A stretch of 64,000 nt of DNA, taken from contig NZ_CP025249.1 in assembly GCF_009930875.1 (NCBI RefSeq), forward strand, positions 2,790,001 to 2,854,000, given 5' to 3'. Below are positions 1 to 64,000 of the stretch, in pieces (within the stretch, counting starts at the first letter, position 1; each line of letters starts with the position of its first letter). A program made the translations under genes and the position numbers. Below the pieces are notes generated by a model, which did no database searches, had not been told where the DNA came from, and was given only the letters and a program-made list of their open reading frames with translations. This DNA comes from Actinomyces sp. 432. GTDB lineage: Bacteria > Actinomycetota > Actinomycetes > Actinomycetales > Actinomycetaceae.

Positions 1-2000
1 GAGGCGCTGGTGTCGTAATTGGTTCCGAACTGCTGGTTGTAGTCTGCAATGGCGGCGTCGAGGAAGGCCCGGTCGTCAGCGGACAGCGCGGTGGGGTCGG
101 TGGACTCCTCTGCGAGTGAGTCCCCGGGCGCTTCGGCGTTGGCGGCGTAGGAGTAGATGATGCCGATGGTGAGCCGCTGGTCGCTCGGCAGTCCCTGCTG
201 CTGCCGGGCGAACTCCTGGTAGTAGGCGCGCGCGGCAGGGATGGAGGCGGTGGCGAGCAGCGAGTTAAAGCCGGCCAAACGCTGCTGCCCGAGCGTGTAG
301 GTCCGGTTGCGCCGGGTCTTCTGGTTGAAGTGTTCGCGAATGTAGGTGACTACCTGCGCTATCCGGCCCGGCGCGAGGAGCGCCCGCTCGGTGTCGATGG
401 CGCTGATTTCGGCGTCGACGACGTCGTCGCGGCTGTGCACGGTGTCTATGTAGTCGATGCGGAAGGGTAGGACGTTCTTGTCCCCGATGGCGTCGACGAT
501 CGTGTAGGAGTGGAGCTGGTCACCGAAGGCCTGGGCGGTGGTGCGCAGTTGCACGTTGCCGCTGGAGCCGGCGTTCTCGGCAAAGATGGGGGTGCCGGTG
601 AAGCCGAAGAGGTGGTAGTTACGGAAGGCCTTGGTGATGGCGGTGTGCATGTCGCCAAACTGGCTGCGGTGGCACTCGTCGAAGATGAGGACGACGTGCC
701 CGGTGTAGACGGCGTGCTTACGGTTGCGTCCGACGAAGGTGGACAGCTTTTGGATTGTGGTGACGATGATCTTGACCGTGGGGTCGTTGATCTGGGCTGT
801 CAGCTGGTTGGTGGACTGGTTGGCTGATACGGTGCCCTCGGCGAAGCGGTTGTATTCCTTGATGGTCTGGTGGTCGAGGTCTTTGCGGTCGACGACGAAG
901 ATGACCTTGTCGATCTCCTCCATTCCGGCGGCGAGCTTGGCAGTCTTGAAGGAGGTGAGGGTCTTGCCGCTGCCGGTGGTGTGCCAGATGTATCCGCCGG
1001 CGGCGAGGGTACCGGTCTGACGGGCGTTGGTGGAGGTGTTGACGCGCTGGAGGATCGCCTCGGTAGCGGCGATCTGGTAAGGCCGCATGACCAGTAGCTT
1101 GCGGTCAGCGAGGGTGTCGGCGACGGTGAAGACGCAGTAGCGCGTCAGGATGGCGAGCAGCGTGTGCTTGGACAGGAACGTGCGGGTGAAGTCAACGAGG
1201 TCGGTGATGCGCTGGTTGGCGGCGTCGGTCCACCAGGAGGTGAACTCGTATGCGTCCGACGTCGCGGCCTTGACCTGCCGCTGCATTCCCTGGTTCCCGG
1301 TGATGTGATCCTGCCGGGTGGTGTTGGCGTAGTACTTGGTGTAGGTGCCGTTGGAGATGACGAAGATCTGGACGTAGCCGAATAGGCCCGCTCCGGACCA
1401 GAAGGAGTCGCGCTGGTAGCGTCTTATCTGGTTGAAGGCCTCGCGGATGTCGACGCCCCGTCGTTTGAGCTCGACGTGAACCAGCGGCAGCCCGTTGACG
1501 AGGATGGTGACGTCGTAGCGGTTGGAGCGCACAGCGTTGGTGGCGACGTACTGGTTAGTGACTTGCAGCCGGTTGTTGTGGATGTACTGCTTGTCGATGA
1601 GGCGGATGTTTTTGGACTCGCCATTGTCCCGGGTGAGGACCTGGACGTGGTCCTCCTGGATGCGCTGGGTCTTCTCGACGACGTCGAGCGCGCCTCCGGT
1701 CGTGAGGATGGAGTGCTCGAAGAAGCGTTTCCACTCGGTGTCGGTGAAGCGGTAGTCGTTGAGTGCCTCTAGTTGGGTGCGGAGGTTGGATATGAGTTCG
1801 GCTTCGGCGTTGTCGGGGCTGAACTGGATGTACTCGTATGCCTGGTCCTGGAGCTGGCGAATGAAGGCGCGTTCGAGGTCCGCTTCGGACTGGTACGCCT
1901 TGCTGGTGCGTTCGCTCGGCTCGTAGGCGCCGACGACGGTGGACTCGTCGGTCAGGATGACGGGTTCAATGCGTACGGCGTGGGCCTCGCGGATGGTCAT
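1..2000 (-). CDS. hsdR: Type I restriction enzyme R subunit (partial, runs off window start)
   Basis: Translocating and cleaving subunit of a type I restriction-modification complex. At least 666 residues are readable from ATG at 2000 with no stop before the window edge. An N-terminal nuclease domain ends near residue 177 with a VELKRRG stretch, the ExK part of the HsdR active site. The helicase motor follows: Walker A HTTGSGKT near residue 340, DECH box near 441, and FTGTP near 466. The start overlaps the hsdS stop by 4 bases, so hsdM, hsdS and hsdR look translationally coupled. No lesion is visible in the part present. The gene normally encodes about 1000 residues, so roughly a third is missing beyond the window. 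Confidence 0.95.
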   Translation of the reverse strand, partial: MTIREAHAVRIEPVILTDESTVVGAYEPSERTSKAYQSEADLERAFIRQLQDQAYEYIQFSPDNAEAELISNLRTQLEALNDYRFTDTEWKRFFEHSILTTGGALDVVEKTQRIQEDHVQVLTRDNGESKNIRLIDKQYIHNNRLQVTNQYVATNAVRSNRYDVTILVNGLPLVHVELKRRGVDIREAFNQIRRYQRDSFWSGAGLFGYVQIFVISNGTYTKYYANTTRQDHITGNQGMQRQVKAATSDAYEFTSWWTDAANQRITDLVDFTRTFLSKHTLLAILTRYCVFTVADTLADRKLLVMRPYQIAATEAILQRVNTSTNARQTGTLAAGGYIWHTTGSGKTLTSFKTAKLAAGMEEIDKVIFVVDRKDLDHQTIKEYNRFAEGTVSANQSTNQLTAQINDPTVKIIVTTIQKLSTFVGRNRKHAVYTGHVVLIFDECHRSQFGDMHTAITKAFRNYHLFGFTGTPIFAENAGSSGNVQLRTTAQAFGDQLHSYTIVDAIGDKNVLPFRIDYIDTVHSRDDVVDAEISAIDTERALLAPGRIAQVVTYIREHFNQKTRRNRTYTLGQQRLAGFNSLLATASIPAARAYYQEFARQQQGLPSDQRLTIGIIYSYAANAEAPGDSLAEESTDPTALSADDRAFLDAAIADYNQQFGTNYDTSA

Positions 2001-2524
2001 GCTGCTGCGCCCTTCTCCGGGAAGGTCAGGAGCCTGTCCCGGTAGTACTCATACTGCTTGCGCCGCGCCGCGATCTCAGCCGGCAGGCCAGAGTTCAGAT
2101 CGTCCACGAGGGCGTCGAACTTATCGAGGATACCAACGATGCGCCGCTGCTCGTCCAGCGACGGAACAGGTATGTCTGACGCCGCGAGATCCTTCACTCG
2201 CACATGCGGCACACCCGCGCCGAGCTTCATGCGATGCAGCCGTTCTTGAATCACCTGAAGTGCATGAAACAAGAAGCGTGAATCGATCATGCCAGGCTTT
2301 GCCTGAAAACTGAACGCATCGGTAAGAAAGAAGCGCCCAGTCCAGTAACTCACCAGTCCGGCATTCGCTCCCGATCGGGCAACGACAATAGTTTCGCCTT
2401 CACGATTGAAGTCATTGTGGGCGTATATTGGCTCTGGCCCGTTTGCCACAACGGGGTATGGGCCTGGGACCGCGGAACGTTCAGCCAGGGCCTGTCCACG
2501 TGCTACCACCGCTACATCACTCAC
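1997..2524 (-). CDS. hsdS: Type I specificity subunit, C-terminal half (second target recognition domain)
   Basis: This 175-residue reading frame holds the second target recognition domain and distal conserved helix of HsdS, ending in the typical KQYEYYRDRLLTF segment. It opens with GTG at 2524 inside the overlap with the upstream half, but the residues just before it in this frame (ALRWRKVSDVA) look like the usual entry into the second domain. The two halves therefore belong to one gene of about 400 residues. Adding one CT unit, or removing one base, in the tract at 2548-2562 fuses them. It may be made separately as a half-subunit in the present phase. Confidence 0.85.
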   Translation of the reverse strand: MSDVAVVARGQALAERSAVPGPYPVVANGPEPIYAHNDFNREGETIVVARSGANAGLVSYWTGRFFLTDAFSFQAKPGMIDSRFLFHALQVIQERLHRMKLGAGVPHVRVKDLAASDIPVPSLDEQRRIVGILDKFDALVDDLNSGLPAEIAARRKQYEYYRDRLLTFPEKGAAA

Positions 2525-3194
2525 CTTCCGCCATCGGAGAGCGCTTCGAGAGAGAGAGAGAGGAAACAGGCTTCACATCAAACGTGAGCAAACGGTCACG
2601 ATAGTAGGCGTACTGAACCCGACGGGCCTCCAGCTCCGCCTCCAGCTCCGCCTCCAGCTGGGTGAACCGGTCCAATATTCCCACAATTTCACGCTGCACC
2701 GCAAGCGGAGGAATCGGGAACAGAAACCGTTTGAAGCCGACCATGTCAACTGACTGAAAACTCGAGACCGTAGTGTTCTTCTTGCACCACTCATCCAGAC
2801 GAAAGCAGTAGTAGTACAGGAACTTGATATCGAAGCAGTTGCGATACTCATCCTTCAACGTGAGACACGTAAACCTCTGGTTCGAGAGATGCGGCACCCG
2901 AATCAGTGCGTGCTCCCCGATTGTTGCAGATGTTGCTACCAAGATCGAATCCGCAGCGAACAGCCGACCGCCTTTAACCGCGGACTTTGATATCCGCTGC
3001 ATCGAATCACTGAGAATTCTACCGTTAGCCCGGATGTCCTCCATCCTGAACCAAGGCACCTCATCGCCAGACCATGCCTCGGCGTCAGTCTTCCGCGGCG
3101 TGTAGCCATTCCGCGTATCGAACAACGTCGCCAGCGGCTTGTACTCCACGCCGTCGGGGCACAGTTCCTTGACCAGGTCATCAATGCGGCTCAC
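2517..3194 (-). CDS. hsdS: Type I specificity subunit, N-terminal half (first target recognition domain), frame closed at a CT tract
   Basis: This 225-residue half-subunit starts with GTG at 3194, overlapping the hsdM stop by 4 bases. The opening SRIDDLVKELCPDGVEY is typical of HsdS. It contains the first DNA-recognition domain and the central conserved helix (YAYYRDRLLTF). It then reads through a CT dinucleotide tract as SSLSLS and stops 20 codons after the helix. The second half lies in another frame. Half-length HsdS proteins can sometimes dimerise and work, so the OFF phase may have an altered palindromic specificity instead of no activity. Confidence 0.85.
   Translation of the reverse strand: MSRIDDLVKELCPDGVEYKPLATLFDTRNGYTPRKTDAEAWSGDEVPWFRMEDIRANGRILSDSMQRISKSAVKGGRLFAADSILVATSATIGEHALIRVPHLSNQRFTCLTLKDEYRNCFDIKFLYYYCFRLDEWCKKNTTVSSFQSVDMVGFKRFLFPIPPLAVQREIVGILDRFTQLEAELEAELEARRVQYAYYRDRLLTFDVKPVSSLSLSKRSPMAEGE
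2548..2562 (-). repeat. (CT)7 dinucleotide tract, candidate phase-variation switch in hsdS
   Basis: On the coding strand seven TC/CT units follow TTTC and precede GAAGC. The tract lies exactly between the two recognition domains. With seven units the frame closes at 2517. With eight units, or five, it continues through ALRWRKVSDVA into the second half. Slipped-strand change of one unit would therefore switch full-length HsdS on and off. No other dinucleotide run this long was noticed in the window. Confidence 0.75.
2626..2660 (-). repeat. Three 12-bp tandem repeats in the hsdS inter-domain helix (LEAE repeats)
   Basis: The plus-strand unit GCCTCCAGCTCC occurs at 2626-2637 and 2638-2649, with an 11 of 12 match at 2650-2660. 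It encodes LEAELEAELEAR in the helix separating the recognition domains. In EcoR124I/EcoDXXI, copy number of a similar four-residue repeat (TAEL) sets the spacer length of the recognition site. By inference, this repeat could change specificity in the same way. Confidence 0.7.
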
Positions 3195-4749
3195 TTGGCG
3201 TCCCCTTCCAGGTCGGCGACGATCGCATCGATGCTGGTACGCAGCTCGGCCTGGCGCGCCACGATGCGTGCGATCTCGGCGTTAAGCGCCACGATGTCTA
3301 CCTCCTCGCGCGTATCTTCTGCCTCCACGTAGGCCGACACCGACAGGTTGTAGCCGTTCTCGGCAAGCTGCTCGGCACCTACCACAGCGGAGCGGTGCGC
3401 CACCACCTCGCGCTTCGCCACGGCGTCGACAATAAAGTCGCGGTGCTCGGCAGCGAGATGGTTCTTGTTGCCGGTGCGGACGAACTGGTCGGAGGCGTCG
3501 AGGAAGAAGACATCGTTAGTAGTCTTCGACTTCTTGAGCACGATGACGCAGGTGCCGATCGTCGTACCGAAGAACAGGTCGGGCGGCAGCTGGATGACCG
3601 CCTCCACGTAGTTGTTCTCGATCAGGTACTTGCGGATCTTCTGCTCCGCCCCGCCCCGGTACAGCACACCCGGGAACTCGACGATCGCCGCCGTGCCCTT
3701 GACGTCCAGCCAGGACAGCATGTGCATCGTGAAGGCTAGGTCGGCCTTCGACTTCGGAGCCAGGACGCCCGCGGGCGCGAAGCGGGGATCGTTGATCAGA
3801 GTCGGATCGTCCTTGCCGATCCAGTGCGTCGAGTACGGCGGGTTGGAGACGATTGCCTCGAAGGGCTTGTTGTCCCAGTGCGCTGGATGCTGCAGTGTGT
3901 CCCCGTGGGCGATGTTGAAGTCCGCGAAGTTGATGTCGTGCAGGAACATGTTGATTCGGCACAGGTTGTAGGTGGTCAGGTTGATCTCCTGGCCGAAGAA
4001 CCCCCGCGGACGTTCTCCTTGCCGAGCACCTTCGCAAACTGAAGGAGCAGCGAGCCCGACCCGCAGGCCGGGTCATACACCCGGTCCACGCTCGTCTTGC
4101 CGGCCACGGCGATGCGCGCCAGCACCTCGCTGACCTCCTGCGGGGTGAAGAACTCACCTCCGCTCTTGCCCGCCGAGGAGGCGTACATGGTCATCAGGTA
4201 CTCGTAGGCGTCCCCAAACGTGTCGATGGTCGAGTCGCCGTATGACAGGTCGAGGTCCCCTATGGCATTGATGATCCGTACCAGCTTCTCGTTGCGCTGG
4301 GCGACCGTGGAGCCGAGCTTGTTGGAGTTGACGTCGACGTCGTCGAACAGACCACGCAGGTCCGACTCGGCCCCGGTGCCAAATGCGGAGAGCTCGATGT
4401 TCTTGAAAATCCTGGACAGCGTCTCGTTCAGGTTCTCATCGTGCGGCGCCCGCTCGCGCACGTTGCCGAACAGCTCCGACGGGACGATGAAAAAGCCCTT
4501 CTCGTTGATGATGTCGTCGCGCGCCTCGCGTGCCTCGGAGTCGCCCAGTACGGCGTAGTCGAACTCCAGGTCACCGGCTTCATGCTCTCCGGCGTTGATG
4601 TACTCGGTGAGGTTCTCCGAGATGAACCGGTAGAAGAGGAAGCCCAGAACGTAGGCCTTGAAGTCCCAGCCGTCCACGCTTCCGCGCAGCTCGTTGGCGA
4701 CCTTCCAGATCGTCCGGTGTAGCTCGGCGCGCTCGGTCTCTTTGGTCAC
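3191..4749 (-). pseudogene. hsdM: Type I DNA methyltransferase M subunit, one-base frameshift at a C5 run
   Basis: Adenine methyltransferase subunit of the type I system, read from ATG at 4749. The first 250 residues carry the N-terminal HsdM helical domain and the SAM-binding motif [11 protein letters not shown]. The frame is lost at plus-strand CCCCC (4001-4005). The second frame resumes with [14 protein letters not shown], then the catalytic NPPY motif, and ends at 3191. One extra base restores a normal protein of about 515 residues. Because many genes here have the same one-base loss, a sequence error is more likely than true inactivation. The gene heads the hsdMSR operon. Confidence 0.85.
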
Positions 4750-4901
4750 GGGTTCCTCGTTCTCGTCGTCGGGGCGGCGCCGGGGTCAGGCGCCACGGGA
4801 CAGTGTCGCACCCATCTCTGACACGAACTCAGGGCACTCCAGCAGGCGGTCGAACCGTTGTCCACGCCGACTACTCACCCGAGCTCATGGCTCCGGGAGA
4901 C

Positions 4902-6104
4902 TTAGCTCAGGGCGAGCTTCAGTGCTCCGCCGCGCGGGTGGAATGGTGCATCAAGCTTGCCCATCCTCTCTGCCAACCCCTCGAAGGTCGACTGCGCCGC
5001 TGTCCCCAGCATCCGGTAGGCATCCCGGTACGTCGTCCGCCCCTCCAGGGTCGAGGAGACCACCGCCCGGGTGAAGGGACGCCCCAGACGCCGCAACTGA
5101 GTGTTGTAGTACTCCCCACCCGCACCGCTGCTACGACTGGACTGCATGACTTCCATGACCCGCATGCGTTCGGCGTCGTACCGGGACATGAACTCATCCC
5201 AGGTCAGCTGACCGGCTTCTCGGAGCCTGGCAAGCACCACAAGAGTGCTGACCTTGTAGTGGGCGGCCAGTCGCTCCAGTTCGTCCTCACCGTAGCTTCC
5301 TGCCCACTCCTCACGGAGCGAGTCGAGGGGAACCAGCACCTCCGCAGCAACCTGGTTGCACCAGCGCTCCTCCTCTTTCGTCCCCTTCACAGCACCTGTA
5401 GTGGCGTCGGAGAGAGCGCTGCGTCCCAGCCACAGGTGGGCGAGCTCATGGACGAGAGTGAAGATCTGCGCAGCCTTCGTATCGGCACCGTTGACGAAGA
5501 CGAGGGGAGCGATGTCATCAGCTAGGGCGAATCCCCGGAACTCCTCCGGGTCGAGCACGCGGTGCGTGTTCGCACCTACGATCCCACTGACCATGACCAG
5601 GACCCCGATGGTCTCAACACGCTTGATGAGGTCCGTTATCGCGGCGGCCGAGTCGGAGACGGACCGCTCGCCCAGGCGGAGCACGTCCCTTATGCGGGCG
5701 GCAACGTCCTCCGCAGGAGTCGCCAACGTTGCGGACCCCACGAAGCCGAGCGGGGAAGCGCCCAGTTCCAGGGCGTCGTCGCGATACCAGTCCTGGCGCC
5801 TTTGGCACAGGTAGATCGTCTCCAGCAGGTCGGCGGATGGCTCGCGGATTCCGGCGTCGCGAACGGTCCGCATGTCCGGGATAGGGATCTCCTCGACCGG
5901 CGGCGTGGGCAGGAAGAGCATCCCGAAGGGGGTGTGGGTGTCAGAAGCGAACTTCTCCACCTGCTTGAGGGTGGGGCGCTTGGTGCCATCAATCCAGTCG
6001 TCGAACTTGGGAGCGCGACGGCGGAGGGTCTCCTCGTCCCAGCGCGCCCGCCTGACAGCCCAGCGCAGCAGATCGGGCGCGACATCCACACGGACTACGG
6101 CCAT
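4902..6104 (-). CDS. ImmA/IrrE family metallopeptidase with N-terminal XRE-like region
   Basis: This 400-residue COG2856-type protein has an N-terminal segment typical of XRE-linked members (WDEETLRRRAPKFDDWI) and a zinc-protease motif HELAH near residue 217. The downstream EERWCNQVAAEVLVP supplies further metal and active-site residues of the ImmA fold. Family members cleave repressors or act as antitoxins in phage-like and toxin-antitoxin loci. It lies upstream of hsdM on the same strand with about 150 bases between, so they might be co-transcribed. No obvious toxin partner is adjacent. It is possibly a regulator of the neighbouring restriction operon. Confidence 0.85.
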   Translation of the reverse strand: MAVVRVDVAPDLLRWAVRRARWDEETLRRRAPKFDDWIDGTKRPTLKQVEKFASDTHTPFGMLFLPTPPVEEIPIPDMRTVRDAGIREPSADLLETIYLCQRRQDWYRDDALELGASPLGFVGSATLATPAEDVAARIRDVLRLGERSVSDSAAAITDLIKRVETIGVLVMVSGIVGANTHRVLDPEEFRGFALADDIAPLVFVNGADTKAAQIFTLVHELAHLWLGRSALSDATTGAVKGTKEEERWCNQVAAEVLVPLDSLREEWAGSYGEDELERLAAHYKVSTLVVLARLREAGQLTWDEFMSRYDAERMRVMEVMQSSRSSGAGGEYYNTQLRRLGRPFTRAVVSSTLEGRTTYRDAYRMLGTAAQSTFEGLAERMGKLDAPFHPRGGALKLALS

Positions 6105-6358
6105 GGGGTCCTCCTTCGCGTCCCGGTCTCATGCACAAGTTTGCCGCATACCGCCGACATCGTCAGCCTCCAAAGCAGAGTCGCCCGTCATCGTCCGGGC
6201 ATAACCGCTGGCTGCCACGCACTTGACCACAACCTTGGCTGTCAACGGTGCGATCCGCTGGGATCCCCGCGTTGTCGCGGATGAACGGCAGTGAGGAGCA
6301 GTCCGACCACTACTCAGGCATGAGTACATCATCGCCTCGTAGCCTGCTCTCTTCCGTC
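6105..6358. other. Intergenic region without a supported gene
   Basis: About 250 bases between the ImmA/IrrE gene and a weak small ORF. I see no convincing gene, RNA or repeat. The ATG at 6104 has an AGGAG-like site just upstream on the minus strand (6108-6114). Confidence 0.5.
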
Positions 6359-6556
6359 CTACGCCACCTGCTCGTTGCCTTGGTCGCCCACCTGCTTGCC
6401 ACCTTGGCCACCCACCTGCTCGGATATCCCTGTTCCAGCGAGCTCATCGCGGTCACCATTGACCTCCTCTGGACCGTCATCCGGCACCCGGCTACGAAGC
6501 GCCTCGGCACGCGCGTCATCAGCAGGGTCACTCGTAGAGCCGATCCTCCGCGCCAC
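6359..6556 (-). CDS. Possible small ORF ending in eight-residue repeats
   Basis: A 65-residue frame whose tail repeats the pattern EQVGGQGG-KQVGDQGN-EQVA, written in DNA as about 24-base repeats of a CCACCTGCT type on the plus strand (6361-6424). I do not recognise the protein. The repeat makes it more than a random frame, but there is no clear ribosome site and codon bias is ambiguous. It could instead be a tandem repeat without coding function. Confidence 0.25.
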   Translation of the reverse strand: MARRIGSTSDPADDARAEALRSRVPDDGPEEVNGDRDELAGTGISEQVGGQGGKQVGDQGNEQVA

Positions 6557-6660
6557 GCCGCGGGACGGCGGCCTCGGCGCCGAGACCGTCGTCGCCGTAT
6601 GCCAAACCTTCGAGCTGGTCAGGCGTAACGCCGCAGCGGGGCAGGAGCGGCGCCGCCGAA

Positions 6661-7053
6661 CTCGATGATGCCGCGGTACCGCTGAACCTGTGGCTTGAGG
6701 AGGACCCAGCCTCGGGGGCGGGCGCCCCGGAGTCCATCGCCATCCTGGCGCACCGAGGCGTGGAGGTGCGCCCCGTGGAGCGTGAGGCGGTCGGCCGGGG
6801 CCGGCCGGTGGTCATGACCATGCACCGCGCCAAGGGACTGGAATTCCGCAAGGTGCTGCTCTTCGACGTGTCCGTGGAGGCCATTCCCCGGTCCCTGCGG
6901 GAGCAGGAGTACTCCGAGGCCGATCACGACGATGCTCTGCTGCGCGAGCGCTCGCTGCTGTACGCGGCCGCCACGCGCGCCCGCGATCAACTGGTCATCT
7001 CCTGGTCCGGCCAGGCCAGTCCCCTGCTGGAAGGCGTGCGCGGGGCGGCGTGA
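6661..7053 (+). pseudogene. C-terminal remnant of a UvrD/Rep-type superfamily 1 helicase
   Basis: About 130 codons corresponding to the end of an SF1 helicase. They include IAILAHRGVEV, motif V-like VMTMHRAKGLEF, and motif VI SLLYAAATRARDQLVISWSG, followed by the terminal PLLEG segment. The nucleotide-binding half is absent, and the frame meets stops just upstream near 6537. The piece cannot be a working helicase. It sits between restriction/protease genes and an abortive-infection gene, consistent with an eroded defence island. Confidence 0.8.
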
Positions 7054-7195
7054 GCGAACGCTCGGCTGCCAACCGGTTCACGGCCATCCGAAGCCACCTG
7101 TTCGTCGCCCGTGGGCTGGAGCAGTGCCATGAGCGTGACGGTGCCCAACTCACACGCGCAAACGCATGCGCCGCGGGCACGTTGGTGCCTACAAT

Positions 7196-7262
7196 GGGAT
7201 CAATCGCCCCCCAGCCAGGCCTATGACTCATCGCAGCCACGCCCAAATGGCTGGGGCCTTTT
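7196..7262 (+). ncRNA. Candidate hairpin RNA upstream of the Abi/AbiF-type gene
   Basis: A TACAAT -10-like box lies at 7190-7195 with no clear -35. Downstream, CCCCAGCCA (7209-7217) pairs perfectly with TGGCTGGGG (7248-7256) around a 30-base loop, and the stem runs into CCTTTTCT, like an intrinsic terminator. The abi start lies 24 bases beyond. AbiF-type HEPN proteins are known to associate with an adjacent small RNA acting as antitoxin. Position and structure fit, but RNA ends are inferred. Confidence 0.55.
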
Positions 7263-7285
7263 CTACTCTGGACGGATCAGGTTCA

Positions 7286-8220
7286 ATGCCGAAAACCTGG
7301 CTCAGCTTACAAGAACAGGTGGCACAACTTCACTGCCGCGGCCTCATCATTGACGATGACGAGGCCTGCCTCAGGTTCTTATCGCAAGTCAGCTACTACC
7401 GCTTCTCCGGATACTTCCGCTACTGGCAACGGTCCCCTGAAACCGGCGACAACAGGTTCGTCAAAGGCGCTAACTTCTCCGCAATTCGGGAGGCCTACGA
7501 AACCGAGCAGGCCGTCGCCACACTCGCCTTTGAGGCCATACAAAAGCTTGAGATACTGCTACGAACAACGTTCGCACATCATTACGCTCAGTACACTTCG
7601 CCGGAGGGCGCGCTGACCCGCGGCATGGAGCTCACCCAGCCCCCAACCCAAATGAGGAACCGATCGAAGAGCACGTACTTCGCGATCTTGATCGAAGTAA
7701 AGAAGCCTACGTCTCTCACTACCGCGACGAGTCGAAGAAGGACCTGCAGGGCAAGTACCCGGCGGAGGCATACGACCACATGCCCGTGTGGGCAGTATCC
7801 GAAGCGCTGTCATTCGGAACACTCTCGAGGTGCATCCAGGCATGCAGCGGAACACCGATCCTTGATAATATCGCCTCATCCCTAGGAGTTGCGCGAGCCC
7901 CTCTGGCAAACCAAATACGCTCTCTGGCATACCTGCGCAACCGCATCGCACACCACGCCCGCATCTGGAATCACTCAGTTCTCGACGCACCACCACTACC
8001 CATGAACATTAAGCGGAGGGCCAAGCAGAAGTACGGCAACTTCGAGCCACGCTCAATATTCACCATCTTCGTGATAATGGATAAACTCCTCACCGAGTCC
8101 GAAATCTCCAATACATGGCTGCACGAAGACATCTGGCCTCGCCTTAAAAACAGTCCGCTGACCACAAGGGGACTCCTGACACCAAGAAAATACGGGCAGA
8201 TGGACTTGACTGTCACCTAG
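7286..8220 (+). pseudogene. Abi_2/AbiF-type abortive-infection HEPN protein, one-base frameshift
   Basis: Starts at ATG 7286 (MPKTWLSLQEQVAQL). The family hallmarks YYRFSGYFRYWQ and EAIQKLEILLRTTFAHH are present. The frame shifts around 7640-7650 beside a C5 run, and the protein continues in the next frame as PNPNEEPIEEHVLRDLDRSK, through the HEPN motif RNRIAHH (near 7940), to 8220. One added base restores about 311 residues. HEPN proteins of this type are RNA-targeting toxins triggered by phage. The flanking upstream hairpin RNA may hold it in check. GC content looks lower than in neighbouring housekeeping genes, suggesting transfer. Confidence 0.8.
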
Positions 8221-8456
8221 CAGGCACGTTCAACATCAAGACACCCCGACCGCACCACATCAGGAGAATTGCCGTAATACTCATTTTTCACTGAAGTAAA
8301 CATCGATGCCATCGCTCTGCTTCCACTTTCTCCGCCAGAGCCTCCAAGGTAGAACACCGGGCAGTCCCGAGCAGTCGACACGCTATGAAACGCGTCGTCC
8401 GCCCCTGCGGGCCGAGGGGACTTCGACGCGGGCGAAAGGAGGCTCCAGGCATCACG

Positions 8457-8726
8457 TCAGCTTAATCCCTCGCGCGCGCGACACAGGGCAGCCGTGTAGT
8501 CCGCAGCCTCCTGGGTCGTCAGTACCTGATCCACCGGCGCCACCATGATCGCCCTGCCCTGCGACATGGCGTGCACGACGTCCATAAGCACCCGGTGTAC
8601 CTCCGCCGGTAGACCTACAGTCTTGCCGTCCGGCCCGACGAGCGCGGCCGGTTCCGCAACCTGTCCCAGAAAGCGGGATAGATCCAGCATCGCCTCGAGA
8701 TCCTCGGGCGGCAGGGTCGCCTGCAT
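8457..8726 (-). pseudogene. Truncated excisionase-family antitoxin
   Basis: About 89 codons from ATG 8726 match the N-terminal part of actinobacterial helix-turn-helix antitoxins: a PAALVGPDGKTVGLPAEV segment, then SQGRAIMVAP and VLTTQEAADY, where the DNA-binding helix should begin. The protein then ends abruptly (TAALCRAREGLS) where intact relatives continue through the helix-turn-helix. The binding domain is therefore lost. No PIN or other toxin gene follows on this strand. Confidence 0.6.
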
Positions 8727-8903
8727 CTGCGCATGCTTACGCGGGGCCGAATGAGTACCAGGCACCGGGGCGACGCTACCGTGCTCGCAGATAGTTCCCC
8801 AGCCAGATCTCCGGCTCCTCGGAGGCAGCAAAGAAACCCAACGCACCGACATCAGCAAGGCGCGCACGAGACTCGAGATCCTCAGGAGAACAGGAGACTG
8901 TGC

Positions 8904-9014
8904 ATGAGCGGGATAGCGGAGCAGGTCGGCGTCGGACGCAAGTCCCTGCACAAATCCCTGTCCGACGCCGGCAATCCGTCCTCCCAAACGGTCGCCCGGG
9001 TGGTCCGCGCCCTA
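8904..9014 (+). pseudogene. Remnant of an addiction-module antidote (HigA/TIGR02684-like)
   Basis: From ATG 8904 about 37 codons match the recognition helices of addiction-module antidotes (IAEQVGVGRKSLHKSLSD, GNPSSQTVARVVRAL). The N-terminal portion is missing, and the normal C-terminus is replaced by three 25-bp repeats at 9015. No RelE-like toxin is adjacent. The longer open frame continuing past here runs antisense to the hydrolase gene and is not credible. Confidence 0.55.
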
Positions 9015-9096
9015 CCGCGGCTCCTCGGGCCTTCGCTCTCCGCGGCTCCTCGGGCCTTCGCTCTCCGCGGCTCCTCGGGCCTTCGCTCTCCGCGGC
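9015..9096. repeat. 25-bp tandem repeat, three copies plus a partial
   Basis: The unit begins CCGCGGCTCCTCGGGCCTTC and recurs without mismatch at 9015, 9040 and 9065, followed by a 6-base start of a fourth. Perfect identity means the amplification is recent. It terminates the antidote remnant and lies beyond the 3-prime end of the alpha/beta hydrolase gene. Confidence 0.9.
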
Positions 9097-9143
9097 GCCT
9101 TACGACGCGCGAGTTCCCCGCGAAGCCGCATTCACGCGCGCCG

Positions 9144-9989
9144 CTAGTCGCCCACCACGAAGGCCCGCACGCGGGCGGCAGCCTCGTGAGGCGCCTCCGA
9201 CAGCATCAGGTGCGTGGTGTCGGGGAAGTCGTCGGCCAGGGTGAAGCCGCCGGTGACGTGCGCGCGTATGTAATTGGTGTTCACCGTCGAATACAGCGGG
9301 ATCTCGGGCATCAGGTACAGGAAGGGCACGTCGATCCGGTCCATCACCGGGCGCTGGTCGGTGCGGAACAGCGAGTACCACAGAGCAGCGAAGGACAGCG
9401 GGTCGACCGACTCACGCATCGCCTCAATGGCCTCTTCCTCCTGGTCGGCCGGCAGGTCCTGCAGCTTCGGGTTCATGAGGGTCTTGGCGATGTACCAAGA
9501 ACCGTAGCCGCCGTCGTCGAACAGACGGTCCAGATCGCGGTGGAAGTCCTCATCGGTCCACTCGCCTCTGCCGATGCCGCCCTTCCAGCCGTCGTTGCGC
9601 AGGTACGGCGACATGTCCGCCGCGACGATGCGCCGCAGGCGTCCGGTTCCATACTGGCCCACGTAGCTGAAGATGGCGGCAGCCCCCATGGAGTGGCCGA
9701 CGGCCGTGACGCCGTCCAAGCCGAGCTGCTCGACGACGTCGTTCAGGTCCTGCCCGAGGGTGCGCACGTTCAGGTGCATGCGGGCGCGGTCGGAATCGGC
9801 GTGCCCGCGCTGGTCGTAGAAGACCACCCGGTAGTCCTGATTCAGGTCGTCGATGAACTCCGCCAGGTCGTAGTGAGAGGAGCCCAGGCCGTGGATCACC
9901 AGGAGCGTCTCCTCCGCCGCGCCCGATTCCTTGGCGGGCAAGTCCTCGTAGTAGAGCCGGGTTCCGTCTTGCGTGACGATGTGTGGCAC
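9144..9989 (-). CDS. Alpha/beta-fold hydrolase
   Basis: A 281-residue cytoplasmic hydrolase with the oxyanion-hole HGLGSS near residue 34, a YDQRGHADSD strand-turn, the nucleophile elbow GHSMGA near residue 98, and a C-terminal DTTHLM histidine. The arrangement matches the haloperoxidase/esterase branch of the fold. The substrate is not evident. It stands alone between repeat-rich, gene-poor DNA on both sides. Confidence 0.85.
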   Translation of the reverse strand: MPHIVTQDGTRLYYEDLPAKESGAAEETLLVIHGLGSSHYDLAEFIDDLNQDYRVVFYDQRGHADSDRARMHLNVRTLGQDLNDVVEQLGLDGVTAVGHSMGAAAIFSYVGQYGTGRLRRIVAADMSPYLRNDGWKGGIGRGEWTDEDFHRDLDRLFDDGGYGSWYIAKTLMNPKLQDLPADQEEEAIEAMRESVDPLSFAALWYSLFRTDQRPVMDRIDVPFLYLMPEIPLYSTVNTNYIRAHVTGGFTLADDFPDTTHLMLSEAPHEAAARVRAFVVGD

Positions 9990-10714
9990 GTTCTTCCTCT
10001 CAGGGTTTGGGCTCTCACCGACGCCAGCAGGGCAGGCGCGCCCGGAGGGCGTCGGAGGGCCTCATGCTGCCTTATATGCGGCCCGACCCGCTATTGACCG
10101 CCCTCCGGGTGGCCCGGGGATCCCGGCTGATCGAGGCCGGATCAGCGGGATTCACCGGCCCCTGAAACCTTCCCGGGCTGGTGATCTCGATCCGGTTCGG
10201 AAAGACTCAACCCGCACGGGATCCCCACCGACGCCGTAGAACAGGTGCACGACGGTGTTGACCGGACCCTCTGGCCAACCAGGTTCTTCCGGCTTGCGGG
10301 TGTGGCGATTGACGGTGCGGGTCTCCGCGACGCCACGGTCTGCCGGTGCTGAGGCTGCGGGGCAGCAGAGTTTGTTGGGTACGCCCCTTCGGTGTTTACT
10401 ACGCCTGTTAGACCTGTGCTGAAGGCTCCGGAGCCCTTCAACAGACACCTAACCGGCGTACTAAAGCCCTAACCGGCGTAGTAGACGGCCCCGGGCACCA
10501 AGGACCGTCACCCCCGCCTCACAACCCAACGGCCCGCGCCGGGCGCCCCGGCACCGGCCGCACACCAGCCCCCGCCAACACAACTCCAAACTGGAAGAGC
10601 AATTAAGAGCCCAAGAGCTCCTGCCCCATCTCGCTTTCGGCGTCGTCGCGGTGTTCTGCGACGGTGGCCGGCGCCACTCTTACTCGCTCTAACGCCGGGC
10701 GTGAGAGTACTTAA
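9990..10714. other. Gene-poor stretch
   Basis: No frame here has recognisable protein similarity. Around 10450-10490 two near copies of a 20-base sequence occur (CTAACCGGCGTACTAAAGCC and CTAACCGGCGTAGTAGACGG), with a related inverted piece near 10395 (TTTACTACGCC). This may be the worn remnant of an insertion. Confidence 0.4.
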
Positions 10715-11830
10715 GAGTAATGAAGAGTTACCGTCGAGGCGATGCGGGAAGCACTCCGATCCGCCGGGCCACCGTCACAGCCCGACCCGGTCGGGCTCCT
10801 AGCGGACGGTGGGCGACGCCGGAACCGCTCGCGCCGATCGACGAGCCACGCGCGGCAGCCCGCCACGCGGCTTCCCTCCGAAGCCGCATCATTAGACTCC
10901 GTCGCCCCGCCGCCTGCCACGCCGTCGGCAGCCGCGGCCAGCACCTCATCCCGCTCCGCACCCTCCCGGCCCGTCCAGCCACCGACCGTGGTGAGTACGT
11001 CGAGCATCTCCGGCGCGGGCGCACGACGGAACAGGGCGCGAACCATGTCCAGCTCGTCCTCGTCGCGCCCGCCCTCGCGGTACAGCTCGGCCGCACGCAG
11101 CAGATCAATCCAGTACCCGCCACCTCGCCTGCGTCAGTAGTCCAGGTTGCTCATGGACACGCACCCCTCGTCGACCGCCCGGTCCAGGTAGGCCATTGCC
11201 TCCCGACGGCGACCCGCAGCAAGCAGCCGCTCGACGATCGCCCCGTACTCGGCGTGCTCGCCCAGGCTCAGCAGCTGGACGGCGCGGTCGACGTCGCCGT
11301 CGTGATCGGCTAGCTCCAGCAGCATCTGCTTCAGCTCAAAGTCCGGGCTCCTCCCCTCGGTCTCGGCTGCCGCCTCCGCCTTGGCCGCCGCACGCCGGCA
11401 GACGTTCAGGCCCTCGTTCCCCAGCGCCGGCAGGAACTCCGCCAGGGTGAGCGAGGGCCACCCGGAGGATTCCAGGCGGAACTTAGCCAGCTAGCGCCCA
11501 AGCTTGCCCGGCGCGGGCGGGCTCGCGCAGCAGGCGCGGGCGGGCTCGCGCAGCAGGCGCGGGCGTAGAGCCTCACGGCGCGCTGGCAGACATCGACTGC
11601 CACGCCGCTGGAGTCGTCAATGTTCCTCTCCAGCTGCTTGCGCAGGCGGGTGGTGTTGTGAAGTCGTGCGGGCGCCGCCGCCCGGGCGCCGTCAGCGATT
11701 CGAAGTTCGCCGACCGCGTCCACCAGGCCCGGGCCGCGCCCGTAGACGGCCCCATCAGCGGCTGTGGCAAGCGCCGCCTCGGTAAGCGAGCCGAGCGATT
11801 CGATGCGCATACAGTAATCGTGGCAGATGC
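10715..11830 (-). pseudogene. Multiply broken gene, resembling DUF6880/TPR-like proteins
   Basis: Three consecutive minus-strand pieces read as one former protein. The first runs MRIESLGSLTEAALATAADG through DDSSGVAVDVCQRAVRLYARA. The second is LAKFRLESSGWPSLTLAEF through AMAYLDRAVDEG. The third is YWIDLLRAAELYREGGRDED through EMLDVLTTVGGW. Between the first two lie a 23-bp tandem duplication (11511-11565) and an apparent TGG-to-TAG stop near 11491. Between the last two is a frameshift near 11125. Several independent lesions make this a real pseudogene, unlike the single-base cases. Family assignment is tentative. Confidence 0.6.
11511..11565. repeat. 23-bp tandem duplication inside the pseudogene
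   Basis: The unit starting GCGCGGGCGGGCTCGCGCAG occurs at 11511 and 11534, followed by a 9-base start of a third. Being 23 bp long, each extra copy shifts the reading frame of the surrounding pseudogene. Confidence 0.85.
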
Positions 11831-11857
11831 CGTCTGAGGCGCCAACCGAACCGGTAC

Positions 11858-12276
11858 TCATGCCGTCCACGGATCGATGAGTTTCAATCCCATTGGCTTG
11901 AAGTCGCGCCCATTCCGCGTGGCCAGTGTCATCGAGTGGGCATACGCGATTGCCCCGATAAGGGAGTCCATCACCGGCAGGGGCGCCCTTTGGCGGCTGC
12001 CCGCGCCTGCAACTGCGCCCACGCGCTTGCGGCAGCATCATCGAACGGAAGGACCCTGTCACTGAAGAACGGCAGCAGCGTCTCCTCCAATCGGTACTGG
12101 AGCGTGTCTCGTCGTCGCCCTTCCGACAGGGCCAAGACACCCCGCCGCAACTCGGCAAGCGTCAGGGCGGTCACGAACAGCGACTCCTGAGGCTGCCGAT
12201 CGAGCCATTCAACAACCGCCGGCTCCGGTGCACTACGCAACGGCTCGGAGATGACATTCGTATCGAGAATGATCAC
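11858..12276 (-). pseudogene. vapC: PIN-domain toxin (FitB/VapC type), one-base frameshift
   Basis: Endoribonuclease toxin of a type II pair. It starts at ATG 12276 with the PIN signature MIILDTNVISE and continues through TALTLAELRRG. The frame is lost at the plus-strand G4 at 11980-11983. One additional base gives GRPLPVMDSLIGAIA, ATRNGRDF and a stop at 11858, completing a normal protein of about 139 residues with all PIN acidic positions. The start overlaps the antitoxin stop by 4 bases. Sequence error and true inactivation cannot be separated from this read. Confidence 0.85.
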
Positions 12277-12512
12277 GACAGGTTCACCGGGACATAGGGA
12301 GCGTCGTCACGATCCATGTCGAGTTCCACAGGCCCGACCTCTTCGCGTATCGAAGTCAGCAGCGAACCAAGGCCGGGCCGGTCATTCGCGGCAACAGCCC
12401 GTCCCAGGATCTGCCGTATCTCGGCCTCCATGCTGCGACCATGCGACTTCGCCAGCGCCTTCAATGCCCGGTGGGTCCCATCGGGCAGGTTCCGAACCAG
12501 AACATCTGCCAT
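12273..12512 (-). CDS. vapB: FitA-like ribbon-helix-helix antitoxin
   Basis: A 79-residue antitoxin. Its N-terminal VRNLPDGTHRALKALAKSHG and GRSMEAEIRQIL form the ribbon-helix-helix of the FitA family. The acidic C-terminus (ELDMDRDDAPYVPV) is the expected toxin-binding tail. Ribosome site AGGAGG lies just upstream of ATG 12512. It is the first gene of the pair with the PIN toxin and probably represses the operon through the inverted repeat at 12523-12549. Confidence 0.9.
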   Translation of the reverse strand: MADVLVRNLPDGTHRALKALAKSHGRSMEAEIRQILGRAVAANDRPGLGSLLTSIREEVGPVELDMDRDDAPYVPVNLS

Positions 12513-12522
12513 GACAGCCTCC

Positions 12523-12549
12523 TGCTAACACTTTCGTAAAATGCTAGCA
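12523..12549 (-). promoter_or_regulatory. Candidate autoregulatory operator of the FitA/VapC pair
   Basis: TGCTAACA (12523-12530) and TGCTAGCA (12542-12549) on the plus strand form a 7-of-8 inverted repeat across an AT-rich spacer, directly upstream of the antitoxin ribosome site. The placement suits the antitoxin's own binding site. This is inference from position and symmetry. Confidence 0.45.
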
Positions 12550-12819
12550 AGATGCTCCTACTCGCGACAACCCCATGATCACGAGGTCCTCCCGGGATGG
12601 CGCGGGACGCAATCTGCTCATGAGTAAGGCTTGGCACCCAGCTGCGACTCGGAAGAGCACCACCGAGATCGCGGAAGCAGCGGCATCGCGTCCATGCCTC
12701 GCGGTCGCCGATCACGTATATGCCCCTAAGGCTCCGACTTGCACGCAACCGTTCCGACGCCGACTCCCAATTCCGTGCGATTCCGCGGTTTCACTGAAAC
12801 AGCCTCGGCGGCAGAACAC

Positions 12820-12856
12820 CTCCAGTGTGCAACGAGGCCCTCGTTGCACACTGGAG
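12820..12856. repeat. Near-perfect 18-bp palindrome with 1-base centre
   Basis: The left arm starts CTCCAGTGTGCAACGAGG (12820-12837). Its exact reverse complement occupies 12839-12856. The right arm is also the left terminal repeat of the 120-bp element at 12838, and a further half-site CTCCAGTGTGCA lies at 12939. It would form a strong cruciform or hairpin. Confidence 0.85.
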
Positions 12857-12957
12857 CGTCATCACCAATCTCCAGCCCAATCGCCATTTCCGCGTGATTT
12901 CAACGAAAAGACACGATCGGCCGACTTTGTCCTGACAGCTCCAGTGTGCAGCCGCAC
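12838..12957 (+). repeat. 120-bp palindrome-ended element, copy 1
   Basis: Placed by its core CCGCGTGATTTCAACG, whose TGA falls at positions 58-60 as in the other copies. The outer 20-bp blocks pair through TGCACACTGGAGC on the left and GCTCCAGTGTGCA on the right. The arms are unlike those of the copies at 35181 and 54566, yet complementary to each other. It sits between the toxin-antitoxin pair and the MrfA-like helicase gene. Confidence 0.7.
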
Positions 12958-13150
12958 CGGCTCGACCCGGGCCGACCCTTCCCCGCACGAAACCTGCGTC
13001 GCTCGGGACGGGCCCCACCCGGCGCCGGCCCCGCCCGGAACCTACACAACCCCAACGGCTCCACTCGGAACCGCCCCGCTCTCTCCGCCTCACCCCCGCC
13101 CGACCACCCGGCTATCAGTTCTCGTCAGGCCCCTGCGGCACACTTGCCCC

Positions 13151-15799
13151 ATGAGCACCCAGCCGCACTCGCCCGCGCGCAACCTCACCGACCTGCTCGA
13201 AGGCATCGGCGCGCGCGACAGCCGGCTGATCCACCTGCAGCGCACCCCGGCCCGCCCCGGCCGCCACGGCGAGTGGCCCGCCTGGGCGGACCCCGACCTG
13301 CTCGCCGCCTACGCCCGCCTGGGCGTGGACCGCCCCTGGACGCATCAGGTTGCCGCCGCCGACTCCGTTCACGGCGGCCACCACACCGTGCTCGCCACCG
13401 GCACCGGCTCGGGCAAGTCCCTGGCCGCCTGGCTGCCCGCACTCTCGGAGGTCCTGGCCGCCCAGCGCGCAGACACCGATAGCCACATTTCCGCCTACGG
13501 GCGCCGCCCCACCGCCCTGTACCTGTCCCCCACCAAAGCACTCGCTGCCGACCAGGCCGCCGCCCTGGGCCACCTGATCACCGAGTTGGAGTCGGTTCAG
13601 CGCGAGGCGGGCGTGCCGGGCGGCTCACTGCGCACGGTGCACGCCGCCACCTGCGACGGCGACACGCCGCTGCCCGAGCGCGACTGGGCCCGCGCCCACG
13701 CCGACGTCGTCCTCACCAACCCCGACTTCCTGCACTTCTCGCTCCTGCCCGGCCACGAGCGCTGGAACCGCCTGCTGCGCTCGCTGCGCTACGTGGTGGT
13801 CGACGAGTGCCACGCCTACCGCGGCATTCTCGGCGCCCACGTGGCCCTGGTACTGCGTCGGCTGCTGCGGCTGGTGCGCCGCCTGCGCCCGCACGGCCCC
13901 GAGCCCGTGGTGCTGTGCGCGTCGGCGACGGCGGCCGAGCCGGCAGTCACGGCGGCCCGCCTGATCGGGGCGGAGCCCGAGGCCATCACCGCCATCACCG
14001 ACGACGCCGCCCCCACCGGTGAGCACACCCTCGCCCTGTGGCAGCCGGCCCTATTGGATCCCTGGGCGGCCTGGGAGAACTCGGTGGCGGCCCTGGCGCA
14101 GGCGAGTGACTTCCCCGCCGCCGACCCTCGCCTGAACCACCCGGGCGATGTGACCGCATCTTCGGTGGAAGACGACCCCTCCTCGGCGCAGACGCCGACC
14201 AGCCAGGCAGACTCGCCGCACCCACCGGCGCCATCCCCCGCCTCCCGGCCCGCCACGCCCGTCGGCCCGGACACGGCCGACCCGACGGAGGACCCGGCCG
14301 CCCGCCGCAGCGCCGTCGTAGAGGCGGCCGAGCTGCTGGTGGACCTGCTCAGCGTGGGCGCCCGGGCGCTGGTGTTCGTCCGCTCGCGCCGCAGCGCGGA
14401 GATCGTGGCCGAGCGCGCTCGGCACACGCTCGGCCTGTCCCAGCCGGAGCTGGCGGGCACGGTCGCCGCCTACCGGGGCGGCTACCTGCCCGAGGAGCGG
14501 CGCGCCCTGGAGCAGGACCTGCGCCACGGCCGCCTGCGGGCCCTGGCCACCACCAATGCCCTCGAGCTGGGCATCGACGTCACCGGCCTGGACGCCGTGA
14601 TCATCGCCGGCTGGCCGGGAACCCGGGTGAGCCTGTGGCAGCAGGCGGGCCGGGCCGGGCGGGCCGGCAGCCGCGGGGTGGCGGTGCTGATCGCCTCCGA
14701 CAATCCGCTGGACGCCTACCTGGTCCACCACCCGGAGGACGTGTTCGCCGCCCCGGAGGCCACTGTCTTCGACCCCGCCAACCCCTACGTGCTGGCCCCG
14801 CACCTGTGCGCGGCGGCCTCGGAGTCGCCGCTGCGCACCGACGACCTGCCCCTGTTCGGCCTGCCCGACGAGTCCCTACTGACGGAGCTCGCCGCCCGCG
14901 GGGCGCTGCGACGCCGCCCAGCCGGCTGGTTCTGGAACACGAGCCTGCCGGGCCGGGCACAGGACCTGACCTCCTTGCGCGGGGACGGTCCGGCGGACGT
15001 GCCCGTGGTGGAGGAGGCGACCGGCGCCGTCGTCGGCACCGTGTCCGGGGCGTCCGCGGACTCCACCGTCCACCCCGGGGCGGTCTACATCCACCAGGGC
15101 CGCACCTACCTGGTGGAGGAGCTGACCGAGGAGGCGGCCGTCGTCACCCGCCGGACGGCGGTCGGCTACCGCACCCGGGCGCGCGAGCAGAGCTCGGTGC
15201 GCATCGTCGCCGAGCGGGAGCGGCAGGAGTGGGCCGACGGCGTGGTGTGGGCCTTCGGCTCGGTGGAGGTCACCAGCCAGGTGGTCGGTTACAACAAGCT
15301 CGCGCTGCCGGGTATGGAGGTGGTCTCTCAGCATCCGCTGTCCATGCCCGAGCATGTGCTGCCGACGGCGTCGGCGTGGTGGACGGTACCGGTGGAGCTC
15401 ACCGCCCGCGCGGGCTTGAAGGCGGATGAGCTGCCGGGCGCCCTGCACGCCGCCGAGCACGCCATGATCGGCATGCTGCCACTGCTGGCCACCTGCGACC
15501 GCTGGGACATTGGCGGACTGTCGACGGCGCTGCACCCGCAGACGCTCGCGCCCACGGTGTTCGTGCACGACGCCCATGCCGGTGGTGCCGGCTTCGCCGA
15601 ACGGGGTTTCAGGGCGGGGCGCGCCTGGCTGGAGGCGACGCTTGCGGTGGTTTCCGAGTGCGCGTGCACCGCCGGCTGCCCCAGCTGTGTGCAGTCGCCC
15701 AAGTGCGGCAACAACAACGAGCCGCTGGACAAGGCCGGCGCAATCGCGCTGCTGCACCTGCTGCTGGATGCCATCCCCGACGACGTCGCGGCCGCGTAA
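13151..15799 (+). CDS. DEAD/DEAH-box DNA repair helicase with C-terminal DUF1998 zinc region (MrfA/Rv3649-like)
   Basis: An 882-residue superfamily 2 helicase from ATG 13151; the open frame upstream is not used because it crosses repeats. Walker A ATGTGSGKS is near residue 82, the DECH box near 216, and motif VI QQAGRAGRAGS near 500. The C-terminus bears the cysteine cluster CACTAGCPSCVQSPKCG near 838. This arrangement is that of MrfA/YprA, which repairs mitomycin-type damage. A proline-rich insert of about 45 residues (near 345-390) separates the two RecA folds. It lies beside pilus genes, as in mycobacteria. Confidence 0.9.
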   Translation: MSTQPHSPARNLTDLLEGIGARDSRLIHLQRTPARPGRHGEWPAWADPDLLAAYARLGVDRPWTHQVAAADSVHGGHHTVLATGTGSGKSLAAWLPALSEVLAAQRADTDSHISAYGRRPTALYLSPTKALAADQAAALGHLITELESVQREAGVPGGSLRTVHAATCDGDTPLPERDWARAHADVVLTNPDFLHFSLLPGHERWNRLLRSLRYVVVDECHAYRGILGAHVALVLRRLLRLVRRLRPHGPEPVVLCASATAAEPAVTAARLIGAEPEAITAITDDAAPTGEHTLALWQPALLDPWAAWENSVAALAQASDFPAADPRLNHPGDVTASSVEDDPSSAQTPTSQADSPHPPAPSPASRPATPVGPDTADPTEDPAARRSAVVEAAELLVDLLSVGARALVFVRSRRSAEIVAERARHTLGLSQPELAGTVAAYRGGYLPEERRALEQDLRHGRLRALATTNALELGIDVTGLDAVIIAGWPGTRVSLWQQAGRAGRAGSRGVAVLIASDNPLDAYLVHHPEDVFAAPEATVFDPANPYVLAPHLCAAASESPLRTDDLPLFGLPDESLLTELAARGALRRRPAGWFWNTSLPGRAQDLTSLRGDGPADVPVVEEATGAVVGTVSGASADSTVHPGAVYIHQGRTYLVEELTEEAAVVTRRTAVGYRTRAREQSSVRIVAERERQEWADGVVWAFGSVEVTSQVVGYNKLALPGMEVVSQHPLSMPEHVLPTASAWWTVPVELTARAGLKADELPGALHAAEHAMIGMLPLLATCDRWDIGGLSTALHPQTLAPTVFVHDAHAGGAGFAERGFRAGRAWLEATLAVVSECACTAGCPSCVQSPKCGNNNEPLDKAGAIALLHLLLDAIPDDVAAA

Positions 15800-15969
15800 T
15801 TCCGTCGGGGCTGTTCGCACGGTGGCGGTCATGCCGCCCCCGGGTTGTGTGCCCGCAAACACCACCGCCATGACGGCGGCGTAGAGCGCCGGTGACATTG
15901 GCCCGCCCACCACGACCGGCGCCCCGCCCGCGACCGGCGCCCCGTGCCCGGTGCGGCGTTAGGCCATGG

Positions 15970-16728
15970 TCAGGCCACAGCCAGCAGCCAGGCGAGCCAG
16001 CCGCCCGCGGCCAGGTAGGGCCCGAAGGCGATGGTGTCTTTCAACCCGGTTCGGCCTGTGATCACAAGCCCAATGGCCGACAGTCCGGCGAGTACGAAGC
16101 TCAGCATTAAGCCATTGACCACGTGCTGCACGCCGGTGTAACCCAGCCACAGGCCCAGCAGGGCGCATAGTTTGACATCCCCGAGCCCTAAACGGGATGC
16201 GCGGATGAGCCACACGACCAGGGCCACGGCTCCCACTACAAGCGCGCACAGTACTGCACGGCGCGCCTGCCAGCCTTCCGCTGCGGGTGCACCCAGGGCC
16301 GCACTGCCGAGCGCGAGCGCAGGCATGCTCGCCAGGAGCCACAGCGCTGCCAGGCCCAGCAGCCGGTCGGGCAGCCGGTGGCAGACGGCGTCGACACTGC
16401 CGGCCACGCCGAGCAGGGCCACCACCGGGATGGTGAGGGCCGTATCGACCACCGCCCCGTGGCCAAGTCCCCAAACCAGGGTCACCGTGCACAGGATCGT
16501 TGCGAGCGCACCCTGTGGGAGTGGGTCAAGCAGTCGCCGGAAGCGTATGCGCACAGTGGCGGTGGCGGCGTCTGCGGAGCCCTCCTCGTCCTGGTTCTCC
16601 ACGGCCCGCTCCAGGCCGTCCACGTAGGCCCGCGCAAAACCGGAGGCGGGCCAGGCGGCTACACCGACGGAGGCCACGGCGGTCAGGCAGGCCGCAACCA
16701 CTGGCAATACGGCAGCAGCATTCACCAT
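15970..16728 (-). CDS. Type IV prepilin peptidase (A24 family, TadV-like)
   Basis: A 252-residue multi-pass membrane aspartic protease that processes pilin leaders. The two catalytic aspartates are seen in GSVDAVCHRLPDR and LGLGDVKLCALLG. The C-terminal FGPYLAAGGW segment is also characteristic. It lacks the cysteine-rich methylase domain of long PilD enzymes, so it is the short form. It lies downstream of the Flp/Tad-like pilin and TadE genes on the same strand, which are its likely substrates, with about 260 bases between. Confidence 0.85.
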   Translation of the reverse strand: MVNAAAVLPVVAACLTAVASVGVAAWPASGFARAYVDGLERAVENQDEEGSADAATATVRIRFRRLLDPLPQGALATILCTVTLVWGLGHGAVVDTALTIPVVALLGVAGSVDAVCHRLPDRLLGLAALWLLASMPALALGSAALGAPAAEGWQARRAVLCALVVGAVALVVWLIRASRLGLGDVKLCALLGLWLGYTGVQHVVNGLMLSFVLAGLSAIGLVITGRTGLKDTIAFGPYLAAGGWLAWLLAVA

Positions 16729-16990
16729 GTCATCCTCTCATCGCTTCTCCCGTCCATCCCTCCTACCGCGGCACCCGGTGCTGGCCCGTTCCACCCCGGT
16801 GCTCGACGTCTCAGGGGGAATAACGGGGCCGGGTGCGGTGGTAGCCGCGTCATGCCGATGTAGTGCCTCGTGGCTTCCTGATCGGGCCGCGGCTGCCCCG
16901 GTACAGCTGATCGGGCCGCGGCCGCCCCGGTACAGCGGACCGGGGCGGCCGGGCGAGGGGTTCCCGCCGGCGTCGTCTCCGGCGCGTCAC

Positions 16991-17422
16991 TCACAGCGGG
17001 TTAACCGGTCCAGCGCGGGCGGCGGCACCGGCACGGCGCGGAATCCCGAGTACTCGGGTGGGCACAGTGACCATGACCGTGACGTCCTCGCCGTCAATCT
17101 CGCATGTGCCCAGTTCTGCGCCGTTGGCCTGGGCCACCCGTTGGGCGGTGGCGCAGGGGTCGGCGGGGGCGAGCACCGAGCTCAGCGCCGTCGCCCCGGC
17201 AAGTGCCGCCAGGTCGGCCGCCGAGCGGGCCCGCCCGGCGGCCGACTGGGCCTGAATCAGTCCGGCGGCGCCTAGGGCCAGGCACAGGGCGACGGCGATG
17301 ATGCCCAGCACCATGACTGTGCCGGAACCCCGCTCGCGGCCCGCCGGTGCTGCGGCACGGCCCGTGCCGCACGCCCGTGTGCCATTGCCCGGGGTGAGGA
17401 ACGGACGCATGGCCCGCCTCAT
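16991..17422 (-). CDS. Rv3654c/TadE-like pilus-associated protein
   Basis: A 143-residue protein with an N-terminal Arg-rich stretch, then RERGSGTVMVLGIIAVAL, a single membrane helix preceded by the Gly-Ser-Gly typical of Rv3654c-type TadE/TadG relatives. The region after the helix (AAGRARSAADLAALAGA) is the conserved family motif. The start overlaps the preceding TadE stop by 4 bases. It probably assembles with the Flp pilus; whether it is also cytosolic is unknown. Confidence 0.8.
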   Translation of the reverse strand: MRRAMRPFLTPGNGTRACGTGRAAAPAGRERGSGTVMVLGIIAVALCLALGAAGLIQAQSAAGRARSAADLAALAGATALSSVLAPADPCATAQRVAQANGAELGTCEIDGEDVTVMVTVPTRVLGIPRRAGAAARAGPVNPL

Positions 17423-17925
17423 GGCACACCCGCCTGCGCAGGGGCGGGCTCGGTGTAGGCGCAGGCGCGCGAGCGGGCGGTGAGTCCCAGTCCGCCCAGC
17501 GGCCCTGGGACCCGGCGGCTTGCTGTCACACAGGTGAGTTCACCGGTTTCAACGCTGACCGTTACCGGGCCGCCCGCCCGCTGGGCGGCGCCGACGACGT
17601 CGCCTGAACCGATCGCGGCCTGACGGGCGGCCACGCGGGCGGCGTCGGTGACCCGCAGCTGGGTGAGGCCGGCACTGATGGTGGCCAGAACCAGCAGCAG
17701 GACCAGTGCGACCGCGGGCATGGTGACGGCGAGTTCGGCCGTCACCATGCCCGCCTCGTGCCGCCCGTGCGGGCTGCGGGACTGCCGCCCGCCACGGCCA
17801 TGCGCAGCCTCCGGGTCAGAACGGCCGCCCTGGCTGCTGGGTGGTCGGCCCGGGGAGGATGGGACGGCGCTGTGAACTAGGCGGCTCGCGGGCGCGTTCG
17901 ACCACGGGTTCGGTGGTGTCCACAT
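17419..17925 (-). CDS. TadE family minor pilin
   Basis: A 168-residue protein. After a basic leader, the sequence EAGMVTAELAVTMPAVAL starts a hydrophobic pseudopilin helix with the conserved Glu. A DAARVAARQAAIG segment and a cysteine pair follow. TadE proteins are minor pilins processed by TadV. It lies 7 bases after the DUF4244 pilin stop and overlaps the next gene by 4 bases. The start could be further in (MVTAEL), but the upstream ATG fits the operon spacing. Confidence 0.85.
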   Translation of the reverse strand: MWTPPNPWSNAPASRLVHSAVPSSPGRPPSSQGGRSDPEAAHGRGGRQSRSPHGRHEAGMVTAELAVTMPAVALVLLLVLATISAGLTQLRVTDAARVAARQAAIGSGDVVGAAQRAGGPVTVSVETGELTCVTASRRVPGPLGGLGLTARSRACAYTEPAPAQAGVP

Positions 17926-17932
17926 GTCCGCC

Positions 17933-18175
17933 TCAGCCCACCGAGAGCGCGGACTCGATGACGCCCCGCAGGATGCCGGACAGGCTCCCGGACCGCATGA
18001 TGGCCAGCAGCAGGCCGGCGAATGCCGCAGCCGCGAGGGTGCCGATCGCGTACTCGGCGGTGGCCATGCCGGCCTCGCCGTCCGGGTCGGGCGCTCCGTC
18101 CGGCCCGCGCAGGAAGGGCGGGTTACCGTGGGCGAGGGCCCAGGCGTTGTGCAGCGTCAGCAGGGTGTGCTTCAT
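17933..18175 (-). CDS. DUF4244 Flp-type pilin
   Basis: A small 80-residue protein from ATG 18175 with a strong AAGGAGGAG ribosome site. The pilin-like EAGMATAEYAIGTLAAAAFA has the Glu and Tyr of Flp prepilins, followed by the membrane helix that makes the fibre core. It is the first gene of the pilus run DUF4244-TadE-Rv3654c-like. The secretion ATPase and platform genes (tadA, tadB, tadC) that usually precede it are absent here. Confidence 0.85.
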   Translation of the reverse strand: MKHTLLTLHNAWALAHGNPPFLRGPDGAPDPDGEAGMATAEYAIGTLAAAAFAGLLLAIMRSGSLSGILRGVIESALSVG

Positions 18176-18342
18176 GGTCTCCTCCTTGAAGAGTCGGGGG
18201 ATGTGGCCGGCGTTGGCCGTATCCCGCGGGTGGCTTGCCCGCGTATCCAGCGTCGGGTAACCGCCCCGCCCGCGCATCTGTGCCCTTCGAGCCCTGTGGA
18301 TTGGGGGTGCGCGAACCGCCCCTGTGGACGCCGGTGCCTCTG

Positions 18343-18480
18343 ATGCCACAGCAGGACACCTCGGTGTACTACAAGAATTGCAGCGAGGCCAGGGAGGCGG
18401 GTGCCGCTCCGATCCATTCCGGCGAACCGGGCTACCGCAGCGCGCTAGACCGCGACAATGACGGAATTGCCTGCGAGTAG
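18343..18480 (+). CDS. Small excalibur-domain protein or fragment
   Basis: About 45 codons containing VYYKNCSEAREAG and the calcium-binding DRDNDGIACE ending, the full excalibur motif usually found at the C-terminus of secreted proteins. No signal peptide or partner domain is present in frame (a longer frame begins at 18235), so this may be the surviving end of a larger surface protein. It stops 9 bases before the following lipoprotein start. Confidence 0.6.
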   Translation: MPQQDTSVYYKNCSEAREAGAAPIHSGEPGYRSALDRDNDGIACE

Positions 18481-18489
18481 ACTGGAGTA

Positions 18490-19050
18490 GTGTCACGCTT
18501 CGCTTACATGCCGACCCGCCGTCGTCTGCTGCAGGGCCTGCCCGTTGTCCTGAGTGCCCCGGCACTGGCGGCCTGCGCCCCACGGACCGGCGGTGCGGCG
18601 GCGTCGTCGGCAACCGGCCGTGAGGTGTCGGCCCCCGCGGACGCCTCCATCAGCAACCCGTCCGCCGCCTCGGAGGCCACCATGTCCCCCATCCCCATCC
18701 ATATCAGCCTCGGCAATGCCTTCGAAGGCACCGTCATGGAGGCGACTCTCGATGACAATGCCGCCACCCGCTCCCTGCTCGCCCAGCTGCCCCTGGAGGT
18801 CAGCTTCTCCGACTACGGCGGCCAGGAGCTGACCGCCTCCCTGCCGCAGGACCTGGACACCACGGGCATGAGCGCCGGCGCCCCACAGCCAGGTGATATC
18901 GGCTGGTACGAGCCCGGCAAGGTGCTCGTCCTGTACTACGCGGCCGTCGGCTCCTGGCCGGGCCTGTACGTCATTGGGCACACCGACTACGACGTCGTCC
19001 TCCTCGCCAGGCAGGCCGACATGCCGGCTTCGATCACCCGGGCGCAGTAA
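18490..19050 (+). CDS. Lipoprotein with cyclophilin-like domain
   Basis: A 186-residue exported protein. The twin-arginine-like TRRRLLQGLP leads to a lipobox ALAAC. The mature C-terminal part reads IHISLGNAFEGTVMEA, TRSLLAQLPLEVSFSDYG and GDIGWYEPGKVLVLYY, matching the cyclophilin-like fold family of small bacterial lipoproteins whose role is undefined. A GGAG lies close to GTG 18490; ATG 18508 is the alternative start. Confidence 0.75.
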   Translation: MSRFAYMPTRRRLLQGLPVVLSAPALAACAPRTGGAAASSATGREVSAPADASISNPSAASEATMSPIPIHISLGNAFEGTVMEATLDDNAATRSLLAQLPLEVSFSDYGGQELTASLPQDLDTTGMSAGAPQPGDIGWYEPGKVLVLYYAAVGSWPGLYVIGHTDYDVVLLARQADMPASITRAQ

Positions 19051-19165
19051 CGCACTGGGCAGCAGCCTCCGCCTTGGGCTGAGCACCGAAACTGCGGGGT
19101 GGGCCGCCGGGAGTGAGCGGCCGATATCGGCCCGGTAGGGCGACGGCGGCGCGATACTTGGGGGC

Positions 19166-20506
19166 ATGCTCCAGCCGTACTCCCCCTCCGCCGAGCCGCT
19201 GACGCGTATGGCGGACGGGACCGTCAAGCAGATCAGTCCCTTCACCGGCACCGAGGTGTGGACCGTGCCCGGGCGCGGCAACCGCCCCATCTCCCACCCT
19301 GCGGCTGAGGTGCACGAGCTCACGCAGGCCGAGCGCACGCGCGCCTGCACCTTCTGCCCGGCGCACTACACCGAGACCCCGCCGGAGAAGTCCCGGGTGG
19401 TGGCCTCTCCCGGCGGAGGCTTCGAGCGGATCGACGCCCTGCCCGCCTCCGAGCTGTTCGACACTGTCGCCGAGTTCCGCCGCATCCCGAACCTGTTCGA
19501 GATCCTGTCCTACGACTACTGGCACGCCAACCACGGCTATGAGGTGCCCGACGCCGCCCGGGAGCGGATGGAGGCCTACCTGGCCGATCCTGCGGGGGCC
19601 GCCCACGTGGCCCGGGTGGCCCGCGCCAAGCTGCGCGCCTCCGGACGCAGCCCGGAGGCCTGGGAGAGTATGGACGATGACGCCCGCCGCGAGTACCTGG
19701 CGGCCTTCTTCGCCGGCGGTCACGACGTGATCGTGGCGCGAAGGCATTTCACCGACGACGCCGTCGACTCCTCCGCCCTGGCCGGCTCGGGCACGCTCAC
19801 CCCGGCCGAGCACCGCGCCTATGTCCGCCTGTCCGTGCAGGCCGCCCACGACCTTTACCAGGCCAACCGCTGGGTGCGGTATGTGGCGGTGTTCCAGAAT
19901 TGGCTGCGCCCGGCCGGGGCCTCCTTCGATCACCTGCACAAGCAGCTGGTCGCGATTGACGAGCGGGGCGTGTCCTCGGAGCTGGAGCTGCAGCGGGTGC
20001 GCGCCAACCCGAACCTGTACAACGAGATGGGCGTGGACTACGCCGCCTACCGGGGGCTGCTGGTGGCGTCCAACGAGCACGCCGTCGCATTCGCGGGCTT
20101 CGGGCACCGCTACCCCACGCTGGAGGTGTATTCGACGTCGGCCACCTGTGAGCCGTGGCTGATGAGCCGGGACGAGGTGGATGCCGTCTCCGACCTGCTG
20201 CATGCACTGCACGCCGCTACGGGGGCGGATGTGCCCAGCAACGAGGAGTGGCACCACAAGCCGCTCGACGTCGACCAGCCGATGCCCTGGCACATCACGC
20301 TGAAGTGGCGGGTGTCCACCCTGGCGGGCTTTGAGGGCGGCACCAAGATCTACCTCAACACGATCGACCCGTGGACGCTGCGGGACCGGGTGGTGGCGCG
20401 CTTGGAGGACCTGCGGGCGGACCGGCTGATCGCGCCCATGGCGGTGGGCGAGGAGTGCCCGACTACGCCGAACCGGCTGCTGTACAACCCGGTGTTGGGG
20501 CGGTGA
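19166..20506 (+). CDS. GalT-like/DUF4921 nucleotidyltransferase-family protein
   Basis: A 446-residue protein related to galactose-1-phosphate uridylyltransferase. It has an N-terminal Cys cluster (CTFCPAHYTETPP), a histidine triad-like FDHLHKQLVAI, and a C-terminal WHITLKWRVS region. The spacing differs from classical GalT, and it fits the actinobacterial DUF4921 group. No galactose genes are near, so the natural substrate is uncertain. Confidence 0.75.
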   Translation: MLQPYSPSAEPLTRMADGTVKQISPFTGTEVWTVPGRGNRPISHPAAEVHELTQAERTRACTFCPAHYTETPPEKSRVVASPGGGFERIDALPASELFDTVAEFRRIPNLFEILSYDYWHANHGYEVPDAARERMEAYLADPAGAAHVARVARAKLRASGRSPEAWESMDDDARREYLAAFFAGGHDVIVARRHFTDDAVDSSALAGSGTLTPAEHRAYVRLSVQAAHDLYQANRWVRYVAVFQNWLRPAGASFDHLHKQLVAIDERGVSSELELQRVRANPNLYNEMGVDYAAYRGLLVASNEHAVAFAGFGHRYPTLEVYSTSATCEPWLMSRDEVDAVSDLLHALHAATGADVPSNEEWHHKPLDVDQPMPWHITLKWRVSTLAGFEGGTKIYLNTIDPWTLRDRVVARLEDLRADRLIAPMAVGEECPTTPNRLLYNPVLGR

Positions 20507-20644
20507 CTGGGTGACTGGCTGCCCTCCTTGGTAGCAGCCGAGGCAGACAGCACACGCCGTGTGACCTGAAGCACTCGCACTCGCATTAACAAAACGGTAG
20601 GGTAACGGGAGTCTCGTTTCTTGAACCCTGCTGGGAGGCCACGC

Positions 20645-20980
20645 ATGTGCGGTGACACGGACGCCGACGACCCGGGCCCGAAGCCCAATCTCTACCGCGA
20701 CGCCCTGTATGACCACTACACGGACGTTGGTAACTCGATCTCCTACAAACTGACCCCGCCCAATGGCGCCGGGCATGTCTGCACTGGGGTTTGCCAGGGG
20801 GCCGCGAATGCATGGAAGTCGCCCGCATCGGATGACTGGGTCGACGGCATTGACACGCTCGGCTCCAGCATCCGGAAGGCCTTCAGCGACTACAGAGATG
20901 ACATCTACGACGCACATGCTGCGGAGCCGGAGACGGTTGAGGTCCCCGGCGAGGATTCATGGAAGGCGGATTGGGAGTGA
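20645..20980 (+). CDS. Small acidic protein upstream of the 679-aa protein
   Basis: A 111-residue protein of unrecognised family, chosen from ATG 20645 with GGGAGG upstream. It has no signal peptide. Two close cysteines (HVCTGVCQG) precede helical segments WKSPASDDWVDGID and SIRKAFSDYRDDIYDA, which recall but do not match WXG100 proteins. It lies 64 bases ahead of the large protein on the same strand and is probably in the same unit. Confidence 0.6.
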   Translation: MCGDTDADDPGPKPNLYRDALYDHYTDVGNSISYKLTPPNGAGHVCTGVCQGAANAWKSPASDDWVDGIDTLGSSIRKAFSDYRDDIYDAHAAEPETVEVPGEDSWKADWE

Positions 20981-21044
20981 CGCGCAGGTTTCCACCTGCC
21001 ATTCGCTTCCCCAGCCCGCATCGCCTGCTTGAGGAGACAAGACT

Positions 21045-23084
21045 ATGACGCTGGTCAAGGTCAATATTGAGAATCTACGCTCCGCGGCCACCTCGCTGTC
21101 CACCATCGCGGAAAACGTGGAGGAACTTTATGACACCACAACATCGGAGGGTCGCGATCTCAAGCTTTCGACGTCGTCGCTGGCGCATGTGCCCGAGCAC
21201 GTGGAGAGTCTGCGGAAGGAGTCGACATTCCTGTCCGCGAAGGTCGACTGGATCGTCCTGATCAACTCCGACAGCGAAGGCAACCTGCCTGAGTCCGGGG
21301 AGGTTAGCTACGAGGTCAACGGTGAGGACCCGGACACCCTGGAGGAGATGGAGACCGCCCTCGGGGAGGCCATCGCGGATCTCGGCGCCGACATCGCCAC
21401 CTCGGACTTTGAGAAGGGCGATCCACGCATAGAGACCCTGAACAAGTATCTGGATACCTGGGGCGGCAACAAGAATGTGAATGCCGCCCTGTTCAGCACT
21501 CTGGGACCCGATGGGACGCTGGCGCTGACCGAGGCGGTAGGGAACCATGTGGGCTTGGCCTTCAACGTAAGCGGGTCCGAGAGCGAACTGGCCCAGGAGA
21601 CACTCGAGCAGCTCAAGCGCGGGCTCGGGATCGCCACCCAGCAGTGGGAGCCGGACTATGCGCAGCAGTTCGGCTCCGACCTGGTAGAGGCGGCGCAAGG
21701 TCTAGACTACGATTCCCCCTACTACCGGCTCGGGGACCGCAACGAGTCCCTGGCTTACCTCCTGTACAACGCCAACGGCACCAGTAGTCCATTCATACTA
21801 GGCGCAGCCGAGAAAATGGAGGAGCTCCAGCTAGCAGCTAATGAGCGCGGCCTACCCAGCCCGTGGGAATGGTATGGGCCCTCACGCTTCCTGCCCGACA
21901 TGATCAACGAAACCGACGAGGGCTGGGCCTTTGACATCCCCTCGATCATTATGCATGACTTGGGTAGCCATCCCTCCGCCTCTTACCAGTTCCTTTCTGC
22001 CGATGACAGCCGGGTCAGCTACTGGGCAGGTCAGCATCCTTATACGAGGGGCGATCTGTCCGGCATTGCCGCCGCCCTGGACTCTGCCTCAACCTACGGA
22101 CCCATCGTCGCAATGGACAGGCAAGGAACGGCCAGCATTGCCGCCCGTGGCCTGGAGGCGCTAGCGAACCGGGACGACTTCGGCGTCGAGCGAGGCAAAC
22201 AAGGAGTCGAAGGAGCCCAGTCCCTTGAGCACATCCTTGAGACCTACATGGACTCCCTGGTCGACTCCTACGCAAACTCCCAAACGGACCCGTGCGGCGA
22301 CAGCCCGACCTACACCATCGGCACAGCAACTCAGCAAAAATTCATCGACAGCCCCTACTTCAGCGTCGGCACATTGGATACGATCCTAGGGGTTGTCGGT
22401 CGCGACGGGCAGGCCCTCATCGACCTACGCACCGCGGTCAACAACGCCGAACTCAACTCTCTCCCCGAAGGCAGCACTGACGAAACCCTAGCCCTAGTGG
22501 CAGACAGGTGGGGCACCACCGAAGGAGCCATAGCCAACGCCATCGGTACCGGCGGTATCAACGAAAAGCGATCAAATGACGAGTATGCGCAGGCATGGAT
22601 CGACCTGGCAGGTAAGCCCGCCTCCGAGCTTGCCGGCCTGGCCAAGACCTACGCGCCAGCTGGAACAGCCAAGGGCGTCGGCTGGGCATCGGATGCGCTT
22701 GTCAATCACCTAAAAGAGCAAGCTAGCCAGACCTGGGCGAGCGGCGCAGACACCGAAATCGAGAAACAGGAAAAGAGTGCCGACGAGGCGTACTCCTCCT
22801 TCATGCGTCGCCTACTTTGGGCGGCCGATGCAGCCGGACTCAACGGCTACCAAGACCCAGACTCTGCCCTCACTCTAGACGGATACGAGTATGCCGCCAT
22901 ACAAGAGCCGGACGGCACCTACCGACTCATCACACCGCAGGAATACGAACTCCTGAGCGACGCCGATAAAGCCGCAACAAATAAAGAACTACAGAATATC
23001 GCAACCAACGACTACGGCATGGGAGCCGAGGCAACAAACGTAGACACCAACTTCAATCAGAAGTTTCAGAAGCGGTTTTCATGA
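21045..23084 (+). CDS. 679-aa protein with WXG/LXG-like N-terminal helix (possibly DUF6571-like)
   Basis: Unrecognised with confidence. It lacks a signal peptide but begins with a helix-rich segment (VNIENLRSAATSLSTIAENV) like the N-termini of type VII-secreted proteins. The rest is mostly alpha-helical with repeated Gly-Asp turns and no known enzyme motif seen. Ribosome site GAGGAGACAAG precedes ATG 21045. Its stop overlaps the first lipoprotein start by 4 bases, coupling them. Relatives called DUF6571 in Actinomyces may be homologous. The role could be a secreted effector or scaffold for which the lipoproteins are partners; this is inference. Confidence 0.7.
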   Translation: MTLVKVNIENLRSAATSLSTIAENVEELYDTTTSEGRDLKLSTSSLAHVPEHVESLRKESTFLSAKVDWIVLINSDSEGNLPESGEVSYEVNGEDPDTLEEMETALGEAIADLGADIATSDFEKGDPRIETLNKYLDTWGGNKNVNAALFSTLGPDGTLALTEAVGNHVGLAFNVSGSESELAQETLEQLKRGLGIATQQWEPDYAQQFGSDLVEAAQGLDYDSPYYRLGDRNESLAYLLYNANGTSSPFILGAAEKMEELQLAANERGLPSPWEWYGPSRFLPDMINETDEGWAFDIPSIIMHDLGSHPSASYQFLSADDSRVSYWAGQHPYTRGDLSGIAAALDSASTYGPIVAMDRQGTASIAARGLEALANRDDFGVERGKQGVEGAQSLEHILETYMDSLVDSYANSQTDPCGDSPTYTIGTATQQKFIDSPYFSVGTLDTILGVVGRDGQALIDLRTAVNNAELNSLPEGSTDETLALVADRWGTTEGAIANAIGTGGINEKRSNDEYAQAWIDLAGKPASELAGLAKTYAPAGTAKGVGWASDALVNHLKEQASQTWASGADTEIEKQEKSADEAYSSFMRRLLWAADAAGLNGYQDPDSALTLDGYEYAAIQEPDGTYRLITPQEYELLSDADKAATNKELQNIATNDYGMGAEATNVDTNFNQKFQKRFS

Positions 23085-23824
23085 CACATGCACATGCACC
23101 CAGACCGCTCTTTGTGCTGGTACTGACGGCCGGCCTGGTCACTGCTTGTGGCCATGGCGGCGCCGATCAGGAGGTCACCGCCACATCCGAGCCGATCCCC
23201 ACCACAGCCCTGACACTCGCGGACGTCCCCGGAGCAACCAGCCAGGCCGCCTACCGCGGAATACGCGTGGAAGTACTCTGCAAACGCGTCGAAACCAGCA
23301 TCCGTAATGCCGCTCTGCGGTCGAATCCGAATCACACAGTCACCGTGGAGCACAAAGTGGGTGATGCCACGGTGCACGAGACCCTCGCCCTCGGCTTGAA
23401 CACTATATGGCCCAACGGGCGCTTTGCCGGTATTGCGAGCGATATTGCCGCTTGCGACGGCACTGATGAGGAGGTCCAGTTCTGGTCCTACGGCGCGCCC
23501 GATTCCGAGACCGGCGTACTCCACGCCACTGCGGGTCTGCCGGATGCCCTGGCGGGCTTCACCATAACCACCACCGGCGAGGACGGCGCCAAGCACCATA
23601 TTGAGCGCATCTACGCAGCAGTCACCACCAACAACGGCGAGCACCCCGGCATCATCGTGCTGACCACCGTGTCCAGCACCGACCAACCCGCAGCCCTCGC
23701 ACCAATGGACCTGCTCGACACCGCCCTACAGCGCGCCAACGCCACCCTCGACCCCACCGCCATCACCACCGATATCGGCACCCGCGCCACACCCCACCCC
23801 ACCAACACCACCGGGCAAGGGTGA
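23081..23824 (+). CDS. Tandem lipoprotein paralogue 1
   Basis: A 247-residue lipoprotein with signal peptide FVLVLTAGLVTAC. After the lipid Cys comes GHGGADQEVTATSEPIPTTA, then an LTLADVPGATSQAAYRGIRV block shared by all four copies. A variable middle (ETSIRNAALRSNPNHTV) is followed by an invariant AGLPDALAGFTITTTGED to RIYAAVTTNN region and a Thr/Pro-rich tail. Two further cysteines (EVLCKR, AACDG) could pair. It is translationally coupled to the 679-aa gene. No known family was recognised. Confidence 0.75.
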   Translation: MTHAHAPRPLFVLVLTAGLVTACGHGGADQEVTATSEPIPTTALTLADVPGATSQAAYRGIRVEVLCKRVETSIRNAALRSNPNHTVTVEHKVGDATVHETLALGLNTIWPNGRFAGIASDIAACDGTDEEVQFWSYGAPDSETGVLHATAGLPDALAGFTITTTGEDGAKHHIERIYAAVTTNNGEHPGIIVLTTVSSTDQPAALAPMDLLDTALQRANATLDPTAITTDIGTRATPHPTNTTGQG

Positions 23825-23909
23825 AAGCATGACAACCACCCCAGCTAACCCCCACCACTCCCACGCGGCACCAGCCCACTCGGGCGACACCGGAACAGAA
23901 CAGCGATTC

Positions 23910-24653
23910 ATGACCCGCGCACGTTGCCTTAAGCCGTTCCTGGTGCTGGCACTGGCGGCCAGCCTGGTCACTGGTTGCGGTCACGGCGGCGCCGATCAGG
24001 AAGCCACCGCCACACCCGAGCCGATCCCCACCACGGCCCTGACCCTCGCGGACGTCCCCGGAGCAACCAGCCAGGCCGCCTACCCCGGAAAACGCGTGGA
24101 AGTACTCTGCAAGCGCATCGAGCCCAGTGTTCACGGTCTCGTTCTACTGTCTGAGCCTGACCACGCTGTCACCGTCGAATACCAGGTGGACGATGTCACG
24201 GTTTATGAGACCCTCGCCCTCGCTCTGACCACTACAAGACCCAACGGAAGCTTCGCGAGCATCGCCACGGACATAGCCTCCTGCGACGGCACTGATGAGG
24301 AGGTCCAGTTCTGGTCCTACGGCGCGCCCGATTCCGAGACCGGCGTACTCCACGCCACTGCGGGTCTGCCGGATGCCCTGGCGGGCTTCACCATAACCAC
24401 CACCGGCGAGGATGGCGCCAAGCACCATATTGAGCGCATCTACGCAGCCGTCACCACCAACAACGGCGAGCACCCCGGCGTCATCGTCCTGACCACCGTG
24501 TCCAGCACCGACCAACCCGCGACACCCGCACCAATGGACCTGCTCGACACCGCCCTACAGCGCGCCAACGCCACCCTCGACCCCACCGCCATCACCACCG
24601 ACATCCGCCCCCACACCACACCCCACCCCACCAACACCACCGGGCAAGGGTGA
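23910..24653 (+). CDS. Tandem lipoprotein paralogue 2
   Basis: A 247-residue lipoprotein with lipobox LVTGC after RARCLKPFLVLALAAS. The ends are nearly identical to copy 1 (ASQAAY-type block, GLPDALAGFTITTTGED), while residues about 65-115 diverge (EPSVHGLVLLSEPDHAV, TRPNGSFASIATD). An upstream in-frame ATG at 23829 would add 27 residues before the signal peptide. Because the same extension is interrupted by a stop in copy 3, the inner start is preferred. Confidence 0.75.
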   Translation: MTRARCLKPFLVLALAASLVTGCGHGGADQEATATPEPIPTTALTLADVPGATSQAAYPGKRVEVLCKRIEPSVHGLVLLSEPDHAVTVEYQVDDVTVYETLALALTTTRPNGSFASIATDIASCDGTDEEVQFWSYGAPDSETGVLHATAGLPDALAGFTITTTGEDGAKHHIERIYAAVTTNNGEHPGVIVLTTVSSTDQPATPAPMDLLDTALQRANATLDPTAITTDIRPHTTPHPTNTTGQG

Positions 24654-24739
24654 AAGACATGACAACCAACCCAGCTAACCCCCACCACTCCCACGCGGCA
24701 CCAGCCCACCCGGACGACACCGGAACATAACAGTGACTC

Positions 24740-25483
24740 ATGACCCGCGCCCGCTGCCTCAGATCCTTCCTCGTACTGGCACTGACGGTCGGCCTGCTGA
24801 CTGGTTGTGGTCACGGCGGCGCCGATCAGGAAGCCACCGCCACACCCGAGCCGATCCCCACCACAGCCCTGACCCTCGCAGACGTCCCCGGAGCAACCAC
24901 GCAGGCCGCCTACCGCGGAATACGTGTGGAAGTACTATGCAATAGCCTCGAGAACAGCGTTCGCTTTGCAGCCCTGCAGTCGGATCCGTTTCACACGGTC
25001 ACCGTGGAGTATGAAGTAGGCGATGCCACGGTGCACGAAACACTCGCTCTAGGATTGTTCACCAAGCGACCCAATCTACGTTTCGCAGGCATTGCCGATG
25101 ACATAGCCTCCTGCGACGGCAATAATGAGGAGGTCCAGTTCTGGTCCGAGGGTCCTCTGGAATCCGGTAGGGGAACCTTCCATGCCACCGTCGGCCTGCC
25201 GGACACTCTGGCGGGCTTCACCATGACCTCGACCGGCGAGGACGGTACCGGGCACCACATTGAGCGCATCTACGCAGCAGTCACCACCAACAACGGCGAG
25301 CACCCCGGCATCATCGTGCTGACCACCGTGTCCAACACCGACCAACCCGCTTCCCCCGCACCACTAGACCTGCTCGACACCGCCCTACAGCGCGCCAACG
25401 CCGCCCTCGACCCAACCGCCATCACCACCGACATCCGCCCCCACACCACACCCCACCCCGCCAACACCACCGGGCAAGGGTGA
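24740..25483 (+). CDS. Tandem lipoprotein paralogue 3
   Basis: A 247-residue lipoprotein (RARCLRSFLVLALTVGLL, lipobox LLTGC). Its N-terminal third is nearly the same as copy 4. The middle is the most distinct (NSLENSVRFAALQSDPF, EGPLESGRGTFHAT). It keeps the two extra cysteines in EVLCNS and ASCDG. The 80-bp spacer upstream contains a TAA where copies 2 and 4 read through. Confidence 0.75.
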   Translation: MTRARCLRSFLVLALTVGLLTGCGHGGADQEATATPEPIPTTALTLADVPGATTQAAYRGIRVEVLCNSLENSVRFAALQSDPFHTVTVEYEVGDATVHETLALGLFTKRPNLRFAGIADDIASCDGNNEEVQFWSEGPLESGRGTFHATVGLPDTLAGFTMTSTGEDGTGHHIERIYAAVTTNNGEHPGIIVLTTVSNTDQPASPAPLDLLDTALQRANAALDPTAITTDIRPHTTPHPANTTGQG

Positions 25484-25569
25484 AAGACATGACAACCAAC
25501 CCAGCTAACCCCCACCACTCCCACGCGGCACCAGCCCACTCGGGCGACACCGGAACAGAACAGCGATTC

Positions 25570-26304
25570 ATGACCCGCGCCCGCTGCCTCAGATCCTTCC
25601 TCGTACTGGCACTGACGGTCGGCCTGCTGACTGGTTGTGGTCACGGCGGCGCCGATCAGGAGGCCACCGCCACACCCGAGCCGATCCCCACCACAGCCCT
25701 GACCCTCGCAGACGTCCCCGGAGCAACCACGCAGGCCGCCTACCGCGGAAAACGTGTGGAAGTACTCTGCAAACGCGTCGAAACCAGTATCCGCAACGCC
25801 GTCCTGCTGTCAGAGCCGTTTCACGCGGTTACCGTAGAATATGAGGTGCGTGACGCAACGGTTCACCAGACGCTCGCCCTGAATCTGAACACTATCAGAC
25901 CTAACGGGAGTTTCGCCACCATTACCAATGACATTGCCGCTTGCGACGGCGCCAGTGAGGAGGTCCAGTTCTGGTCCGACGGCGCACGCGATTCCGAAAA
26001 TGGCATCATCCACACAATCGAGGGTCTGCCGGATGCCCTGGCGGGTTTCACCATGACCTCGACCGGCGAGGACGGTACCGGGCACCACATTGAGCGCATC
26101 TACGCAGCCGTCACCACCAACGACGGCAAAGAGCCCGGCGCCATCGTCCTGACCACCGTGTCCAACACCGAAAAGCCCGCAACACCCGCACCAATGGACC
26201 TGCTTGACACCGCCCTCGAACGCGCTAACGCGACCCTGGACCCAACCGCCATCACCACCGACATCCGCCCCCACACCACACCCCAACCCACCACCACCCC
26301 CTAG
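25570..26304 (+). CDS. Tandem lipoprotein paralogue 4
   Basis: A 244-residue lipoprotein with the same signal peptide as copy 3. The variable centre reads KRVETSIRNAVLLSEPFHAV and DGARDSENGIIHTIEG, mixing blocks of copies 1 and 3. The C-terminal tail is shorter (TPQPTTTP). As last of the array, it ends the coupled unit begun at 20645 or 21045. Shared ends with shuffled centres suggest gene conversion among the copies. Confidence 0.75.
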   Translation: MTRARCLRSFLVLALTVGLLTGCGHGGADQEATATPEPIPTTALTLADVPGATTQAAYRGKRVEVLCKRVETSIRNAVLLSEPFHAVTVEYEVRDATVHQTLALNLNTIRPNGSFATITNDIAACDGASEEVQFWSDGARDSENGIIHTIEGLPDALAGFTMTSTGEDGTGHHIERIYAAVTTNDGKEPGAIVLTTVSNTEKPATPAPMDLLDTALERANATLDPTAITTDIRPHTTPQPTTTP

Positions 26305-26697
26305 CCAGATAGGCGCTGTGCGGGGCGTTGGAAGAAATTCAAAGAACTTCTCAGGGTTACTGGGTGTTATTGGCGTTCGGGACCTGTATTTCACCGACCG
26401 GAATTTAGGGCTGTTAGCTTGTGTGGGTATGGCGGCCTGGCGGGCGGCGGTTGGTGCGTTTGGGCCGACTAGCTCCGCTTGGACTGCCTGGCTCCATGGG
26501 GACTGCGTAGTCCTGCCTGGTCTGCCCGGAGGAACTCTCAGGCGGTCCAGCTAGAGGAACATGGTGGCTCTTCGTGTTTGTGGGTGTGGGGGTTTGAGCT
26601 GGGGGTGCTGGTATTGGTTGTGTTCAGGGCCCTGTTTGACGAGAACCGGCCCATCAGGTGGTTGTGTTCGAGCGTGGGAGGTCGTCCTCATCCGCCC
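26305..26697. other. Gene-free stretch before the repeat array
   Basis: No credible gene. Composition changes to GT-rich plus-strand runs near 26570-26640. The short open frames lack ribosome sites and family resemblance. Confidence 0.4.
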
Positions 26698-27024
26698 CCG
26701 AAACGACCCGCTGCGCCCGGCCGAGTACGACCCCGCCGGCCCGAGAACGACCTCCACGCGGCGAATACGACCTCATCCGCCCGAGAACGTCCCCAGTGCG
26801 GCGAAAACGACCTCGTGGGCCCGAAACCCTCCACGATGTGGAGGGTGTGGGGCGTATGAGGTCGTATTCGGTCGGAGTCGGATAGTCGAGTACGACCTCA
26901 CACGCCCGAAAACGACCTCATCCGCCCCAAAACGACCCCCTGCGCCCGGCCGAATACGACCTCTCCAACCCGAGAACGACCTCCGCACGGCGAAAACGAC
27001 CTCGCCAGCCCGAAAACGACCTCG
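26698..27024. repeat. Array of a 13-bp sequence at 20-bp period
   Basis: The consensus CGARWACGACCTC recurs at 26698 (one base short), 26722, 26742, 26762, 26782, 26802, 26822 (degenerate), 26887, 26907, 26927, 26951, 26971, 26991 and 27011. Steps are 20 bp, except two 24-bp steps caused by the same GCCCGGCC insertion, which marks a larger duplication of the array. An inverted copy (GAGGTCGTATTCG) at 26858 and a CCCTCCAC/GTGGAGGG hairpin at 26827-26845 lie in the middle. The 20-bp spacing is close to two helical turns, suiting a protein-binding array. It is not CRISPR: gaps are only 7-11 bases. Confidence 0.85.
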
Positions 27025-27341
27025 CGCACCCGGCGACCACCGATACGCAGCAGTCCTCCAACCCGAACTCCACGCCCTCGAACCGGAAAAGCCGCCAATC
27101 CGCCCTCACGCCCGCTACCACGGACGCCGAACAGGCCGTGACGAGCCGCCACCGGTTCGCCGTTCGTGACGTCGCATTCGCGCCGGTCACGCAAGCATGA
27201 AGCACCGCCGCCGCGGCAAGGCGGCGAAGCCCTTACACCGGACGGCGGCAACTTCGTCATTCACCAATCGTTGACGCACGGCGTCGTCCGGGAAGCAGCG
27301 CAACTGTCCCACACACTCGGTTGCGCACGCGCCTTACCGCA
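27025..27341. other. Gene-free stretch after the repeat array
   Basis: About 300 bases with no supported gene, beyond the stop of the glutathionyl-hydroquinone-reductase-like gene. A GC-rich inverted piece near 27200 (CCGCCGCGGCAAGGCGGC) might terminate transcription. Confidence 0.35.
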
Positions 27342-28241
27342 TTACAGCCCGAGTGCGCTGCGCTCCTCAATACCGACCCAGCCGACACGTCCCTCCAGCG
27401 CCCGGAACCAGCGGGCGAGCGCGGGCCAGAAGGCGACCGACGGCGCCTCACCACCGGGGTAGTAGGCGCGCCCACCGTACTCATATGCCTGCACGGTGGT
27501 GAACAGGCGAATGTCACTACCCGTGGGAGCGGCACCGCACAGGAACTGCTCCACGGACACCACGGCGGACAGCGGCGGCACGTCCTGCACGGTCAGGGCC
27601 GCCTCGCGGGACGCCTCCATCTTGGTGGCGCGGGCCAGCAGGGTGTCGACGACGTCGAAGGCCAGCAGCACGCTGTTCGCGGCCGTCGTCGCCTCCTCGG
27701 TGTCCTTGGAATGGGTGGCGGTAGAGTGCGGACGGTTGATGTGCTCGCCGATCCACTTGTCCCAAGCGTCGGTTGAGTTGCGCCGGTCCAGGGGGTACAG
27801 GTCCGGTGCGCCGGCGCGGTGCAGCGGCTTCCAGGCGGTGGCAAGGTCGAAGAGCAGATCCCCGGAGTCGTCTACGACGACGTGCCCGGTGGTGGTGTCC
27901 ACCAGCGCCGGCACCGTAGGCGGCGGGGTGTATCCGGGGGTGCCTGCGTAGACCTCCGCAATCGAGGTTGCGTTCCCCAGAGTCGGGTCGGGCCCGGGCT
28001 CGCCATCGGGGCCGGTCAGCTCCCAGAAGCCGTCAACGCCGCGCCCATAGCTCCAGGAGACCGGGATCGCCTCCGTCAGGCCCAGCAGCCGCCGGGCAAT
28101 GAGGACTCTGCGGCACCAGGGGCAGGAAGCGGAGGCTACCAAGCGGTAGCGGCCGGCCTCGACTGGCAGGTCTCCTTCAGTGAAACGGTGCGAGTGGGCG
28201 ATGGCCATGGGTGCCTCCCGGAGCATGGAAACGAACGTCAT
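27342..28241 (-). CDS. Glutathionyl-hydroquinone reductase-like (Xi-class GST) protein
   Basis: A 299-residue thioredoxin-fold protein with catalytic SCPWCRR near residue 38. The family-typical WSYGRGVDGFWELTG, FDLATAWKPLHRAG-type region and YEYGGRAYYPGG are also seen. In other bacteria it reduces glutathionyl-hydroquinones. Actinobacteria lack glutathione, so mycothiol or another thiol is the likely partner. ATG 28205 (MAIAHSHRF) is an alternative start. It is a single gene. Confidence 0.8.
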   Translation of the reverse strand: MTFVSMLREAPMAIAHSHRFTEGDLPVEAGRYRLVASASCPWCRRVLIARRLLGLTEAIPVSWSYGRGVDGFWELTGPDGEPGPDPTLGNATSIAEVYAGTPGYTPPPTVPALVDTTTGHVVVDDSGDLLFDLATAWKPLHRAGAPDLYPLDRRNSTDAWDKWIGEHINRPHSTATHSKDTEEATTAANSVLLAFDVVDTLLARATKMEASREAALTVQDVPPLSAVVSVEQFLCGAAPTGSDIRLFTTVQAYEYGGRAYYPGGEAPSVAFWPALARWFRALEGRVGWVGIEERSALGL

Positions 28242-28364
28242 ATGGGCTCAAACCTATGGTGACCCCTGCACCGGCCTCCCGTCAGCCCCTTCACCGGAGG
28301 CGAACCCGCATTGTGAACTTGCCGTGCGCCGTACTCACCTCGGAGGCACCACCGCCGTCACTTC

Positions 28365-28422
28365 TACCGGTCTCGGCACGTAACAAGTGCCGGTCTCGGC
28401 ACGTAACAAGTGCCGGTCTCGG
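28365..28422. repeat. 23-bp repeat family, locus 1 (2.5 units)
   Basis: Units start at 28365 (TACCGGTCTCGGCACGTAAC then AAG), 28388 and 28411 (partial). GTGCCG and CGGCAC within adjoining units can pair. It sits between the GST-like gene start and the end of the ABC ATPase gene. Related units occur at 34457, 42329 and 54752. Confidence 0.85.
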
Positions 28423-28466
28423 TGGGGAGGGCGCGGGCGGCAGGTACCGGTACGAGCCGGTTCGGG

Positions 28467-30452
28467 TCAGGCAGCCCGTAGGCGCGCGGCGCGCCGGCGG
28501 GCCTGGGCGTCGGGGTCGGGAACCGGCACGGCCCCGACCAGCCGCCGCGTGTACTCCTCGCGCGGGTGGGCGAGCACCTGCCGGGTGGGCCCTGCCTCGA
28601 CCACCCGCCCATGAGCGAGCACCACCGTCCGGGTGGCCAGGGAGTCCACCACCGCCAGGTCGTGGGAGACGAACAGGCAGGCGAAGCCCAGCTCGGACTG
28701 CAGCTGACGCAGCAGCTCCAGCACCACCGCCTGCACCGACACGTCCAAGGCACTGGTCGGCTCGTCCGCGATCACCAGCCGCGGGTCCAAGGCCAGGGCC
28801 CGGGCGATGGCGACGCGCTGCCGCTGGCCGCCACTCATCTCATGCGGGTAGCGGTCCGCCAGAGCCTCCGGCAGGCGGACGGCATCCAGCAGCTCACGCA
28901 CCCGGGCCCGCCGCTCAGCGGAGCTATAGCCTCCGTGCACGAGCATCGGCTCGGCAATGGCGGCACCCACCGTACGGCGCGGGTTCAGGGAGGACGCCGG
29001 ATTCTGGTAGACGACGCCGGTGGCCCGCCGCGCGGGCAGGAGAGCGCGGCGCCCGGCTCCGGCCACCTCCACGCCGCACACGCGCACCGACCCGGCTGCG
29101 ATAGGCACCAGCCCGGTCAGGGTGCCGGCAATGGTTGACTTCCCCGAGCCGGACTCACCCACCAGGCCTAGTACCTCGCCCGCGTCGATGTGCAGGGACA
29201 CGTCGTGCACCGCGTGTACCCTGCGGCGGCGGTTGCGGTAGACGACGTCGAGCCCGCGGATCTCGACGACGGACTCGCCCTGCGGCTGCCCGTCGCCAGG
29301 GGCACCGGCGCTAACCGCCGCAACCGCGGCCCCGCCCGGAGGCGGCGCTGCACTCGACCTGCCCTCCTGCGGCGTCTGCGTACCCTCCACAGCCCCATCC
29401 ACTGCGTTACCCGCCGTGCCCTCCGCAGCATTACCCGCTGCGTTATCCGCGTTGGACCCCACGTCCCCGGCGCGCAGGGACTCCAGCCGAGGCACGGCTG
29501 CCAGCAGGGCGCGGGTGTAGGGGTGGCCCGGGTGGGCGAACAGCTCCCGGGTACGGCCCCGCTCCACAATTCGGCCATGCCGCATGACGGCGACGTCGTC
29601 GGCCACATCCGCGACCACCCCCATGTCATGCGTGATCAGCAGCACGGCGACCCCGGACTCGGTCAGCGAGCGCAGCAGGTCCAGGATCCCGGCCTGCACG
29701 GTGACGTCCAGGGCCGTGGTCGGCTCGTCCGCGATCAGGACCGGCGGGTCCGCGGCCATGGCCAGGGCGATGCAGGCGCGCTGCAGCTGACCGCCGGACA
29801 GCTGGTGGGGGTAGGAGCGGGCTATGCGCTCAACCTGCTCACCATCCCCCAGGCCCACGCGCCGGAGCAGCTCCAGCACGCGGGCACGCACCTGGCTGCG
29901 ACGCTGACGACCCACCGCATGAATGCGTACTGCCTCACCGATCTGGGCGGCGATGGTCTCCAGCGGGTCCAGCGCCGTCGTCGGCTCCTGGAACACGGTG
30001 CCGACCAGCCGCCCGCGCACATCGTCAAGCACCTCCCGGGATGCCCCCACCAGCTGCAGGTCCGGCGGGGCAGCGGGTGCCGGCGCTCCGTCCGCGGTGC
30101 GGTCGGCGGCGTCGGGGGCACGGGGCGCGTCGACCACGACGGCGGAGCCGGTAACGACGGCGGTAGGCGGGAGCAGGCCGAGGGCGCCCATGGCGGTAAC
30201 CGACTTGCCGGACCCGGACTCGCCCACCAGGGCGAGCACCCGGCCGGGCACCAGGTCCAGGTCGATATCGGCACTGGCGTGCTCGACCGTGCCGGCGAAG
30301 GACACCCCGAAGCCGCGCAGCGACAGCACCGGGACGGGCTCCACCGCGTCCCTGACCGAGGGCTTCGGCGCGTCCGTCGCCTGCTGCGCCGTCACGGCCT
30401 GGTCGGAGTCGGCCGTCCGCTCCCCGGTCGGCTCCTGCTCCCGGCCGCGCAC
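28467..30452 (-). CDS. Dipeptide/oligopeptide ABC transporter, fused dual ATPase (DppD-DppF type)
   Basis: A 661-residue protein with two complete ABC ATPases in tandem. Each has Walker A GESGSGKS, signature (QLSGGQLQR near 250 and EMSGGQRQR near 570), and Walker B (LIADEPTTALD, VIADEPTSALD). GTG at 30452 is used because it overlaps the substrate-binding protein's TAG. The longer open frame starts inside that gene. It powers peptide uptake as the last gene of the dpp-like operon. A Gly/Ala-rich linker near 330-390 joins the halves. Confidence 0.9.
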   Translation of the reverse strand: MRGREQEPTGERTADSDQAVTAQQATDAPKPSVRDAVEPVPVLSLRGFGVSFAGTVEHASADIDLDLVPGRVLALVGESGSGKSVTAMGALGLLPPTAVVTGSAVVVDAPRAPDAADRTADGAPAPAAPPDLQLVGASREVLDDVRGRLVGTVFQEPTTALDPLETIAAQIGEAVRIHAVGRQRRSQVRARVLELLRRVGLGDGEQVERIARSYPHQLSGGQLQRACIALAMAADPPVLIADEPTTALDVTVQAGILDLLRSLTESGVAVLLITHDMGVVADVADDVAVMRHGRIVERGRTRELFAHPGHPYTRALLAAVPRLESLRAGDVGSNADNAAGNAAEGTAGNAVDGAVEGTQTPQEGRSSAAPPPGGAAVAAVSAGAPGDGQPQGESVVEIRGLDVVYRNRRRRVHAVHDVSLHIDAGEVLGLVGESGSGKSTIAGTLTGLVPIAAGSVRVCGVEVAGAGRRALLPARRATGVVYQNPASSLNPRRTVGAAIAEPMLVHGGYSSAERRARVRELLDAVRLPEALADRYPHEMSGGQRQRVAIARALALDPRLVIADEPTSALDVSVQAVVLELLRQLQSELGFACLFVSHDLAVVDSLATRTVVLAHGRVVEAGPTRQVLAHPREEYTRRLVGAVPVPDPDAQARRRAARLRAA

Positions 30453-32173
30453 TACTCGCTCACTCCCAGCACCAGGTAGTTGGGGTAGGCGGGGAAGGGC
30501 GCCACGAAGAAGCCGGTCACCTTCGAGCCGTGCAGGAAGGAGTTGCGGCGGTTGACCAGCGGGACCCCGGGAACATCCTCGGCGATACGCCGGTCCAGCG
30601 CCGCCCACTTGGCGGCGGCCGCCTCCGCGTCGGTCTCCTGCAGCGCCTCGGTGATCAGCCGGTCCACCTCCGGCTCGGAGTAGCGGGAGACGTTGTGCCC
30701 GCCCTGGCCGATCTCGGAGGAGGCGTACAGGGGCTGAATGTTGGCGTTGGCCGACGGGTAGTCGGGGTTCCAGGACACCACGGTCAGGTCGTAGGTGGAG
30801 CCGTCGCCCTGGGTGGCCCGCTCGGTGTAGGCGTCGGTGGTCTGCGGGTCGATGGTCACCTTCAGCCCCAGCTCGGTCAGCGACTGCTGCACGGCCTGGG
30901 AGATCGCCAGGCGCGCCTCATTGTTCTGCGACAGCAGGATCAGCTCCGGCACCTCCTTGCCCTCCAGCAGCTCCTTGGCCTTGTCCATGTCCGTGGGGTA
31001 GAGGTCGTAGTCCTCCTGCCCGGGGATGCCCGGGGTGATGTAGGTGGTGGCGATGCCGGCACCCAGCTCCCCGCCCAGGGTGCGCTGCACGGCGGTCTTG
31101 TCAACAGCGTAGGCGATCGCCTGGCGCACCTCCGGGTCGGTGATGCGCTCGGTGTTGATCGCCAGGTACAGCAGCGGGCCCGGGTCGGAGGTGGCCAGGC
31201 GTGCGGACACGGAGTCGTTGGCACTGACCTGGGCCAGCTTGGACGCGGTCAGCAGCTGGGCGGAGAAGGCGTACTGGTCATTGCCTGAGTCGGCGATCAG
31301 CCGCTGGCTGACGGTGTCCTCGTCCTGCCCCAGGGAGAAGACGATCTCGTCAGGCAGGGCTGAGCGCACCTGGTCTGTGGCTGCCGACCAGTTCTCGTTG
31401 CGGGCGAGGGTCACCGAGTTGCCCTGGCGGTACTCCTGCACCCGGTAGGGGCCGGAGGCCACGGGCGCCTGGGCGTAGGTGGCGGGGTCATCGCTGGCCT
31501 CGGGCACGGGCGCGAAGGCCGGCAGGGACACGATCCACGGCCAGTCGCCGTAGGCGTGGTCCAGGTGGAAGATGATGGTGGTCTCGTCCGGCACCTCAAT
31601 GGAGTCCAGGTGCTCCCCGTCATAGGGGCCGGTGTAGTCGCCGGCGCCCGCCAGCAGGGTCTTGTGGTAGCCCAGCCCGCCGGACAGGGCGGGGGCGAAG
31701 GAGCGCTCGATGCCGTACTTGATCTGGGAGGCGGTGATCGGGGTGCCGTCCTCCAGGGTGATGCCCTCCTTGAGGGTGTAGGTCCAGGTCAGGCCGTCAT
31801 CTGAGGCGGTACCCGTGTCCGTGGCCAGGTCGGGTACGACGGCGGGTACGCCGTCGGCGGTGATGTCCCAGGTGGTCAGGCGGCGGTGCACCAGCGCCAG
31901 GGAAGTGGTGGCCAGGGACTGGCTCTTGGCGGGGTCCCAGTTGATGTCGGTGTCGGTGCTGAGCACGTACAGGGTGCCGCCGGACGCGCCCGTGGCGGCC
32001 GCGGCACTCTCAGCACCGGCGGAGCTGCGGGAGTTGGCGCCGCAGGCGGCCAGTGCCAGGGCCAGGCCGGAGACACCGGCCCCGGCCAGCAGGCCGCGGC
32101 GGGAGACAGCGAGACCGGTCTCGGAGCGCCGCGCGGAGGCGGGCTGCGACGTCGTCGGGCGGGTGGAAGACAT
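30452..32173 (-). CDS. ABC transporter substrate-binding lipoprotein, family 5
   Basis: A 573-residue peptide-binding protein. The export signal has a twin-arginine-like SRRGLLAGAG and lipobox LAAC. The mature part has the family 5 pattern: TYTLKEGITLEDGTPITASQ, IKYGIERSF, and DPEVRQAIAYAVDKTAVQR. The stop codon overlaps the ATPase start. It lies downstream of both permease genes with only 47 bases between, so it is in the same transcript. The likely ligands are di- or oligopeptides. Confidence 0.9.
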   Translation of the reverse strand: MSSTRPTTSQPASARRSETGLAVSRRGLLAGAGVSGLALALAACGANSRSSAGAESAAAATGASGGTLYVLSTDTDINWDPAKSQSLATTSLALVHRRLTTWDITADGVPAVVPDLATDTGTASDDGLTWTYTLKEGITLEDGTPITASQIKYGIERSFAPALSGGLGYHKTLLAGAGDYTGPYDGEHLDSIEVPDETTIIFHLDHAYGDWPWIVSLPAFAPVPEASDDPATYAQAPVASGPYRVQEYRQGNSVTLARNENWSAATDQVRSALPDEIVFSLGQDEDTVSQRLIADSGNDQYAFSAQLLTASKLAQVSANDSVSARLATSDPGPLLYLAINTERITDPEVRQAIAYAVDKTAVQRTLGGELGAGIATTYITPGIPGQEDYDLYPTDMDKAKELLEGKEVPELILLSQNNEARLAISQAVQQSLTELGLKVTIDPQTTDAYTERATQGDGSTYDLTVVSWNPDYPSANANIQPLYASSEIGQGGHNVSRYSEPEVDRLITEALQETDAEAAAAKWAALDRRIAEDVPGVPLVNRRNSFLHGSKVTGFFVAPFPAYPNYLVLGVSE

Positions 32174-32220
32174 GAGTTTGTCCTTTCGGGTGGATGACGG
32201 CAGAAGTGGAATTCGGGGGC

Positions 32221-33207
32221 TCAGACCCGTGGGTCGATGAAGGTGGCCACAGCGTCCATCAGCAGGTTCGCCACAATCACGAAGGCGGCGGAGACCAGCG
32301 TGACACCGGTGATCACCGGCAGGTCGGTGGAGCCGACGGCGTCCATCAGCAGGGCGCCGAGCCCAGGCATGGAGAAGACGCGCTCGGTGATGACGGCGCC
32401 GCCGAGCATGCCGCCCAGGTCGAGGGCGAAGTAGGTCAGCACCGGCAGGGACACGTTGTGCATCACGTGGCGGCCAATCACCCGGCGCTCGGGCAGGCCG
32501 ACGGCGCGGGCTGTGCGCACGTAGTCCTCACCCAGGTTCTCCAGCATCTCTCCACGCACCATGCGTGCGTAGACGGCGGCGGAGATCAGGGCCAGCACGC
32601 ACCATGGCAGAACCAGGTGCCACGCCCAGTCAATGGGACTGTCCGTCAGCGGCACATAGCCGGAGACGGGCACCATATCCAGGGTGAAGCCGAACAGGAG
32701 GATGCCGAGCAGGCCCAGCAGGTACGACGGCGTCGACACGCCAATGACGGTTCCAGTCATGATCGCCCGGTCCAGGCGGCTGCCGCGCCTCAGTGCGGAG
32801 ACCGCACCCGCACCCACGCCGATGATCAGCCACAGGACAGCGGCGCCGATCGCAATCGATGCGGTCACCGGCAACCGGGAGACGATCAGCTCCGTGACCG
32901 GCGTCGACAGGCGGAAGGAGTAGCCCAGGCACGGGGCGGCGCAGGTGATCGCGGAGGCGCCCGAGCCGAAGGTGCGCCCGGTGAAGATCCCGGACAGGTA
33001 GTTCCAGAACTGGGTGTACCAGGGCTGGTCGTAGCCCATGAAGCCGCGGGCACGTTCCAGGTTCTCCGGCGTGCAGGGCTTGCCGCAGGCCATGGTGGCG
33101 GGGTCAGAGGGCCACAGGGAGAAGACCGCGAAGGTCACGAAGGCGATGATCACCAGCACCAGCAGGGTCTGGGCGGTGCGGGAGGCAAGAAAGCGCAGGC
33201 GGTTCAT
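32221..33207 (-). CDS. Dipeptide/oligopeptide ABC permease (DppB type)
   Basis: A 328-residue inner-membrane permease with six predicted helices. The EAA loop EDYVRTARAVGLPERRVIGR couples to the ATPase. The N-terminus MNRLRFLASRTAQTLLVLV is the first helix, as in DppB. It overlaps the DppC gene by 4 bases. Confidence 0.9.
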   Translation of the reverse strand: MNRLRFLASRTAQTLLVLVIIAFVTFAVFSLWPSDPATMACGKPCTPENLERARGFMGYDQPWYTQFWNYLSGIFTGRTFGSGASAITCAAPCLGYSFRLSTPVTELIVSRLPVTASIAIGAAVLWLIIGVGAGAVSALRRGSRLDRAIMTGTVIGVSTPSYLLGLLGILLFGFTLDMVPVSGYVPLTDSPIDWAWHLVLPWCVLALISAAVYARMVRGEMLENLGEDYVRTARAVGLPERRVIGRHVMHNVSLPVLTYFALDLGGMLGGAVITERVFSMPGLGALLMDAVGSTDLPVITGVTLVSAAFVIVANLLMDAVATFIDPRV

Positions 33208-34205
33208 CGGGCCTCACCGGTCCTGGGGTCAAGGGCGTCGCGCAGGCCGTCACCGAACAGGTTGAAGGCGAGAGTCACCGTCAGCAGGGCGGCGCCGGGG
33301 AACAGTAGGTACCAGGGATCCGTGCTCACCCACGTCACCGCGCTGCCGATGGCGCGTCCCCAGGAAGGGGTGGGTGGGGCCACACCAACCCCGAGGAATG
33401 ACAGGGCCGCCTCGGAGGTGATCTTGCCGGGGATGGAGATAGTGGTGAACACGATGATCGTGGCCACCAGGCCGGGAAGGATCTGCGTGGTGACAACATG
33501 CCACTGGGAGGCGCCCATGGCCCGGGAGGCGCCCACGTAGGTGCGTGAGCGCAGGGACAGGGTGCGGGCTCGCAGGACCCGGGCGGTTGAGGGCCAGCCG
33601 AGAATCCCAATGATGGCGATCATCACCGGCACGCGTGGGGCGGTCGCGGGCACGATCGCGGACACCGCAATCATGAACACCAGATTGGGGAAGCCGAGGG
33701 TGATATCGGTCAGGCGGGAGACCAGCGCGTCCCACCAGCCGCCGAAGTACCCGGCGGACACGCCCAGGATGATGGCGATGACCATGGACAGGACGGTGGC
33801 GCCCATGCCGATCGCGAAGGAGGTGCGGGTGCCCTCAACCACAATGGCGAACAGGTCGCGCCCGGTCTGCGGCTCCACGCCGAAGGGGTGGGCGGCACTG
33901 ATTCCGCCGAAGCGGCCCAGCGGCAGCCCCGCCGCGTCCAGGGCGTCGAGGTCGTAGGTGTAGGGGTCCACGCCGAGGGCGCGCGTGATCAGCGGGGCGA
34001 ACAAGGCGACCAGGGTCGTCAGGATCACGATGCCGGCCCCGATCACGGCCGCCCGGTCGGAGCGCAGCCGACGCAGGCGGGCGCGCGCAGCGGAGGTGGG
34101 TGAGGCCCCGGCGCCGGGCGCGGCGAGGGCTGTTGGGACGGCGTCGGCGGGCGCCGACGCGGCGTCAGGGGGGTCCTGGACGGACGTGTGCACGGGGCAC
34201 CTCAC
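33204..34205 (-). CDS. Dipeptide/oligopeptide ABC permease (DppC type)
   Basis: A 333-residue permease with the DppC pattern. A cytoplasmic N-terminus leads to RLRRLRSDRAAVIGAGIVIL, then HPFGVEPQTGRDLF and the EAA loop TYVGASRAMGASQWHV. First gene of the operon. GTG 34205 is annotated; GTG 34193 is an alternative. The order C-B-A-DF is unusual but complete. Confidence 0.9.
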   Translation of the reverse strand: MRCPVHTSVQDPPDAASAPADAVPTALAAPGAGASPTSAARARLRRLRSDRAAVIGAGIVILTTLVALFAPLITRALGVDPYTYDLDALDAAGLPLGRFGGISAAHPFGVEPQTGRDLFAIVVEGTRTSFAIGMGATVLSMVIAIILGVSAGYFGGWWDALVSRLTDITLGFPNLVFMIAVSAIVPATAPRVPVMIAIIGILGWPSTARVLRARTLSLRSRTYVGASRAMGASQWHVVTTQILPGLVATIIVFTTISIPGKITSEAALSFLGVGVAPPTPSWGRAIGSAVTWVSTDPWYLLFPGAALLTVTLAFNLFGDGLRDALDPRTGEAR

Positions 34206-34543
34206 ATGGGCTCGGGAGCGCAGAGCGCTCGGAATGGATGGCGAACGGGTATGGAGCTGTCGTCAACGACAGCAACAACACATTCGCTCGGCCAGCATGT
34301 TAGGTGGTTCCTCCGGGGATCGGATTGCGTTCGGCACGCTCCGGAGAGCCGGTTCGACCGCCGACGCCGGGTGGCGTCGGGGCGAGACGCTAGCAGCGTG
34401 CTGAGTAGTTTGACGAGTAGCCACGGCATTGTGAGACCAGGCTCTCACCCACCCCAGCGAGTTCGGTAGACAAAACCACCGAGTTCGGTAGATATGACCG
34501 CCGAGTTCGGTAGCTATCACGCCGCACCCCGCCAGCGGCGGAG
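34206..34543. other. Intergenic region with promoter of the peptide operon and repeats
   Basis: Between dppC-like and pncA genes. It contains the 22-bp repeat units (34457-34512). AT-rich segments near 34265-34300 may hold the operon promoter, but no clear box could be assigned. Confidence 0.4.
34457..34512 (-). repeat. 22-bp repeat family, locus 2 (about 2.7 units)
   Basis: Minus-strand units TACCGAACTCGGCGGTCATA and TACCGAACTCGGTGGTTTTG, then a partial unit, with 22-bp spacing. They match the 23-bp family elsewhere at TACCG-x-CTCGG. They lie just downstream of pncA. Confidence 0.8.
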
Positions 34544-35130
34544 TCAGCCGACGTCGGCGTCGGAGGGGACGAGTTCCACGCCCGCCTCCGCCATGGCGGC
34601 GCGGGCCGCCTCACCCTGCTCGGGGCTGACGGGGGCAGTCAGGTCGGTCAGGACGCGTACCCGGTAGCCGCCTTGCACGCCGTCGAGCGCCGTCTCCTTC
34701 ACACAGTGGGACTCGGCCAGCCCGACCACGTCCAGGGCCTCGATGCCGTGGGAGCGCAGAACCGCGTCCAGTACGGAGCCGGTCTCGTCCACACCCTCGA
34801 AACCGGAGTAGGCCGCGGCGTACTGACCCTTCTTCACACTCACGTCCGGCGCCAGCCCCGCCAGGGCGGGGTGCAGCTGGGCCTCGGCCGTGCCGGCGAC
34901 GCCGTGCGGCGGCCAGGTGTCCACGAAGTCCGGGGTATCGGAGAAGTGCTCTCCGGGGTCGATATGCCAGTCCTGGGTGGTTACCACCAGCTCGTAGTCG
35001 CCGCGGTGAGCGGACGCGTAGTCGGCCACCCGAGCGGCGACGGCGTTGCCCCGGGTACGGCCAGGGCGCCTCCCTCGCAGAAGGTCGGCTGAACGTCGAC
35101 GATTATCAGGGCACGGCTGGCTGCGGTCAT
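34544..35130 (-). pseudogene. pncA: Nicotinamidase/pyrazinamidase, one-base frameshift
   Basis: Converts nicotinamide to nicotinate. From ATG 35130: ALIIVDVQPTFCEGGALAVPG with catalytic Asp, then frame loss at CCCC 35049-35052. One extra base continues AVAARVADYASAHRGDYELV, HIDPGEHFSDTPDF (metal His/Asp), KKGQYAAAYSGFEGVDE, and catalytic Cys in ESHCVKETALDGV. The restored length is about 195 residues, normal for PncA. All key residues are intact, so a read error is likely. Confidence 0.85.
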
Positions 35131-35180
35131 AGCGCCACGCTAGCCACCCTGGTGTCTTGACACAAGGCGGAGCGGCCCAG

Positions 35181-35300
35181 TGTCAAAATTGATGACAAAC
35201 GGCTCGCGCGACCGCGCGCACCAGCGCGGTGCCCGCATGATTTCGCCATTTTCAAGACCGTCAAGAACGTCGGCGCCCCCGTTTGTCATCATTTTTGACA
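35181..35300 (+). repeat. 120-bp palindrome-ended element, copy 2
   Basis: The left arm TGTCAAAATTGATGACAAAC is complementary to the right arm GTTTGTCATCATTTTTGACA with one mismatch. The core CCGCATGATTTCGCCATTTT has its TGA at positions 58-60. It overlaps the 3-prime end of the AbiEi-like gene, whose stop is at 35261. Confidence 0.85.
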
Positions 35301-36169
35301 GCCACGTGCGGGCGGCCGAGTAGGTCATCGCATGCGGCCAACAGGCTCCGGACCTCCGCGCCCACCTTCCCGAGGTGGACGTCCTTGCCGGTGAAACGAG
35401 CAACTCGATACCCCTGTCGGACCAGTTCCCGATCACGGGTGCGATCCTTAGCGAACTGAAAGTCGTCCTCGTGGTAGGTGTAGCCGTCCAGCTCCATAAC
35501 CAGGCGGCCGCCAACCAGCAGGTCCACCTCTCCCACACGCGGAATGACCACCCCGTCCTCGAAGGGGATCCCGGCGTCGTGCAACTGCAAACGGGCCAGA
35601 GTTTCTAGCGGGGAGCGCGCCCGCGGACTGGCCAGCGCCAGCCGCCGTAACGCCTGCCGAGACCCCGGGCCCCGCAGCAGCGCCGCAATCGCCTCGACAC
35701 TGGTATGTCCCCGGTGAAGGGCGGCGTCGCAGGCCATAAGTGGCGCTTCACGGTCGGGATCGCAGCGCAGGTAGCGCGCCAGCATGAGCGGCGCCGACGC
35801 CACCGGGAACCGAGTCAGGGGAGGCGGCTCAAGGGAGCCTTCAGCATGCAGCACCTCGCCTTTGAGCGAAGGCACTGTTCTGCCGCGAGGAACCGCCAGA
35901 TGCACCGGCGTCCACAGCCGCGGGCATGGGTACCCATAGTGCCTGGCGGCGTGCATACAGGTAATCACCCCGCCGTGGATGCGCGCCAGCACCAGGTCCC
36001 AGCCCACGCCGGGCAAACTCACCACCCCATGGGGGTGCGCAATCAGCTCACGTGCCTCGACCAGCCTCGCGACGTGACGCCGCTCCGTCCGATCCGGGTG
36101 CAAGTCCCGTAGCCGAACGGCGCCATGGCAAGCCCGTACCCGCACCAGAATGTCGTCATCCTGTCTCAT
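35261..36169 (-). CDS. AbiEi-type/DUF559 endonuclease-fold protein
   Basis: A 302-residue protein of the actinobacterial group that joins an AbiEi-like wHTH region (DDILVRVRACHGAVRLRDL, ARELIAHPHGVVSLPG) to a C-terminal VSR/DUF559 nuclease-like fold. The latter shows EVDLLVGGRLVMELDGYTYH and DRTRDRELVRQGYRVARF. Such genes are common, often with no toxin partner, and roles in defence or repair are suspected. Start ATG 36169. Its last 14 codons run into the 120-bp element, which may have replaced the native end. Confidence 0.75.
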   Translation of the reverse strand: MRQDDDILVRVRACHGAVRLRDLHPDRTERRHVARLVEARELIAHPHGVVSLPGVGWDLVLARIHGGVITCMHAARHYGYPCPRLWTPVHLAVPRGRTVPSLKGEVLHAEGSLEPPPLTRFPVASAPLMLARYLRCDPDREAPLMACDAALHRGHTSVEAIAALLRGPGSRQALRRLALASPRARSPLETLARLQLHDAGIPFEDGVVIPRVGEVDLLVGGRLVMELDGYTYHEDDFQFAKDRTRDRELVRQGYRVARFTGKDVHLGKVGAEVRSLLAACDDLLGRPHVAVKNDDKRGRRRS

Positions 36170-36291
36170 AGCCCGAGGCTGCGCCGGTTGAAGACGCCGC
36201 GCCAACCGCCCGAACGAGCTCTGTGAACTGCCCCCGCACGAACCGTGCCTGTGGACACCGGGCGCACCTGCCCTCCGAGCGCCCCTCAATG

Positions 36292-36411
36292 TGTCAAAAA
36301 TGATGACAAACGCTGCGGGCACACGCCCGCGGCAACTCCGTATCCGCGTGATTCCACCGTTTTCAAGGACGACGCCGACGGCGACCAGCCCGTTTGTCAT
36401 CAATTCTGACA
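36292..36411 (+). repeat. 120-bp palindrome-ended element, copy 3
   Basis: Arms TGTCAAAAATGATGACAAAC and GTTTGTCATCAATTCTGACA (18 of 20 paired). The core CCGCGTGATTCCACCGTTTT is at the same offset. It faces the same way as copy 2, and the two bracket the AbiEi-like gene. It also lies beyond the 3-prime end of pckG. Confidence 0.85.
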
Positions 36412-36492
36412 CCCGCCCCAGACGACGTTCCCACGCCACAAACGACGGGTCCCCGGCCCAGTGGACCGGGGACCCGACTAAGCGCTCAGCGC

Positions 36493-38337
<1,845 letters not shown>

Positions 38338-38497
38338 GTGAGTCCTTCTTTCTTTTGGTTCTCATGACTCAACGGGGTCGGGTCCTATCCTTCCTCATCC
38401 GTCGCCGAAGGTCACGTCCGAAGGTCCCTCGTCCGCACATTCGCGCCCTCCCGGGGTGGTGTTTCCCGCCACATCCGCGTGCGTGTAGCGTCGGGGC

Positions 38498-39346
38498 ATG
38501 GCCGTCAACCCCTGCCTCGTCATCCGTCATTCCGCGCGCCCACGCGCTTTACGCGGGCTTACTGCGCTGGCGGGGGCCGCAGCCGTGCTGTTGCTGTCGG
38601 GCTGCACCGCACATATGGACATGCGCCTGGACGCCTCCGGCACCTACGACGCCGATCTGGTCATGCGCGACACCACGGGCACGGTCTTCACCGAGGCCTC
38701 CGACTGCCAGGAGCTCGCCGCCGAATCGCTCGTCGGCACCGCGGACGGCGTGGGCGTGACCGCATCCCCGCTCGGATCCGCCGACGACGCCGACGGCCTG
38801 GGCTGCGAGGTGCACGTCACCGGCGTGCCCATCCCGGACGTCGGCGCCTCCGGCTCCAGTGCCGACGCCGGCCTGCTGGTGGCGCGCGACGGCGACCTGT
38901 ACGTCGTACACCTGGCCGGTTATGGCAACGTAGCCGCCGACGCTTCGGGCGCCGAGGGCGCCGACGGCGCGGCTAACGACGACGCGACAGCCGCAGCGCC
39001 CGCCACCGCGAACTCCGCCTCGAACCCGACCACGGGCCCAGATGACTCAGCACCGGAGGACTCGGGCCTCTCCCCCACGGCGGAATCGCTGAACACGGTT
39101 GTGGATGCCCACCTGTCGATCACCTTCCCGGGCGCCGTCGTCGACGCCGGCGGCGGCACCGTCTCCGGCACCACGGTCACCTGGGAGGATGCCGACGTCC
39201 TGTACGACGGCGTGAGCGCATCGGGGTACGCCACGGCGGGGACAGGCGTTTCCACCTGGGACCGCTACGGGTGGTGGATTGTCGCGGGGGTCGCCGGGGT
39301 CGGCGCGGCAGTGGGTGCGGCCGCGCTGCGCCGGCACCGTTCCTGA
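38498..39346 (+). CDS. LppM-like membrane lipoprotein
   Basis: A 282-residue protein. A signal peptide ends in lipobox LLSGC; LRLDASGTYDADLVMRD-type LppM domain strands follow. A long Ala/Asp-rich linker (near 150-195), LNTVVDAHLSITFPGAV and a C-terminal membrane helix (WWIVAGVAGVGAAVGA) complete it. LppM in mycobacteria influences phagosome trafficking; the role here is unknown. Confidence 0.75.
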   Translation: MAVNPCLVIRHSARPRALRGLTALAGAAAVLLLSGCTAHMDMRLDASGTYDADLVMRDTTGTVFTEASDCQELAAESLVGTADGVGVTASPLGSADDADGLGCEVHVTGVPIPDVGASGSSADAGLLVARDGDLYVVHLAGYGNVAADASGAEGADGAANDDATAAAPATANSASNPTTGPDDSAPEDSGLSPTAESLNTVVDAHLSITFPGAVVDAGGGTVSGTTVTWEDADVLYDGVSASGYATAGTGVSTWDRYGWWIVAGVAGVGAAVGAAALRRHRS

Positions 39347-39365
39347 CGCCGCGGCCGCCCCCGCC

Positions 39366-40652
39366 TCAGCCGAGTAGCCGGTGGCGGGTGATGGTGGCCT
39401 CGCGGCCCGCACCCACCCCGATGGCGGAGACGCGGCAGCCGGCGAGCTCCTCGATGCGCAGCACGTAGTCGCGGGCGGCTGCGGGCAGGTCCTCGAAGCG
39501 GCGCACGCCGGTGATGTCCTCGCTCCAGCCGGGCAGCTCCTCGTAGACCGGCTTGGCGTGGTGGAAGTCGGTCTGGGTCAGCGGCATCTCGGAGGTGACC
39601 TCGCCGTCGACGTCGTAGGCGACGCATACGGGGATGGTCTCGTGCCCGGTGAGCACGTCGAGCTTGGTCATGACCAAGTCGGTGAGCCCGTTGACGCGGG
39701 CGGCGTAGCGGGTGACGACGGCGTCGTGCCAGCCGCAGCGGCGCGGGCGGCCGGTAGTGACCCCGTACTCACCGCCCTCGGCGCGCAGCCGCTCACCCAT
39801 GGCGTCGGCGAGCTCGGTGGGGAAGGGCCCCTCGCCGACGCGGGTGGTGTAGGCCTTGACCACGCCGACGACGGCGTCGATGCGGGTGGGCCCCACGCCG
39901 GTGCCGGTGCAGGCGCCACCGGCGGTCGGGTTGGAGGAGGTCACGAAGGGGTAGGTGCCGTGGTCGATGTCGAGCATGGTGGCCTGGCCGGCCTCGAACA
40001 GGACGGTCTTGCCGGCGTCGAGGGCCCGGTTGAGCAGCAGGGAGGTGTCCACGACCATGGGGCGCACGCGGTCGGCGTAGGACAGCAGCTCGTCGGCCAC
40101 GGCGTCGGGGTCGATGGCGGGCCGGTTGAAGACCTTGAGCAGCAGGCTGTTCTTCTGATCCAGGGCGGAGTGGACCTTCTGCCGCAGGATCGACTCGTCG
40201 AACAGGTCCTGCACGCGCAGGCCCACGCGGTTCATCTTGTCCGCATAGGTGGGGCCGATGCCGCGGCCGGTGGTGCCCAGCTGGCGGGCACCGAGGAAGC
40301 GCTCGGTGGTGCGGTCCATGACCCGGTTGTAGGAGGGGATCAGGTGGGCGTTGGCGGAGATCTTCAGCGAGGAGGCGTCCTTGCCGCGGGAGGTGATCTC
40401 CTCGATCTCGGAGAACAGCACCTCCAGGTCCACCACCACACCGTTACCGATGACGGGGGTGACCCCGGGGGTGAGCACGCCCGCGGGCAGTAGGTGGAAG
40501 GCGAAGGACTCGCCGTCGATGACGACGGTGTGGCCGGCGTTGTTGCCGCCGTTGAACTTGACGACGTAGTCGACGCCCTGGCCGAGCTGGTCGGTCGCCT
40601 TGCCCTTTCCTTCGTCTCCCCATTGAGTCCCGACGACGACGACGGCTGGCAT
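39366..40652 (-). CDS. purA: Adenylosuccinate synthetase
   Basis: A 428-residue purine enzyme that joins IMP and aspartate using GTP. The N-terminal [17 protein letters not shown] has the catalytic Asp. [21 protein letters not shown] and the C-terminal substrate loop are all present. Full length. It diverges from aztD across about 250 bases. Confidence 0.97.
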
Positions 40653-40881
40653 TGCTGCTCCCTGTGTGAGTGGGTGCCCCGCGGTGCTCCTGCGCGCCCC
40701 TTGGGACAGGCGCGGCCTGCGGACGCGCCGCGGGTCAGCCTACCCGCGCCAGGAGCCGCCCACGGGCAACGCCGACTGGCGGACACGCTCCGACGGCTTG
40801 TCCCGGCAGCACGCGGACGCCTCCGACCGTTGCGGCCGAAGCCCCGCCGCTTCAGGTGGATGTGACCGAGTTGCAGCACTT

Positions 40882-40900
40882 AACGATAATCATTACCGTT
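40882..40900 (+). promoter_or_regulatory. Zur-like zinc operator upstream of aztD
   Basis: AACGATAATCATTACCGTT is a near-perfect 9-1-9 palindrome (one mismatch) 6 bases ahead of the aztD start. It resembles zinc-uptake regulator boxes. Repression when zinc is abundant would suit the gene. Confidence 0.65.
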
Positions 40901-40906
40901 TAACGT

Positions 40907-42199
40907 ATGAGAACGATTCCCCATACCAGAAATCTCATCCTGGCCGCCGCAGCGGCGTTGACCATGACCTTGACCGCCTGCGGGTCATCCCCAGCGGGAG
41001 ACCCCGGCTCCCCCGATACCACGCAGGCGCAGGCCACCACGGCGTCGTCGGAGAAACCCGTGGAGGTCGCCGACGTGGACCCGCGCGCCGCCATCGCCTA
41101 CGACGGCGGCATCCAGATCGTGGACACCTCCGACGGCTCCGTCGTGGCGGACATCGAGAAGGAGGGCTTCCTGCGCCTCAACCCGGCCGGGGACGGCCGC
41201 CACGTGCTCGTCTCCTCCGCCGAGGGATTCGAGGTCCTTGACCTGGGAATGATCGTCAAACCCCACGGGGACCACAACCACTACTACACCACCACCCCGA
41301 AGCTCACCGGGTCGGTGATCGCGGCGGAGACCCCCGGACACGTCGTCACCCACGCCGGGAAGACGGCCGTATTCGACGACGGCACGGGCACGGTGACCAT
41401 CTTTGAGACCAACGCCCTGGAGGACGGGCAGCTCAGCCCCGAGGAGCTGACCAGCTTCAAGACGAATGACCCGCACCACGGCGTCGCCGTCCCCCTGGCC
41501 AGTGGCAGCGTCCTGGTGACCGAGGGGACCGAGGACGAGCGACACACGATCCATGAGCGCAAGGCCGACGGTTCCATCGGCGCCGAGTCGACCGACTGCC
41601 CCGGCGTCCACGGCGAGGCCACAGCCCAGGGCGAGGACGTGGCCAGCTTCGGCTGCACCAACGGCTCGGTAGTGTTCCGCGATGGGCAGTTCCACAAGGT
41701 GGCGGTGCCGGAGGCGTATCAGCGCAGCGGCAACCAATTCGGCTCCCCCGACTCCCCCTATGTGCTCACCGACTACAAGACCGTCGAGCCGGTCGACGGC
41801 GCGGAGCCCGAGCATCCCACGCGGGTCGGCATCATCGACACGACCGATGCCACCACCAAGACCGTGGAGCTGGGCTCGGCCTACTGGTTCCGCTCCTTCG
41901 GCCGCGGCGCCGATGGGGAAGGCGTGGTGCTCACCTACGACGGCAAGCTGAACATCCTCGATCCGGCGTCCGCCGCCGTGACCAAGCAGGTGGATGTGGT
42001 CACGCCCTGGACGGAGAATGAGAACTGGCAGGAGCCCGGCCCCAATGTGAAGACGGCAGGCGACTTCGCCTACGTCACCGACCACGCCGCCAAGAAGTTG
42101 CACCTCGTACAGATCTCCACCGGTGAGCTGATCTCCAGCCTGGACCTGAGCGTGGTGCCCAATGAGATGACGGTGATTGACGCCGAGCTCAAGCACTGA
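40907..42199 (+). CDS. aztD: Zinc metallochaperone AztD-like lipoprotein
   Basis: A 430-residue beta-propeller-like lipoprotein. A signal peptide ends in lipobox LTAC, followed by a Ser/Thr-rich linker. The His-rich HGDHNHYYTTTP is the metal-binding loop of AztD, which passes zinc to the binding protein AztC. No aztABC genes lie beside it, so the partner must be elsewhere. The start ATG 40907 lies directly behind a Zur-like palindrome. Confidence 0.85.
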   Translation: MRTIPHTRNLILAAAAALTMTLTACGSSPAGDPGSPDTTQAQATTASSEKPVEVADVDPRAAIAYDGGIQIVDTSDGSVVADIEKEGFLRLNPAGDGRHVLVSSAEGFEVLDLGMIVKPHGDHNHYYTTTPKLTGSVIAAETPGHVVTHAGKTAVFDDGTGTVTIFETNALEDGQLSPEELTSFKTNDPHHGVAVPLASGSVLVTEGTEDERHTIHERKADGSIGAESTDCPGVHGEATAQGEDVASFGCTNGSVVFRDGQFHKVAVPEAYQRSGNQFGSPDSPYVLTDYKTVEPVDGAEPEHPTRVGIIDTTDATTKTVELGSAYWFRSFGRGADGEGVVLTYDGKLNILDPASAAVTKQVDVVTPWTENENWQEPGPNVKTAGDFAYVTDHAAKKLHLVQISTGELISSLDLSVVPNEMTVIDAELKH

Positions 42200-42253
42200 G
42201 ACCCGGTTTTTCGGCACCGGCGCATACCGCCACGCCGTCGCCTACCGGGTCCG

Positions 42254-42308
42254 GCGTCCCGGCGCTCTGGTCCGTGAGCGGCTCTCATGGACCAGAGCGC
42301 CGGGACGC
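42254..42308. terminator. 20-bp perfect hairpin between convergent genes
   Basis: GCGTCCCGGCGCTCTGGTCC (42254-42273) and its exact reverse complement (42289-42308) enclose a 15-base loop. It lies between the ends of aztD and the DUF624 gene. There is no T-run, so it may be a bidirectional terminator of the T-less actinobacterial type. Confidence 0.7.
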
Positions 42309-42328
42309 AGCTACGTCTTCGCCTTATC

Positions 42329-42363
42329 GACCGACCTCGGCACGTAACTTCTACCGACCCCGG
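42329..42363. repeat. 23-bp repeat family, locus 3 (1.5 units)
   Basis: Units at 42329 (GACCGACCTCGGCACGTAAC then TTC) and 42352 (partial). The TAG stop of the DUF624 gene lies inside it. Confidence 0.75.
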
Positions 42364-42986
42364 CGAGTTGGGGCGGCGGCGCGCAGGCGGTCAATCACGG
42401 GCCGCTGCACCAGAGCCATGAGATAGCCGATGAAGGCGACGCCGAGCAGCACCATGAACCAGCCGGCGGCGGCGCGGGCGCCGGGCAGGGCAACCACGAT
42501 CACGGGGACGGCAAGCAGAAGCAGGCACACGGCGGTGCGGCCGAGCGCCCCGACGGCCAGGCGCGCCGCATTGGCCACGTGCGCGCCGACGGTGTTGTCG
42601 AAGAAGGCGACCAGCGGCACCAGCCAGATCAGGACGGCGACGATCAGCAGCGCCCCGGCGTCGACCAGACCAGTCAGGGCGGCACCGCCCAGCTGGGAGA
42701 GTGACAGGTTCATCCAGGCGGCCAGTCCCGCCGCGGCGAGCGCCGGCAGCCACCAGGCCAGCGACTGGGCCAGGTTGGTGCGGAACGAGTGCCACCAGGT
42801 GCGCACCGTGTAGGTGTCCTCATCGCGCGCCATTTCCATCACCACGCGGGCGCAGGCGGTAAGCGCTGCGCCCGCGGTGATGATGGGCAGGCACCCCAGC
42901 AGGGTGAGCAGGTTGACGACGACGAGGTCGGCGGCCGCAGACCACGCCCGGTAGAAGGCCGAGTCGGGTCTTAGGAAACCGGACAT
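42351..42986 (-). CDS. DUF624/YesL-like membrane protein
   Basis: A 211-residue protein with about five membrane helices, of the YesL group encoded beside sugar ABC transporters. It opens with FYRAWSAAADLVVVNLLTLLG. The function is unknown, though family members accompany uptake of complex saccharides. It closes the four-gene sugar operon, 12 bases beyond the MalG-type permease stop. Confidence 0.8.
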   Translation of the reverse strand: MSGFLRPDSAFYRAWSAAADLVVVNLLTLLGCLPIITAGAALTACARVVMEMARDEDTYTVRTWWHSFRTNLAQSLAWWLPALAAAGLAAWMNLSLSQLGGAALTGLVDAGALLIVAVLIWLVPLVAFFDNTVGAHVANAARLAVGALGRTAVCLLLLAVPVIVVALPGARAAAGWFMVLLGVAFIGYLMALVQRPVIDRLRAAAPTRRGR

Positions 42987-42998
42987 GACGTGGGCGGC

Positions 42999-43907
42999 TC
43001 AACCCTTGACGGCGCCGGCGGCGACGCCCTCGACGATGTACTTCTGGCCGAAGGCGTAGAAGACGACGATCGGGATGATGGCCAGAACCAGCATCGCCAT
43101 CTGGGCACCCATGTCGCGGTTGCCGTTGGAGCCGACGAGCATCTGGATGACGATGGGGACCGTCTTGTAGCGCTCGTCCTGGCCGATGACCAGGTTCGGC
43201 AGGAGGAAGTCGTTCCACACCCACATGGCATTCAGGACCGCGACCGTCACCGACGTCGGCTTGAGCAGCGGCATCACCACCCGGAAGTAGCTCTGCAGCG
43301 GGGTGCAGCCGTCCATGTAGGCGGCCTCCTCGATGTCCATCGGCACGGACTTGATGAAGCCCGCGAACAGGAACACGGACAGGCCGCCGCCGAAGCCCAG
43401 GTAGAGGATGATCATGCCCCACGGCGTCGCCAGGCCCAGCGCGTCGGCGATCTTGACGGTGGGGAACATGACCAGCTGGAAGGGGGCAATCATGGAGAAG
43501 GCGAACAGGTAGTAGATCAGGGAGGTCCACCAGGTCTTGACGCGGGTGATGTAGTACGCGGTCATGGCCGTCAGCAGCACGATCACCGCCACCGAGCCGA
43601 CGGTGATGAACAGCGACCAGCCCAGGGCCCGGGCGAAGCCGGACAGCTGCAGACCGGTGATGTAGTTGCTCAGCCCGGCGAAGGTCTCGCCGGTGGGCAG
43701 GGAGAAGGGCGAGTCGGAGATGAAGAACTTGCCCTTGAAGGAGTTGATCAGGATGAACAGCAGCGGAATGATCCAGATCAGCGACAGCACCGTCAGCAGG
43801 GCGGTGAGCAGGTTCTGACCGGCCGTCTGCTTGCGGCGGGCGGGCTTGGAGGGCTGCATCGGCTTTATGGCCGTCGGGCCCATGGGGGCGAGGGTCTCGG
43901 TGCTCAC
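42999..43907 (-). CDS. Carbohydrate ABC transporter permease (MalG/UgpE type)
   Basis: A 302-residue permease with six membrane helices and EAA motif EAAYMDGCTPLQSYFRVVMP, which docks an ATPase. No ATPase gene is in the operon, so a shared MsiK-like ATPase is likely. It overlaps the preceding permease by 4 bases. Confidence 0.9.
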   Translation of the reverse strand: MSTETLAPMGPTAIKPMQPSKPARRKQTAGQNLLTALLTVLSLIWIIPLLFILINSFKGKFFISDSPFSLPTGETFAGLSNYITGLQLSGFARALGWSLFITVGSVAVIVLLTAMTAYYITRVKTWWTSLIYYLFAFSMIAPFQLVMFPTVKIADALGLATPWGMIILYLGFGGGLSVFLFAGFIKSVPMDIEEAAYMDGCTPLQSYFRVVMPLLKPTSVTVAVLNAMWVWNDFLLPNLVIGQDERYKTVPIVIQMLVGSNGNRDMGAQMAMLVLAIIPIVVFYAFGQKYIVEGVAAGAVKG

Positions 43908-44749
43908 GCTTCAACCTCCTTGGCGCGGGTCGCGCGCAGCTGCAGCACGGCGATGACGGAAACGATGATGAAGAAGATGACGGCCTGCGCCTGGGCGATG
44001 CCCTGCTTGCCGACCTGCTTGTACATCAGGTCGACGATGTTCAGCGCCGCCATCTGCGTCTGCTTGAGCGGAGCGCCGTTGGTCAGCGCCAGGTTCTGGT
44101 CGTACATCTTGAAGGTGTTGGCCAGGGTGAGGAACAGGCAGATGGTGATGGAGGGCATGACCATCGGGATGGTGACGTGGCGCAGGGTCATCCACTTTCC
44201 GGCGCCGTCGATCTGGGACGCCTCGATCAGCTCCGGCGGCACGTTCTGCAGACCGGCGATGTAGATGATCATCATGTAGCCCATGAGCTGCCAGTTGATC
44301 AGCAGGATCAGGCCGGCCATGCCCAGGCGCCAGTCGTTGACGATGGTCTGACCCCAGTGGCGCAGAATCGCGTTGAGCATGACCTGCCAGGTGTAGCCCA
44401 GGACGATGCCGCCGATCAGGTTCGGCATGAAGAACACCGAGCGGAACAGGTTGGTGCCGCGCAGCTTGCGGGTGAGCAGGTAAGCCAGGACGAAGGCGCC
44501 GAGGTTGACAGTAATGATGGAGATGGCCGAGACCAGGGCGGTGAAGCCGAGCGCCTTGACGAAGCCGGTGTTGCCGGTCAGCGCGGTCTGGTAGTTGTCG
44601 AAGCCGACCCACTTGGCGTTGGTGAGCGTGGTGAATTTGGTCAGTGACAGGTACAGGCCCATGAAGAAGGGCACGATGAACGCGATGAGGAAGGCGATCA
44701 GCGTGGGGCCGGTGAAAACGAGGAAGTACTTCTTGAGCGACTTGGTCAT
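43904..44749 (-). CDS. Carbohydrate ABC transporter permease (MalF/UgpA type)
   Basis: A 281-residue membrane protein with EAA motif EASQIDGAGKWMTLRHVTIP and a short N-terminus before the first helix. It forms the pore with the MalG-type partner. It follows the substrate-binding gene by about 150 bases. Confidence 0.9.
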   Translation of the reverse strand: MTKSLKKYFLVFTGPTLIAFLIAFIVPFFMGLYLSLTKFTTLTNAKWVGFDNYQTALTGNTGFVKALGFTALVSAISIITVNLGAFVLAYLLTRKLRGTNLFRSVFFMPNLIGGIVLGYTWQVMLNAILRHWGQTIVNDWRLGMAGLILLINWQLMGYMMIIYIAGLQNVPPELIEASQIDGAGKWMTLRHVTIPMVMPSITICLFLTLANTFKMYDQNLALTNGAPLKQTQMAALNIVDLMYKQVGKQGIAQAQAVIFFIIVSVIAVLQLRATRAKEVEA

Positions 44750-44898
44750 GTGTGTCTCGAGGGGTTCACGGAGGCGGGCGGCGACAGGGCGGTTGAGTGG
44801 GAATGACAGGCGGCGCCCGGCAGTGTCACCGGGCGCCGCCGTCGTTAATTCACGATCCTACAAGGGCCACTCGACGGCCACTGTCGGGGTGCGGAGAA

Positions 44899-46236
44899 TC
44901 AGGCGCTCTTCTCGGCGTGCCACTCCTCGACGAAGTAGTTCTTGACGTCGTCCCAATCCTCGGCGCCGGAGGCGTACTGGGACAGGTGCTGGCCGACCTG
45001 GTCCTTGAAGTCCTGGCTCGGGAAGGTCTGGAAGACCCAGTTGATCGGGTACAGGTCATCGTTGTTCATGTACTCCACGACCTCGGCGCCGAGCGGGTCG
45101 GCAGGGGCGAGCTCGGCGAAGGCCGAGTAGGGAGCCATGGAGACCACGGAGTTGTCGGTGAGCAGCTTGGCGGCCTCGGCATCCATGAACAGCCAGTTCA
45201 GGAAGTCGATGGAGGCCTGCTGGTCCGCCTCGGAGGCCTGGGAGTTGATCGACAGGAAGTTCTCGGTTCCCAGCGCGATGCCGGAGTCCTCCTCGCCGTC
45301 CACGCCGATGTAGATCGGCATGAAGTGGATCTGGTCCTCCTTGACGACGTTGCCGTCGACCTCGGAGATCTGGGACCAGGCCCAGTTACCGTTCTGGACC
45401 ATGGCGGCCTTGCCCAGGGCGAACTCGGCCATCGAGTCCGAAACGTACTTGGAGGACAGCGCAGAGGGCTCGACCGTGGAGTTGTTGAGGTAGAGGTCGA
45501 AGATCTGCCGGTAATTGTCCGAGTAGGTCAGCTCGAGGTCAGGAGTGTCGGTGACGCCCTTGTCCTTGAACTCGTAGTAGATGGGGTAGTTGGCCAGGTG
45601 GGTCTGCCAGCGCCAGTCCTCACCGGGGGTGAAGGAGGTACAGGCGAAGACACCGTCGATACCCAGCTCGTCCTTCTTGGACTGCATGTCCTCGACGACC
45701 TCCTTGAGCTTGTCGAAGCCCTTGATCTCATCGATGGAGGAGGCCTTGGCGCCGTCCGTCGCGAAGTAGGCGTCCATGATCTCGCCGTTGTAGATCAGGC
45801 CATAGCCCTCGGTTGCGAGCGGGGAGCCGTAGACGGTGCCGGCATCGTCGGTCAGGGCCATGGACGGGTCGGTGAGGTCCTTGACGAAGTCTGCGTCCGA
45901 GATGTCGAGCGCGTAGTCCTGCCAGGTGGCCAGGCCGACCGGGCCATTGATGTTGAAGATCGTGGGCGGGTTGGACTTGGCTACCTCGGTCTGCAGGGTC
46001 TGCTCGTAGGTGCCGGAGGCGGCGGTGACGACCTTGACCTGGACACCGGTCTTCTCGGTGTAGGTGGAGGCGATGGTCTTGAAAACCTCCTCGGCCTCGG
46101 GCTTGAAGTTCAGGAAGTAGACCGAGCCGGTCCCGGAGTCGCCGGAGTCGGACCCGTTGGAGCAGGCGGCCAGAGTCGCGGCGAGCGCGACCGCCGCGGA
46201 GCCACCGAGCATAGAGCGACGGGTGATGGGTCGCAT
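44899..46236 (-). CDS. Sugar ABC transporter substrate-binding lipoprotein (family 1)
   Basis: A 445-residue lipoprotein from ATG 46236, chosen for the AGGGAGGACAATCA ribosome site. It has a twin-arginine-like TRRSMLGGSAAV and lipobox LAAC. The mature part has family 1 features (TGVQVKVVTAASGTYEQTL, GKAAMVQNGNWAWSQI). First gene of the sugar operon, preceded by a palindrome at 46373-46387. The sugar is unknown and no glycosidase is adjacent. Confidence 0.9.
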   Translation of the reverse strand: MRPITRRSMLGGSAAVALAATLAACSNGSDSGDSGTGSVYFLNFKPEAEEVFKTIASTYTEKTGVQVKVVTAASGTYEQTLQTEVAKSNPPTIFNINGPVGLATWQDYALDISDADFVKDLTDPSMALTDDAGTVYGSPLATEGYGLIYNGEIMDAYFATDGAKASSIDEIKGFDKLKEVVEDMQSKKDELGIDGVFACTSFTPGEDWRWQTHLANYPIYYEFKDKGVTDTPDLELTYSDNYRQIFDLYLNNSTVEPSALSSKYVSDSMAEFALGKAAMVQNGNWAWSQISEVDGNVVKEDQIHFMPIYIGVDGEEDSGIALGTENFLSINSQASEADQQASIDFLNWLFMDAEAAKLLTDNSVVSMAPYSAFAELAPADPLGAEVVEYMNNDDLYPINWVFQTFPSQDFKDQVGQHLSQYASGAEDWDDVKNYFVEEWHAEKSA

Positions 46237-46372
46237 TGATTGTCCTCCCTTGGACACGGAGTTGCCGGACCGAGGCCCGGAGAGAGCGGCTGCCAATCGT
46301 GCGTCACGAACCGCGAAGCGGCCCATCGCCCGACGGCGCTGACGCCCCCATTACACACGACACCCCGGCTTG

Positions 46373-46387
46373 TTGCAAGCCTTGCAA
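46373..46387 (-). promoter_or_regulatory. LacI-type operator upstream of the sugar operon
   Basis: TTGCAAGCCTTGCAA is a perfect 7-1-7 palindrome 137 bases ahead of the substrate-binding gene. A second half-site TTGCAAGG lies near 46459. Sites of this type serve LacI-family sugar regulators; the regulator gene is not in the window. Confidence 0.6.
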
Positions 46388-46573
46388 ACCAGATTCGGGG
46401 CATTCATGGGCGGATGCGGGGTTTTGTGTGCATTCACAGCCCCATCCTGTAACCTTTTTGCAAGGACTGCGCCGACCCATTGCAGGCCGGTACTCGTCCT
46501 CACACCGCCCCTCACGCCAACCTCCGCCTGTCATGCCGCTGCCGCATTCCGACCCGAGCGGTATGATTCTGGT

Positions 46574-46801
46574 ATGACTCAGAAGATTGCGGTAAGCCTC
46601 CCGGATGCGCAGGTCAGCTCGATCCGGCGCGCGGTTGCGCAGGGGCGGGCGGCGTCGGCGTCCGGGTACATCAGCGCCGCGGTCGCCCGCGCCGAGCGCG
46701 AAGACGGCCTGACCGAGCTGCTCGATGACTTGGACCGCGAGCTGGGCCAGGTCGACGACGCCGACCTGGCCTGGGCCGACCGCGCCCTCGGACTGGCGTG
46801 A
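46574..46801 (+). CDS. Antitoxin of a PIN toxin pair
   Basis: A 75-residue protein. The N-terminal QKIAVSLPDAQVSSIRRAVA resembles a ribbon-helix-helix, and its acidic tail DDLDRELGQVDDADLAWAD fits toxin binding. Two GGTATGA direct repeats (46560, 46571) overlap the start and may be its operator. It overlaps the toxin gene by 4 bases. Confidence 0.8.
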   Translation: MTQKIAVSLPDAQVSSIRRAVAQGRAASASGYISAAVARAEREDGLTELLDDLDRELGQVDDADLAWADRALGLA

Positions 46802-47193
46802 CTACGGACGTCGAGGTCACGGGCCTGACCCTGGACACCGGGGCGCTGCTGGCGCTCGAGCGCGGCGACGCCAGAATGCGGGCCCTGCTGCGCCGGGCGA
46901 CCGAGGCCGGGATGGCACTGGCAGTACCCGCCGGCGTCGTCGCCCAAGCCTGGCGAGGAGGACCCCGCCAAGCGCGTGTCGCCCGCCTGCTCGGTGACCC
47001 CGCGGTTCAGGTCATCCCGCTGGACGATGTGACGGCGCGGGCGGTGGGGCTGCTATGCCGCCGCAGCGGACACCCTGACATCGTCGACGTCCATGTGGCA
47101 CTGCACGCCCACGAGCATGGCCACGCGGTGGTGACCTCGGACCCGGGCGACCTGCGCGCCGTCACCCCCACTCTGCGCCTCATCGCCGTCTAA
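46798..47193 (+). CDS. vapC: PIN-domain ribonuclease toxin (VapC type)
   Basis: A 131-residue toxin, GTG start. PIN acidic residues are seen in LTLDTGALLALERGD, HPDIVDVHVA and VVTSDPGDL. The frame is intact, in contrast to the toxin at 11858. It is coupled to the antitoxin by overlap. Confidence 0.85.
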   Translation: MTTDVEVTGLTLDTGALLALERGDARMRALLRRATEAGMALAVPAGVVAQAWRGGPRQARVARLLGDPAVQVIPLDDVTARAVGLLCRRSGHPDIVDVHVALHAHEHGHAVVTSDPGDLRAVTPTLRLIAV

Positions 47194-47255
47194 CCTGCCG
47201 ACGCCACCGGCCCGGCGCCGACATCAAGCACGCCCCGCCTCGCCAGGCGGTGTGC

Positions 47256-47483
47256 TCAGTCGTCCCGGTGGCGCATCCAGTACAGGTAGGAGTACACGCC
47301 CATGACTCCGAAGAAGAGTGGATACAGCCAGACACGCGGGGTCAGCCACGCCTCGATGGACAGCAGGTCGCCGTTCTCCAGCCCCAGCAGGACTCGCGCC
47401 ACCATGAGCGACCACAGGAACTGCGCGGCCACCCGCCTGGCAGTCGGCCGACGGTGCCGCGTGCGCTCGCCGGTTACAGTCAT
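47256..47483 (-). CDS. Small membrane protein of unknown function
   Basis: 75 residues from ATG 47483 with an AGGGGAG site. There are two predicted helices (RVAAQFLWSLMVARVLLG and LYPLFFGVMGVYSYLY). A basic N-terminus suggests inside orientation. No family recognised. It lies downstream of fbaA on the same strand, about 170 bases on. Confidence 0.6.
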   Translation of the reverse strand: MTVTGERTRHRRPTARRVAAQFLWSLMVARVLLGLENGDLLSIEAWLTPRVWLYPLFFGVMGVYSYLYWMRHRDD

Positions 47484-47653
47484 GGGACTCCCCTTCAACT
47501 CGTGCATCCCGTTGTTCTCCGCGGAAGCCGGCGGCCCCGGCACCGCGTGGGTGCCGGGGCCGCCGCCAATGTCACAGCGCGTTCAGACGCTCTCCGCACG
47601 CACGGCTGCCCGGTGAGGCAAGGCCACCGCCGGGCACGCCGTCGTCGGGACGA

Positions 47654-48703
47654 TCAGCGCTTGGCGGAGCCGACGGAGCCGAGGCGCTCGCAGGCCTCGA
47701 CCACGCGGGCGGCCATGCCCTCCTCGGCAGCCTTGCCCCAGACGCGCGGGTCGTAGGTCTTCTTGTTGCCGACCTCGCCGTCGATCTTGAGCACGCCGTC
47801 GTAGTTCTTCAGCATGTGGTCGACGACCGGGCGGGTGAAGGCGTACTGGGTGTCGGTGTCCACGTTCATCTTGATGACGCCGTTGCGCACCGCGGTGGCG
47901 ATCTCCTCGTCGGTGGAGCCGGAGCCGCCGTGCATGACCAGGTCGAACGGCGAGTCCTTCACGCCCACCTTGGTGGACAGGCGGTCGCCCAGGCGGGCGG
48001 CGACGTCCTTCTGGATGTCGCCGAGGATCTCCGGGCGCAGCTTGACGTGGCCGGGCTTGTAGGAGCCGTGCACGTTGCCGAAGGTCAGGGCGGTGATGTA
48101 GCGGCCGTTCTCACCCAGGCCGAGGGCCTCGATGGCGCGCCAGGCGTCATCGGCCGTGGTGTAGAGGTTGGCGTTCTCGTCACCGGAGATGCCGTCCTCC
48201 TCGCCGCCGACGGCGCCGATCTCGATCTCCAGGACCGTGTTGGCGGCCTTCGCGCGCGCCAGCATGTCCACGGCGATCTCAATGTTGTCATCCAGGGACT
48301 CGGCCGAGCCGTCCCACATGTGGGAGTTGAACATCGGCAGCTCCCCGCGCTTGACCTGCTCGGCCTCCATCTCCAGCAGCGGGAGGATCCAGGGCTCGAG
48401 CATCTTCTTGGGGCAGTGGTCGGTGTGCAGACCGATCGTCACCGGGTAGAGGTCACCAACAGCGCGGGCGTAGGCCGCGAAGGCAACAGAGCCCTTGACG
48501 CGGTCGAGCCGGGAGGAGCCGGACCAGTAGGCGGCGCCGCCGTTGGAGATCTGGACGATTCCGTCGGACTCGGCGTCGGCGAAACCCTTGAGCGCCGCAG
48601 ACAGGGTCTGCGAGGAAGTGACGTTGATCGCGGGGATGGCGTACTTGCCGGCCTTGGCGCGGTCAAGCATGTCGGCGTAGGACTCCGGGGTTGCAATGGC
48701 CAC
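47654..48703 (-). CDS. fbaA: Class II fructose-bisphosphate aldolase
   Basis: A 349-residue glycolytic/gluconeogenic zinc aldolase. Zinc-binding LHTDHCPKK, the glycine-rich MHGGSGSTDEEI, and KMNVDTDTQYAFTRP give a clear assignment. Full length, MAIATPESYADML start with a good AGGAGGCACC site. Confidence 0.97.
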   Translation of the reverse strand: MAIATPESYADMLDRAKAGKYAIPAINVTSSQTLSAALKGFADAESDGIVQISNGGAAYWSGSSRLDRVKGSVAFAAYARAVGDLYPVTIGLHTDHCPKKMLEPWILPLLEMEAEQVKRGELPMFNSHMWDGSAESLDDNIEIAVDMLARAKAANTVLEIEIGAVGGEEDGISGDENANLYTTADDAWRAIEALGLGENGRYITALTFGNVHGSYKPGHVKLRPEILGDIQKDVAARLGDRLSTKVGVKDSPFDLVMHGGSGSTDEEIATAVRNGVIKMNVDTDTQYAFTRPVVDHMLKNYDGVLKIDGEVGNKKTYDPRVWGKAAEEGMAARVVEACERLGSVGSAKR

Positions 48704-48945
48704 TGGGTGCCTCCTGAGGAAAGTGAATAGTCAGTGGTGCACCGCTGATTCTGTCACGGATTTGCGCGTCGGTGAACCGGATCATGGTCCCGGTTGGTTC
48801 CGAGCCGAGGTTTCACCGTCGGCGATGACCTGGATCACCCTGCCTAGAGCGGTGCCACAATTGAGGTGCAGCTGGTTGGGTGCAAGGACGCCCAGCCGCG
48901 CGACTCTCGGAACCTCCGAGGCCGCAACCACTGGAGGTGGTTGAC

Positions 48946-49383
48946 ATGGCAGCATCAGCATTCGACCCGTTCCGCGACCTGGACCGCTGGCTGAGTGGCG
49001 GCATGGTACGCACGCCCGCATCCGTCGGTATGCCGCTCGACCTATACCGCGAGGGCGAGTCCTTCGTTGCCCGCATCGACTTGCCCGGCGTGGACCCCGC
49101 GACGATCGACGTCGACGTCGAGGACCGCACCCTGACCGTGCGCGCCGAGCGCCCGGCCACCGACGCCAAGGACGTGCAGTGGCTCGCCCACGAGCGCCCG
49201 AGCGGCACCTTCGCCCGCCAGCTCACGCTCGGCCACGGGCTGGCACTGGACCGCATCTCCGCCCAGTACACCGACGGCGTGCTGACCCTGACCATCCCGG
49301 TGGCCGAGGAGGCCAAGCCCCGCAAGATCGAGGTCACCCACGCCCCGGCCAACCACCCGGTCATCGAGGCCGAGCAGAGCTGA
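48946..49383 (+). CDS. hsp20: Hsp20/alpha-crystallin small heat shock protein
   Basis: A 145-residue ATP-independent chaperone. FDPFRDLDRWLSG leads to the crystallin domain (MPLDLYREGESFVARIDLPG to YTDGVLTLTIPVAEE, with the family G-V-L motif) and a KPRKIEV tail. GGAGG site before ATG 48946. No HspR/HAIR box was seen upstream. Confidence 0.92.
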   Translation: MAASAFDPFRDLDRWLSGGMVRTPASVGMPLDLYREGESFVARIDLPGVDPATIDVDVEDRTLTVRAERPATDAKDVQWLAHERPSGTFARQLTLGHGLALDRISAQYTDGVLTLTIPVAEEAKPRKIEVTHAPANHPVIEAEQS

Positions 49384-49474
49384 CCGCAGCGCCGGGGCGG
49401 CCCGCCGTCGTCCCGCCCAGCGCTCGTCGCAACCCGGCCACGGCCGCTTGTTCACCGCCGGGCCCGTTCTCGAC

Positions 49475-50230
49475 TCAGTCGGGGGCGGGCCCGGCGTGCT
49501 GCAGCACCCAGGTGTGCATGGCGACGGCGGCCGCGGCGGCCACGTTGATGGAGCGGGTGGAGCCGTACTGGCCGATCCGCAGCACCCGGGAGCAGCGCGC
49601 CAACAGTGCCGGGCTGATGCCCTCCCCCTCGCTGCCGAACACCATCAGGCAGCGCTCGGGCAGTACGGCCTCCTCCAATAGCTCCGCCCGCGGCCCGTTG
49701 TCGATGCCGACGACTTCGTAGCCGGCTTCGGCGGCCCACTCCAGCAGCGCGTCCGGCTCGGGGTGGTGGCGCACATCCAGGTAGCGGTTGGTGACCATGG
49801 CGCCGCGCTTGTTCCAGCGGCGCCGCCCAATGATGTGCACGGCAGCCACGTTGAAGGCGTTGGCGGTACGCACGATCGACCCGATGTTCAGGTCCTGGGC
49901 GACGTTCTCCACGGCCACGTGCAGCGGGTGGGCGCGGTCGGCCAGGTCGGCGCGGATCGCCTCGATTGTCCAGTAGCGGTAGCGGTCGACGACGTTGCGG
50001 CGGTCGCCGTCGGCCAGCAGCGCCCGGTCGTAGCGGGGGTCGTCGGGCCAGTCGTCCCGCCCACCGGGCCACGGCCCGACCCCGACCTCGCGCGGCGCAC
50101 CCTCCTCTGTCCGCGCATCGGGCTCGAGCGGCCCGGACGGGTCGGCGGTGTCGCGGTCGTCTGGGATGTCCGGATCAGCGCCGCCGACGTCACCCGCACA
50201 CCGTTCACCTCGGTATCCCAACATCATCAT
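49475..50230 (-). CDS. SpoU/TrmH family RNA methyltransferase
   Basis: A 251-residue 2-prime-O methyltransferase of the SPOUT fold. The motifs NVAQDLNIGSIVRTANAF, LMVFGSEGEGISPAL and YGSTRSINVAAAAAVAMH are the three conserved blocks. An unusual acidic, Arg/Pro-rich N-terminus of about 70 residues precedes them. The start at the first of three ATG codons is a choice. Confidence 0.88.
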   Translation of the reverse strand: MMMLGYRGERCAGDVGGADPDIPDDRDTADPSGPLEPDARTEEGAPREVGVGPWPGGRDDWPDDPRYDRALLADGDRRNVVDRYRYWTIEAIRADLADRAHPLHVAVENVAQDLNIGSIVRTANAFNVAAVHIIGRRRWNKRGAMVTNRYLDVRHHPEPDALLEWAAEAGYEVVGIDNGPRAELLEEAVLPERCLMVFGSEGEGISPALLARCSRVLRIGQYGSTRSINVAAAAAVAMHTWVLQHAGPAPD

Positions 50231-50342
50231 CTGTCCCCTGCCAGTACGCGACATACGACCACATCCACGATCGCACCTGCGGTAGCTTAGTGACCGTCCT
50301 ACCGACACGGCTTCAACATGACGACGTCGTCCGAGGAGTCCC

Positions 50343-51929
50343 ATGGCCTTCCCCGACATCACCCGGGAACTGATCGACCGCATCGTCACGCCTCCAGACA
50401 AACTGATCTTCCTCACCGGTTCGGGAATCTCATACGAGGCCGGCTACCCCACTTGGGATGACTTCGTCATCAACCTGCTGGTGGGCTCGGGCGCACTGCC
50501 GGATCGAGACTCCGCGCGCGGATACCTCGCCGCCGCCGGCAACAGACAAGTCATCGCCGAAGGCGCCCGCGCAGCATGCCATGCGACGGCAGTCAAGCAG
50601 GGCGTCGACCCTGACGACGCTTGGCGATCACTGGTCGCACGCGCGCTGCACCCCGCCAACACCCCCGATGACGCCATCGCACCTCCAACCACCTTGCATT
50701 ACATTCTCGCTAGGCACGCGGCCGCTCACGGGCTTCCGATCCTGACCACCAATTTCGATCTGCTGCACGAAGGAGCCGCAGCGGACTACAACAGATCAGA
50801 CGTCTTTGTTCTAGACGATTTCCAACCGAGCGAATCTTTCATCAGCGACAATAACGGAAACGACAGGTATCTCCCTACGGTATTTCACCTGCACGGTTAT
50901 GTTGATGACACAATGTCATGGGAGGGTGGAACTCTCACAGGATTCACATCTGTCAACCCCATAGTAACCCAGTCCGACTACAATAAAGTATTGCACGACA
51001 AGAGCAGTTGGCAACTCGAGTTGCTGAATGCAATCAGAACATCCGGATTCAGCCTTTTCATAGTCGGACACTCACTGACGGACCACGATCTACAGGCATG
51101 GTTCGAAGCGATACGAAACTCCGCATCTAGGTCATGCAACAGCGACGAGTCAGCATCTCCCACTGAGAGCGTCCCTCTGGGCTACCTGGTGATCGCGAAG
51201 GAGAGCTTAGGCGGGCTACAGGATCTGGGGGACGCCGATTTCGCGGATTACCGTCGACTTCTCGAAAAGCAGTGGGAACAACTCGGAATCACGGTGCTTA
51301 TCACGGAACACTTTTCTGACGCAACGACGCTAATCGAGGAGTACCTGTATCGCTATGGCGCCGGTTCCACTTCCCGCAGCGACAACCAGTCACCGCAAGA
51401 ACGCGTTTCTCACATCTTCAACAGCGTTGTCAGCGGCAACCGTCTCGAGACTACATCCCGGGCGTTCGTCAAATGTGCCACGCTAAACCTGAAGGACGAC
51501 CGGCTTGCACGGTCAGACGTGTCAGTATGGCTCGCCGACGGCTCCCATCAACTGCACAGGATCGGCAAGCAAGGACACGTCTTCCTGATTCCGGAAGTCG
51601 TCAAGACGATAAGCACTCGACCAGGCAGTATGTGGGTAGCAGCACAGGCCCTACATTCTGAAACGCAGCAAGTGGAGACGAAAGACATAGAGCACTGGGA
51701 CGCAATTCTTGGACAGCGCGTGACAATCTCCCAGCCGAACAAACCACCAACCGTATGCGGATCCGTCACGATCGCAGTCCAACTCGCAGATGACGCTGAC
51801 ACCGGTTCGAAAAACGCCCAGGATCTCGCTGATACCATAGTCGAGGACCACGCCCTTCATGATTACCTTGACAAGCTCGTCAAAGACGTAGCCGATGTTC
51901 TTGAACGCCAGCTCGTGCCGCTCGCCTAG
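50343..51929 (+). CDS. SIR2-domain NADase-like defence protein
   Basis: A 528-residue protein with an N-terminal sirtuin-like fold: FLTGSGISYEAGYPTW (NAD-binding loop), LTTNFDLLHE, catalytic HLHGYVDD, and GHSLTDHDLQAWF. In anti-phage systems this SIR2 type destroys NAD. The C-terminal 200 residues show no motif I recognise and may sense the trigger. GAGGAG site before ATG 50343. Lower GC and rarer codons than the neighbours suggest transfer. A small gene follows. Confidence 0.82.
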   Translation: MAFPDITRELIDRIVTPPDKLIFLTGSGISYEAGYPTWDDFVINLLVGSGALPDRDSARGYLAAAGNRQVIAEGARAACHATAVKQGVDPDDAWRSLVARALHPANTPDDAIAPPTTLHYILARHAAAHGLPILTTNFDLLHEGAAADYNRSDVFVLDDFQPSESFISDNNGNDRYLPTVFHLHGYVDDTMSWEGGTLTGFTSVNPIVTQSDYNKVLHDKSSWQLELLNAIRTSGFSLFIVGHSLTDHDLQAWFEAIRNSASRSCNSDESASPTESVPLGYLVIAKESLGGLQDLGDADFADYRRLLEKQWEQLGITVLITEHFSDATTLIEEYLYRYGAGSTSRSDNQSPQERVSHIFNSVVSGNRLETTSRAFVKCATLNLKDDRLARSDVSVWLADGSHQLHRIGKQGHVFLIPEVVKTISTRPGSMWVAAQALHSETQQVETKDIEHWDAILGQRVTISQPNKPPTVCGSVTIAVQLADDADTGSKNAQDLADTIVEDHALHDYLDKLVKDVADVLERQLVPLA

Positions 51930-51974
51930 CCGCCGCGAGTCATGTATCCTGAGTTGGTCTCTTAAGGAGCAGAC

Positions 51975-52169
51975 ATGACGATGATGATGCAGTCTCTACC
52001 GCAGTCACCGAATCAGCCCGCACAGGAAGAGCGCGTTGTCGCCGTCCCGGTCACTGGCGACGGAACTCGGTTCCGTCTGGTGACCGTGCGTACCGGCCGT
52101 CGCAACATTCGCACGCGATCCAAGCCGCAGCGCACCGAACCGCAGTCAAAGACGGCAAGAAGCGCCTGA
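51975..52169 (+). CDS. Small protein downstream of the SIR2 gene, possibly frameshifted
   Basis: 64 residues (MTMMMQSLPQSPNQPAQEER) with AAGGAG upstream. In the next frame the sequence continues HSHAIQAAAHRTAVKDGKKR to a stop near 52231, which one added base would join into about 86 residues. No family recognised. It could be a partner of the SIR2 protein, but the link rests only on adjacency. Confidence 0.45.
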   Translation: MTMMMQSLPQSPNQPAQEERVVAVPVTGDGTRFRLVTVRTGRRNIRTRSKPQRTEPQSKTARSA

Positions 52170-52305
52170 CCGTCGCCGATCCGAAGCTGACGGACGCTGC
52201 AGATACAGTCCTAACGCAGTCCTCGTCCTAGCGCTGGCCTCCCGGCCCCCGCTCACACGTGGAGCCTGCGGGGCGGTCCCGGGCGGCCCGGACCGGTCCG
52301 CGGTG

Positions 52306-52887
52306 TCAGTCAAGTCCCAGGTCCGCGAGTCCGAGGGCAGCGTGGTAGGGCAGGCCGGCGGCCTCGATCCGCTCGCGCGCCCCGGTGGCGCGGTCCACGA
52401 TCACGGCGACGGCGAGCACGTTCGCACCCGCCTCGCGCAGCGCGGCGACAGCCTCCAGCGGGGAGCCGCCGGTGGTGGAGGTGTCCTCCAGGACTACCAC
52501 GTTGCGGCCGGCGACGTCGGGGCCCTCCACGCGGCGCTTCATGCCGTGGTCCTTGGCGGCCTTGCGCACCACGAAGGCGTCCAGGTCCAGCCCGCGGGAG
52601 GCGGCCGCGTGCAGCATGGCGGTGGCAACCGGGTCGGCGCCCATGGTGAGCCCGCCGACGGCGTCGACGTCCTCGGTGCTCAGCCCGGCCTCCTCCAGCA
52701 TGTCCAGCATGACGTGGCCGATGAGGGGGGCGGCCTCGTGGTGCAGGGTGGCGCGGCGCATGTCCACGTAGAAGTCGGACTCCAACCCGGAGGCGAGGGT
52801 GACTTTTCCGCGGACGACGGCGAGGTCGCGGATCAGTTCGGCCAGGCGGGCGCGGTGGGAGTCGTTGGCGATCACGTCGGTACTCAC
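52306..52887 (-). CDS. pyrE: Orotate phosphoribosyltransferase
   Basis: A 193-residue pyrimidine-synthesis enzyme from GTG 52887. The PRPP-binding VVVLEDTSTTGGSPLEAV and FVVRKAAKDHG are diagnostic. The longer open frame upstream has Pro/Thr-rich junk and is rejected as start. Confidence 0.95.
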   Translation of the reverse strand: MSTDVIANDSHRARLAELIRDLAVVRGKVTLASGLESDFYVDMRRATLHHEAAPLIGHVMLDMLEEAGLSTEDVDAVGGLTMGADPVATAMLHAAASRGLDLDAFVVRKAAKDHGMKRRVEGPDVAGRNVVVLEDTSTTGGSPLEAVAALREAGANVLAVAVIVDRATGARERIEAAGLPYHAALGLADLGLD

Positions 52888-53023
52888 GCCGCCAAGGCTA
52901 ACCCGGCGGTGGCTGCTGGACGATCTCAAACCGGCCCTTGGCGTTTGAGGTTGTGATGGCGAGGAGGGGATGGGTGTGTGGATGGTGGGATGCCGATGGT
53001 TGTGGAGGATTCGCGTCTGCGCA

Positions 53024-53038
53024 CCGCTTGGTGACGGG
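53024..53038. repeat. 15-bp target duplication, left copy
   Basis: CCGCTTGGTGACGGG abuts the left end of the IS481-type element. An identical copy follows the right end at 54538-54552. Confidence 0.95.
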
Positions 53039-54537
53039 TGTGATGTCTCAGGACATCGGTGACAGTTCTGCCTCAGGACATCGGTGACACTTGGTGTGTC
53101 AGGACATCGGTGACACTTGTGGTTGTTTTCGGGGTCTGCCGCGGTTGGAGCGTGTGCTGGGGTCGTGGTGGCTGACGTACCTGGTGGCTGGGTCGGGCCA
53201 GGGGTAACTGGTGATGACCTCGCCGTCGGTGTCGACGAACCGGATAGCGGTGGCGTCCCAGCAGGCGGTGACCTGTTGGCCGGCACGTTTCCTGGAGACC
53301 AGGAACGAGGTGTTAGCGATCGTGACGGTGCCGTTGGATGCGATCGTCTTGGCCCGCTCGCCCTGCTCGCCGAGCCGGGACCGGCTGCGGCGCCCCTTGT
53401 CGGCCAGGACTTCGTAGTCGTCCAGGGCCTGCTGTGCGACCGCGGCGCTCGGGTCCGGTGGGCCTCCAGGGATCACCGGCTCATCACGCGCGGGGTCGGG
53501 GCGCGGTGGAGCGGCGACGGGGGTGGCCTGCCATGCCTGGGCCGGGGTGATGCGCCCGGGCAGGCCCTGGTGGGGGCGCTCGTTGTTGTACAGGTGATCG
53601 AAGGCGTCGACCTGGGCCTGCAGCTCCTTGAGATCTTTGGCTAAGGGCTGGCTGTCCAGGTAGCGGAACAGGGTTTGGTGGAAGCGCTCATTCTTACCCT
53701 GAGTGGTTGGCTTGTACGGCTTGCCGGTGATCGCATCAACCCCAAGAGTCTTGATGTGCTCTACCAGCGCGCCCTGCATGCCCCGCCTGGTGGGGTTCAC
53801 AGCAGCACCGTTGTCGGTCAATAGCCGCTGGGGCACCCCGTAGCGGGCGACGGCCCGGTCGAAAACCGCGATAGCAGCATCGCTGGTTCTGCGACCAGGC
53901 GACCAGCCACGCCACCGCCAGGCGGGAGTGATCGTCGATGAGCTGGAATACGACGCACTTGCGTCCTCCGGCGAGGACGTACTCGGTGGCGCCCATCTGC
54001 CAGCAGGCGTTCGGGGCGGGGTAGACGAACCGCCTCCACGCAGACCTAGGCCGCTTGTGCGGCTCGCGTCTTGCCACGCCCCGTTGGCGGAAGATGCGCG
54101 CCAGAGCTGCCGGCGAGGGCGCGTCCAGTCCCATCGCCACCATCTTGTCATGAACCGATACCGGCCCGTGGTCCAGGCCGGAGGACGCCATCGAGGCGCG
54201 CACCGCCACCGCCTGGTCCTTGATGTCCTGGCCTAAGGCGGCTGGGCTAGACCTCGGACGCCTGGACAGCGGCTCGAGGACAGCGGCCTGCCCCAGCTCG
54301 ACGGCCCTGCGTCGCAGCTTGTAGAAGGTGTTGCGGCGGATGGCGTGCTCGGCGCAAAACGAGGTCACCGCACCACGCGGGGCGTCGTCGGGCCACTGAG
54401 CAATCGCAAGTCTGATACGCGGGTCAACAGGATCATTACTCACCGGCCCATCACAGCCGAACTGTCACCACCAATAACCCCCGAACTGTCACCGATGTCC
54501 TGAGGCAGAACTGTCACCGATGTCCTGAGACATAACA
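53039..54537 (-). mobile_element. IS481-family insertion sequence, 1499 bp, complete ends
   Basis: The terminal inverted repeats start TGTGATGTCTCAGG on the left and TGTTATGTCTCAGG on the right, and agree over about 50 bases, beginning TGT as usual for this family. A CAGGACATCGGTGACA motif recurs three times inside the left end and twice in the right, likely transposase sites. The 15-bp identical target duplication shows true insertion. The single transposase gene is damaged. Confidence 0.93.
53099..54443 (-). pseudogene. IS481-family transposase, frameshifted and missing a catalytic Asp
   Basis: An N-terminal helix-turn-helix (IRRNTFYKLRRRAVELG) and a DDE core are present. The expected WQxDATE reads CWQMGATEYVL, so the first catalytic Asp is Gly. 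The second Asp is in LLTDNGAA, and the Glu in KNERFHQTL. A frameshift near 53890-53900 requires removal of one base (AACCAGC to AACAGC), giving SQNSDAAIAVFDRAV. Both changes would stop activity. Confidence 0.88.
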
Positions 54538-54552
54538 CCGCTTGGTGACGGG
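54538..54552. repeat. 15-bp target duplication, right copy
   Basis: Identical to 53024-53038. The insertion lies only 13 bp from the 120-bp element at 54566. Confidence 0.95.
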
Positions 54553-54565
54553 CGGAGGCCGGAAA

Positions 54566-54685
54566 TGTCCATATTCGGCATTAACGCCGTCGATGCGAAT
54601 GCAGCCCAATGCGGCATCCGCATGATTTCAACGTTTTGTTCGCGGCCGCCGACACGGCTGGCACCGTTCGTGCCGAATCTGGACA
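54566..54685 (+). repeat. 120-bp palindrome-ended element, copy 4
   Basis: Arms TGTCCATATTCGGCATTAAC and GTTCGTGCCGAATCTGGACA pair at most positions, yet differ from copies 2 and 3 while keeping TGTC at the end and AAC at the inner edge. The core CCGCATGATTTCAACGTTTT is at the same offset. It lies between the insertion sequence and the end of the tlpA-like gene. Confidence 0.85.
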
Positions 54686-54751
54686 TTCCGCTGCGGCCTG
54701 CACCCGGGATCGGCCCGCCACACCCTCATACCGAAAGCGCCACGTGATTCC

Positions 54752-54786
54752 CACCGGTCTCGGCATGTAACAAGTGCCGGTCTCGG
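54752..54786. repeat. 23-bp repeat family, locus 4 (1.5 units)
   Basis: CACCGGTCTCGGCATGTAAC then AAG, and a partial unit TGCCGGTCTCGG at 54775. It lies 16 bases beyond the tlpA-like stop codon. Confidence 0.85.
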
Positions 54787-54801
54787 CGAAAGAGGGGAGG
54801 G

Positions 54802-55506
54802 TCAGGCGCCGGTGAGGGCGCGCAGGGACTCGTCCATCTGCGCAGGAGTCAGCAGGCCCACGTGCACCTGCTGTACCACGCCGTCGGCACCGATGAAGAA
54901 GTGGGAGGGCACGCCCATGATCCCGTAGGCGGCGGAGATCGCCTGGTTGCGGTCAGGCACCTGGGTGAACTCGTTGCCCACACGCTCGGAGTAGGCACTC
55001 ACCGCGGCGGCGTCCTCCCCCACATAAACCACGATCACCTCCACGTCGTCGCCGTATGCGGCGGCCGCCGCCTGCACATCGGGCATCTCGGTGCGGCAGC
55101 CCGTGCACCAGGTGGCCACGAACATCAGCCACACCGGCCGCCCCTCCGTGGCCTGCGGATCCAGCGCCACCTCCTGGGAGTCGAGGTCCGCGGCGGTGAA
55201 GGCGGGCGCCGTCTGCCCCGCCACCGGGGCGGTGCTCGCCCCCGCCACGTCCACCTCGGTGACTACTGCGATCTCCGCCTGGGCCGGCCCGGCATCCTCG
55301 GGCCCCACCGCCCACCAGGCGGCGATGGCAATGGCGAAGGCCGCCACGATCACCACGGCCACCTGCCCGAAGTGGGAGCCGCGGACGCCGGCGCGCCAGG
55401 CCGGCTCGCCGGGGACACCGCCCCGGGCATTGGGATCGGCGTCGGGCCGGTCACCGGCGTCTGCGGAGGCTTCTTCCGGCAGCTCGTCACTCATGTCGTC
55501 ACGCAT
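54802..55506 (-). CDS. Membrane-anchored TlpA/ResA-like thioredoxin
   Basis: A 234-residue protein. An acidic cytoplasmic N-terminus leads to one membrane helix ([17 protein letters not shown]), then an extracytoplasmic thioredoxin domain with active site [10 protein letters not shown] and the cis-Pro loop IMGVPSHFF. It reduces apocytochrome cysteines before haem attachment. Last gene of the nrf-ccs operon, with an 8-base overlap with resC. Confidence 0.9.
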
Positions 55507-56421
55507 AGGAGTGCAGTCCTCCGAAGAACAGGTTGCCCAGGTAGGTGAACAGGACGGCGGCGAATCCGAGGATCAGCAGCCAGGCGGCGCGGTTGCCCCG
55601 CCAGCCGCGCGTCACGCGGGCGTGCAGGTAGGCGCCGTAGATGAGCCAGGTGACCAGGGCCGCGGTCTCCTTGGGGTCCCAGCCCCAGTAGCGCCCCAGG
55701 CGACATTCCCCCACAGCGCCCCCAGAATCAGCATGAGCGTGAGCATGGGGAAGGTGACCACGGTGGCCCGGTAGGCCAGGTCGTCCAGCACCTCCTGGCG
55801 GGGCCAGCCCCGCCAGCGCACGTGCGGGGCCAGCAGGTACATGACCGCGGCGGCGAAGGAGACCACTGCGGCCCCGTATCCCAGCGACGCGGTGAACACG
55901 TGCAGCGTCAGCAGCGGAGAGTTCTGCAGCGCCGGCATGAGCGGGCTCGGCTGGTAGGACAGGGTGGAGGCGTAAATCAGCATCGCCAGGATCACCGGCA
56001 GCACGATGATTGACACGGTGCGCACCCGGTAGCGCCACTCGAAGACCACCTGCGCCAGCATCATGCCCCAGGCAAAGCAGATGGCGAACTCGTAGTGGTT
56101 GGAGAAGGGGGCGTGCCCGGTGGCAATGGCACGGGCGATCAGCGAACCCGTCAGCAGCAGCAGGCCCAGCTGAGTCGACTTAGCCGCCCACCAGGTGATG
56201 GTGAAGCGCTTGATCGGGGCTCGCTGAACCCCGCCGGTCACCTCCACGGTGCGCTCACCGTCGCCGGTGTCGACGACGACGCTCACCCCCGCCCCTCCCG
56301 CCGGGGCCGCGACGGCGGCCCGGGACATGCGGGCGGAGAAGAATGCACCCAGGTAGGCGATGGTGGAGATCACCACCAGGGCGGTGGTGATCAGCAGCAG
56401 GGCCTGGGAGTACTCAAGCAT
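55499..56421 (-). pseudogene. resC: Cytochrome c biogenesis protein ResC/CcsB, one-base frameshift
   Basis: Haem-handling partner in System II maturation. About 230 residues in the first frame show membrane helices and [14 protein letters not shown] with the conserved His. After GNVAWG the frame is lost at CCCC 55694-55697. One added base yields [16 protein letters not shown], the defining WWD haem-binding motif, and a normal end at 55499. It overlaps resB by 8 bases. Confidence 0.88.
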
Positions 56422-57906
56422 CGGCGTCGGTCCTTTCCGCGTGCTGTGTCATCTGTCCGCTCAGGCTGACGGACATGTCGGTGAAGAAGGCACTGAATCC
56501 GTAGTCGCGGCGGTCGGGGGAGGCCAGCTGCACCAGGGCGCCGTCGTCGACGTCGGTAACCCGCACCCAGATGCGCCGGTGCCGGAAGAACATGGTCATG
56601 CACACGCCAATCGCCAGTAGGCCGAAGCCGACCCAGACGATCGGGGCACCGGGGTCGCGGCGCACAATCATGCCGGTGAACTGCTGCTCCCGCTCAAACG
56701 TCAGGGTGTAGTCCCCCACCGCCGTCGGCGCACCCTGGTCCAGGATGGCCTGCGCGCTGGGCGTGGTGGCGTCGCCGTCGTACAGCTCGACGCGCACCTG
56801 GCCGGGCTCGATGCCGGTGCCCACCTGCCCGGAGGCGGCCTCGACCACGTACAGCACCGGGCCGTCGGGCAGGGTGGTGTGGCCGTAGTTGAAGATCTTG
56901 TCCGAGGTGGTCCACTCCAGGGCGACGCCGTCGTGAAGGATCTCCGTCCCGGAGGCGTCGGCCACGCGCATGACGGCGGATACCCCGAAGTAGGACTGGT
57001 GGAACATGACGCCGTGGTAGCTCAGCGGGGTGTTGACCCGTACCTGCTGGGAAGCCACCTGCTGGCCTGCGTCCAGCAGGGTCAGGTCGGCGACGTAGTC
57101 CTTCGGCGAGCCGTCCTCGTAGTAGGTGTCCTGGAAGCTGTTGGCCTGCGCCGTCAGGACGGTGCCGTGGCCCACGTCCTTGGGGTAGCCGACGGTCAGG
57201 GTGAACTGCTGGTCGCGGAAGCCGGTCAGGGAGGAGACCACGAACCCGGCCATGACCACCACGAAGGCGAGGTGGGCGAACACCGTGCCGAAGGGCGCCC
57301 AGTAGTTGCGGTCCAGGTAGGCGTTGAGGCCGGGACCGCGCTCGTCCACGATCACGCGCATGCGGCGCCGACGGGCGTCCTTGCACACGATCGCGAAGGC
57401 GTCCGCGGCGCTGAGCGGCGCGGTGAAGTGGGAGCGCAGCCGGGCCCGGTCGAAGAAGCGGGCGGTCACCCGGGTACGCGGGTGCCGGTAGGCCCGCCAG
57501 ATGACCGGCAGGCGGTGCACCGTGCAGGCGATGATCGAGGCGGCCAGCAGCCCCATCACCACCAGGAAGGGCACCGAGGTGAACATGTTGAACGCGCCCA
57601 GCGTGCGCAGAATGCCGGTCCAGCCGCCGAACACCGGCCGCACCTGCTCCAGCCACTGCTCGGTGGCCTGGGCATCCCCCGGGCGGAGTCGGGCATCTGC
57701 GGGAAGATCGCGCCCAGCAGCCCCAGCAGGCCGGCCAGCAGAATCAGCACCAGGCCCACGGTCTTGTTGTAGAAGAAGGCGTAGACCTGCCGGAGCACCT
57801 GGCCCAGGGGCAGCGCGGCCTGGTCGTCCAGGCCGTCCACGGCCCCGGAGCTGCGCGGCGCCCCGGCGGTACGCGGCTCCGGGGGCAGCGTCTTGGTCTG
57901 TTTCAC
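56414..57906 (-). pseudogene. resB: Cytochrome c biogenesis protein ResB, one-base frameshift
   Basis: GTG 57906 with AAGGAGG upstream. The first 75 residues end with VYAFFYNKTVGLVLILLAG and GAIFPQMPDSA. The frame breaks in the C/G runs at 57676-57683. One extra base continues DAQATEQWLEQVRPVFGGW, then the membrane and extracytoplasmic parts (ARLRSHFTAPLSA, YHGVMFHQSYFG) to 56414. The rest is intact. Partner of ResC. Confidence 0.88.
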
Positions 57907-57923
57907 CGTCAGTGCCTCCTTAC

Positions 57924-58615
57924 TTATAGTCCCAGCGAGGGAATCAGCGCGGACAGCCGGGTCAGCAGGCCGCTGACCATAAGCAGCCCGACGACGACAA
58001 GCACGCCCCCGCTGGCCAGGGACACGCCCACGTGGTGGCGGCGGAACCAGCCGAATCTCCGCGTCACCTGAGCCGACCCGAGGGCGACCGCGATGATCGG
58101 GATGCCCAGGCCCAGGCAGTACGCGGTCATCAGGGCGATGCCGGACCAGACCGTCGGGCTCGCCGTCGCCAGCGCGAGAATGCCCCGAGGATCGGGCCGA
58201 TACACGGGGTCCAACCCGCACCGAAGGCGATTCCCATCAGGGCGGCGCGCAGCGGCGACCCGGCGGCGTCGGCGGGGCCGGAGGCCCGTACCTGGGTGTC
58301 GAAGGGCCGCAGCGTCAGAATGCCCGCAACGTGCAGCCCCATCAGCACCAGGACCGCCCCGGCCACTATGCGCAAATGAACCACGTAGGGGCCCAGTGAG
58401 CGCCCAAGCAGCCCGAGCGCGGCCCACAGGGCGATGAAGACCACGGAGAAGCCGAGCACGAAGCTCAAGGAGTTCGCCAGGGCGGCGCGGCGGCGCACGG
58501 GGCCGCTCCCGGCCCCCACCAGCTGCCCCACGAAGGCGGGCACGATCGGCAGGAAGCAGGGCGAGGCGAAGGAGACGAGGCCCGCCAGCAGGGCGACAGG
58601 AAGAGTCAGCTCCAT
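57924..58615 (-). pseudogene. ccdA: CcdA thiol-disulfide membrane transporter, one-base frameshift
   Basis: Carries reducing power across the membrane to TlpA. ATG 58615: LVSFASPCFLPIVPAF holds the first catalytic Cys and GAGWTPCIGPILG the second. The frame fails at CCCC 58183-58186. One extra base gives ILALATASPTVWSGIALMTA and the final helices to 57924. Both cysteines lie before the break. Confidence 0.88.
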
Positions 58616-58619
58616 CCGC

Positions 58620-59642
58620 TCACCCCGCGCTCGGCGTAGCCGTGGCCGAGCCCATGGTTCCCACATGACCCCGGACATTCGCGGCCATCTCCGAGTCTGG
58701 GGCTAGCTGAAGCACCTTCTCCCAGCACTGATTCGCCCGGTCGGCGTCGGGAGGGGTGCGGGCCATGTACAGGAAGCCGAGGTTGTACCACGGTTCGGCC
58801 ACGTCCGGGTCGATCTCGGCGGCGCGCAGCCAGTGCGCCTCCGCCTGCTCGTACTGGTTGGACTGGTACTCCGCCACGCCGATGGTCAGCAGCGCGTCCA
58901 GGTTGTCGGGGTCGACGTCGAGGATCTGCTGCAACCAGGTAATGGAGTCCTGGTACAAGGCCGCCTTGAGGTACATGACGCCCAGCTCCTGGCGGGACTG
59001 CGCATCCGCGGGATCCGCCTGCGCCTGCGCCTGGAGCTCCGCCTCCCGCTCGGTGTCCACCGGCTCGGCCTCATCCATGGCGGCGATGGCGCTCGCATCG
59101 GCGGTGGCCGCGATGGACGGGTGCCCCTCGGGCAGCGCCGTGCCGGCGGCATCGTCCTGTCCAGCCTGCTGCACGATGATGACGACGGCGGCAGCCAGCA
59201 GTGCCACGAGCACCAGGTTCAGGCGGGAGACGCCTCCGCGCGGCCGCACCGCCGCGGAGGTGCGCCCGCGTACGGCCTTGACCGGCCGGGCGGGGGCAGC
59301 AGCATCGTCGTCCTCCGCCAGCAGGTCCTCGACGTCGGCCGCGTCCTCACCGTCGTCCTCACCATCCGGCTCGTCCCCAATGCCGTCTTCAGGAGCAGGC
59401 TCGTCGGCGGGCTCGCCGTCCGGCGTCCTGCGTGCCGCGGCCGCGGCGGCGTCGGCGGCCTTGCCCGCGCGCCCGGCCTCAGGGTCGACCTCGAGGTCGG
59501 CCTCGAGGTCGGCCAACTGCGCGGCCGCCCATCCCTTCAGCCCTTCCGGGGCGGTGGCCAGGAAGGCGGCAAGTTCCTCCCGATTCGGCTCACCGCTGGT
59601 CTCCTGTGCTCGCGATTCCTCGTTCCCCTGCGCTTGACGCAT
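58620..59642 (-). CDS. Membrane-anchored TPR protein of the nrf operon (NrfG/CcmI-like)
   Basis: A 340-residue protein. A long acidic N-terminus leads to one helix (LNLVLVALLAAAVVIIV), then TPR repeats (SRQELGVMYLKAALYQDSI, ALLTIGVAEYQSNQYEQAEA, PWYNLGFLYM). In other systems such proteins present apocytochrome to the haem lyase. It lies between nrfA and ccdA, 4 bases ahead of ccdA. Confidence 0.82.
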   Translation of the reverse strand: MRQAQGNEESRAQETSGEPNREELAAFLATAPEGLKGWAAAQLADLEADLEVDPEAGRAGKAADAAAAAARRTPDGEPADEPAPEDGIGDEPDGEDDGEDAADVEDLLAEDDDAAAPARPVKAVRGRTSAAVRPRGGVSRLNLVLVALLAAAVVIIVQQAGQDDAAGTALPEGHPSIAATADASAIAAMDEAEPVDTEREAELQAQAQADPADAQSRQELGVMYLKAALYQDSITWLQQILDVDPDNLDALLTIGVAEYQSNQYEQAEAHWLRAAEIDPDVAEPWYNLGFLYMARTPPDADRANQCWEKVLQLAPDSEMAANVRGHVGTMGSATATPSAG

Positions 59643-59659
59643 ACCGCTCTTGTACCCCG

Positions 59660-61210
59660 TCAGTCGCCGGTGTCAGGCAGGTGCTGCTCGGGGATGGCCG
59701 GCCCGATCCCGTTGTCCACCTCGACTCCGCGCAGCGCCAACTGCCCGGAGCGGGCCCAGTCGGTCGCCTGGTTGAGGATGGAGATCGAGTAGGCGGGTGC
59801 GTGGAAGCCGCGGCCGTTCTCCGAGAAGGAGTAGTCGATCACGAACTGCGCCTTGCGCTGGTAGTCGCGGGCCGTGGCCAGCTCGTCCGCCGACGCGCTG
59901 CCGTCCTCATCCGCCGCCGTGATATCGGTGATCAGCGCATCCAGGGCGGTGAAGGATACGTTCAGCGAACCCTGCCAGCGGGTCTGGATGACCTCTACCC
60001 GCTCGCGCATCTGCGCCGCCGTGGAGTGGTGGCAGGTCAGGCAGGAGGCGTTAATGCTCTCGTCACTGACCATCGGGCTCATGATCTGGTGGTTGGAGAC
60101 CTTGGCGGCACCCTCCCGACTGTAGGCCATGTGGCAGTCGGCACAGGTCACGCCATTTTCGGCATGGATACCCTGGGCCCAGGTCTCGAAGTCTGGGTGC
60201 TGCGCCTTGAGCACCTCGGCACCGGACTCCTCGTGAGTGAAGTCGGTCCAGCCGACCTCGTCGTAGTAGTCCATGGCGTCGTATACGGTCAGGCCCTTGT
60301 CCCACGGGAAGGTCAGCGTCTTGGAATCGCCGGCGAAGTAGTACTCCACGTGGCACTGGGCGCAGACGTAGGAGCGCATCTCCTGGTTAGTAGCGTCCCG
60401 GTTGACGTCGTAGTCCGCGATGCCCTCGGCGGCCTTGGCCTTGCGGATGCCGTCGATGAAGGCGGGCCGGGTGATGGTCAGCTCCATGGTCTGCGGGTCG
60501 TGGCAGTCGATGCAGGCGATGGAGGAGGAGGTGTGCTCGTAGGCCTCGTCGTAGCTCATGGCGTTCATGGCGTGGAAGCCGGCCTCACGGTCGCCGTCGC
60601 CCAGCTCGTCGTAGACCTCCGGCATGGAGGCGTGACAGTTCAGGCAGGTGCCGGGCTGGTTGAAGCGCTCGTCGGTGCGCTCGGTGTAGCGCTGGTCCAC
60701 CAGCGCCCACTCGTGCCCGCGCGGCTCGGTGTAGTCCACCGCGAAGGCGTAGCCGCGCCACATCCGCTGTGCGCGGGTCTCGGACTCGATCCGGGAGATC
60801 GTGTGGTACTCGCGCGGATCCTCAGCGGTGGGGGTGACGGCGATGAAGTCACCGTCGGTGTCCTCGATGGTCTTGCGGTACTGCTCGTACTGGATGGGGA
60901 AGTTCTGGCCCCATATGGCCGGATCGTAGGTGGTATCGCTTAGCTCAACCACCTCGGTGAAGGGGGACGCCGACTCCTGCTTGTGCTCGAAGATAGTCGT
61001 CAGCATCCAGGTCACGGCACCTGCCGCCACGGCGACTACCACCAGCACCAGGGCCGGCACCCACTTCTGCGCCCGCCCGGCCTTGCGCACACCGCCCGCC
61101 GCATCGGCCTTAGCGGCCTGTGCGGCGCCGTCCGCCCCGTCCAGGTCCGGATCCAGGTCCGCGTCCAGGCCGGGGTCCTCCATAGCGGCGTTGTCCCTCT
61201 CGGTACTCAT
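59660..61210 (-). CDS. nrfA: Ammonia-forming cytochrome c nitrite reductase
   Basis: A 516-residue pentahaem enzyme reducing nitrite to ammonium outside the membrane. It has an N-terminal membrane anchor (WVPALVLVVVAVAAGAV). The five haem sites are CLNCH, CIDCH, CAQCH, CADCH and CLTCH. The first, active-site haem has CLNCH, not the lysine-ligated CWSCK of E. coli. Active-site residues are recognisable in CAQCHVEYYF and KAQHPDFETW. Its partner NrfH is encoded 6 bases upstream. An anaerobic respiratory or nitrite-detoxifying role is likely. Confidence 0.95.
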   Translation of the reverse strand: MSTERDNAAMEDPGLDADLDPDLDGADGAAQAAKADAAGGVRKAGRAQKWVPALVLVVVAVAAGAVTWMLTTIFEHKQESASPFTEVVELSDTTYDPAIWGQNFPIQYEQYRKTIEDTDGDFIAVTPTAEDPREYHTISRIESETRAQRMWRGYAFAVDYTEPRGHEWALVDQRYTERTDERFNQPGTCLNCHASMPEVYDELGDGDREAGFHAMNAMSYDEAYEHTSSSIACIDCHDPQTMELTITRPAFIDGIRKAKAAEGIADYDVNRDATNQEMRSYVCAQCHVEYYFAGDSKTLTFPWDKGLTVYDAMDYYDEVGWTDFTHEESGAEVLKAQHPDFETWAQGIHAENGVTCADCHMAYSREGAAKVSNHQIMSPMVSDESINASCLTCHHSTAAQMRERVEVIQTRWQGSLNVSFTALDALITDITAADEDGSASADELATARDYQRKAQFVIDYSFSENGRGFHAPAYSISILNQATDWARSGQLALRGVEVDNGIGPAIPEQHLPDTGD

Positions 61211-61216
61211 GTCGCA

Positions 61217-61714
61217 TCACCTCGTGTGCCCGACGCCGTCGTGACAGCGGATGCACGACACCGTCTCGTCTTTGTGGGTGGAACTGTTGGTGGCCTGGTC
61301 GACGAAGTCGCCATGGCAGTACAGGCAGGCCGCCTCGGTGATCTCACGGTTGTGCTCGCGGATCTGGATGTTCTCCGGATAGTCCTGCAGCGTGAACTTC
61401 AGGGAGTGCCACAGGCCGTTGTCAGCCTTGTTGATGTACTTGTAGACGACGTTGTCATGCGGAAGGTGGCAGGAGTTGCAGGTGGCCACCTCATGGTGGC
61501 TGCCCCGCTGCCAGGCCTCGTACTGCTCATTCATCGCATGGCAGTTGGCGCAGGTGGCCGGATCATCACCGAGGTAGGAGACAACACCCGAGTAGTACAC
61601 GGTGAAGCCGCCCACTCCCAGGACCGCGCCCAGCAGCGCCGCCAGGGCGATCCTGGTCCAGCCGGTGAACAGGCGCGTGTAGCCGCGCCATAGCGTCCTG
61701 ACGAGACGTACCAC
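61217..61714 (-). CDS. nrfH: NrfH tetrahaem quinol dehydrogenase subunit
   Basis: A 165-residue NapC/NrfH-type protein carrying electrons from menaquinol to NrfA. One N-terminal membrane helix (IALAALLGAVLGVGGFTVYY) precedes four haem sites (CANCH, CNSCH, CLYCH, CIRCH). GTG 61714 is preferred to 61729 because GAGGGGG lies 6 bases ahead. First gene of the seven-gene operon. Confidence 0.93.
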   Translation of the reverse strand: MVRLVRTLWRGYTRLFTGWTRIALAALLGAVLGVGGFTVYYSGVVSYLGDDPATCANCHAMNEQYEAWQRGSHHEVATCNSCHLPHDNVVYKYINKADNGLWHSLKFTLQDYPENIQIREHNREITEAACLYCHGDFVDQATNSSTHKDETVSCIRCHDGVGHTR

Positions 61715-61890
61715 GCGGCACCCCCTCACGCTCCGGGAATGTCACGCCCCGTCCGTTGGGGACACGGACCGACAAGGGCTTCCTGACCATATGAAGGATA
61801 TCACACGGCGTCGTGAAACGTCAGGACTTACGCCCCAGCCTCCGGCCGGGGGCACGTAGCAGTCACGGCCGGCTAGCCATAGCCGACCAG

Positions 61891-62727
61891 TCAGTAGCGG
61901 GTGCGCACGCTGGCATGCCCGGCGATGCGCCGCACCACCCCGCGGGGCGCCACGCGCAGCAGTGCGTTGACACCCAGGTACCGCAGCGAGGGCGTGCAGA
62001 TGACCTGGCCGCGGCGCACCGCCGCGAGCGCGGCCCGGGCCACATCGTCGGCCCGCAGCCAGGCGATCGGCGGCCAGGCCGCATCCATGCCGGCGCGGTC
62101 GTGGAACTCCGAGCGCGTCAGGCCAGGGTTCACCACCGTGGCCGTTACGCCGGTGCCGCGCAGCTCACTGGCCAGGCCCTCGGTGAAGGTGCGCACCCAG
62201 GCCTTGTGCGCCGCGTAGGTACCCATGGCGGTCAGCGCGGTCACGGAGGCGACGTTCAGGATGGCGCCGTGCCCGCGCGCGATCATCCCCGGCACGGCGG
62301 CGTGGGTCAGCTCCATCACGGCACCGACCATCACGCTCAGGGCCCGCCGCTCCTGGGCGATGTCACCTTCTGCGAAGGCCTGCCCGACGGCAAAGCCGGC
62401 GTTGTTGACCAGCAGGTCGATGGGCTGGGCCGCCACCTGCGCGGCGGTGTGCGGGGCATCCGGGCGGGCCGGACCCGCCGCGGGGTCGGCTGCGGGCGCT
62501 GCGACGCGCAGTCGCTCGGCGACGCGGCCAACGTCATCGGCGACCGACAGGTCCGCGGCGATCACCTGCACGCCGACTCCCGCCGCCTGACTGATTTGCG
62601 CGGCAACCCGATCCAGCCGCGCGCGCGTGCGGGCCACCAGCACCAGGTCGTGGTGGGCCTCGGCGAGCTGCCAGGCCAGCTCCAGGCCGATTCCGCTGGT
62701 GGCGCCGGTGATGAGTGCGGTTCCCAT
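61891..62727 (-). CDS. Short-chain dehydrogenase/reductase
   Basis: A 278-residue Rossmann oxidoreductase from ATG 62727. NAD(P)-binding TGATSGIGLELA, NNAGFAVG, Ser in NVASVTALT, and catalytic TYAAHKAWV (YxxxK). An insert near 75-95 (AAPAADPAAGPARPD) is unusual. The substrate is not evident. Confidence 0.88.
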   Translation of the reverse strand: MGTALITGATSGIGLELAWQLAEAHHDLVLVARTRARLDRVAAQISQAAGVGVQVIAADLSVADDVGRVAERLRVAAPAADPAAGPARPDAPHTAAQVAAQPIDLLVNNAGFAVGQAFAEGDIAQERRALSVMVGAVMELTHAAVPGMIARGHGAILNVASVTALTAMGTYAAHKAWVRTFTEGLASELRGTGVTATVVNPGLTRSEFHDRAGMDAAWPPIAWLRADDVARAALAAVRRGQVICTPSLRYLGVNALLRVAPRGVVRRIAGHASVRTRY

Positions 62728-62807
62728 GGGGCTGAGCCTAGCCGCGCCGCCCACCGCCCGCACTACGCGCACGGGCGCCGGGCGGGCGGCCGCGGTAGCC
62801 TGCCCGT

Positions 62808-63613
62808 ATGCGCCTGGCTACCTGGAACGTGAACTCCGCCCGCACCCGCGTCGACCGGATCGTCAGTTTCCTTCAGCGCAGGGACGTAGACGTGCTGGCC
62901 ATGCAGGAGATCAAGTGCCGCCCCGACCAGTTCCCCGCGCGCCCTTCGAGGCGGCCGGCTACGAGCTGGCCGTGCATGGGCTGAACCAGTGGAACGGCGT
63001 GGCCATCGCCTCCCGGGTGGGGCTGGCGGACGTCGTTACCGCCTTCCCCGGGCAGCCCGGCTGGGCGGCGAAGGCGGGGGCCGAGCCGGTGGTGGAGGCA
63101 CGCGCTCTGGGCGCCACCGTCGGGGGCGGGGACGGCGAGCCGGTGCGGTTGTGGAGCCTGTACGTGCCCAACGGCCGCGAGCTGGCACACCCGCACTACC
63201 AGTACAAGCTGGCTTGGCTGGCGGCCCTGCGCGATGCTGCGGCAGGCTGGATGGCGGCGGATCCGGGCCAGGCGCTGGCACTGGTCGGCGACTGGAACGT
63301 GGCGCCGCGGGATGAGGACGTGTGGGATGTGAGCGTCTTCGAGGGCGCCACGCACGTGTCCGCGCCGGAGCGGGCTGCCCTGGCGGCGCTGGAGGCTGTC
63401 GGCCTGACCGAGGTCACGCGCGAGCGCGTCACCAACTACACGTACTGGGACTACCAGCAGCTGCGCTTCCCCCGCAACGAGGGCATGCGCATCGACTTCG
63501 TCTACGGCTCGGCCGCCTTCGCGGCGCGCGTGCGCGATGCCGCCATCGAGCGCGACGAGCGCAAGGGCAAGGGACCGAGCGATCACGTGCCCGTCATCGT
63601 CGACCTCGACTGA
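62808..63613 (+). pseudogene. xthA: Exodeoxyribonuclease III, one-base frameshift
   Basis: AP endonuclease for base-excision repair. From ATG 62808: LATWNVNSARTRVDRIVSF and AMQEIKCRPDQFP with the metal Glu. The frame is lost near 62933-62945. One added base continues FEAAGYELAVHGLNQWNGVA, SLYVPNGRE, GDWNVAPRDEDVWD and KGPSDHVPVIVDLD (catalytic Asp-His). Full length restored is about 268 residues, with all active residues. Confidence 0.9.
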
Positions 63614-63909
63614 CCGGGATGGCCCGGGGTCCGCCCTCGCGTCGGCCTTCACACGGTGCGCCACGGCGCGCTAGTGCGAGTGACGCACGCTTAGCCATCG
63701 GTGCGCGTCACAAGAACCGCGAAATTCTGCGGTTTCACTAAGCGCGCCGAAAACGGCGAAGGGCTCCAGCGTGCGCCGGGTCCTTCGCCGCACGTGGGAG
63801 CGTCGGCGCCGCGAGTCGGGCAATTTCAAAAATGGCTGTTTTTCAAGGAAAAGTCCCGATTCAGGTAATTGGGGCGACCGGCTGAGCGTGCGCGGCCGCG
63901 ATGCCCGAG
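63614..63909. other. Intergenic region with inverted sequences, no supported gene
   Basis: Contains GTGACGCACG near 63680 and GTGCGCGTCAC near 63701, which can pair, and CCGCGAAATTCTGCGGTTTC near 63717, which resembles the 120-bp element core weakly. Confidence 0.4.
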
Positions 63910-64000
63910 TCATAGGGCGAGTAGCTGGGCGCTGAGCGCGGGCCAGTTCTCCCGGTGCACGGCACTGAAGGGGCGCGCGCCCAGGAATACCGCCTGGCGG
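63910..64000 (-). CDS. C-terminal end of a gene running off the window
   Basis: The last 29 codons (AVFLGARPFSAVHRENW to LLAL, stop at 63910). The frame stays open to the edge and codon use is normal. The family cannot be assigned from this piece. Confidence 0.5.
   Translation of the reverse strand, partial: RQAVFLGARPFSAVHRENWPALSAQLLAL

Follow-up and report, generated by a model that had tools for sequence, protein, structure and literature searches.

In the BIME-1/RIB-type elements of E. coli a central IHF site lies between inverted REP sequences; in layout, the Actinomyces repeat described here is like them in having inverted ends around a central (here putative) protein site and a fixed length. 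REPINs consist of two REP sequences and are mobilised by RAYT (Bertels and Rainey 2011, PMC3116915), and the Correia repeat enclosed elements of Neisseria, most of which measure 104-108 or 153-157 bp, occur in more than 100 copies (PMC2649163).

With REPINs the Actinomyces repeat shares two inverted conserved ends, a less conserved spacer of fixed length, an extragenic location and several end types; it differs in its invariant central core, in arms of 21 bp compared to the REPIN 16-mers, and in spacers that do not pair, whereas compensatory spacer changes have been reported for REPINs. A RAYT-type Y1 transposase (Y1_Tnp, PF01797) was found in 0/29 genomes, 5/14 control genomes being positive. 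With Correia elements it has in common a characteristic core flanked by inverted ends, which come in more than one type; it belongs to another genus, its core and ends, compared by reading, differ from the Correia end words, its core is exactly central, and no target duplication of 3-10 bp accompanies it, whereas Correia copies are reported with one. The inverted ends and fixed-length spacer of REPINs are thus present without RAYT or spacer-hairpin compensation, and the terminal inverted repeats of a standard MITE without target duplication; the repeat cannot be assigned to the REPINs, the Correia elements or the standard MITEs, since defining features of these classes were tested and not found. 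It is probably a new, genus-specific intergenic repeat of REPIN/Correia style, with matched protein-bound ends and a central site, spread by a trans-acting recombinase.

Copies in the window and distribution of the family

The window, i.e., the whole 64-kb stretch analysed, corresponds to bases 2,790,001-2,854,000 of the single-contig genome of Actinomyces sp. 432 (3,141,809 bases), and holds the following features:

12819..12857, no strand: near-perfect palindrome (CCTCCAGTGTGCAACGAGG then CCCTCGTTGCACACTGGAG), taking in the left arm of the divergent 12838 copy
12838..12957, + strand: divergent copy; core 12890-12905; arms TTGCACACTGGAGC at 12844-12857 and 12938-12951, symmetric about the core, same register
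35181..35300, + strand: element copy 1 (type A arms); core 35233-35248; arms 35181-35201 and 35280-35300; 98.1 bits
35261..36169, - strand: DUF559-type endonuclease-like gene between copies 1 and 2; 302 aa from the start common with a homologue
36292..36411, + strand: element copy 2 (type A arms); core 36344-36359; arms 36292-36312 and 36391-36411; 103 bits
54566..54685, + strand: element copy 3 (type B arms, TGTCCATATTCGGCATTAACG); core 54618-54633; 102 bits

The four gapless 120-bp copies of the sequence-only reading (12838, 35181, 36292, 54566) are all present, with the core at positions 53-68 and its TGA at 58-60 in each. The further claim that 20-bp ends are complementary within every copy holds for 35181, 36292 and 54566, whose complementary ends extend over 21 bp (19-21 of 21 positions pairing with G-T allowed), but not for 12838, where the complementary arms measure just 13-14 bp and are set in by 6 bp from the ends of the 120-bp register, though still placed symmetrically around the same core. 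In sequence, the arms of the 12838 copy are unrelated to those of the other copies, and the copy gives no match to the family model R1 (see below) at E <= 1. Its arm word has four matches in the genome at one mismatch or less (reversed control: 1), namely both its own arms, a third place adjoining the left arm, in the palindrome beside which the copy lies, and a half copy near 487,303-487,369, the sole occurrence away from it.

That the window copies are not due to chance follows from the excess of core and arm patterns over reversed controls. In the own genome the core pattern has 17 exact matches, and 152 at two mismatches or less compared to 62 for the reversed pattern, while at up to three mismatches the first arm pattern has 62 matches and the second 18, against 0 for each control; judged by eye, nearly all of the arm matches are paired in inverted orientation at a distance of about 120 bp, the partnerless ones being a handful with 2-3 mismatches. 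The covariance-model search suggested by the sequence-only reading did yield further copies. The model, R1, was built from 24 copies with only the arms paired, and its whole-genome searches scored the best 125-150 first-pass candidates per genome; it finds at least 44 places in the own genome at E < 1e-3 (strands merged), to which the divergent 12838 copy is added, and at least 70 and at least 38 matches at E < 1e-6 in two other complete genomes.

Among the best 125-150 candidates of each genome, the family is present in 17 of 29 genomes searched (17/19 within the genus, 0/10 in other genera of the order); on the same basis four genus genomes have four matches or fewer each, and two members of the genus (G002, G016) have none at E <= 0.01. 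A gapped core-plus-arm pattern retrieved 55 stretches from the genome_contigs collection, 54 of them from Actinomyces (glycerinitolerans, succiniciruminis, ruminicola, ruminis, massiliensis); the remaining one, from Oscillatoria, has no R1 match at E 0.01. No match was obtained in viral contigs with one exact pattern or in phages with one copy as query, and plasmids gave nothing but a gene fragment in A. oris. The view that the family is unnamed was borne out: Rfam gives 0 matches in the window at gathering score, none of the open-licence papers listed in literature searches describes this Actinomyces repeat in its title or abstract, and a word search found Actinomyces absent from the main text of the RepRanger paper (PMC12306157) and of a MITE review (PMC10969869).

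Geometry and its conservation between orthologues

The element is composed of a 21-bp arm, 31 bp, a 16-bp core, 31 bp and a second 21-bp arm, the distance from arm centre to core centre being about 52 bp, near five helical turns. Lengths were taken from a set of 109 copies, made up of 43 of the at least 44 own matches (one lies outside the fetched stretches) and of 66 strand-merged matches in relatives, where one strand per place was kept (66 of 130 rows). A length of exactly 120 bp, which had been proposed for the whole family, applies to 86 of these copies; 16 measure 121 bp, three 119, three 122 and one 143, so that 108/109 fall within 119-122 bp, and copies of 150 and 110 bp also exist outside this count. 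The core is exactly central (52-16-52) in 98 of 129 distinct copies. The boundary reaches about two bases further than the arms: 65% of copies have A at -2, and 75% have T at +2.

Target duplications, for which the sequence-only reading had proposed to examine empty sites, were not found: among copies with full flanks none has a duplication of 3-10 bp at its ends, and over flank offsets of 0-15 and lengths of 4-9 in 128 copies no combination stands out, at most four copies sharing 4 bases. Two-base flank matches do exceed expectation (19 compared to 8), are mostly AT...AT, and read as a product of the inverted ends themselves. These results bear on the proposal that the copies are neutral relics of an ordinary MITE of a DDE transposon. 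The terminal inverted repeats with TGTC...GACA ends, the intergenic placement, the duplicate copies (two identical ones with different flanks are found in A. glycerinitolerans) and one truncated copy in G005 agree with such an origin, which is nevertheless decidedly unlikely: besides the missing duplication, no long transposon bounded by arms was seen in G000 (two arm types) or in 17 stretches of G005 and G014, and the length is kept at orthologous sites while the flanks gain indels.

The latter comparison rests on 52 copy pairs with both flanks in common, one of which consists of two neighbours. In the strict set, an element identity of at least 0.85 keeps 29 of the 51 pairs between different loci; the pairs share sequences and are not independent. 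Differences in these 29 pairs amount to 3.2% in the arms, 1.1% in the core and 9.0% in the spacers, i.e., the rate of change in the arms is about a third, and that in the core about an eighth, of the rate in the spacers. Indels occur in one element compared to 23 sets of 120-bp flank (flank-only 22, element-only 0); in the wider set of 49 pairs, with an identity of at least 0.65, they occur in 20 elements and 43 flank sets (flank-only 23, element-only 0), while at a limit of 0.70 a further 15 pairs were excluded for more than one gap run. The flanks are 87% identical in an earlier set of 26 hand-picked pairs out of 52, from which most pairs of unequal length had been excluded; set against this value, the rate of spacer change indicates that the spacers drift roughly as the flanks do, and yet their length does not.

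The rigid geometry suggests that proteins bind the element at three fixed points, and the constraint on length suggests that a protein complex still forms on present copies. Conserved length could alternatively result from replacement by intact copies, since some orthologous sites hold a different member of the family, with elements 40-55% alike between flanks 77-95% alike.

Matching of the arms and base pairing

Within each copy the two arms match beyond decay, as had been claimed: in 68 copies less than 85% alike they agree at 17.56 of 21 positions compared to 14.89 in shuffles (0/2000 as high), and the 28 own-genome copies give 17.68 compared to 14.89 (0/2000). Over 4278 pairs of 93 copies, similarity in one arm follows similarity in the other with r 0.625, the value for an arm and its adjacent spacer being about 0.2. 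Arm covariation, which the sequence-only reading had proposed to test, was assessed on the 24 copies. Among these, paired cells (88.5%, compared to 78.1% in shuffles) and the covariation score (0.318 compared to 0.167, dropping to 0.03-0.10 when the arms are slid) were reached by none of 500 shuffles, whereas double changes, present in 12 of the 21 arm pairs, were as many in 39/500 shuffles, and the number of arm pair types, reached by 492/500, is not above them.

That reading took the covarying arms as a sign that a folded form is selected, a conclusion that the comparison of orthologues does not support. Among 39 arm pairs changed in the 29 pairs with element identity of at least 0.85, 25 are single switches between paired and unpaired, 11 are single changes through G-T, 3 are unpaired in both orthologues, and compensatory double changes are absent; arms are apparently kept alike between close orthologues, but not visibly via base-pair repair. 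The wider set of 49 pairs (identity of at least 0.65) has 36 double changes from paired to paired, but includes sites holding a different family member. Spacers show no pairing above shuffles (complementarity 9.44 of 31 compared to 9.78), and among the 60 strongest column couplings (59 copies) the arms are the sole series able to form a helix. A structured RNA with conserved inner helices is accordingly rejected, as neither the couplings nor spacer pairing show any and Rfam has no match in the window. Matched ends and spacing are conserved, base pairing as the selected property is not supported; recognition of both ends by one protein would be a simpler reason for the matched arms and, judged from sequence, would explain the data as well or better.

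The same data weigh on another proposal, that the repeat is a transcribed 3'-end element, i.e., a bidirectional terminator or an mRNA-stabilising hairpin of paired arms, interchangeable with ordinary terminator hairpins. With gene calls from a small home-made caller, which misses unusual genes, 107 of 109 copies have no overlap with a called gene, although at least one of these, 35181, overlaps the 3' end of the missed DUF559 reading frame by its last 40 bp (the stop ends at 35261). Gene 3' ends are indeed crowded around the copies, 17/49 lying within 40 bp compared to 2/33 of 5' ends (counted for the 41 copies whose called neighbours both lie within 400 bp), and convergent neighbour pairs outnumber divergent ones 27 to 15 (98 copies with both neighbours called). 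Short hairpins at element-free sites in G012 (3062808), in the own genome (L132) and in G005 (a perfect 38-bp hairpin) also favour the proposal, as do single-strand RNA folds of three copies, on both strands 3.6-6 sd more stable than shuffles, a stability that is due to the inverted repeat. A terminator, however, has no need of a 78-nt middle of fixed length; where the neighbours are co-directional, as many copies point with them (28) as against them (28); and a scan for Rho-independent terminators (stem, short loop, U tract) covering copies 35181, 36292 and 54566 gave no match over these three, the one terminator-type match near them being a separate hairpin at 36446-36476. Together with the missing compensatory arm changes in close orthologues and the missing inner helix, this makes a 3'-end function unlikely.

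Movement, turnover and possible role

Many copies have been inherited at the same site across several species; others are missing from the corresponding site in relatives. Spread is indicated by the two identical A. glycerinitolerans copies in different flanks and by such sites without the element. These sites are not clean, the flanks differing by more than the element alone: at 3062808 G012 and G040 have no element and no more than 12 bp separates their matching flanks, while G049 and G005 have unrelated sequence instead; at L132 a short hairpin-like sequence takes the place of the element in the own genome; the alignment at L122 in G005 is too poor for a call; and the G005 hairpin, in the place of the window pair 35181/36292, starts and ends as arms do. 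At 2388978 the element is present in G049. Insertion into the loops of terminator hairpins was considered and rejected, the flanks not being complementary beyond the first 2-3 bases.

Copies 1 and 2 have the same orientation and are 991 bp apart, and a homologue of the DUF559 gene between them lies in A. glycerinitolerans (L101) likewise between two elements in the same relative orientation. An integron-like exchange of cassettes (element, gene, element, in direct orientation), suggested by this gene in two species, was dropped because the difference at locus A (own 1321527), where the own genome has one element and G012, G014 and G049 have two with sequence between, does not run from element to element.

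It has also been considered whether a site-specific recombinase crosses over at the core and thereby shuffles left and right halves between copies. Clear mosaics exist: in L147_746, the clearest, the left spacer is 0.93 identical to the orthologue own2120330 and the right half is identical to L117_703 of the same genome, the switch falling inside the core; L135_2483, L115_4933 and L123_7042 are others. Such a role of the core is nonetheless very improbable. Segment similarity across the core (r 0.27; 4278 pairs, 93 copies) is only slightly below that within a half (0.33 and 0.30), so that switching is not concentrated there; moreover, recombination of any kind would seem to switch in the core, no other shared stretch being as long, and the right flanks of L147_746 are not those of the donor copy.

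The search for a mobiliser also touched another family of elements. One arm pattern matches at 23 places in G005, 34 in G014 and none in G015; of the 17 stretches fetched around unpaired or paired arms, 14 have an R1 match at E < 1e-6, and arms without a normal partner occur in L283, L284, L289 and once in L288. In L284 and L289 an IS110-family element (DEDD and Transposase_20 domains) lies a few bases inside the left arm, its right junction being visible in L284 only, and in L292 the same element stands directly beside the repeat. IS110 members are reported to use REP repeats as targets (PMC11208160), and the Actinomyces repeat is likewise an IS110 landing place at these three G005 sites; a preference of IS110 for it is not inferable, since the stretches were chosen around arms.

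On the reading given at the outset, of a repeat with protein-bound ends spread in trans, the two arms would be inverted sites for one hypothetical protein, the several arm types implying several related proteins, and the core would bind a second factor or be the point where the DNA bends; the fixed spacing may let both ends come together on one face of the helix. Copies would have arisen by movement of a whole 120-124 bp unit, through a recombinase acting in trans and leaving no target duplication; were matching ends required for mobility, the arms would stay matched for that reason. Most present copies are by now passed on vertically. Of the three possibilities named by the sequence-only reading (a mobile element, a structured RNA, a protein-bound cruciform), a mobile or formerly mobile, protein-bound element fits best, and a cruciform is not supported by the data.

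A different emphasis, possible if somewhat unlikely, is that of a three-point DNA module maintained by the host, with two matched arm sites and a central site spaced about five helical turns from one to the next, on which a genus-specific protein complex would close a small loop at dozens of intergenic places, denser near the origin, the arms co-evolving through the protein and not through base pairing. With the origin placed by a dnaA-like motif at the contig start, the origin-proximal half of the own genome holds 27 of its 37 clusters, that of G005 43 of 61 and that of G040 17 of 28 (Rayleigh p 0.005, 0.003 and 0.10, respectively, uncorrected for gene layout). If the module were real, a mobile repeat would have given rise to an element that organises or insulates the chromosome.

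The family combines strict geometry, matched ends and an invariant central motif in the absence of the RAYT that moves REPINs. Its orthologous copies in several species allow the direct question whether an intergenic repeat is kept by selection on its length, and the family sets up a concrete search for the recombinase or binding protein in Actinomyces.

Elements flanking the DUF559-type gene and the variant core

In two species, a DUF559-type gene, encoding an endonuclease-like protein, is accompanied on either side by an element, the two elements pointing the same way:

35261-36169 (-), window of Actinomyces sp. 432, between the copies at 35181 and 36292
L101:6345-7274, stretch from A. glycerinitolerans, its two flanking elements identical to each other

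Where Actinomyces sp. 432 carries the pair 35181/36292, the complete genome G005 carries a 38-bp perfect hairpin (L224:1329-1366), which starts with TGTCC and ends with GGACA. Both A. glycerinitolerans and A. ruminis have elements whose core is a variant of the GGCGTCATTYCAACGTT kind (L228:2187-2305; L227); at the site corresponding to the 36292 copy, the orientation of this variant core is reversed.

Insertion sequences and an integrase-type gene

In three places of G005, among stretches picked for the presence of an element arm (L284:2029-3620, L289 and L292), an IS110-family insertion sequence lies within, or a few bases from, copies of the 120-bp element; the three insertion sequences have about 1467 bp in common. 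Near the 54566 copy of the window stands another gene:

53099-54530, integrase-type gene with an rve_3 domain

This gene is read here as IS481-like, and past its end CTGTCACCGATGTCCTGAG words are repeated.

Other repeats and genome-wide distribution

A palindrome containing CTCCAGYGTGCAACGAGG (window 12819-12857) is partly joined to the 12838 copy, and is found again elsewhere in the same genome (L005, near 1500). Intergenic repeats of a further type, ACCGGTCTCGG / TAACCGTCGAGACCGGTCGA, occur at L223:1109-1241, at L292:380-470 and at window 54740-54790, and form short tandem runs in G005. As to the 120-bp elements themselves, the replication-origin side is the richer one in all three complete genomes examined (Actinomyces sp. 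432, G005 and G040), the lean being weak in G040.
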